Virus record (IMG/VR): IMGVR_UViG_3300010430_000420
Coordinates: 1 to 25,490 of that record
DNA from: a virus
Reading direction: 5' to 3' (one strand)
DNA: 25,490 nucleotides
Of this stretch, positions 1 through 25,490 are shown piece by piece (positions within the stretch are counted from its first letter, which is position 1; the number at the start of each line of letters is the position of its first letter). A program made the position numbers and the translations under genes. Below the pieces are notes generated by a model, which searched no databases, was not told the DNA's origin, and saw only the letters and a program-made list of their open reading frames with translations.

Positions 1-435
1 GGACACTTTTGGTGTGAATGGTTTGAAGGTGACCATTATAGCATTGACTATGCTTGGCACAATAATAAATTAGAACCAACTACAACAACAGTAGGAACTA
101 AAGAGGGTTTAAAGTTTACACAATGGACCAAAATTGCTAACGTAGATAAGAAGCTACCGGATTGGTTTGACCATTTTGATGATGTTGAAGAACTCAATGT
201 AGAGTTTATAGGAGACAAACTAATTGAAGTGCATCTGCGTAGCGGTAATGACATTGTGCATGATGACCCTATTGGAACTAAAATGATTCCACATTGGAAG
301 GACAGTGATCCAGATTATATTAACATGTTAAAGGAAAGTTGGACTTACCATAACAACTACGGTGATGATGAAGCTTATGATGCTTCAGGTTATATTGATA
401 ATCCACGTTTAGGTTATCTTAAACTTAAAGGTTGA
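1..435 (+). CDS. Partial protein with ATP-grasp-like C-terminus (5' end missing)
   Basis: The frame is open from the first base to a TGA at 433-435, giving the last 144 residues of a longer protein. The piece is rich in W, D and H. Its central part (about residues 64-80) reads LNVEFIGDKLIEVHLR, which resembles the late strand of ATP-grasp enzymes, where a conserved acidic residue and Asn/His (usually IEVNxR) bind the metal-ATP. This likeness is my inference from one motif; the nucleotide-binding half lies outside the window, so ligase function cannot be confirmed. The stop codon lies inside the -35 box of the next promoter, so the gene belongs to the transcript before the late module. If not ATP-grasp, it is simply an unknown phage protein. 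Confidence 0.6.
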   Translation, partial: GHFWCEWFEGDHYSIDYAWHNNKLEPTTTTVGTKEGLKFTQWTKIANVDKKLPDWFDHFDDVEELNVEFIGDKLIEVHLRSGNDIVHDDPIGTKMIPHWKDSDPDYINMLKESWTYHNNYGDDEAYDASGYIDNPRLGYLKLKG

Positions 436-460
436 CTTTACTTTATACCTGTGTTATAGT
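432..460 (+). promoter_or_regulatory. Strong sigma70-type promoter with extended -10
   Basis: TTGACT (432-437) and TATAGT (455-460) are separated by exactly 17 bases, and TG at 452-453 makes an extended -10. Transcription is expected to start near 467. The -35 box overlaps the TGA of the preceding gene. A perfect 7-bp inverted repeat (TTATAGT at 454-460, ACTATAA at 464-470) covers the -10 box and start point. The promoter would serve the small membrane peptide and the tRNA, using unmodified host RNA polymerase. It is the only good sigma70 promoter I see in the window. Confidence 0.75.
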
Positions 461-490
461 ATTACTATAATAACAGCTTAGGAACACAAC

Positions 491-592
491 ATGGAATTTG
501 CAAACTTTCTTTTAAAATGTACGTTATGGTTCTTTGGAATCATATTAGTAATTGCTTCAGCTCCTTATTGGTTATCCTGGTTAATTGCTTAA
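491..592 (+). CDS. 33-residue single-pass membrane peptide
   Basis: This short open frame starts with ATG at 491, seven bases after an AGGA (480-483), and ends with TAA at 590-592. The product is almost wholly hydrophobic and aromatic: MEFANFLLK, then a run of about 20 residues (CTLWFFGIILVIASAPYW), then LSWLIA. It should form one transmembrane helix. It lies directly downstream of a strong sigma70 promoter and only seven bases before a tRNA gene, so the two are probably co-transcribed. The good ribosome site and promoter support a real gene despite its size. A role in the host membrane (holin-like, or an early membrane-active peptide) is possible, but I recognise no family. Confidence 0.6.
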   Translation: MEFANFLLKCTLWFFGIILVIASAPYWLSWLIA

Positions 593-599
593 CAGTCAT

Positions 600-673
600 T
601 GGGGTGTAGCCAAGCGGTAAGGCATCGGGTTTTGATCCCGTGATCGTTGGTTCGAATCCAGCCGCCCCAGCCA
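600..673 (+). tRNA. tRNA-Gln (anticodon UUG), CCA encoded
   Basis: The 74-base sequence folds as a tRNA. The 7-bp acceptor stem TGGGGTG/CGCCCCA has one G-T pair, followed by G and an encoded CCA (671-673). The D stem is GCC/GGC. The anticodon stem ends in a TTTTGAT loop with TTG at positions 34-36. The T stem GTTGG/CCAGC closes the standard TTCGAAT loop. The first anticodon-stem pair is a U-U mismatch. It strongly resembles bacterial tRNA-Gln(UUG). It reads CAA, which is by far the commoner Gln codon here, notably in the Gln-rich ejection proteins, so it may supplement the host pool in late infection. Confidence 0.95.
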
Positions 674-700
674 ATCACAAACGCATGTTGGTTCTTTGTG

Positions 701-708
701 TATAAATA
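701..708 (+). promoter_or_regulatory. T4-late-like promoter motif TATAAATA
   Basis: This is a perfect match to the T4 late promoter element. It lies between the tRNA and the first tail gene, 42 bases before the chosen ATG at 750. If used as in T4, transcription starts near 714. That start lies beyond an upstream in-frame ATG at 696, which supports the ATG at 750 as the real start. Confidence 0.65.
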
Positions 709-749
709 TCAATATAGATATTTCCAAAAATAAAGGAACCAAAACCAAT

Positions 750-3434
750 ATGCCACAAATTAAAAAAGCAATGACGGAAGTTAGGATTCCGTTTAACAAA
801 ATGAGTTTTACTCCAGACGTGCCTAGTGCGGCATTGGCAGTTAACGAATACAATTACGGTGCAAACGTTGAAACGGATGTGCGAGGAATAAGAAGCGTAA
901 GCGGAGAAGAAGCAGTCTTTAATACTGTAGGTAGGCGTGGATGCTTTTTAACAGGTGGCTTTAGAAGTGATGATAACTTTTGGTTTATTGCCGCCAACAC
1001 ACAAACTTTTACAGCAACAACTGGCGCAAGTGGTGATGGTGCTACAGCAACACTAACGTTTGACAACCCAGCAGTAGACTTTGGTAGATACAGCATTGGT
1101 GAAACGGTGTTAGTTGAAAATGTTGATCCAGCAGGTTATAATGGAACACATCAGATCACAGGTACAACTAATACTTCAATAAGTTATGCGAGTACACAAA
1201 CTGGAGCACAAGTGTCACCAGGTTTAATCACAGGTGCTGGTGGATGGCAATGTAGGAATCCAAAAACAGGAGGCTGGTCGGACATTACACCCGTAACTGG
1301 TTATGCTGGGTTTGATCCAGCTACAGGAACTACACCTTGGCCTTATCAGTTTGTTACAAACATAACACATTCCTGGAACGGTACAATACCTTTCTTTAAC
1401 GATGAAAACAATCCACCAATGTTTTGGCCAGAAACAGAACGCTTGAGCTTCCCAGTAACAGGAGCAACAGGAGATGGCGTAACAGTTACAATTACATTTC
1501 CCACACAAGCAGTACAACCTTGGCAAATTGGAGATACTGTACAAGTAGAAGGTGTTCGTCCAGCTACAGGTGTTGGTCCATTTCAAGGTTTCAATGCACT
1601 TGCAACAGTTACAGCGGCAACCACTTCAAGCGTGAGTTACTTGGATCCATTTGTTGGAACATATGTTAGCGGAACGGGTTGGATAGAAGACCCAATTCCA
1701 AAATTAACAATGTATTCAAATGAAATCCCAAAGAACATTCAAGACATTGTTTTTGTTAGTGCAACCACACAACGCATCAACTTGCGTAACACACTGGCAA
1801 CTGCGCCGTTTACAGGTGGAGACCAAATTGTTATTAGCAACGTAAACAGTTTCTTCAATGGTGTGTTCACTGTTGTTAGTTCAACCACAACCTCTATTGA
1901 TTATCTTGCCACTCCAGGAGCCGCATGGCCTGGCGTTACATCGGGTGTTGTGAGCCCACGTTACTCATGGAACTATAATCCAGAATGGAGTCGAGTACAT
2001 GCAAAGTTTATGCGACTGTACAACACACCAAATGTAGGTAGTATCCTGGTTGCTGGAAACTTGGTTGCAACAAATGCCGCCACAGGCTTTACGGAAAACT
2101 ATCCTGGTACAGTACAATGGTCACAAGCGTTTGGACTTAACCAAGCTCCGGACCTTTGGGAACCAACTGTTGCAAACGTGGCCAACCAGTTAGAAGTACC
2201 CTTACGTGGTGAAGCTGTAGATGCGTTTGCATCAAACGGACAGTTATTCATCAGTTCATATTGGGACACCGTGGTGTTTAGCCCAATCAACTATTCAACA
2301 ACAAGTGCACCAATACTAGGTGTGCGACTGTTCTCAGAAGGTCGTGGATTGTTAACCAGCAACTGTTTTGCAAGCACAGATAAAATAACCTATGGTGTTG
2401 ATGCTCGAGACATATGGGCGTTTGATGGACAGAGCTTTAGAGGCATTGGTGACCAGCGTGTTAAGAACTGGTTTTATGATCAGTTGGATCCACTGTATGT
2501 ACAGCGTATTCACACACAAATTAATACAACACGTAACCAATTTGAAATATACTACACAACAACAGAAGCAACCAATGGTGTGCCAAATAAAATGTTAGCA
2601 TATAGATTTGACATTGACAGTTGGCAAGCGCCACGTGATGTTGATAGAGCAACGTTTAGTTGTGAATCACCAATTTGGAGATTAAACAACACATTGCCAC
2701 CACCATATTATGGACGTACTCCATATCTAATTGACAGAGCTAGTAGAACTGTGTTTTACATCAGAGGCACGTTTGACGCAAAGCTGGTACAAAAAGATAT
2801 AGGCTACAACTTTATAACAAAAAATGATGGTCCAGGTGATACAGTAATTCCAATTGCTAGTGAATTTAGACGAGACAATATTAAATTGCTTCCAGAATAC
2901 AGCGGCAAGCTAATGGTGCACCGTATACTTCCAGAAGTTGTAAACTTAAACAACAATGAACTACCAATTGATCCAAGCATTAGTTTGGCAACGACTTCAG
3001 TTGTTGGAGATGGTGTTGAATGTACTATCTCATTTGCCGCACAATCAGTAGCGCCTTTTAACGTTGGTGACACCATTGTAGTTGCTGACACAGACAATGC
3101 ATCATTTAATGGCATACAAACTGTTAGTGATTGTACAACAACAACTGTTAAATTTTTATCAGTAACAGTTGCAACGTCTGGGACACAAGGCACAGTAAGT
3201 ACAAACTTAGTTGGTAGCATTGGCATACAACTTGAGGGTGCTAATAGTGTTGGACAAACACCACAGCAAACCACAGCAGTTACAATGACAACAAACACAG
3301 ACTCACCTTGGTGTCAGTTTAGTAATAATGCATATCGTGTTAACACAATAGAAATCTCAAACAGTAGCATTTACAACATTTGGCATTGTAGTGCAACAAG
3401 CTGGCAGTACACACAAACGGAAGATGACCGCTAA
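750..3434 (+). CDS. Tail nozzle-like beta-propeller protein with four inserted beta modules
   Basis: The 894-residue protein probably forms part of the tail tube tip below the adaptor, in the role of P22 gp10 or T7 gp12. Residues about 415-655 carry propeller-like strands typical of such proteins, such as GRGLLTSNCF, KITYGVDARDIWAFDGQSF and an R/K-rich NTTRNQFEIYY stretch. Four copies of a 65-80 residue Ig-like module are inserted: three near the N-terminus (about 88-167, 234-312, 337-402) and one near the C-terminus (about 746-818). The modules share vGDtvxV, YNG/FNG, a TTTSVxY strand and a closing Gly. The start at 750 (MPQIKKAMTEVRIPF) is preferred over an in-frame ATG at 696 because a late-promoter motif and AAAGGA lie between them. 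The assignment rests on pattern, not on a database hit. Confidence 0.7.
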   Translation: MPQIKKAMTEVRIPFNKMSFTPDVPSAALAVNEYNYGANVETDVRGIRSVSGEEAVFNTVGRRGCFLTGGFRSDDNFWFIAANTQTFTATTGASGDGATATLTFDNPAVDFGRYSIGETVLVENVDPAGYNGTHQITGTTNTSISYASTQTGAQVSPGLITGAGGWQCRNPKTGGWSDITPVTGYAGFDPATGTTPWPYQFVTNITHSWNGTIPFFNDENNPPMFWPETERLSFPVTGATGDGVTVTITFPTQAVQPWQIGDTVQVEGVRPATGVGPFQGFNALATVTAATTSSVSYLDPFVGTYVSGTGWIEDPIPKLTMYSNEIPKNIQDIVFVSATTQRINLRNTLATAPFTGGDQIVISNVNSFFNGVFTVVSSTTTSIDYLATPGAAWPGVTSGVVSPRYSWNYNPEWSRVHAKFMRLYNTPNVGSILVAGNLVATNAATGFTENYPGTVQWSQAFGLNQAPDLWEPTVANVANQLEVPLRGEAVDAFASNGQLFISSYWDTVVFSPINYSTTSAPILGVRLFSEGRGLLTSNCFASTDKITYGVDARDIWAFDGQSFRGIGDQRVKNWFYDQLDPLYVQRIHTQINTTRNQFEIYYTTTEATNGVPNKMLAYRFDIDSWQAPRDVDRATFSCESPIWRLNNTLPPPYYGRTPYLIDRASRTVFYIRGTFDAKLVQKDIGYNFITKNDGPGDTVIPIASEFRRDNIKLLPEYSGKLMVHRILPEVVNLNNNELPIDPSISLATTSVVGDGVECTISFAAQSVAPFNVGDTIVVADTDNASFNGIQTVSDCTTTTVKFLSVTVATSGTQGTVSTNLVGSIGIQLEGANSVGQTPQQTTAVTMTTNTDSPWCQFSNNAYRVNTIEISNSSIYNIWHCSATSWQYTQTEDDR
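1011..3203 (+). repeat. Four copies of an Ig-like beta module within the nozzle-like gene
   Basis: The protein-level repeats lie at about 1011-1250, 1449-1685, 1758-1955 and 2985-3203. Shared features in order are G(D/A)GxTxTxxF, a vGDtVxV strand, YNG or FNG, a (T)TTxSxxY strand and a Gly-rich end. The DNA of the copies has diverged, so this is an old duplication held by protein selection. Related copies occur in the next tail gene (about 3851-4084) and the adaptor gene (about 22794-23030). Confidence 0.65.
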
Positions 3435-4606
3435 TGGCACAATTTCCTGTAACCACCGGAGATCCACAAGGTGTTATTGATGGTGTAAACTATTTGCTGT
3501 CTGGGCCTAGTGGATTAGGACAAAACTTTGCTGGACGTTCATTTAGTGATCAAGCATGGTTAACTGGCAATGGTAGAACACCCTATGTTACAACTCCAAT
3601 AGCATTAGAAGCAAAAGGTGCTGATGGATCCTTTGACATTGTTGTGACAGACATTTCATTATTTGATATTCCAGGTACAACCTATAACGTTACTGGATTA
3701 AACATTGGTGCGTCAGCACAAACAGTTAGCATTAACACAACCACATTTACAATTACACTAAGCGTTGCAAATGTTGGTCCTGTTGCTGGTCCTGTAGAGT
3801 TTAACATAGTAACACCACCGCAGTTATACGTTGCACCTATTGCACTAGCAAGTTGTACACAAGTTGATAGTTTTACATACAACTTTGTTTTTGGTGCGGC
3901 ACAGCCAACACCACCTTTTAGAAATGGTAACAACGTTAGAGTGTTTGGTGTAACACCAACTGCTTATAATAGAACATACTTTGGTCCTGGTGTTGTAGAT
4001 TGTACTACAACAGATGTAACAGTTCAGTTTACAAACGCAGAAGCCAATCCAGGTCCTGGCACTGGAGGTAGTATTACATTTGCCAATACTAACCAGCCTA
4101 CAAACAATCCATCAACTGGCTTACCACGAGATACAAATTTTATATCTACAGACTGTTTAGGAAGAGCCACAGTACAAGGCGCACAAGATCAAGTATTTTT
4201 AACAGCACAAATTAGCAACTTAGCTAGTTACGTACACACACCAGGTACTCCAGCAGACGTTGAATACACAGTTGCAATCAACAGATACAACAGTTTTGAA
4301 TTTTTTGATGGTGCAAGTAGAAGTGGTAAAGAAGATGACGTGTTGTTTTCCTTTGATCAGACTATTGCACAAAAACAAATATTAGTTACAGGACTTGGCT
4401 CACCAACAGGTATTATTGACCCAGGAGGTAGTGGCAACGGTATTGACACAGTATTCTCAGGTGTGCTAGATACACCACCACCAGGATATTACTTGTATAG
4501 ATTGGAAGTAGCATGGCGTGTTTATAATACATCAGCAACACAATTACAAGTTAATCAGAGTGAAGTAGGACTACGTGGAATTACAGTTCAAGTAATTAAA
4601 GAATAA
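3434..4606 (+). CDS. Tail/virion structural protein with Ig-like modules
   Basis: This 390-residue protein overlaps the stop of the nozzle-like gene (TAATG), which implies translational coupling and a shared structure. It begins MAQFPVTTGDPQG, followed by a VNYLLSGPSGLGQNF segment that I associate loosely with fibre-like proteins of marine phages. Residues about 140-217 form the same beta module as in the upstream protein (NNVRVFGVTPTAYN, CTTTDVTVQF, GTGGSITF), and about 71-125 may be a weaker copy. The C-terminal part (about 270-390) has strand-rich sequence ending ITVQVIKE. Ser, Thr, Asn and Gly dominate and no cysteine clusters or membrane segments appear. A tail surface or fibre-base role is likely; the exact part is unknown. 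Confidence 0.65.
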   Translation: MAQFPVTTGDPQGVIDGVNYLLSGPSGLGQNFAGRSFSDQAWLTGNGRTPYVTTPIALEAKGADGSFDIVVTDISLFDIPGTTYNVTGLNIGASAQTVSINTTTFTITLSVANVGPVAGPVEFNIVTPPQLYVAPIALASCTQVDSFTYNFVFGAAQPTPPFRNGNNVRVFGVTPTAYNRTYFGPGVVDCTTTDVTVQFTNAEANPGPGTGGSITFANTNQPTNNPSTGLPRDTNFISTDCLGRATVQGAQDQVFLTAQISNLASYVHTPGTPADVEYTVAINRYNSFEFFDGASRSGKEDDVLFSFDQTIAQKQILVTGLGSPTGIIDPGGSGNGIDTVFSGVLDTPPPGYYLYRLEVAWRVYNTSATQLQVNQSEVGLRGITVQVIKE

Positions 4607-4622
4607 CCCGCAACTTATTTTA

Positions 4623-4630
4623 TATAAATA
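4623..4630 (+). promoter_or_regulatory. T4-late-like promoter motif TATAAATA
   Basis: This perfect TATAAATA in the 54-base gap after the tail gene is followed by AAAAAGGA (4642-4649) and the ATG at 4661. The predicted start near 4636 would give a 5' leader of about 25 bases carrying the ribosome site. Confidence 0.7.
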
Positions 4631-4660
4631 AGTTTAAACTTAAAAAGGACACAGCTACCC

Positions 4661-5326
4661 ATGGCACAAAATTATGATGATTATAAAGCACCCGTAGGTG
4701 CATTTATCGAAGAAGTAGATATTGAAACTGAAACAATGGAAAAAGATAAAAAGAAAAAAGATGAGTCCGGCGACAGTATTAAAGCGTATGCACAAATGCT
4801 TCAAGACATGGGTGGCGAAGATAGCATATTAGCACACATTACTCCAGATGAAGCAGACTTGCTTAAAATGTTAGGTGGTTCAGGAGATGTAAGTGCATTA
4901 ACTAGTTTAATGATGTTTAATCCAAATGGTACTCAAGTAGACGAAGAAGAATATAGAACAAACATTGCACAACAGTTAGATGCAGAGCTAAGTCCAGTAA
5001 CACCAGAACAATCACCACAAGTAAAACTTATTCCAATTGAAGGATATGGTTCTTTACAAATTGGTCAAGAAGGTGCGTATCCAGTAAGCACTGGTCCAGA
5101 CTACGAAACAGACAGTGATGTACAATCAAAATACTATTGGGGTGTTAATAAAGCTGATGCACCAGAAACACCATTTGGTAGGCAAACTCCAATGCCATTG
5201 TTAACAGCAGAAGCATATGCTCCTCCAGGAGCGGCTCCAACTGGATTACCAAGTGCAGGAACTGCTGGTGGCAAATCAATGCAAGGAATGTTTGACGAAG
5301 ATGAACGCAAGAGACTGTTCGGATAA
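4661..5326 (+). CDS. Hypothetical virion-associated protein, acidic (221 aa)
   Basis: The start at 4661 has AAAAAGGA upstream and its own late-type promoter. The N-terminus is highly charged (about 16-40: EEVDIETETMEKDKKKKDE), followed by a short predicted helical part (about 40-90, SIKAYAQMLQDMGGEDSI and a DEADLLKMLGGSGDVSAL stretch). The C-terminal half is Pro/Gly/Ala-rich and looks disordered, ending DEDERKRLFG. No membrane segment or enzyme motif is visible. It heads a run of four genes whose products look like internal or ejected virion proteins, so a minor virion role is likely. I do not recognise the family. Confidence 0.7.
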   Translation: MAQNYDDYKAPVGAFIEEVDIETETMEKDKKKKDESGDSIKAYAQMLQDMGGEDSILAHITPDEADLLKMLGGSGDVSALTSLMMFNPNGTQVDEEEYRTNIAQQLDAELSPVTPEQSPQVKLIPIEGYGSLQIGQEGAYPVSTGPDYETDSDVQSKYYWGVNKADAPETPFGRQTPMPLLTAEAYAPPGAAPTGLPSAGTAGGKSMQGMFDEDERKRLFG

Positions 5327-5331
5327 GTTAG

Positions 5332-5339
5332 GATAAATA
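5332..5339 (+). promoter_or_regulatory. T4-late-like promoter motif GATAAATA
   Basis: This motif lies in the 38-base gap between genes, 26 bases before the ATG at 5365, with GAGGA (5350-5354) between. It differs from TATAAATA only at the first position. Confidence 0.55.
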
Positions 5340-5364
5340 TTATTATGATGAGGAAAACAAGAAA

Positions 5365-6111
5365 ATGAGTTTTGGTAAAGGTGGCGGTAGTAGCCAACAA
5401 GCACAGACAACAACTCCTACTCTGTCCGAAGAACAGAAGGCGTCAATTAGAGCAAACACAGAATTCTTAACTGGAACTATTATACCAACGTATAAAGGTG
5501 CAGTTGAAGGTGCTACAGAAGTTTATAACGTAAACGCACCAAGTGTATTACAAGCGGCACAAAATCAAGCACAACAAGCCGCACAAGCACAAGAAGTATT
5601 AGGTGGCACAGGTGAGAGTGCATTACGCACAGGTATTACTGGATTACAACAAGCGTTTGATCCAGCATATGAGCGAACAATGATACAAGCCGCACTTGCT
5701 CCAGGACAAGCACAGTACGAAGCAAACATTGCTAACCAAGCCGCACGGTTTGGTGGAGCAGGAACATTAGGAAGTGCAAGACAAGCGTTAGCTGATAGAC
5801 AACTAGCAAGTTCTAATCAAGCCGCACAATTCCAAACAGCCGCACAAGTACAACAAGGCATTGCAAACCAAAGAGCACAAGCCGCAAGTCAGTTAGCAAG
5901 TTTTGGTCAAGGTGGTATAGGACAAGCATTAGGTGCCGCAGGCGCAGGCGTGTCAGCCGCAATGACACCTCAACAATTATACAATCAATATGCAAGTGTT
6001 ATATTTGGTACACCATCTGCAAGTTATACTCCAGACTTTAGAGGAACACAAGGTTCTCAAGTTGATAGTGCAGGTAAGAAATCAAATTGGAACTTGGGTA
6101 TTGCTCTTTAA
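5365..6111 (+). CDS. Ejection/internal virion-type protein, Ala/Gln-rich (248 aa)
   Basis: The protein starts MSFGKGGGSSQQ, a Gly/Ser-rich start common in podovirus and siphovirus DNA-transfer or internal virion proteins. Residues about 20-185 are long amphipathic helices built from Ala and Gln (for example AAQNQAQQAAQAQEV). About 35 of 248 residues are Gln, nearly all CAA. The remainder (about 185-230) is Gly/Ala-rich with a GAAGAGVSAAM segment that could insert in membranes. It sits between other virion genes and has its own late-type promoter and a GAGGA ribosome site. A P22 gp7-like pilot role is my inference from composition and position. Confidence 0.7.
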   Translation: MSFGKGGGSSQQAQTTTPTLSEEQKASIRANTEFLTGTIIPTYKGAVEGATEVYNVNAPSVLQAAQNQAQQAAQAQEVLGGTGESALRTGITGLQQAFDPAYERTMIQAALAPGQAQYEANIANQAARFGGAGTLGSARQALADRQLASSNQAAQFQTAAQVQQGIANQRAQAASQLASFGQGGIGQALGAAGAGVSAAMTPQQLYNQYASVIFGTPSASYTPDFRGTQGSQVDSAGKKSNWNLGIAL

Positions 6112-6130
6112 TTTAAAGGTAAAAAAGAAC

Positions 6131-6187
6131 ATGGTAGAAATTAAAAATGGGATGACAGAGTTGTCTAAGAAAGGAACTATAAAATGA
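6131..6187 (+). CDS. Possible 18-codon minigene overlapping the next start
   Basis: A short frame (MVEIKNGMTELSKKGTIK) starts with ATG at 6131, after a weak AAAGG-like site at 6116-6120, and ends in TGA at 6185-6187. That stop overlaps the ATG of the large ejection gene at 6184 as ATGA. It could couple translation into the 1075-residue gene or act as a leader peptide. It could equally be chance, because the large gene has its own AAAGGA. Confidence 0.25.
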   Translation: MVEIKNGMTELSKKGTIK

Positions 6188-9100
6188 GTTTTGCTCCACG
6201 ACAACAACCTGGACCTAGTAGACAAGAACGTCAATCAGAAATGGAAGCTATTACAATTCAGCAAGAACGTGATGAAGAAGAAAGACGTTTACGTGCTGAA
6301 GAGGAAGCTAAAAACAAAGCTGAACGTGAAAGACTAATGAGAGAACAACAAGCCGCCGCAGTTGCTGTGGAAGCTTCTGCGTTTGGTGCAAATACTACTA
6401 GTAAGCCTACTGAAATTGAAGAAACAGTTAAAATTAAAACAAATCCAATTACTGGCGAACAGACAACAACACTAGAAGAGAAGGTACCGGCCGGCGTTCC
6501 TACTAGTATTGGTCCTGTTAGTCCTAACATGGAAGGCGGAGCCGCTCCAATCCCATTAACACCTACAGCAACAGCAAAGCCAGTTTCTCCAGACATGGAA
6601 GGCGGAGCCGCTCCAGTTGCAATGGGTGCTGGCACATTAACGCCAACTGTTGGTGCACCAGGTTCAATACCTACATTACAAGATACATTAGGTGCCGCTG
6701 ATGAAGCAGGTGCTACTGTAACTCCTGGTAGTACACCAGCAACGTCAGGTGTAGAAGGACAAGCAGTTGCTCCAACAGCAAGTTTTACAGACCAAGCAAA
6801 AGGATTTTTAGAAAAGTTTGAACCTTACAAAAAACCAGATGAACAACCAGGACTTCCTAGTTTAGGTTCAGCTACACTAGGTGGTGGCGTAGGAGCTAGA
6901 TCAGGCGGTGCTACATTACGTCCAGGTGAAATGCCTAAAGCAGTTATGCCAACAATGCCTAGTGCTCCAGCACAAGCACCAGGAGTAACTCCACAACTTC
7001 CAGGAGCAGGTTCAGTTGTACAAGCACCAAAACCAATAAGCACACAAATTGGTACTCCACAAGGTGGTATGGTATTACCAGATCAAAGAGAAATTGGTCC
7101 GTCAATTCCTCAAACAGGCATAACACCAGTTAGCTATCAAGTGCCTGGTGATGATGCTTATGCTATGGCACAACAACAGAATTATCCAATGGACGAACTA
7201 GGCAACTATTACGCTCCTAATGGACAAGTTATACGTCCAGGTACAACAATGGCTGACTTAACATCAGTATCACCAGGTGGTTTTGCTCCAACGCCAAACT
7301 GGACTGCACAGTCAGGTGAGAAGTTTGTAGCCGACAAAAAGTTTTATCCGCTTACAGGAGGACAACAGTTTGACAGTCCAGCACAAGCATATATGGCTGA
7401 GAAACAAGCTGAAAGAGAACAGATTGGTCCGGGCATTGATAGTGCTACCGTTCCTGTTATTAGGACAGAACAAGAAAACGCAATACTAGCACAAAAGAAT
7501 GAAATGGAAGGTGGCATACCAGGACTTGTACCTGTTGATGTTGAAGACGCAACAAAAACAGTAGAAGCACAAGTACTTGCAAACTCCAATGATCCAGATG
7601 CACTTAAAAAAGTTATTACTAGTGAAACTGTAGATGTTGAAGTAAAAGACATTGCTAAAGAAAACTTAAAATTAACAACATTAGATAAAGTTAAACAAGA
7701 GAAAGCCGAAGTAAAAGGCAATGCAATTATTGCTAAAGCGGCAGCCGGAGATAAAACTGCATCTAAGCAACTTGCTAAAGCAATAGCTCCATCTACTAGC
7801 GATGAAGGAAGTTATTTTAAAGCATACTTGTTACAACGTTTTGGTTTAACTGAACTTGCAAGAGCAGAACAAAAGAAACTAGGTTCAGACTGGGCTAGAC
7901 CAACATACCGTACTATTAATGATGATTCAGGTAAAGTTATTGGTAAAGTATTAGTTGATCATACAGGTTTTGCTATAAGCGGTATTGACAAAGCAGGCAA
8001 TGCAATGACACGTAAAGCTATTGATGCAGGCAACTACCTAACATACAATCCAACATTGTCTAAGCACCAAAAGGGCGGAGGTATCCAACTTGCGGCTATT
8101 GGCACTAAAGGACAGCCAGGATTTATTGAAGCAGAAAACATTACATACAGAACTAATCCAGACGGAACTATAGATTGGGCAAAAGATAGCAAAGGTGAGA
8201 TTATTACTGATGCTGGTAAACTTGCTAAAATACAAACACAAGTTTCAACTGCTAAAACTACAACTGATAGAGGCGTAGCAACATCAACAAGAGTACGTGA
8301 TGCTAAAGGTGTTGAATGGTCACAAGTTCCTACTAAAACTGGAATGTTATTTTATGACAACTCAGGCGTAGCAGGTATTCCATCAGGCAAGACTGTACCT
8401 ATTACAGTTAGCGGTGATGTTGGCTTACAAAAGAAATTAGCAGAAACTAAAGCAGGTGTTACACTTAAATATGCAGGTGCTATTGAAGCAACTAAAGCAG
8501 GTGCTAGCGAAATTGGTAAGTTTAATGCAACTAACGGAACTAACATTGGTTTTATTACATATGCACCAGGTGCTGAGCCAATCTTAGTTGACAAAAACAA
8601 TAACAATCAACCTCTAACTCCAGATACTAACGGCAACATTACTGCTGTTCCAAACTCAAAAGTAGCTCCAGTTGTTCCTGGAGCAACAACTGAAGTTAAA
8701 CCAGTTGTTCCGGGTGAAAAAGCAGTTGTTCCAGAAGTTAAAACAGAAGTTAAAACAGAAGAAGTTAGTGTTGCACCAGTATTCCAAACTGGTGCTGGTA
8801 ATGAAGCAGAGAGTATTGCTCAATTTAATACTCGTGTTAAAAAGTATGAACAAGAACAAGCGTTAATTAAACAGAAAAAAGAAGCTGAAATTGCTACTGT
8901 TACAAAATCAAATGACCAGCGAGTATTAGACGCAAACAACCTTCTTAAAACTTCAGAGTTTTCTCAAGCAGTAGGAAGTCAAGAACTAATACCTGGTTAT
9001 ATTAAATTGTTAACAGAAAACAAAACTAACTTTGGTGGACCATTACAAGGTCAATTTGCATTAGGTAATATTAGTGCAGAGCAGTTCTTTGGTGACTTAA

Positions 9101-9411
9101 TAAAAACTGAAGAAGGTAGAAACACTAAACAAATTTTAGATTTAATTAACGAAACAATCTTACCTGGTGTGAAAGCACTTGGTGCTAATCCAACAGATAC
9201 AGACTTGCAGTTTATTATCAAATATAAACCAAAGGTAACTGATCCTCCTCAGGACATTGCACAGTATCTAGCAAGAGTTCAAAAGGTCTTTAATCGTTCG
9301 TACACAGACGCTCAGAAAGTTATTGAATCTAATGGCACATATGTTCCTAAATTTGAATTTATTAAAGGCGAAGTAGATAAGTCAAATCCTTTACTACAAG
9401 GAGTAAACTAA
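6184..9411 (+). CDS. Large ejection/internal virion-type protein (1075 aa)
   Basis: This is the largest protein in the window. Order of parts: a charged helical or coiled-coil N-terminus (about 14-62, rich in E, R, Q, A); a long Pro/Gly/Ala/Thr-rich, probably disordered region (about 65-400) containing a 22-residue duplication around SPNMEGGAAP/SPDMEGGAAP; a mixed charged region (about 430-800) with no motif I recognise; a Pro/Val/Lys/Glu linker (about 825-860); and a helical C-terminus (about 870-1070) with a coiled-coil start (VKKYEQEQALIKQKKEAEI). Size, disorder and place among virion genes suit an internal core protein ejected with DNA (role of T7 gp16 or P22 gp16/gp20). I see no lytic transglycosylase or peptidase motif. 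The start at 6184 has AAAGGA upstream. Confidence 0.7.
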   Translation: MSFAPRQQPGPSRQERQSEMEAITIQQERDEEERRLRAEEEAKNKAERERLMREQQAAAVAVEASAFGANTTSKPTEIEETVKIKTNPITGEQTTTLEEKVPAGVPTSIGPVSPNMEGGAAPIPLTPTATAKPVSPDMEGGAAPVAMGAGTLTPTVGAPGSIPTLQDTLGAADEAGATVTPGSTPATSGVEGQAVAPTASFTDQAKGFLEKFEPYKKPDEQPGLPSLGSATLGGGVGARSGGATLRPGEMPKAVMPTMPSAPAQAPGVTPQLPGAGSVVQAPKPISTQIGTPQGGMVLPDQREIGPSIPQTGITPVSYQVPGDDAYAMAQQQNYPMDELGNYYAPNGQVIRPGTTMADLTSVSPGGFAPTPNWTAQSGEKFVADKKFYPLTGGQQFDSPAQAYMAEKQAEREQIGPGIDSATVPVIRTEQENAILAQKNEMEGGIPGLVPVDVEDATKTVEAQVLANSNDPDALKKVITSETVDVEVKDIAKENLKLTTLDKVKQEKAEVKGNAIIAKAAAGDKTASKQLAKAIAPSTSDEGSYFKAYLLQRFGLTELARAEQKKLGSDWARPTYRTINDDSGKVIGKVLVDHTGFAISGIDKAGNAMTRKAIDAGNYLTYNPTLSKHQKGGGIQLAAIGTKGQPGFIEAENITYRTNPDGTIDWAKDSKGEIITDAGKLAKIQTQVSTAKTTTDRGVATSTRVRDAKGVEWSQVPTKTGMLFYDNSGVAGIPSGKTVPITVSGDVGLQKKLAETKAGVTLKYAGAIEATKAGASEIGKFNATNGTNIGFITYAPGAEPILVDKNNNNQPLTPDTNGNITAVPNSKVAPVVPGATTEVKPVVPGEKAVVPEVKTEVKTEEVSVAPVFQTGAGNEAESIAQFNTRVKKYEQEQALIKQKKEAEIATVTKSNDQRVLDANNLLKTSEFSQAVGSQELIPGYIKLLTENKTNFGGPLQGQFALGNISAEQFFGDLIKTEEGRNTKQILDLINETILPGVKALGANPTDTDLQFIIKYKPKVTDPPQDIAQYLARVQKVFNRSYTDAQKVIESNGTYVPKFEFIKGEVDKSNPLLQGVN
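6527..6615 (+). repeat. Direct repeat inside the large ejection gene
   Basis: An identical 23-base segment occurs at 6527-6549 and 6593-6615, 66 bases (22 codons) apart, encoding MEGGAAP twice in the flexible Pro-rich region. The DNA identity suggests a recent in-frame tandem duplication. Confidence 0.8.
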
Positions 9412-9412
9412 G

Positions 9413-10468
9413 ATGGCAGACTTACAATCAATTTTAACTGATCCTAATTATACGGAAGCTAATATTGAAACTAAACAAGCTATCTTTGACAAGTATTCAG
9501 CAGGAAATGCTGATTATACAAATGCAAACGAAGACACAAAAGCACAAATACGTAAAGTATATGGATTAGAAGATGTTGCAATTGGATCTCAATTACAAGC
9601 AGATATAGATCGATTAAATCAACAAGACAAAGTGTCAGAAGAAAACACAATGACTGGTTTAAAGACCACAATGGCCGCAGTATCCCCGTATGCAACACAA
9701 AAGGCTTATAGTACGCCATTAAATGCAAAGAATCTTGGCACTATGGCAAAAACTGCCGCTCCGGGGATAGCAATGGATATGGTATCTGGTGTTCCTGGGT
9801 CTAGCAGAATTGCAGGTGCAGTATCACCTATGTTAAGTAAAGCCGCAGGTGCAACAAAAGACTTAGCAAAACTAGGCTTAAATGTAGGTTCTAGAGTATT
9901 AGGTCCTGTAGGAATGGCGGCCACAGCATATGACGCATATGATGTATACAATGATCCTAACGCTACTGCAACAGATTACATTCCACCAGCAGTAGGTGCA
10001 GTTGCATCAGCACCATTAGCATACAAAACTGCACAAGCAGTAGCACCAGTAGTTGGTAAAGCTACCGCACCAATAGGACAGTTAGTTAATAAAGGCGTAC
10101 AAGCCGCAATACCACCTAGTAAAGCTGTATATGAAGCCGCTGAAGCACAAGCCAAAGCAAGAGGCGCACAAATAGCTAACATAGGTAGAAAATTTGCATT
10201 AGATAAACTTATTCCAGGAATGGCTAGTAAGGTATTAGGGCCTATTAGTGCAGTAGGTGGTATGGTAGTACCAAGTGCAAGTGAATCAGATTACAAATAT
10301 CAATTTCCAATTACTGGACCAGCTAAAGGTAGCGAAATAAATCAACAAACTGGTCAGCCTTGGACAAGAGCAGAACTAGATGCGTACTACACACAATTTC
10401 CTGAAGAACCAGGAATAATAGATCAACTGTCTGGCTTTCTAAGCGAACAATTTAGTAACAACAAATAA
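9413..10468 (+). CDS. Internal virion/ejection-type protein with glycine-zipper-like segments (351 aa)
   Basis: It starts one base after the previous stop, with a good AAGGAG (9398-9403). The N-terminus (about 1-50) repeats a short helical pattern: ILTDPNYTEANIETKQAIFDKYS, then NADYTNANEDTKAQIRKVYG. This style is seen at the ends of phage internal virion and transglycosylase-associated proteins. The middle (about 85-250) is Ala/Gly/Val-rich with small-residue zippers and weakly hydrophobic stretches (VLGPVGMAATAYDAY, PPAVGAVASAPLAY), which could line a channel in the host envelope during DNA ejection. The C-terminus is polar and acidic. It lies at the end of the ejection gene run. The pore-like role is inferred from composition. 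Confidence 0.7.
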   Translation: MADLQSILTDPNYTEANIETKQAIFDKYSAGNADYTNANEDTKAQIRKVYGLEDVAIGSQLQADIDRLNQQDKVSEENTMTGLKTTMAAVSPYATQKAYSTPLNAKNLGTMAKTAAPGIAMDMVSGVPGSSRIAGAVSPMLSKAAGATKDLAKLGLNVGSRVLGPVGMAATAYDAYDVYNDPNATATDYIPPAVGAVASAPLAYKTAQAVAPVVGKATAPIGQLVNKGVQAAIPPSKAVYEAAEAQAKARGAQIANIGRKFALDKLIPGMASKVLGPISAVGGMVVPSASESDYKYQFPITGPAKGSEINQQTGQPWTRAELDAYYTQFPEEPGIIDQLSGFLSEQFSNNK

Positions 10469-10482
10469 AGGTAAGTATACAT

Positions 10483-11031
10483 ATGGAACATAATTTAAAA
10501 GATGACGAATATTCAGTAGTTGCATTGGCTAGGATAGATGCTGAAGCCGAAGTAGAAGCTGAAGATGACGAATACGATATGGAAGACGACAAAGCAAAAA
10601 GCACAGAAGAAGCATTATCTCAAGTGTTTAAAGATAACTTTGTAGCGTACTATCGCAGTCATGTTGCACATGTTAATATTGTTGGACGCAACTTTGTTAG
10701 TTTCCACACATTACTTGGTGGAATTTACGAAGAACTACAAAGTCAAATTGATGTTATTGGTGAATTAATGCGTACACTACAAGCGTTTATGCCTTCTTCC
10801 TTAGAATATGTTGTTGATCATTCACACTTATCCAACGAAGAACTATCTGGTACAGGTCTGGAATTACTTGAAGCAGTATACGAAGACTTAGAACATTTAA
10901 TTGATTGCTATGGACATTTAAATCGTTGTGCTATAGATGACGGTCATGACGAGATTGCAAACTACGCACAAGAACGTATTTTATCACTTAAAAAACATTG
11001 TTGGATGCTTAGATCAACACTTGAAGATTAA
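10483..11031 (+). CDS. Dps/ferritin-like protein
   Basis: Residues about 44-182 match the Dps fold. The signature HVNIVGRNFVSFH at 63-75 corresponds to E. coli Dps HWNxxGxNFxxxH. The ferroxidase ligands of Dps (H51, H63, D78, E82 in E. coli) align with H63, H75, D90 and E94 here, but D67 is replaced by Gly79. The C-terminal helix (about 155-178) also aligns. Known Dps proteins form 12-mers that oxidise and store iron and shield DNA. The first 45 residues are strongly acidic (DAEAEVEAEDDEYDMEDD), unlike the Lys-rich DNA-binding tail of E. coli Dps, so DNA binding by that tail is unlikely. It lies at the end of the ejection gene run with an AAAGG site upstream, and ends tail-to-tail with the minus-strand gene. 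Expression with virion genes suggests packaging or late iron handling, which is inference. Confidence 0.85.
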   Translation: MEHNLKDDEYSVVALARIDAEAEVEAEDDEYDMEDDKAKSTEEALSQVFKDNFVAYYRSHVAHVNIVGRNFVSFHTLLGGIYEELQSQIDVIGELMRTLQAFMPSSLEYVVDHSHLSNEELSGTGLELLEAVYEDLEHLIDCYGHLNRCAIDDGHDEIANYAQERILSLKKHCWMLRSTLED

Positions 11032-11552
11032 ACTGGTGCACCTTCTACTGGTGCAGTTGGTTGTGATTGTAGTTTTTTATAAGCATAACTTCCTCTAACA
11101 TCATATCCATATCTAGCATGTAACTTTAAAAACGTATCACGTTCACCACGCATAGTAGTTGAACATATAACACTAGTTCCTGCATAATGAGCAAAGTTCT
11201 CCCATATCCTTAACATATCTTTTAGTAATTGTATTCTAACACGTGGACTTAGTTCTAAATCTACGTGTGCCATACGTACACTAACCATAATGTCATCACT
11301 CCAGGCGGTTCGGTCACCATTCTTTGCCCAAGTATAAGCTAATAACTTTCCTTCAGGTGTTTTAGCAACACTTATTAATTCGCTTGTAGGTAGGTAAAAT
11401 TGATTAACAACTGCAAACATAATGTTACGTGCATATGTTATTGGCTCAGGTGTAAAAATTTGATCTATTTCTATTTGAAAATTAGCTTCAGCCATATCAA
11501 CAATTGGTTGTACGTCATTGCCTGTGGCGGCACTCCAGGTATATTCTATCAT
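11028..11552 (-). CDS. GNAT-like acetyltransferase-fold protein
   Basis: This is the only minus-strand gene. The ATG at 11552 is preferred because AAAGGA (plus coordinates 11559-11564) lies six bases upstream; a TTG five codons earlier falls on that site. The 174 residues follow the GNAT order: an N-terminal region with EANFQIEID, a strand SELISVAKTPEGKLLAYTWA (about 57-76), motif-A-like VRMAHVDLELSPRVRIQLLKDML (about 92-114), a helix, and a last strand with RYGYDVRGSYAYKKL (147-161). The usual acetyl-CoA loop (Q/RxxGxG/A) is not clear at 104-109 (RVRIQL), so catalytic activity is uncertain. A TTAAATA motif upstream suggests late expression. Its stop shares TTAA (11028-11031) with the Dps stop. 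The substrate is unknown. Confidence 0.7.
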   Translation of the reverse strand: MIEYTWSAATGNDVQPIVDMAEANFQIEIDQIFTPEPITYARNIMFAVVNQFYLPTSELISVAKTPEGKLLAYTWAKNGDRTAWSDDIMVSVRMAHVDLELSPRVRIQLLKDMLRIWENFAHYAGTSVICSTTMRGERDTFLKLHARYGYDVRGSYAYKKLQSQPTAPVEGAPV

Positions 11553-11574
11553 TTCTTTTCCTTTCAATATACTG

Positions 11575-11582
11575 TATTTAAT
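11575..11582 (-). promoter_or_regulatory. Late-type promoter motif ATTAAATA (minus strand)
   Basis: The minus strand reads ATTAAATAC, 22 bases before the GNAT ATG at 11552, with AAAGGA between. It is the weaker form (T at position 2) of the TAAATA-core motif. It lies back to back with the plus-strand motif at 11600-11607, so the 60-base gap looks like a divergent late promoter pair. Confidence 0.4.
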
Positions 11583-11599
11583 CCTAGCCGTTTGGTCGT

Positions 11600-11607
11600 G
11601 CTAAATA
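11600..11607 (+). promoter_or_regulatory. Late-type promoter motif GCTAAATA, leaderless spacing
   Basis: The motif ends five bases before the ATG at 11613. With T4-like geometry (element centred near -10) transcription would begin at or next to the A of the ATG. No Shine-Dalgarno sequence precedes the gene. The spacing is identical to that at 21699-21706. Confidence 0.5.
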
Positions 11608-11612
11608 ATAGC

Positions 11613-11969
11613 ATGACAGATACAACTAGAAAATCAAAACGCAAGCCTGGTGAAAACCGAGGTGGTGCTAGACCTGGTGCTGGAAGACCTAAAGGTGCAA
11701 GAGATCAGGTATCAATTCAATCTTTATTAGAAGCACTAAATGATCAGACCGGAGGTTTAGATTACGAATCTCTATTGGTTGCTGACTTCTTGCAATGTCG
11801 TATGCAAAACGACAAACAAACAACTTTAAAATATCACAATCTTATTTTAAACAAAGTCATGAATAGTCTTACTAAAATAGAAGTTACTGACAGTAAAGAA
11901 GCTATTGAAGCAAAGCAAGTTGCTTTTGCTGAAGCACTAGCAAAACTCACTGGTGTTAACGAAGACTAA
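11613..11969 (+). CDS. Possible terminase small subunit (118 aa)
   Basis: The protein starts at 11613 (MTDTTRKSKRKPGENRG). Residues 17-29 read GGARPGAGRPKGA, a basic Gly/Pro motif very common at the start of small terminase subunits and related phage DNA-binding proteins. The rest is short and helical (about 35-118) and includes YESLLVADFLQCRMQND and a C-terminal acidic end. No full helix-turn-helix is obvious. TerL lies about 2.9 kb downstream rather than adjacent, so the call is moderate; the motif also occurs in other phage and plasmid proteins. The frame stays open upstream to about 11400, but that part lies in the divergent promoter and on the GNAT gene and is rejected. There is no ribosome site; see the leaderless promoter motif. 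Confidence 0.6.
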   Translation: MTDTTRKSKRKPGENRGGARPGAGRPKGARDQVSIQSLLEALNDQTGGLDYESLLVADFLQCRMQNDKQTTLKYHNLILNKVMNSLTKIEVTDSKEAIEAKQVAFAEALAKLTGVNED

Positions 11970-11972
11970 ATA
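11965..11972 (+). promoter_or_regulatory. Late-type promoter motif ACTAAATA
   Basis: The motif overlaps the TAA stop of the possible small terminase and lies 19 bases before the ATG at 11991. AGGAG at 11980-11984 falls between the expected start (about 11978) and the ATG. Confidence 0.5.
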
Positions 11973-11990
11973 CATTGACAGGAGATTAGA

Positions 11991-12191
11991 ATGGCTGACA
12001 AGAAAAAACCAAAGTTAAACATTAAAAAAGCAATTAAACGCCCAGGTGCGTTAAGAGCAAAACTAGGTGCGAAGCCTGGTAAGCCCATTCCAAAAGCAAA
12101 ACTTAATAAAGCGGCTAAGGCTCCTGGATTGCTAGGGCAACAAGCAAGGTTTGCAAAAACCCTACGTACATTTAAAAAAGGAAAAAAGTAA
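11991..12191 (+). CDS. Small highly basic protein (66 aa)
   Basis: AGGAG (11980-11984) gives a good start at 11991. Of 66 residues about one third are Lys or Arg, and there are almost no acidic residues after D3. The core reads KRPGALRAKLGAKPGKPIPKAKL, followed by NKAAKAPGLLGQQARFAKTL and a KKGKK end. I have the impression of similar 'GxLxxxLGxxxGxxIPxxKLxxA' small proteins in other phages, where they sit near head genes, but I cannot name a family. The charge suggests nucleic-acid or capsid-interior binding, or neutralising packaged DNA. Its stop abuts the next ATG (TAAATG), so the two are probably translated together. Confidence 0.7.
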   Translation: MADKKKPKLNIKKAIKRPGALRAKLGAKPGKPIPKAKLNKAAKAPGLLGQQARFAKTLRTFKKGKK

Positions 12192-12530
12192 ATGCGAAAA
12201 AATAAAGCACTAGATAGTAATTTAGATTTTGCGGGAATGACTGGCGACGGCGTTAACCGTGGAAGTACTAAGTTAAATGTTAACCACTACACCGGTTATG
12301 CTAATGACGGCACATTAATGAATGTTGGTCGTGGTCCTACTAAAGGAAACACAAGCAGTAAAAAGACACCAGGAAGCAGTCCTCTACCTGCTAATGTTAA
12401 AATTAAAGATCCTGATTACATCAATGGTGGACATCAAGTACGTACACCAGGTGGAACAACTGCAATGCCAAATTTCAAAGATCCATCATTTATTAACGTT
12501 GGACGTGGACCAACTAAAGGAAACCAATAA
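12192..12530 (+). CDS. Small protein with two NVGRGPTKGN motifs (112 aa)
   Basis: It starts directly after the previous stop, with an AAAAAAGGA run upstream. The protein is Gly/Asn/Lys/Thr-rich and probably disordered, with no hydrophobic core. The decapeptide NVGRGPTKGN appears at residues 44-53 and again at 102-111, just before the stop. Between them a KIKDPDYINGGHQ segment is echoed by NFKDPSFINVG, so the C-terminal half looks like a degenerate duplication (KDPxxIN). The codons GGA-bearing AAAGGA of the second motif also serve as the ribosome site of the next gene. The function is unknown; the motif may be a docking or capsid-binding peptide. Confidence 0.7.
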   Translation: MRKNKALDSNLDFAGMTGDGVNRGSTKLNVNHYTGYANDGTLMNVGRGPTKGNTSSKKTPGSSPLPANVKIKDPDYINGGHQVRTPGGTTAMPNFKDPSFINVGRGPTKGNQ

Positions 12531-12783
12531 AATGCATGACAAGTACACAAGTAAAAACATCAATCAAAAACAAGGACCTCGTACTGGTAACAAAGGTACT
12601 CCAAGCAAAAGAGAAGCTTTCTTAAATGCAAAAGAGTCAAGTAGCAGTGATAAAGTTTATCTTGCTAAAATGGTAACTGATGCACTTGAGTCACGTGGTA
12701 GATTTACTGCCGCTAAAACACAGCCTGCTTTTGAAGGACTTCACCCTAATACTAACGTTGGTCGTGGACCTACTAAAGGTAAT
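12321..12783 (+). repeat. Three copies of the NVGRGPTKGN-coding motif across two genes
   Basis: Copies lie at 12321-12350, 12495-12524 and 12754-12783. All ten residues are identical in the three copies, while the codons differ at several third positions (Asn, Gly, Pro), so selection acts on the peptide and not on the DNA. Confidence 0.9.
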
Positions 12784-12825
12784 GGTGGTAAGCCTAATAA
12801 AAGAGCATCTGGCGCACCTAGGTAA
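12532..12825 (+). CDS. Small basic protein with one NVGRGPTKGN motif (97 aa)
   Basis: The ATG at 12532 follows the previous stop by one base, and AAAGGA lies within the end of that gene. The frame is open further upstream but overlaps the preceding gene, so the short start is chosen. The protein begins MHDKYTSKNINQKQGPRTGN and is rich in K, R, N and G. A short helix is likely at about 24-62 (KREAFLNAKESSSSDKVYLAKMVTDALE). NVGRGPTKGN lies at residues 75-84, near the end, as in its neighbour. The shared motif and adjacency suggest that both bind the same partner, probably in the virion. I do not recognise the family. Confidence 0.7.
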   Translation: MHDKYTSKNINQKQGPRTGNKGTPSKREAFLNAKESSSSDKVYLAKMVTDALESRGRFTAAKTQPAFEGLHPNTNVGRGPTKGNGGKPNKRASGAPR

Positions 12826-12831
12826 GATAGG

Positions 12832-13440
12832 ATGTCAGGTGGAAAGGTTACATCAAATGCATCACCTGGTTTAGGTGCAAACATGCCTCCTGCTATGCAA
12901 AACCAAGCAGGCAATTTTATTATGAATCCAAGTATGTCTCCAGCTGGAGGATACGGTGGAGGTAAATCATTTGGAGCTGAACCAACTAGTAACCAACCGT
13001 TTACACCAACACCATACGAACGTGGACCTATACGTACACAAACTGAAAGGTTTCGTGGAGCAAATGTAGGCCGTCCACCGAGAGCTGGAGAATTATATGG
13101 GCCAGTTGCACCAACAATGCCTACTCCTGTTCCAGACATGCCTACTCCTATAGCAGACATGCCTATAACTGAAACAACACCAGGTAAAGAAATAGGTTTT
13201 GGTATGGATCCAACTGTTCCAATGCAAAACGAATTACAAACTAATACTCCAGGTATAAGTTTTGGATTTGGTACGCCACCTACTGCACAATACACAAATG
13301 ATGTGTCGTCAGGTATATTTGATGAATCTAACAGTTCTGAAATACCTATGATACAACCAGCAGGTACATACACTACAGCACAAACACCAAACCCATTTAG
13401 TCCTGCTCCTAATTTATTCAACAATATTAGACAGTACTAA
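12832..13440 (+). CDS. Pro/Gly-rich disordered protein (202 aa)
   Basis: The start at 12832 follows the previous stop by six bases. The ribosome site is poor (GATAGG), so translation may be coupled to the upstream gene. The protein is dominated by Pro, Gly, Thr, Met and Asn, with short repeats such as MPTPVPDMPTPIADMPI (about 98-114) and FGFGTPP. GANVGRPPRAGE at about 75-86 faintly echoes the NVGRGPTKG motif of the two preceding proteins. No fold, membrane segment or enzyme motif is visible. It is probably a flexible virion or assembly protein and the last of the small-gene run. Confidence 0.65.
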   Translation: MSGGKVTSNASPGLGANMPPAMQNQAGNFIMNPSMSPAGGYGGGKSFGAEPTSNQPFTPTPYERGPIRTQTERFRGANVGRPPRAGELYGPVAPTMPTPVPDMPTPIADMPITETTPGKEIGFGMDPTVPMQNELQTNTPGISFGFGTPPTAQYTNDVSSGIFDESNSSEIPMIQPAGTYTTAQTPNPFSPAPNLFNNIRQY

Positions 13441-13446
13441 GTAAAC

Positions 13447-13467
13447 TACAGGATAGATAATCCTGTA
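13447..13467 (+). other. Perfect 8-bp hairpin between genes
   Basis: TACAGGAT (13447-13454) and ATCCTGTA (13460-13467) pair around an AGATA loop, six bases after a stop codon and ahead of the ribosome site of the next gene. No U-tract follows, so it is not a standard terminator. It may be an mRNA processing or stability element. Confidence 0.6.
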
Positions 13468-13489
13468 TAGAAATGAAAAGGAAATGATT

Positions 13490-14296
13490 ATGAATAGAAG
13501 CGAAGAAACACCCAACCCTTGGGATACACCTGTAGAAGGTGTAGAAGAAAAACCTACCAAAGCAAAAAAAGCAAAAACACAAGCAAATGAAGAAGCCGCA
13601 CCAGTAGAACGTAATACTGAGTTTGACTTTGATCTTGAAGGTCTTATGAGTGACTTTCCAACTGCAACTGAACTAGAACGTTTTGTATATGACGTCAAAG
13701 GCGTTGTACTTGCACTTAAAGGTCGTGCAAACAAATTAAAATATCAAACAGCAATGGATGTTCTTAATGGATTAGAAGTAGATCCAAAGTTTATTGGTGA
13801 TGAGAATCCTTATGTTGAGAAAAGCGAACTTGTTCCTCTTGATCAATTAAAAGAGCCAGCAAAAAGCGACCCAAGCATTCCAACAAGAGCAAACTTACAA
13901 AATGAATTTTACAGTCCATTTGTTCCGCATCCAGACTTTGAGTCAAGAGCACAAGACAGAAAAGTACATTGTATGTTCCGCAAATATAATAATGGACTAA
14001 TCACTTATGAGATACTTGGACCATTGTCTAAGAGACCTATTGGTGAAAAACTTGATAAGTTTGGACGTAGTCGTCCTGAAAAGATTATTTGGGTTGACCC
14101 ACGTACTGGAGAACAAATTGTTCAAAGAGCTGATGGCACACTAACACCACAAGGTAAACGTTTACGTGCTATGATGCAAGCCTTTAAAGTTAACAATAGC
14201 AATCAATGGGATACATGGGTAGACAGAGAATTTATTAGTACAAGTCAAGCCGCTAGACAAAATCCTTGGGATCTTGGTTTAGAAGCTAATGGCTAA
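13490..14296 (+). CDS. Hypothetical protein (268 aa)
   Basis: Two ATGs lie close together (13484 and 13490). The second is chosen because AGGA (13479-13482) is then seven bases away rather than touching. After a polar, Lys/Ala/Glu-rich N-terminus (about 1-40) comes a helical region with FDFDLEGLMSDFPTATELERFVYDVKGVV (about 43-75) and then a mixed domain (about 120-230) with strand-like RKVHCMFRKYNNGLITYEI and WVDPRTGEQIVQRADGTLTP. The end reads PWDLG. No catalytic motif is recognised. It overlaps the next gene by eight bases and lies in the run leading to TerL, so a packaging or head role is possible but unproven. Confidence 0.7.
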   Translation: MNRSEETPNPWDTPVEGVEEKPTKAKKAKTQANEEAAPVERNTEFDFDLEGLMSDFPTATELERFVYDVKGVVLALKGRANKLKYQTAMDVLNGLEVDPKFIGDENPYVEKSELVPLDQLKEPAKSDPSIPTRANLQNEFYSPFVPHPDFESRAQDRKVHCMFRKYNNGLITYEILGPLSKRPIGEKLDKFGRSRPEKIIWVDPRTGEQIVQRADGTLTPQGKRLRAMMQAFKVNNSNQWDTWVDREFISTSQAARQNPWDLGLEANG

Positions 14297-14594
14297 AACT
14301 GATATAAGAGATGGAATGATTCATAACGCACAACAAGAGCGTATGACTCGCGATACATTGATTATGCAAAAAGTAAATGGTGCTCATAGGGAAGCGTTTA
14401 AAACACGCTTCCCAGGGCAAATTGAACATTGCATGAGATTAACTGCTGAACGACTACAAGCAGTATTAACTAAAAAACCCAAAGATTTAACTAACCCAGA
14501 AACATGGGATTGTACTACGGACGACATATTGCATTTAACACAAGCGTTACAATGTTTAACTGACATCCAGCAAACATATCCTATAGAGGAATAA
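14289..14594 (+). CDS. Hypothetical small protein (101 aa)
   Basis: It starts inside the end of the previous gene (8-base overlap), which suggests coupled translation; there is no clear ribosome site of its own. The sequence is mostly helical, with an Arg/Gln-rich N-terminus (HNAQQERMTRDTLIMQK), HREAFKTRFPGQIEHCMRLTAERL (about 33-56) and a C-terminal helix LHLTQALQCLTDIQQ. Three Cys are scattered and do not form a metal site that I can see. Size, helicity and place two genes before TerL make it an alternative small-terminase candidate, but I see no helix-turn-helix. Confidence 0.65.
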   Translation: MAKTDIRDGMIHNAQQERMTRDTLIMQKVNGAHREAFKTRFPGQIEHCMRLTAERLQAVLTKKPKDLTNPETWDCTTDDILHLTQALQCLTDIQQTYPIEE

Positions 14595-14596
14595 AA

Positions 14597-14818
14597 ATGA
14601 TACACTTAAAAAGCAAAGACAAATTTATTAATGTTGCACACAGAGAAGATAGTAGTTTAGATGTTAAACTAAAGTTTATTGAAAAAGACGTTGTACATTT
14701 TCAAATACGTCTAAACGAAGACGGAGCTGGCGAAACAGAAATTGATTATTATTTTACACAAGAAGAAGTACACACCCTTATTGAATATTTAGATGGTGCA
14801 CTAGCACACAAGGCTTAA
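14597..14818 (+). CDS. Hypothetical small protein (73 aa)
   Basis: AGAGGA (14585-14590) lies six bases before the ATG, a strong site. The sequence alternates charged and hydrophobic residues in beta-like strands (SSLDVKLKFIEKDVVHFQIRL, TEIDYYF) and ends in a helix (TQEEVHTLIEYLDGALAHKA). It looks like a compact small fold. The stop lies three bases before the TerL start. No function can be assigned. Confidence 0.65.
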   Translation: MIHLKSKDKFINVAHREDSSLDVKLKFIEKDVVHFQIRLNEDGAGETEIDYYFTQEEVHTLIEYLDGALAHKA

Positions 14819-14821
14819 CGC

Positions 14822-16438
14822 ATGTTAGGTACTGACATATTAATGTCAAGAGCATTACGTTACGTATTAGATCAACATAGTGTTGCACCTGAAACGTATG
14901 CAATGATGCCTACTAATTTACGTGATCAGTTAGAGTCATTGGTATATGACATTGCTGAGGATATGCGTTATAATCAACTAAAATACTTTCGACCATTTGA
15001 TCATCAATTTGAATTCTTTAAAACAGGAGACAGTGATAGACGTGGTATACTTGCGGCTAACAGGATTGGTAAAACAGTAAGCACTTGTTATGAAACAGCA
15101 ATGCATTTAACTGGACAATATCCTGATTGGTGGGAAGGTCACCGATATAAACAACCTATTACTTGTATGGTTGCTGGTGAGGGTTGGAGTCAGGTTGCAC
15201 TTGTTTTACAAAACGAATTACTAGGAACACAAGATGTAAAAATGGAACAAAACTTAGGTACTGGTGCTATTCCACGTGATTGTATTAATACAGAAACAAT
15301 GCGTAATGATGGTGCTAACTCTATTGGTGTAGAAGTAAAACACATAACAGGTGGTTACAGTTATTTGTTATTTGCAAACTACACACAAGAAGTAAGACAG
15401 TTACAAGGTTTTAAATTGAACTTGGCTGTGTTTGATGAACAACCACCAGATCCTTTCTTTAGTGAGGTAGTTACACGTACTGCTACTACACAAGGCAAAG
15501 TGTTATGTTCGTTTACGCCACTTAAAGGACTTAACGGACTTGTTAGTAAGTTTTGGAATAAAGAAGAAGGTTATGAATTTATTCGTGTTGCATGGGACGA
15601 TGTTCCTGAATATGATCCGTGGGGACATCCATTCCTATTAAAAGAAACAAGACTACAACTAGAACGAGATTATTTGCCACATGAACGTGAAGCACGTATT
15701 GCTGGTAAACCAGTTATGGGTAAAGGTGCTGTATTTCAAATTAGAGATTGGCCAATATATAGAACTGGTGATTATGACTTTGGGTCAATGCCTACTATTA
15801 AACGTGTTATTGCACTTGACTTAGGACTAGTAAATGACCAAACTGTAATTAGTTTAATGTATTGGGAGCCATATGAAAAGATAGCATTCTTGCATAAACA
15901 AATTATAGTACAAGGAATAGAAGAAGCAGTTCCTACGCAATACATCAATCACTTGTTGAGACCAGAAGTATTTGGTACTCCTATTGTACTACCAGCTGAT
16001 GCTAGTCAACAAGGACGTTATACAATGAGTGCTAATAGCATACGTGAGTTATTTGAAAGTTACGAATTAAATGTTTATGAAAAAGCAATTATGAATCCGC
16101 CAGATCAAAATGGTAAAGTAACTAATCACAAAAGCTATGGTATCAACCAAATGAGACAAATGTTAGAAGTAGGTAGTTTAGTAATAAATGAAAACTGTAC
16201 ACAGTTTTTAAGTGATGCACAAAACTATTATGTTGATACACAAGGACGTTTTAGTGATCCAGATGATACTATTGACAGTTGCAGATATGCACTACTTGCT
16301 TGTTTACAAGGTATTGCTGAAGATTGGGATTATAGAACACCTCAAGAACGTATGGCTATGCAAAGAGATCTATATTATCAACGCAAAGAAATTAGAAATA
16401 ACAATCCATTAAAGAACACATATGATCCAGCACAATAA
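14822..16438 (+). CDS. terL: Terminase large subunit
   Basis: This is the packaging motor ATPase and headful or site-specific nuclease. The ATPase domain has an adenine-binding FRPFDHQFEFFK stretch (56-67), Walker A AANRIGKT (78-85) and Walker B LAVFDEQ with acidic D205-E206 (201-207), followed by a CSFTPLKG coupling motif (229-236). The nuclease domain (about 325-495) carries the expected acidic residues: D333 in VIALDLG, D393 in LPADAS, and D482/D485 in DPDDTIDSCRYALL. At 538 residues the length suits podovirus TerL. The start at 14822 has AAGG (14810-14813) eight bases upstream; an ATG seven codons in is an alternative. It acts with the portal encoded next. Confidence 0.95.
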   Translation: MLGTDILMSRALRYVLDQHSVAPETYAMMPTNLRDQLESLVYDIAEDMRYNQLKYFRPFDHQFEFFKTGDSDRRGILAANRIGKTVSTCYETAMHLTGQYPDWWEGHRYKQPITCMVAGEGWSQVALVLQNELLGTQDVKMEQNLGTGAIPRDCINTETMRNDGANSIGVEVKHITGGYSYLLFANYTQEVRQLQGFKLNLAVFDEQPPDPFFSEVVTRTATTQGKVLCSFTPLKGLNGLVSKFWNKEEGYEFIRVAWDDVPEYDPWGHPFLLKETRLQLERDYLPHEREARIAGKPVMGKGAVFQIRDWPIYRTGDYDFGSMPTIKRVIALDLGLVNDQTVISLMYWEPYEKIAFLHKQIIVQGIEEAVPTQYINHLLRPEVFGTPIVLPADASQQGRYTMSANSIRELFESYELNVYEKAIMNPPDQNGKVTNHKSYGINQMRQMLEVGSLVINENCTQFLSDAQNYYVDTQGRFSDPDDTIDSCRYALLACLQGIAEDWDYRTPQERMAMQRDLYYQRKEIRNNNPLKNTYDPAQ

Positions 16439-16456
16439 GCATATCGGATTTATATG

Positions 16457-16464
16457 CATAAATA
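16457..16464 (+). promoter_or_regulatory. T4-late-like promoter motif CATAAATA
   Basis: It lies in the gap between TerL and portal, 29 bases before the ATG at 16493. A weak 6-bp hairpin (GCATAT 16439-16444, ATATGC 16452-16457) lies just ahead, with no U-tract. AAAGGA follows at about 16476-16481. Confidence 0.6.
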
Positions 16465-16492
16465 AGTTAACAGTAAAGGAAACCATAAACAA

Positions 16493-18820
16493 ATGTTGGA
16501 TATAAAAAATATACCTATTTCAGATATCAACACCAACAAACGCAGGTTACGTAAGTTTGTTGAGATGAAGGGCAACTTGGATGTTAAAATGAACTCCTAC
16601 TTGCGATATCTTGCTACAAAAAATGCAATTAACAGAGCTAGTGACTATCACTATCTTAACCTAGCAGTTACAAACAGTACTGCACCAGTAAATGGAATTG
16701 ATTATATCCATCCTAGCGTAAAGCCAGTAGTTGATTATGCAACTGCTGTTATTGCAAAAGGATTAATGCCTAACGGAGAGATTAACTTTGATTTTATAGC
16801 TGACACAACTGACACAGAAGCCGCATCACGCCAAGCAACTAGAATGGTTAATACAGTTGTTAACCAAATGAATGATCCTCACTTTATTTTAGAGAGATGG
16901 GTTATGGATGCATGTATGCATAAAAACGGCATGATGATGATTAAACCTGTACGTGAACAAGTAACACGTTATGTTGACACAGAAGGCACTATGGAACAAC
17001 TACGTGCATTTGAAGCACAAGCACAAGATTCAGGACTAACTGCTGTACGTCAAAGCAGACGTAAAGACACAGTTGATTTAGAAAAAGTAATGGCAGAAGT
17101 ACAAATGCTAATGCCTGATGCAGATGCAATGTATACAGATAACATTACAACAGAATATGTTAATTCAATTGACGTTGAGGAAGAAGACGATACATTGGAT
17201 GCGGCCGCTATGCACACTAATATGGTTGAGCAAGTGCAAAATACAGAAGCACCTGAATTACTACAAAGTCAAGATGATATCTTACAAGAAGCAATTAAAC
17301 GTAACACAATTTACAAAGCAAAATACAAACTAACTGGTTATACTATTAACATTAAGTTTCATCCAATTGAACAGCATTACTGGGTATGTGATCCAACTGT
17401 ACCTGAAATACGTGATCAACCTTTCTGTGGTTTTTATGATCCAATGACTGTTGCTGAAGCATATGAATTATATCCAGATATGGACTTAGAAGAATTTGAA
17501 AAACATGCAGACTATAACTCTAACGGAGCATACCAAGCAGGTAGTGTATTAAACAACTTAGCAATACATGCAAGAGATAGTGTTCCTGTACAAGGCATTC
17601 CAGTTGATTCAGCCGCTGACAGTGATCCTGCAGGTAGAATGGTTAGTATTGTTACAGTATGGAATCGTTGTGATATTGATGGTGACGGCGAACTTGAATT
17701 AATTGAAATTGTTTATTCAGGTACGTATATTATTAGTGCAAAGGAAGTTGAATTTATTCCTGTTGCTAATATGTGTCCAAAGCCACTACCAGGAAACTTT
17801 TATGGTTACTCAGTAGCTGAAAGTGTTATTCCAATGCAGGAATACTTAACAAGTGCTATGAGAGCTGAAATACAATTAGGACTACTAACTGCTACTCCAC
17901 GTGTTGGTGTTAAACCAGACCGTGTTGATTTTGAGATGATGCAAGATGGCGAAGCGGCTATTTTTATCTTAGACAGTAAGTTTGATCCAAGCAAAGACAT
18001 TTATCAAATGCCACCCCCTTCAGGAAACTTACAGTTCCTTGAAGTTGCAATGAATCGTATCCAACAAGATACAATGGCAATGGTTGGTATGACTACACCA
18101 CAAGACGTGTTTAATCCAGAAGTAATGGCAGCCGGTAACTCGGGTGTTAAGTTACAACTTGCATTAAGTCCAAACCAAATTGTTCAAGACAATACTGTAC
18201 GTAATGCGGCAGAAGGTCTAAAAGAATCTCTTTGGTTAGTGTGGCGTACATTAATACAGTATGGTGATGATTATGGTGTTAAGAAACTAGCATCTGAAAG
18301 CCATCCAGACAAACTACCTGTATTCTTAGACTATGCGGCTTGGGACGATATGAACTTTACAGATCGTAAGCAAATGCAACTAGAACTAGCAGTTGGTATG
18401 ATGAGTGAAGAAAACGCAATTAACAGACAACAAATTATACGTAAAACACAAAGTGAACTTTATACAACAGTACAAGGAATGGCACAACAAGGTACATTAA
18501 CACCTGATTTATATACTAAAATTAAAAAGCCTTTCGAAGACACATTGTATGTGTTAGGTGTAAAGGACTGTGATGCGTATCTACCAACAGATGAAGAAGT
18601 AGGACAAATGATTGAAATGGGTAAAGCGGCCGCTGAAAATGCAACACTTGATCCACTAGATAAAGAAAGAATGTCCAAAGTTAATCTTAACACAGCTAAA
18701 GCTGTTAAAGAGAAAGTTGAAGCCGAAGCTATTATGGCAGAACTTAATGGAACAGATGCAGAAACACAATTAGATTACTTGTCTGTTGCTACTAAGGGAC
18801 TTGGCAAAGTTTATAGTTAA
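16493..18820 (+). CDS. Portal protein, P22-like
   Basis: This 775-residue protein should form the dodecameric portal at one capsid vertex through which TerL packs DNA. Evidence: position between TerL and scaffold, a length close to P22 gp1 (about 725), and P22-portal-like landmarks. These include IHPSVKPVVDYATAVIAKGLMP (about 64-85), a DIDGDGELELIEIVYSG strand pair (about 394-410) and an IPVANMCPKPLPGNFYGYSVAESVIPMQ segment (about 422-449). After these come helices EYLTSAMRAEIQLGLLTATPRVGV and a long C-terminal helical part (about 640-760). An acidic insertion (about 214-260, with EEEDDTLDAAAMHTNMVEQ) is an oddity whose function I cannot tell. A late-type promoter and AAAGGA precede it. Confidence 0.9.
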   Translation: MLDIKNIPISDINTNKRRLRKFVEMKGNLDVKMNSYLRYLATKNAINRASDYHYLNLAVTNSTAPVNGIDYIHPSVKPVVDYATAVIAKGLMPNGEINFDFIADTTDTEAASRQATRMVNTVVNQMNDPHFILERWVMDACMHKNGMMMIKPVREQVTRYVDTEGTMEQLRAFEAQAQDSGLTAVRQSRRKDTVDLEKVMAEVQMLMPDADAMYTDNITTEYVNSIDVEEEDDTLDAAAMHTNMVEQVQNTEAPELLQSQDDILQEAIKRNTIYKAKYKLTGYTINIKFHPIEQHYWVCDPTVPEIRDQPFCGFYDPMTVAEAYELYPDMDLEEFEKHADYNSNGAYQAGSVLNNLAIHARDSVPVQGIPVDSAADSDPAGRMVSIVTVWNRCDIDGDGELELIEIVYSGTYIISAKEVEFIPVANMCPKPLPGNFYGYSVAESVIPMQEYLTSAMRAEIQLGLLTATPRVGVKPDRVDFEMMQDGEAAIFILDSKFDPSKDIYQMPPPSGNLQFLEVAMNRIQQDTMAMVGMTTPQDVFNPEVMAAGNSGVKLQLALSPNQIVQDNTVRNAAEGLKESLWLVWRTLIQYGDDYGVKKLASESHPDKLPVFLDYAAWDDMNFTDRKQMQLELAVGMMSEENAINRQQIIRKTQSELYTTVQGMAQQGTLTPDLYTKIKKPFEDTLYVLGVKDCDAYLPTDEEVGQMIEMGKAAAENATLDPLDKERMSKVNLNTAKAVKEKVEAEAIMAELNGTDAETQLDYLSVATKGLGKVYS

Positions 18821-18840
18821 AATATAGAAAAGGAAATGAA

Positions 18841-19170
18841 ATGATAAGTGACGAAGCAGTTGAAGCCTATAATAATAGGCTGACTATAGATACATCTAAT
18901 TTTAGTAAGTTAACAACATCACAAAAAGATACACTAAAAGCATATGGTGACATGGCAGAGAATCTTTGCACAAACAGAGATTTAGCCATGTTCGTCCATC
19001 ACTTTAAGTTTGAAATTACAGATCAAATTATTGGGATTACTGCACACACTCCAGAAGCAAATGCTGAAAGAGTGGCGCTTTCCAATGAACTGCGTGGTAT
19101 TGACAATTTTATCAACAGTTTAAAAATAGCAGTATACAGAAAAAATCGACTAAACAAAGACCAGTCATAG
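18841..19170 (+). CDS. Hypothetical small protein between portal and scaffold (109 aa)
   Basis: AGGA (18831-18834) sits six bases before the chosen ATG at 18841; an ATG at 18836 is out of frame. The protein is mainly helical, with no membrane segment: SDEAVEAYNNRLTIDTSNF, KLTTSQKDTLKAYGDMAENL, a VHHFKFEITDQIIGI stretch and NELRGIDNFINSLKIAVYRKNRL. Its place between portal and scaffold in the head operon suggests a small head-assembly or capsid-associated protein. I recognise no family. Confidence 0.7.
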   Translation: MISDEAVEAYNNRLTIDTSNFSKLTTSQKDTLKAYGDMAENLCTNRDLAMFVHHFKFEITDQIIGITAHTPEANAERVALSNELRGIDNFINSLKIAVYRKNRLNKDQS

Positions 19171-19178
19171 ATTACTGG

Positions 19179-19186
19179 CATAAATA
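19179..19186 (+). promoter_or_regulatory. T4-late-like promoter motif CATAAATA
   Basis: The motif is in the 55-base gap before the scaffold gene, 40 bases ahead of its ATG. With no other motif before the capsid gene, this promoter probably feeds both scaffold and major capsid protein. Confidence 0.65.
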
Positions 19187-19225
19187 AAACTAGGTAACCA
19201 ATAGGCCCTAAGAAAAGGAAATAAT

Positions 19226-20422
19226 ATGAACGAGATCAGCCCTAACGCCACTACAGAAGGCGCGGTCACTGACCAAAACGCAGTTCCAAGTTTAGACTCA
19301 ATAGCAAATAAGATGGCCGCAATGCGTGAAAACACAGAGCGTAATCAACTGAATGCTACTGAACCAACTGCAACAGGAAAAGATGTAGAGGCTAACGAAG
19401 CATCTGAGCCTGAGGTACTTACTTTCGAGGAAGAAGCACCTGAAGTTGAAGAACCCCAAAACGATATTGAGGAAGGCACTCAAGAAGCAGAGGCCCAGGA
19501 AGAAGTAGAATTAGATACTACAGAAGAACCTGTAAGCCCTGAAGAAACTGAGTCTACAGCAGACGAATTAATTGATTTTATTGAATTCGCAGAAACTAAT
19601 CCGAACGCCAAGTTCAAGTTTATGCGTAATGGTAAAGAAGTTATTATCGACTCTAAGAAAGCCGCATCTATATTAGGCCAAGGTTCTGCAATACACGAAG
19701 AAGCAAGACAATTAAAAATTGACCGAGCTAGTTTCGACGAAAGTATGAAAGAAGCTCGTGCAAAGCAAGAAGGCTTAAATTTAGCAATGGAGTTTACAGT
19801 CCAGCCAAAGTTGCAAAAAGCATATGATGAGATCTTAAAGACTCAAAAATATCAAACTGTTTTTAATCAGCAACTACAGCAGGCAACTGATCCATCCGAA
19901 CAAGCCAGGATACAAGCTAGTATGCAACAGAATGAACAATATATTGCAACGGTACAACAAGAGATTTCTCAGTTACAACCAGCAGTTAATCAGTTCAGAC
20001 AAATACGTGCTCAGCAAGTAAAACAGCATTTGGACTATGCTCGTAAAGGCTTTACAGATAAAGAGTTGAAAAACGAATATGTGTATAACGAATTACGTGA
20101 CAAAGTTGCAAAGTCATGGAAACATGCTAGTGCTGAAACCATACCTGGTGTGGCTAATATTGATTTGATATCAAGCGACGAAGAGATTTTATCTCTAGTG
20201 CGAGATGGATTACGATACAGAGATAAGCCAAAGAAAACTCGCTCTGCAGGTTCAAGTATGGCACAACTTACTAACCGTAAAGGCGCAAGTCAAAGCCAAA
20301 GGAACCAAAATCAAGGAATTGACAAACTTCGTGAACAAGCCAATAGCGGTGATAAAAAAGCCGCGGACAACCTCTTAATGGCTCAGTTGAATAGAATTCG
20401 ACAGTCGAGAGGTGGTAGATAA
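19226..20422 (+). CDS. Capsid scaffolding protein
   Basis: Position directly before the major capsid gene, acidic disorder and coiled coils make this the scaffold. The first 115 residues are polar and very acidic (EVLTFEEEAPEVEEPQND and similar). A short globular-looking part follows (about 112-150: LIDFIEFAETNPNAKFKFMRNGKE). Then comes a long Gln/Glu/Lys helical coiled-coil region (about 160-290, with QQLQQATDPSEQARIQAS). The C-terminus (about 325-398) is basic (KPKKTRSAGSS, RIRQSRGGR), as expected for scaffolds that bind the coat protein through a basic C-terminal helix. The start has AAGGA six bases upstream. It should assemble with coat and portal into the procapsid and then leave. Confidence 0.85.
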   Translation: MNEISPNATTEGAVTDQNAVPSLDSIANKMAAMRENTERNQLNATEPTATGKDVEANEASEPEVLTFEEEAPEVEEPQNDIEEGTQEAEAQEEVELDTTEEPVSPEETESTADELIDFIEFAETNPNAKFKFMRNGKEVIIDSKKAASILGQGSAIHEEARQLKIDRASFDESMKEARAKQEGLNLAMEFTVQPKLQKAYDEILKTQKYQTVFNQQLQQATDPSEQARIQASMQQNEQYIATVQQEISQLQPAVNQFRQIRAQQVKQHLDYARKGFTDKELKNEYVYNELRDKVAKSWKHASAETIPGVANIDLISSDEEILSLVRDGLRYRDKPKKTRSAGSSMAQLTNRKGASQSQRNQNQGIDKLREQANSGDKKAADNLLMAQLNRIRQSRGGR

Positions 20423-20451
20423 AATAAACATAATAATAGGAGATTAATATT

Positions 20452-21615
20452 ATGGCTTTCATTACAACTGCCAACATTGGTAACGGAACAACTGCGTACG
20501 AAACTGACATCGTTGTTAAAGATCTCGATCTTGACGTTTCCAATAGGGTAAAAGACGATACACCTGTTCTTAACATGTGTATGGCAAAGAAGCGTAAAGT
20601 AAATTCAACTCTTCCACTATGGACAGACGACATTTACAGAGCGCCAGCAGTACAGGCTCAAGTAGAAGCCGCCGCTGTTTCAGCCGCTAACGCTGAAGTA
20701 AACCAAAGATTTAACTTAGGTAACTACACCCAGATTTTCCAAACTACTATTGCTTCCTCAGGAACAGCAAGAGCAGTTGAGCAGTCAGGTGGAGATCCGC
20801 AAGCATACCAAGAAGTCAAACAGCTTATCGAAATGATGTTTGATGTTGAGATGCAATTAGTTAGAGCAGACCAAATCGGTACAAAGTACGGTGGACAAGC
20901 TGGTCTAGCAACTCCTGCTCCTAACACAGGACGTAGAATGGGTTCATTATCATCTTTTGCTGGTACACAGTCATTTGGTGCTACTGGTGGATTAATTGCT
21001 AACGTTACAACTAACACCAACAACGAAACAACTGACGTTCCAGTTGCGGCTGCCGGTGCATTAAACGTTAACTCAGATGGTTCTCAGTTCTACACAGGAA
21101 CTTTTACTAACGAATCATTTTCACCAGCTCTATACAAGCAGTTAGTAACTACTGCGGAACAGCGTTTCAACGCAAAGATCCGTAGCGTTGTTGCTCCAAC
21201 TAGCTTGAGAACTAGTATCAGTGATAACATTGCTCAATCAAGAGGAATCAACCGTGTTAATTCCGAAAGAGGCGATACTATCGCAACTTACGAAGGTGAT
21301 TTTGACTACACTTACGAAATTTATGATTCTTGGATCATGGATGCCGCTGGTGCAGAAAACAAAATCTACTTCCTAAACGATGAAGTTATCCAGTGGGGTT
21401 CATTACGTGATCTTGGACCAAACAACGAAGTATTCTCAAACTCAGATGCTTCATTAGATCAGTTCATCATGGAAGGTACATTGATTGTACGTAACCCAGC
21501 AGGCGTAGGTGTTCTTAACGACATCGAGTCTGGCACAAGTGCTCCACTACCTGGACCACGTGTTGCCGCACTTGTACAAAGAACAAACGCAGGACCTGGA
21601 GACGTTACTCCTTAA
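20452..21615 (+). CDS. Major capsid protein, DUF5309/SU10 family
   Basis: This 387-residue protein forms the head shell. Residues about 91-142 (YTQIFQTTIASSGTARAVEQSGG, then a helix rich in E, M and V) match the start of the SU10-type/DUF5309 coat family. KIRSVVAPTSLRTSISDN (about 242-259), a segment resembling that family's P- and A-domain region (GDFDYTYEIYDSWIMD, about 282-297) and a C-terminal EGTLIVRNPAG also fit. The ribosome site AGGAGA (20438-20443) is the best in the window. Codons use more C-ending forms (AAC, TTC, GAC) than neighbouring genes, as expected for a very highly expressed product. An intrinsic terminator follows, so it ends the head transcript. Confidence 0.9.
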   Translation: MAFITTANIGNGTTAYETDIVVKDLDLDVSNRVKDDTPVLNMCMAKKRKVNSTLPLWTDDIYRAPAVQAQVEAAAVSAANAEVNQRFNLGNYTQIFQTTIASSGTARAVEQSGGDPQAYQEVKQLIEMMFDVEMQLVRADQIGTKYGGQAGLATPAPNTGRRMGSLSSFAGTQSFGATGGLIANVTTNTNNETTDVPVAAAGALNVNSDGSQFYTGTFTNESFSPALYKQLVTTAEQRFNAKIRSVVAPTSLRTSISDNIAQSRGINRVNSERGDTIATYEGDFDYTYEIYDSWIMDAAGAENKIYFLNDEVIQWGSLRDLGPNNEVFSNSDASLDQFIMEGTLIVRNPAGVGVLNDIESGTSAPLPGPRVAALVQRTNAGPGDVTP

Positions 21616-21630
21616 TCGTTATTCGATTAA
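21612..21630 (+). other. Hairpin over the capsid stop codon
   Basis: TTAATCG (21612-21618) and CGATTAA (21624-21630) pair around a TTATT loop; the TAA stop lies in the 5' arm. It stands just ahead of the terminator and could slow ribosomes or protect the 3' end of the capsid mRNA. Confidence 0.5.
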
Positions 21631-21640
21631 TTGTACATGG

Positions 21641-21670
21641 GAAAAGGGGTCTTCGGATCCCTTTTCTTTT
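21641..21670 (+). terminator. Intrinsic terminator after the major capsid gene
   Basis: An 11-bp stem (21641-21651 with 21656-21666, one G-T pair) is capped by a C(UUCG)G tetraloop, the most stable kind, and followed by TTTT (21667-21670). It is the only strong terminator seen and would cap capsid transcripts, leaving the downstream genes to the motif at 21699. Confidence 0.9.
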
Positions 21671-21698
21671 GGTAAAGATAAACTCATGGAACAAATAG

Positions 21699-21706
21699 AC
21701 TAAATA
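21699..21706 (+). promoter_or_regulatory. Late-type promoter motif ACTAAATA, leaderless spacing
   Basis: The motif lies just after the capsid terminator and ends five bases before the ATG at 21712, the same spacing as at 11600-11607. No Shine-Dalgarno sequence is present, so the transcript may begin at the ATG itself. Confidence 0.55.
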
Positions 21707-21711
21707 CTTGT

Positions 21712-22302
21712 ATGGAAAATTATAGCAACAACCCCGAGCATCTCAGTGATGAAGATCCGGAAAAAGACTTAGATTACATGCGTCAAGACAAAGGTGGAGT
21801 TGTTACTTCACACAATGGCGTAGGTGATAAATTGCTTAGTGGCAACAATGAACTTTATAATAGCATGAAAGGTGATTGGTCACGTAAAGCATTAAACAAA
21901 AGTGGTAACATAGAAGTTACTACCGGCCGAGAAGGCAACAAATTTTATATTAGGCGCGAACAGAAAAACATTGAAGCGATAAAGCAAGGTGTTCGCGAAT
22001 ACAGACAACTAGCAGAAGCAGGATTCCCTGATCCATTAGCACCAGTTATGCCTGATGGTAAACTTGGTTATAAATGGATGGAGCTACCAAAAGCTATTAG
22101 CTTTGAAATTGCAGAAACATACTTTGGCGGCATGCCTTGGGAAGCAATCAAACGTGATAAAACACTTAAAGCACAATTTTATCAAGTAGTACAAACAGAG
22201 TATCCAGCATTTATTTGTTACCCAGGTGGCAAATTACCTATTCCAGTTGATGTGCCGTATCCGACACGAGTTGGGCAAGAACGCTTCTTTAGAGGACATT
22301 AA
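21712..22302 (+). CDS. Hypothetical protein between capsid and adaptor (196 aa)
   Basis: The start at 21712 (MENYSNNPEHLSDEDPEKD) has no ribosome site but has a late-type promoter motif at leaderless spacing. The N-terminal third (1-70) is polar and probably unfolded. The rest is compact, with IRREQKNIEAIKQGVREYRQLAEAGF (about 83-108), an MPDGKLGYKWMELPKAISFEIAETYFGGMPWEAI region (about 118-148) and a terminal PYPTRVGQERFFRGH. The last half has many aromatics and prolines, which may mean a small folded domain. It lies between the capsid and adaptor genes, so a head-completion or head-decoration role is plausible; I cannot name it. Confidence 0.7.
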   Translation: MENYSNNPEHLSDEDPEKDLDYMRQDKGGVVTSHNGVGDKLLSGNNELYNSMKGDWSRKALNKSGNIEVTTGREGNKFYIRREQKNIEAIKQGVREYRQLAEAGFPDPLAPVMPDGKLGYKWMELPKAISFEIAETYFGGMPWEAIKRDKTLKAQFYQVVQTEYPAFICYPGGKLPIPVDVPYPTRVGQERFFRGH

Positions 22303-22307
22303 AAAAT

Positions 22308-23276
22308 ATGTTTGTAATCCCCAACGCTAATACGTTATTAACGTATATTAAAGATTTTACTGGTAGTAGTGATGATAATGAAATAAAGCAATGCATTTTT
22401 ATGGCAGAGCTGTCAATGCGTAACATTGAGTTACCTGTACTACGTAGTGATCCATATGATGCAGAGTATATTGCAACTGCTGATGCACAAGGTAGAGTTC
22501 CTATTCCAGGTGACATGAACAAGCCAATATTATTCTTTCAACAAGGTGGTACAACTCCAAGTCCAACTGGTCCTTGGATTGTTTATGATCGTATAGGGGA
22601 CAGACGAATCATTGCTGAAACAATGATTGCACAATTTTATAAAAATACACCTAATGCACCAACAATTTACAGAGGAAACTTTAGTGAAGTTGGAACCAAT
22701 TATGAATTTACACCTCCACTTGGAGCAGGCGCAGAAGTTAACTTGTATTACTACAGAGCTTGGCCATTATTGTTTGCTCCGTTATTAGATCAAACTATTA
22801 GTACTACAGGAACTGTTACATTTCCATTAGGACCGTTAGGTAATCCTCAACTAGTTGGAATGACACAAACAACAGGCTTAGCACCAGGAGATCAGATATT
22901 AGCAGGAAATGGCACAGGTGTACTTGGTGGCCCTGTAGCAACAATTATAACAATTGATAGTGCAACATCATTAACTTATAGAGTTGACAGTGGTCCAGCC
23001 GCAGTTGCTGGTACTGTTATAAATGTTTCTCTAACAGGAAAAGATATACAGAATAATCAAGTATTATCATCATGGCCAGAAGGCTATGTGTATGCTACAT
23101 TACGTGAGTATTACTTAAAAAGACATAATGAGGTTGATGCCGCAGTATATGAAGGTAAGTTTAACCAAGCATGGAACGTAGTAGAAGACCAAAACAATTA
23201 TGGTAAATGGAGTGGAGGCACTACGAAGTTAACAAGTGTTTGGCAACCACGCAAATACATGAACTTCAACAGATAA
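22308..23276 (+). CDS. Head-to-tail adaptor (connector) with inserted beta module
   Basis: This 322-residue protein fits the phage adaptor that sits below the portal (P22 gp4/T7 gp11-like role). The N-terminal half (1-160) has the helix and strand pattern of such proteins (TLLTYIKDFTGSSDDNEIK, a segment ending LYYYRAWPLLF). The C-terminal half has the typical helical end: WPEGYVYATLREYYLKRHNE (256-275), then KFNQAWNVVEDQNNYGKWSGG (284-304). Between them, residues about 163-241 form a beta module (LAPGDQI, TIDSATSLTY, AGTVINVS) like those in the two tail proteins near the start of the window. AGAGGA (22291-22296) precedes the ATG. Family assignment is from pattern and position. Confidence 0.75.
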   Translation: MFVIPNANTLLTYIKDFTGSSDDNEIKQCIFMAELSMRNIELPVLRSDPYDAEYIATADAQGRVPIPGDMNKPILFFQQGGTTPSPTGPWIVYDRIGDRRIIAETMIAQFYKNTPNAPTIYRGNFSEVGTNYEFTPPLGAGAEVNLYYYRAWPLLFAPLLDQTISTTGTVTFPLGPLGNPQLVGMTQTTGLAPGDQILAGNGTGVLGGPVATIITIDSATSLTYRVDSGPAAVAGTVINVSLTGKDIQNNQVLSSWPEGYVYATLREYYLKRHNEVDAAVYEGKFNQAWNVVEDQNNYGKWSGGTTKLTSVWQPRKYMNFNR

Positions 23277-23288
23277 GGACAAAAATAA

Positions 23289-25490
23289 ATGGCAGATAAC
23301 ACACTAACCGTATCATCAACCAATACAACTAGTTTGTATGGAGGGCAAGGATCAGCATTTCCAGCACCACCAGGTGATATTGTAATTAACGGTGATTTAG
23401 AAATACGCGGATGTGATTTAACTAGTCCTTGTGCAGATTTTAATTTATTAAATGTATCTCCAACAACAATTAACTTTGGTGGTAATGCAAACTTAAACAT
23501 GGGTAAAGCTGGTGGAACTACAACACTTAGAAGCGGAACACTAGTTGGTACAGAAACAACACAAAACGCTTACAACAGCGTAGCAACAACACTTAACATT
23601 GGTGGAACAGCTACTACACTTAACGTAGGCGCAGGCACTGGAACAGCTACTATAGGTAATCCAACAGTAGTAGGATCAAGTGCTTCACAGGATTTATACA
23701 ACACAACTGCAACAACATTAAACTTTGGTGGTGCGGCAACTGCACTTAATGTAGGTGCTAATAGTGGAACACTTACTATTGGTAATCCAACAGTAGTAGG
23801 AACACAAGCAACACAAAACTTATACAACACAACTGCAACATCACTTAATTTAGGTGGAGAGGCTACTGCAATTACAGTAGGCGCAGGCACTGGAACACTT
23901 ACTGTTAATAATCCAAATATTGCTGGTACTAACACTACACAAAACTTATTCAATACATTTACAGATACACTTAATATTGGTCAAGCCGCTACTACAGTTA
24001 GAATTGGTGCTAATAGTGCTACTCTTGGCATAGGAACAAACTTACAAATTGAATATGATCAAAACAACAACAGATTAAGCTCTCCACAGTTTGAATCTAA
24101 CAGTGGTAACGAAACACAATTAACTGTTAAAGGTCCTAATGACACTACATCAGCACAAGGTACACTTGAAGTATTCAACAAAGAAGACATGCAAAATGGT
24201 AAGTTTATCAGCGTGGAGTCCAATGGAGAAGCTGGTGCTAATGCTGGTTGGCCTTTTGCAATTAAAACAGGAACATATACTGCTAACGTACTAGCCGCAA
24301 GCAACAACATTATTTCATTTATAGATGGAACCACTAGATATGCAACAATTAACCCTGCTGGTCCAACACTTGCTACAGACCTTGTAACAAAAGCATATGC
24401 TGATAGCAGTGATGACAATACAACATATACAATTAATGCAGGTACAAATGCAGGTGGTGCTGACTTAAACTTAGTTGGTAGTGATGCAAGTACAGATACT
24501 ATATTATATGCATCTGGCACAGGTATATCAGTTGTACAAACAGACGTAAACACAATTACTACTTCTCTTAACGCAGATATTAATGACTTAAATGACGTTG
24601 ATATTACTGCAGGCGATGCTGGCGACTTGTTAACATATGACGGTGCTGATTGGATTAACAGTAAATCAATAAGTGGCAATGATTCTTATAGATTTACAAG
24701 AGCAACTGGTGGTACTGGTAGTAATGCTATGTTCTTCCTTAGAAGAACACGTACTGGAGGCAATGCCGCTAACTTCCAAGGACCTTGGTTTGTTGGTGAA
24801 TATGGTGCTGATAACTTAACAAATGCTCCTATTGCTTCAATGAACTTCTTGTATCAAACAAGCACAGGATCAGGTAACGTAGTTAGATTTACAAGCCATC
24901 CAGGTTCAACTGGTACATCAGATAGGATTGCACAATTCAAGCGTGGTGACTTTACTTTTTATAAAGACCTCAACACTGGCTTAGGCACAACAAACGTAGC
25001 ATTGGCAAATATAGCAACCTCAGGTACTACTATTACAGGTACTGCCGCAAGTCAGATTTCAGTATCTAATGCTAGTGGCTCATCATTCCAACCAATCTTT
25101 ATTTTAGAAAGAAACAGAACCAACAACACCGTACCAAATAATGGTGACAGAGGTGACTTTAGAATTCAAATTAGTGGTAGCACTACTGAATACAACATTG
25201 GTAAAGTTGAAGGTGTGTTTAATAATGCTGGCAACCATGAACTAAGTTTAAACGTTTTTGATGGTACTTCTGGCTCAGGTGCTATTTCAACACAAGTTAT
25301 TAAAACTACAAGAAAAGAAACAAACATTACACATATCCCAAGTGCTGGTGGTGCACCTGCAGACGTAGCTACGTTTAACAGAGACGTAATTACATTTACA
25401 AGTCCAGTACAATTTCCAAGTTATATTGCGGCGGATGCTCCGGCAAGTGGTTTATCAGGACAGCAAATTTCTATTAGCGATAGTACGCCA
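23289..25490 (+). CDS. Tail fibre protein (3' end missing)
   Basis: An open frame of 734 codons starts at ATG 23289, with TAAGGA (23274-23279) overlapping the adaptor stop, and runs off the end without a stop. Parts in order: a Gly/Pro-rich N-terminus with GDIVINGDLEIRGCDL (about 29-45), probably the virion anchor; four and a half tandem repeats of about 42 residues (about 59-249); a segment with LATDLVTKAYADSS (about 355-370), of the DLVTKxYVD type common in trimeric phage fibres; NDLNDVDITAGDAGDLLTYDGADWI (about 434-458), a motif frequent in cyanophage-type fibres; and further Ser/Thr/Gly/Asn-rich beta sequence. The receptor-binding tip is outside the window. Confidence 0.85.
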   Translation, partial: MADNTLTVSSTNTTSLYGGQGSAFPAPPGDIVINGDLEIRGCDLTSPCADFNLLNVSPTTINFGGNANLNMGKAGGTTTLRSGTLVGTETTQNAYNSVATTLNIGGTATTLNVGAGTGTATIGNPTVVGSSASQDLYNTTATTLNFGGAATALNVGANSGTLTIGNPTVVGTQATQNLYNTTATSLNLGGEATAITVGAGTGTLTVNNPNIAGTNTTQNLFNTFTDTLNIGQAATTVRIGANSATLGIGTNLQIEYDQNNNRLSSPQFESNSGNETQLTVKGPNDTTSAQGTLEVFNKEDMQNGKFISVESNGEAGANAGWPFAIKTGTYTANVLAASNNIISFIDGTTRYATINPAGPTLATDLVTKAYADSSDDNTTYTINAGTNAGGADLNLVGSDASTDTILYASGTGISVVQTDVNTITTSLNADINDLNDVDITAGDAGDLLTYDGADWINSKSISGNDSYRFTRATGGTGSNAMFFLRRTRTGGNAANFQGPWFVGEYGADNLTNAPIASMNFLYQTSTGSGNVVRFTSHPGSTGTSDRIAQFKRGDFTFYKDLNTGLGTTNVALANIATSGTTITGTAASQISVSNASGSSFQPIFILERNRTNNTVPNNGDRGDFRIQISGSTTEYNIGKVEGVFNNAGNHELSLNVFDGTSGSGAISTQVIKTTRKETNITHIPSAGGAPADVATFNRDVITFTSPVQFPSYIAADAPASGLSGQQISISDSTP
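23463..24035 (+). repeat. Tandem ~126-bp repeats in the fibre gene
   Basis: The protein-level copies lie at 23463-23585 (41 aa, degenerate), 23586-23711, 23712-23837 and 23838-23963 (42 aa each), with a partial copy at 23964-24035. The consensus features are TLNxGGxAT, VGAxxGTxTIGNPTVVG and a closing TQNLYNTTA. This is a regular beta-repeat shaft, probably intertwined in a trimer. Confidence 0.9.

Follow-up and report, generated by a model that had tools for sequence, protein, structure and literature searches.

TseI, ApeKI and BbvI (GCAGC) have the core specificity GCWGC, and to our knowledge there are no reports of these enzymes sparing G-flanked sites. A 2018 survey of cultured phages found eliminated sites (observed/expected under 0.1) to be mainly those of orthodox Type II enzymes: the share of pairs was 7.1% for this class and under 0.5% for the others, and 66.3% of the phage-site pairs for GCWGC lay below expectation (PMC6286503). 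Methylation of GCWGC is also described from lake bacteria, namely the Chloroflexi of Lake Biwa, where the m4C enzyme M.AbaBS3I blocks TseI; the GCWGC enzymes reported there are methyltransferases, and a nuclease partner was undetected (PMC6329791). The virus fragment analyzed here resembles the surveyed cases in that a palindromic Type II site falls below 10% of expectation. In contrast to those cases, the absence in its clade is conditional on the flanks, its strictness varies between close relatives, and different other sites are lost in each relative. Site elimination is already known; what is new is how exact the flank rule is and that it shifts among close relatives, and our searches of the literature on palindrome avoidance with flanks and on SU10-like freshwater phages found no direct precedent.

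The stretch of DNA under study (hereafter the window) is an entire IMG/VR virus record, 25,490 bases long, with a gene cut at each end, and is a genome fragment of an SU10-type podovirus. Its portal, capsid and terminase place this uncultured virus of bacteria in that group: the SU10-type portal (16493..18820, plus strand) and major capsid (20452..21615, plus strand) both exceed the Pfam cut-off (PF23899, 155 bits; PF17236, 124 bits), and the terminase large subunit (Terminase_6N/6C) lies at 14822..16438 on the plus strand. No likeness to the window at the DNA level was found among phage records. The nearest annotated genome, uncultured Caudoviricetes sp. ctfne034 (MW202484), resembles it in protein (portal 46%, capsid 61%, terminase 49% identity) but, unlike the window, does not avoid the unflanked site described below (51 W/19 S).

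GCWGC in the window and the context of its survivors

A sequence-only reading of the window had noted just three occurrences of GCAGC or GCTGC, and a direct count returns exactly these: GCAGC at 7741..7745, GCAGC at 18128..18132 within the portal gene, and GCTGC at 21049..21053 within the major capsid gene. GCSGC occurs 65 times (44 GCCGC and 21 GCGGC), where the reading had put it at about 60. Its estimates of 38-40% GC, and of some 20 GCWGC with fewer GCSGC at random, were likewise sound: the GC content is 39.0%, and base composition alone would give 22.4 GCWGC and 14.3 GCSGC. A maximal-order Markov estimate raises the expectation for GCWGC to 33.6.

The reading had also proposed a shuffled null. 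Ala-Ala codon pairs make up most of the sites, so a shuffle that preserves codon pairs retains the signal itself; we therefore shuffled synonymous codons among genes, keeping both proteins and codon usage (1000 shuffles). Under this null, the genes of the window contain 3 GCWGC where 55.7 ± 3.4 are expected (lowest shuffle, 46), an observed/expected ratio below 0.1 with well over 15 sites expected, and 61 GCSGC where 14 are expected. Among all palindromes put through the same shuffle (4 to 6 bp, gapped forms included), GCWGC shows the strongest depletion (z -15, followed by AATT with z -7) and GCSGC, its neighbor of similar composition, the strongest enrichment. The depletion is confirmed, and is stronger than the reading had stated. 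Ala-Ala pairs account for 52 of the 56 expected sites. GCA and GCT dominate alanine codons elsewhere, as had been remarked (588 of 703), and make up only 3 of the 62 that stand ahead of GC; GCGGCCGCT, cited as an example of the alternative spelling, is indeed present twice, at 17201 and 18626.

The survivors share more than the CGG that the reading had seen after each of them. All three read GGCWGCCGGW, so that a G also precedes the site: the codons are GCG-GCA-GCC-GGA at 7741, ATG-GCA-GCC-GGT at 18128 and GCG-GCT-GCC-GGT at 21049. We refer to a G directly before and a C directly after the site as protected flanks, and to the seven-base site with neither as HGCWGCD. Over the whole fragment (1..25490), there is no HGCWGCD, no GCWGC with one protected flank, and GGCWGCC three times amid the 65 GCSGC. 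Expressed as the share of W among GCNGC, this is 0/51 with no protected flank, 0/13 with one and 3/4 with both, the fourth double-flanked site being the sole GGCSGCC, at 9917..9921. The contrast between GGCWGCC (3/4) and everything else (0/64; Fisher p 8e-5) is built on these four double-flanked sites. The window is consequently stricter than its relatives, in that one protected flank is insufficient and GGCWGCC alone is spared, a rule that explains its three survivors.

The proposal that the 3' CGG makes GCWGC tolerable does not hold in the relatives, where G before or C after is what counts. CGG follows GCWGC with a 0.8% chance per shuffled site and follows none of the 65 GCSGC; G before and C after together are also unlikely by chance, at 2% per shuffled GCWGC. 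Across 24 strong avoiders, however, CGG-flanked GCWGC was seen 3 times vs 19.5 expected, and across 51 avoiding relatives GG at the second flanking place (20 W/7 S) behaved no differently. In the lineage of the window itself, CGG may be a further condition, seen there in the three survivors only.

The flank rule among relatives

Related loci were collected by scanning IMG/VR with the terminase, the capsid, the portal and one tail gene, which gave 259 loci; a search for relatives with the 1075-residue structural gene was empty. Together with the window and MW202484, these were reduced to 171 once overlaps were removed. Their GCWGC observed/expected ratios begin at 0.00 for a 4 kb contig, stand at 0.05 for the window and reach 1.47. 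Prevalence was counted over the 140 clade contigs of at least 8 kb: HGCWGCD is absent from 65 of them, the window included, whereas GCSGC occurs 1899 times in these contigs with the equivalent flanks. About half of the relatives are therefore fully purged of HGCWGCD, which answers the suggestion of the sequence-only reading to look for the same bias in related phages.

Strong avoiders have a W share of 0.00-0.01 where neither G precedes nor C follows, and of about 0.5 where at least one of these bases is present. For an intermediate group the share is 0.00-0.15 in unprotected contexts vs 0.59-0.74 in protected ones, and in non-avoiders it is about 0.7 in every flank context. Because of this split, what seems a partial avoidance is for the most part a complete one, directed at HGCWGCD. 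With the synonymous null applied to 17 near-whole contigs and the window, HGCWGCD was observed 0 times vs 1015 expected, single-flank GCWGC 669 times vs 486 expected, and double-flank GCWGC 59 times vs 58.5. Avoidance is hence not of plain GCWGC regardless of flanks: GGCWGC and GCWGCC are neutral in the relatives, and GGCWGCC is kept at three of four sites in the window. The effect lies almost entirely with the directly adjacent base: neither -2 nor +3 clearly matters, and +2 does so only when it is C. In the 51 avoiding relatives, the kept share of single-flank sites is 0.72 irrespective of the second flanking base, with C alone lowering it.

The main flank table is symmetrized over strands by construction. 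Unsymmetrized counts in the strong avoiders nevertheless give the same W share of 0.60 for G before and for C after, and depletion in these contigs extends to all three codon frames (205/771, 26/91 and 5/59). The avoidance thus acts on double-stranded DNA, being strand-symmetric and, in the relatives, independent of frame. The rule is absent from Microcystis phage Mvi-Yong1342-1 and Methylophilales phage Venkman.

Turnover between close relatives

Two contigs that are near-identical to the window, L084 and L004, follow the same rule as the window, most of their sites being common by descent: the survivor at 18128 is kept in both, and that at 21049 in L084. The next relative, L006, has 86% DNA identity to the window and keeps 3/4 single-flank sites where the window keeps none, so that single-flank tolerance differs between them. 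At two positions, the window and L006 are separated by double synonymous differences, each matching the rule of its own lineage. The Ala-Ala pair at 16820..16824 is GCC-GCA in the window and GCT-GCC in L006, a single-flank site that is allowed in L006 and never found in the window; at 18128, L006 has ATG-GCC-GCA-GG.

The Ala-Ala positions of the window in terminase, portal and capsid were also compared with relatives that have an unflanked Ala-Ala pair at the homologous position. Avoiders have 0 W/150 S, a zero that follows by construction from defining them by the lack of HGCWGCD, and non-avoiders have 87 W/21 S. The informative part is that 150 such homologous pairs exist, all spelled with S in avoiders and mostly with W in non-avoiders. 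This contrast between close relatives over the same codons (0/150 vs 87/108) makes the pace and strength of restriction selection measurable.

On a tree built on the capsid, the trait needs 26 changes, 11 of which well-supported branches make unavoidable (mean after shuffling, 33.6), and neighbors can differ completely, as do L014 (74 W/20 S) and L209 (0 W/41 S). The trait therefore turns over among relatives with nearly the same proteins, with more than 20 switches on this tree, a number that recombination of the capsid gene may inflate.

Candidate mechanisms and other lost palindromes

A palindrome loss that operates at the DNA level and is strand-symmetric, synonymous, all-or-none, and repeatedly gained and lost by lineage points to a host Type II restriction enzyme, and the avoidance of a GCWGC-type restriction site, one reading that had been offered from the sequence alone, is strongly supported by these same properties. 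Very probably, the lineage of the window eliminated the site of a host Type II enzyme that needs non-G flanks, GCWGCD for the window and HGCWGCD for most of its relatives. Selection would be exerted on double-stranded DNA by an orthodox (palindromic) Type II enzyme of the host. Each would-be GCW-GCx Ala-Ala pair would then be spelled GCC-GCx or GCG-GCx, with sites in the other frames lost as well in the relatives. A G immediately preceding the site (or, what amounts to the same, a C immediately following it) would disable a half-site. In most avoiding relatives, cutting would require that both half-sites lack the disabling base, which would give HGCWGCD; for the enzyme acting on the window, one free half-site would be enough, giving GCWGCD on either strand and sparing GGCWGCC alone. 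We infer that the host of the window carries a variant with looser flank demands.

An enzyme that requires HGCWGCD or GCWGCD is not known to us, and HGCWGCD had no match in the literature searched. The genomes of the relatives require an enzyme that spares G-flanked sites, a trait that TseI, ApeKI and BbvI are not known to have. M.AbaBS3I has GCWGC and freshwater plankton in common with the proposed enzyme, but neither a flank dependence nor an endonuclease partner is reported for it.

Overlapping methylation can block restriction enzymes, and the same flank data would fit a plain GCWGC enzyme (similar to TseI/ApeKI or BbvI) whose cutting is blocked by a second host methyltransferase that overlaps G-GCWGC or GCWGC-C. 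A single flank would suffice in the relatives if hemi-methylation blocks cutting, and the window would need both flanks if full modification is required. The second enzyme would, however, have to read as little as GGCW, given the lack of an effect at -2 and of any but C at +2, and some 65 different phages would all have to meet it in their hosts; we consider this explanation improbable. The S-rich spelling and the flanks could also be united under a single rule in the relatives by a modification-dependent endonuclease of the BisI kind that cuts multiply methylated GCNGC, provided that C is methylated only where GC lacks a following C. HGCWGCD would then be unique among GCNGC contexts in that all four of its GC steps qualify, and every spared site does contain GCC or GGC; BisI-type enzymes are reported to require two to four m5C in GCNGC (PMC4926085, PMC11347163). 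This would call for a methyltransferase of an undescribed GCD specificity, DNA_methylase (PF00145) is found in 0 of 40 related contigs, and, in the window, unflanked GCSGC and GCWGCC would carry an equal number of methyl groups, yet the former is kept 51 times and the latter never. We judge it highly improbable.

A translational or codon-pair bias of the host against GCA-GC and GCT-GC would sit well with the predominance of Ala-Ala pairs among the sites expected in the window. Contrary to such a bias, depletion in the relatives is just as strong in the other two frames, the effects of the base before and the base after are symmetric, and close relatives with the same proteins have opposite preferences; frame and strand symmetry already refute it, and its probability is close to nil.

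Among the contigs, no gene was found that accounts for the avoidance. No PF00145 methyltransferase was found in the window, which is a fragmentary record, and PF01555 genes, present in 10 of 64 related contigs, occur in avoiders and non-avoiders alike; phage-borne methyltransferases show no association with avoidance. Clustering 1433 proteins from 41 contigs yielded no clean marker gene. The best candidate (family 22; 10/19 non-avoiders, 2/21 avoiders, uncorrected p 0.005) is a predicted repetitive fiber-like protein whose distribution may reflect host range rather than anti-restriction. The host search, by a portal scan and a terminase-alignment scan of 84,980 species genomes, was empty in both cases, and a host hint pursued through the replication gene of a relative had no match among phage records.

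For the Type II enzyme that we favor, uncultured phage genomes would read out the site of an unseen host enzyme to the single base, including a flank requirement that would escape ordinary site counting. The relatives have also lost other 4-bp palindromes, up to nine of sixteen and in a combination particular to each contig; the window has lost no further one besides the GCWGC signal. Contig-specific sets are what restriction repertoires would demand, in support of the same reading, and as fingerprints they could be matched to methylomes for host finding. Flank-excluding rules recur among several of these other sites, with CGCG lost except beside C, GCGC except beside T, and GAWTC except beside G, and they suggest that such specificities may be common in the hosts of this clade. 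More tentatively, and with slightly less than an even chance in our view, the hosts of the clade may share a so far undescribed family of Type II enzymes with the seven-base, flank-excluding site HGCWGCD, of which a one-sided-tolerant GCWGCD variant shaped the window.

Flank-dependent retention of other palindromes

Further rules in which a palindrome is kept only or mostly beside a particular neighbouring base, akin to the HGCWGCD rule, are seen among the related contigs G003, G041, G050, G007, G048, G034 and G010 (loci L276-L355). Among these relatives, CGCG is retained only when C adjoins, GCGC only when T adjoins and GAWTC only when G adjoins, while the remaining ACGT and TCGA sites mostly adjoin A and T, respectively.

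Missing palindromes and a reversed pattern

Complete sets of 4-bp palindromes are missing in related contigs such as G044 (L292-L293), G047 (L338-L339) and G043 (L290-L291), and the missing set varies from one contig to another. Nine of the 16 are missing in G044 and likewise in G047, namely AGCT, TGCA, GTAC, CTAG, CATG, GCGC, GGCC and CCGG, together with ACGT or CGCG. A degenerate site, YCGR, looks to be avoided in G019 (L278-L279), G012 (L282-L283) and G053 (L320-L321), since RYCGRY, CCGG and TCGA are all missing from these contigs. The related locus L155 reveals the reverse of the avoider pattern, with no GCSGC in its genes (7.0 expected) and with GCWGC common.

A fibre-like protein family

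Family 22, a repetitive fibre-like protein (L306-L307, L300-L301 and others), is present in 10 of the 19 non-avoiders versus 2 of the 21 avoiders, and may be a marker of a host group.

Other genes of the window

The conserved gene at 11028-11567 (minus strand), opposite in orientation to the remaining window genes, has no match in Pfam or NCBIfam; its sequence matches that of protein family 12, found in about 37 of the 41 long clade contigs. The small protein encoded at 10483-11031, which matches family 5 (41/41 of these contigs), shows weak similarity to Dps DNA-protection proteins, far under the curated cut-off. A tRNA-Gln (TTG) gene at 600-673 directly precedes the tail gene.
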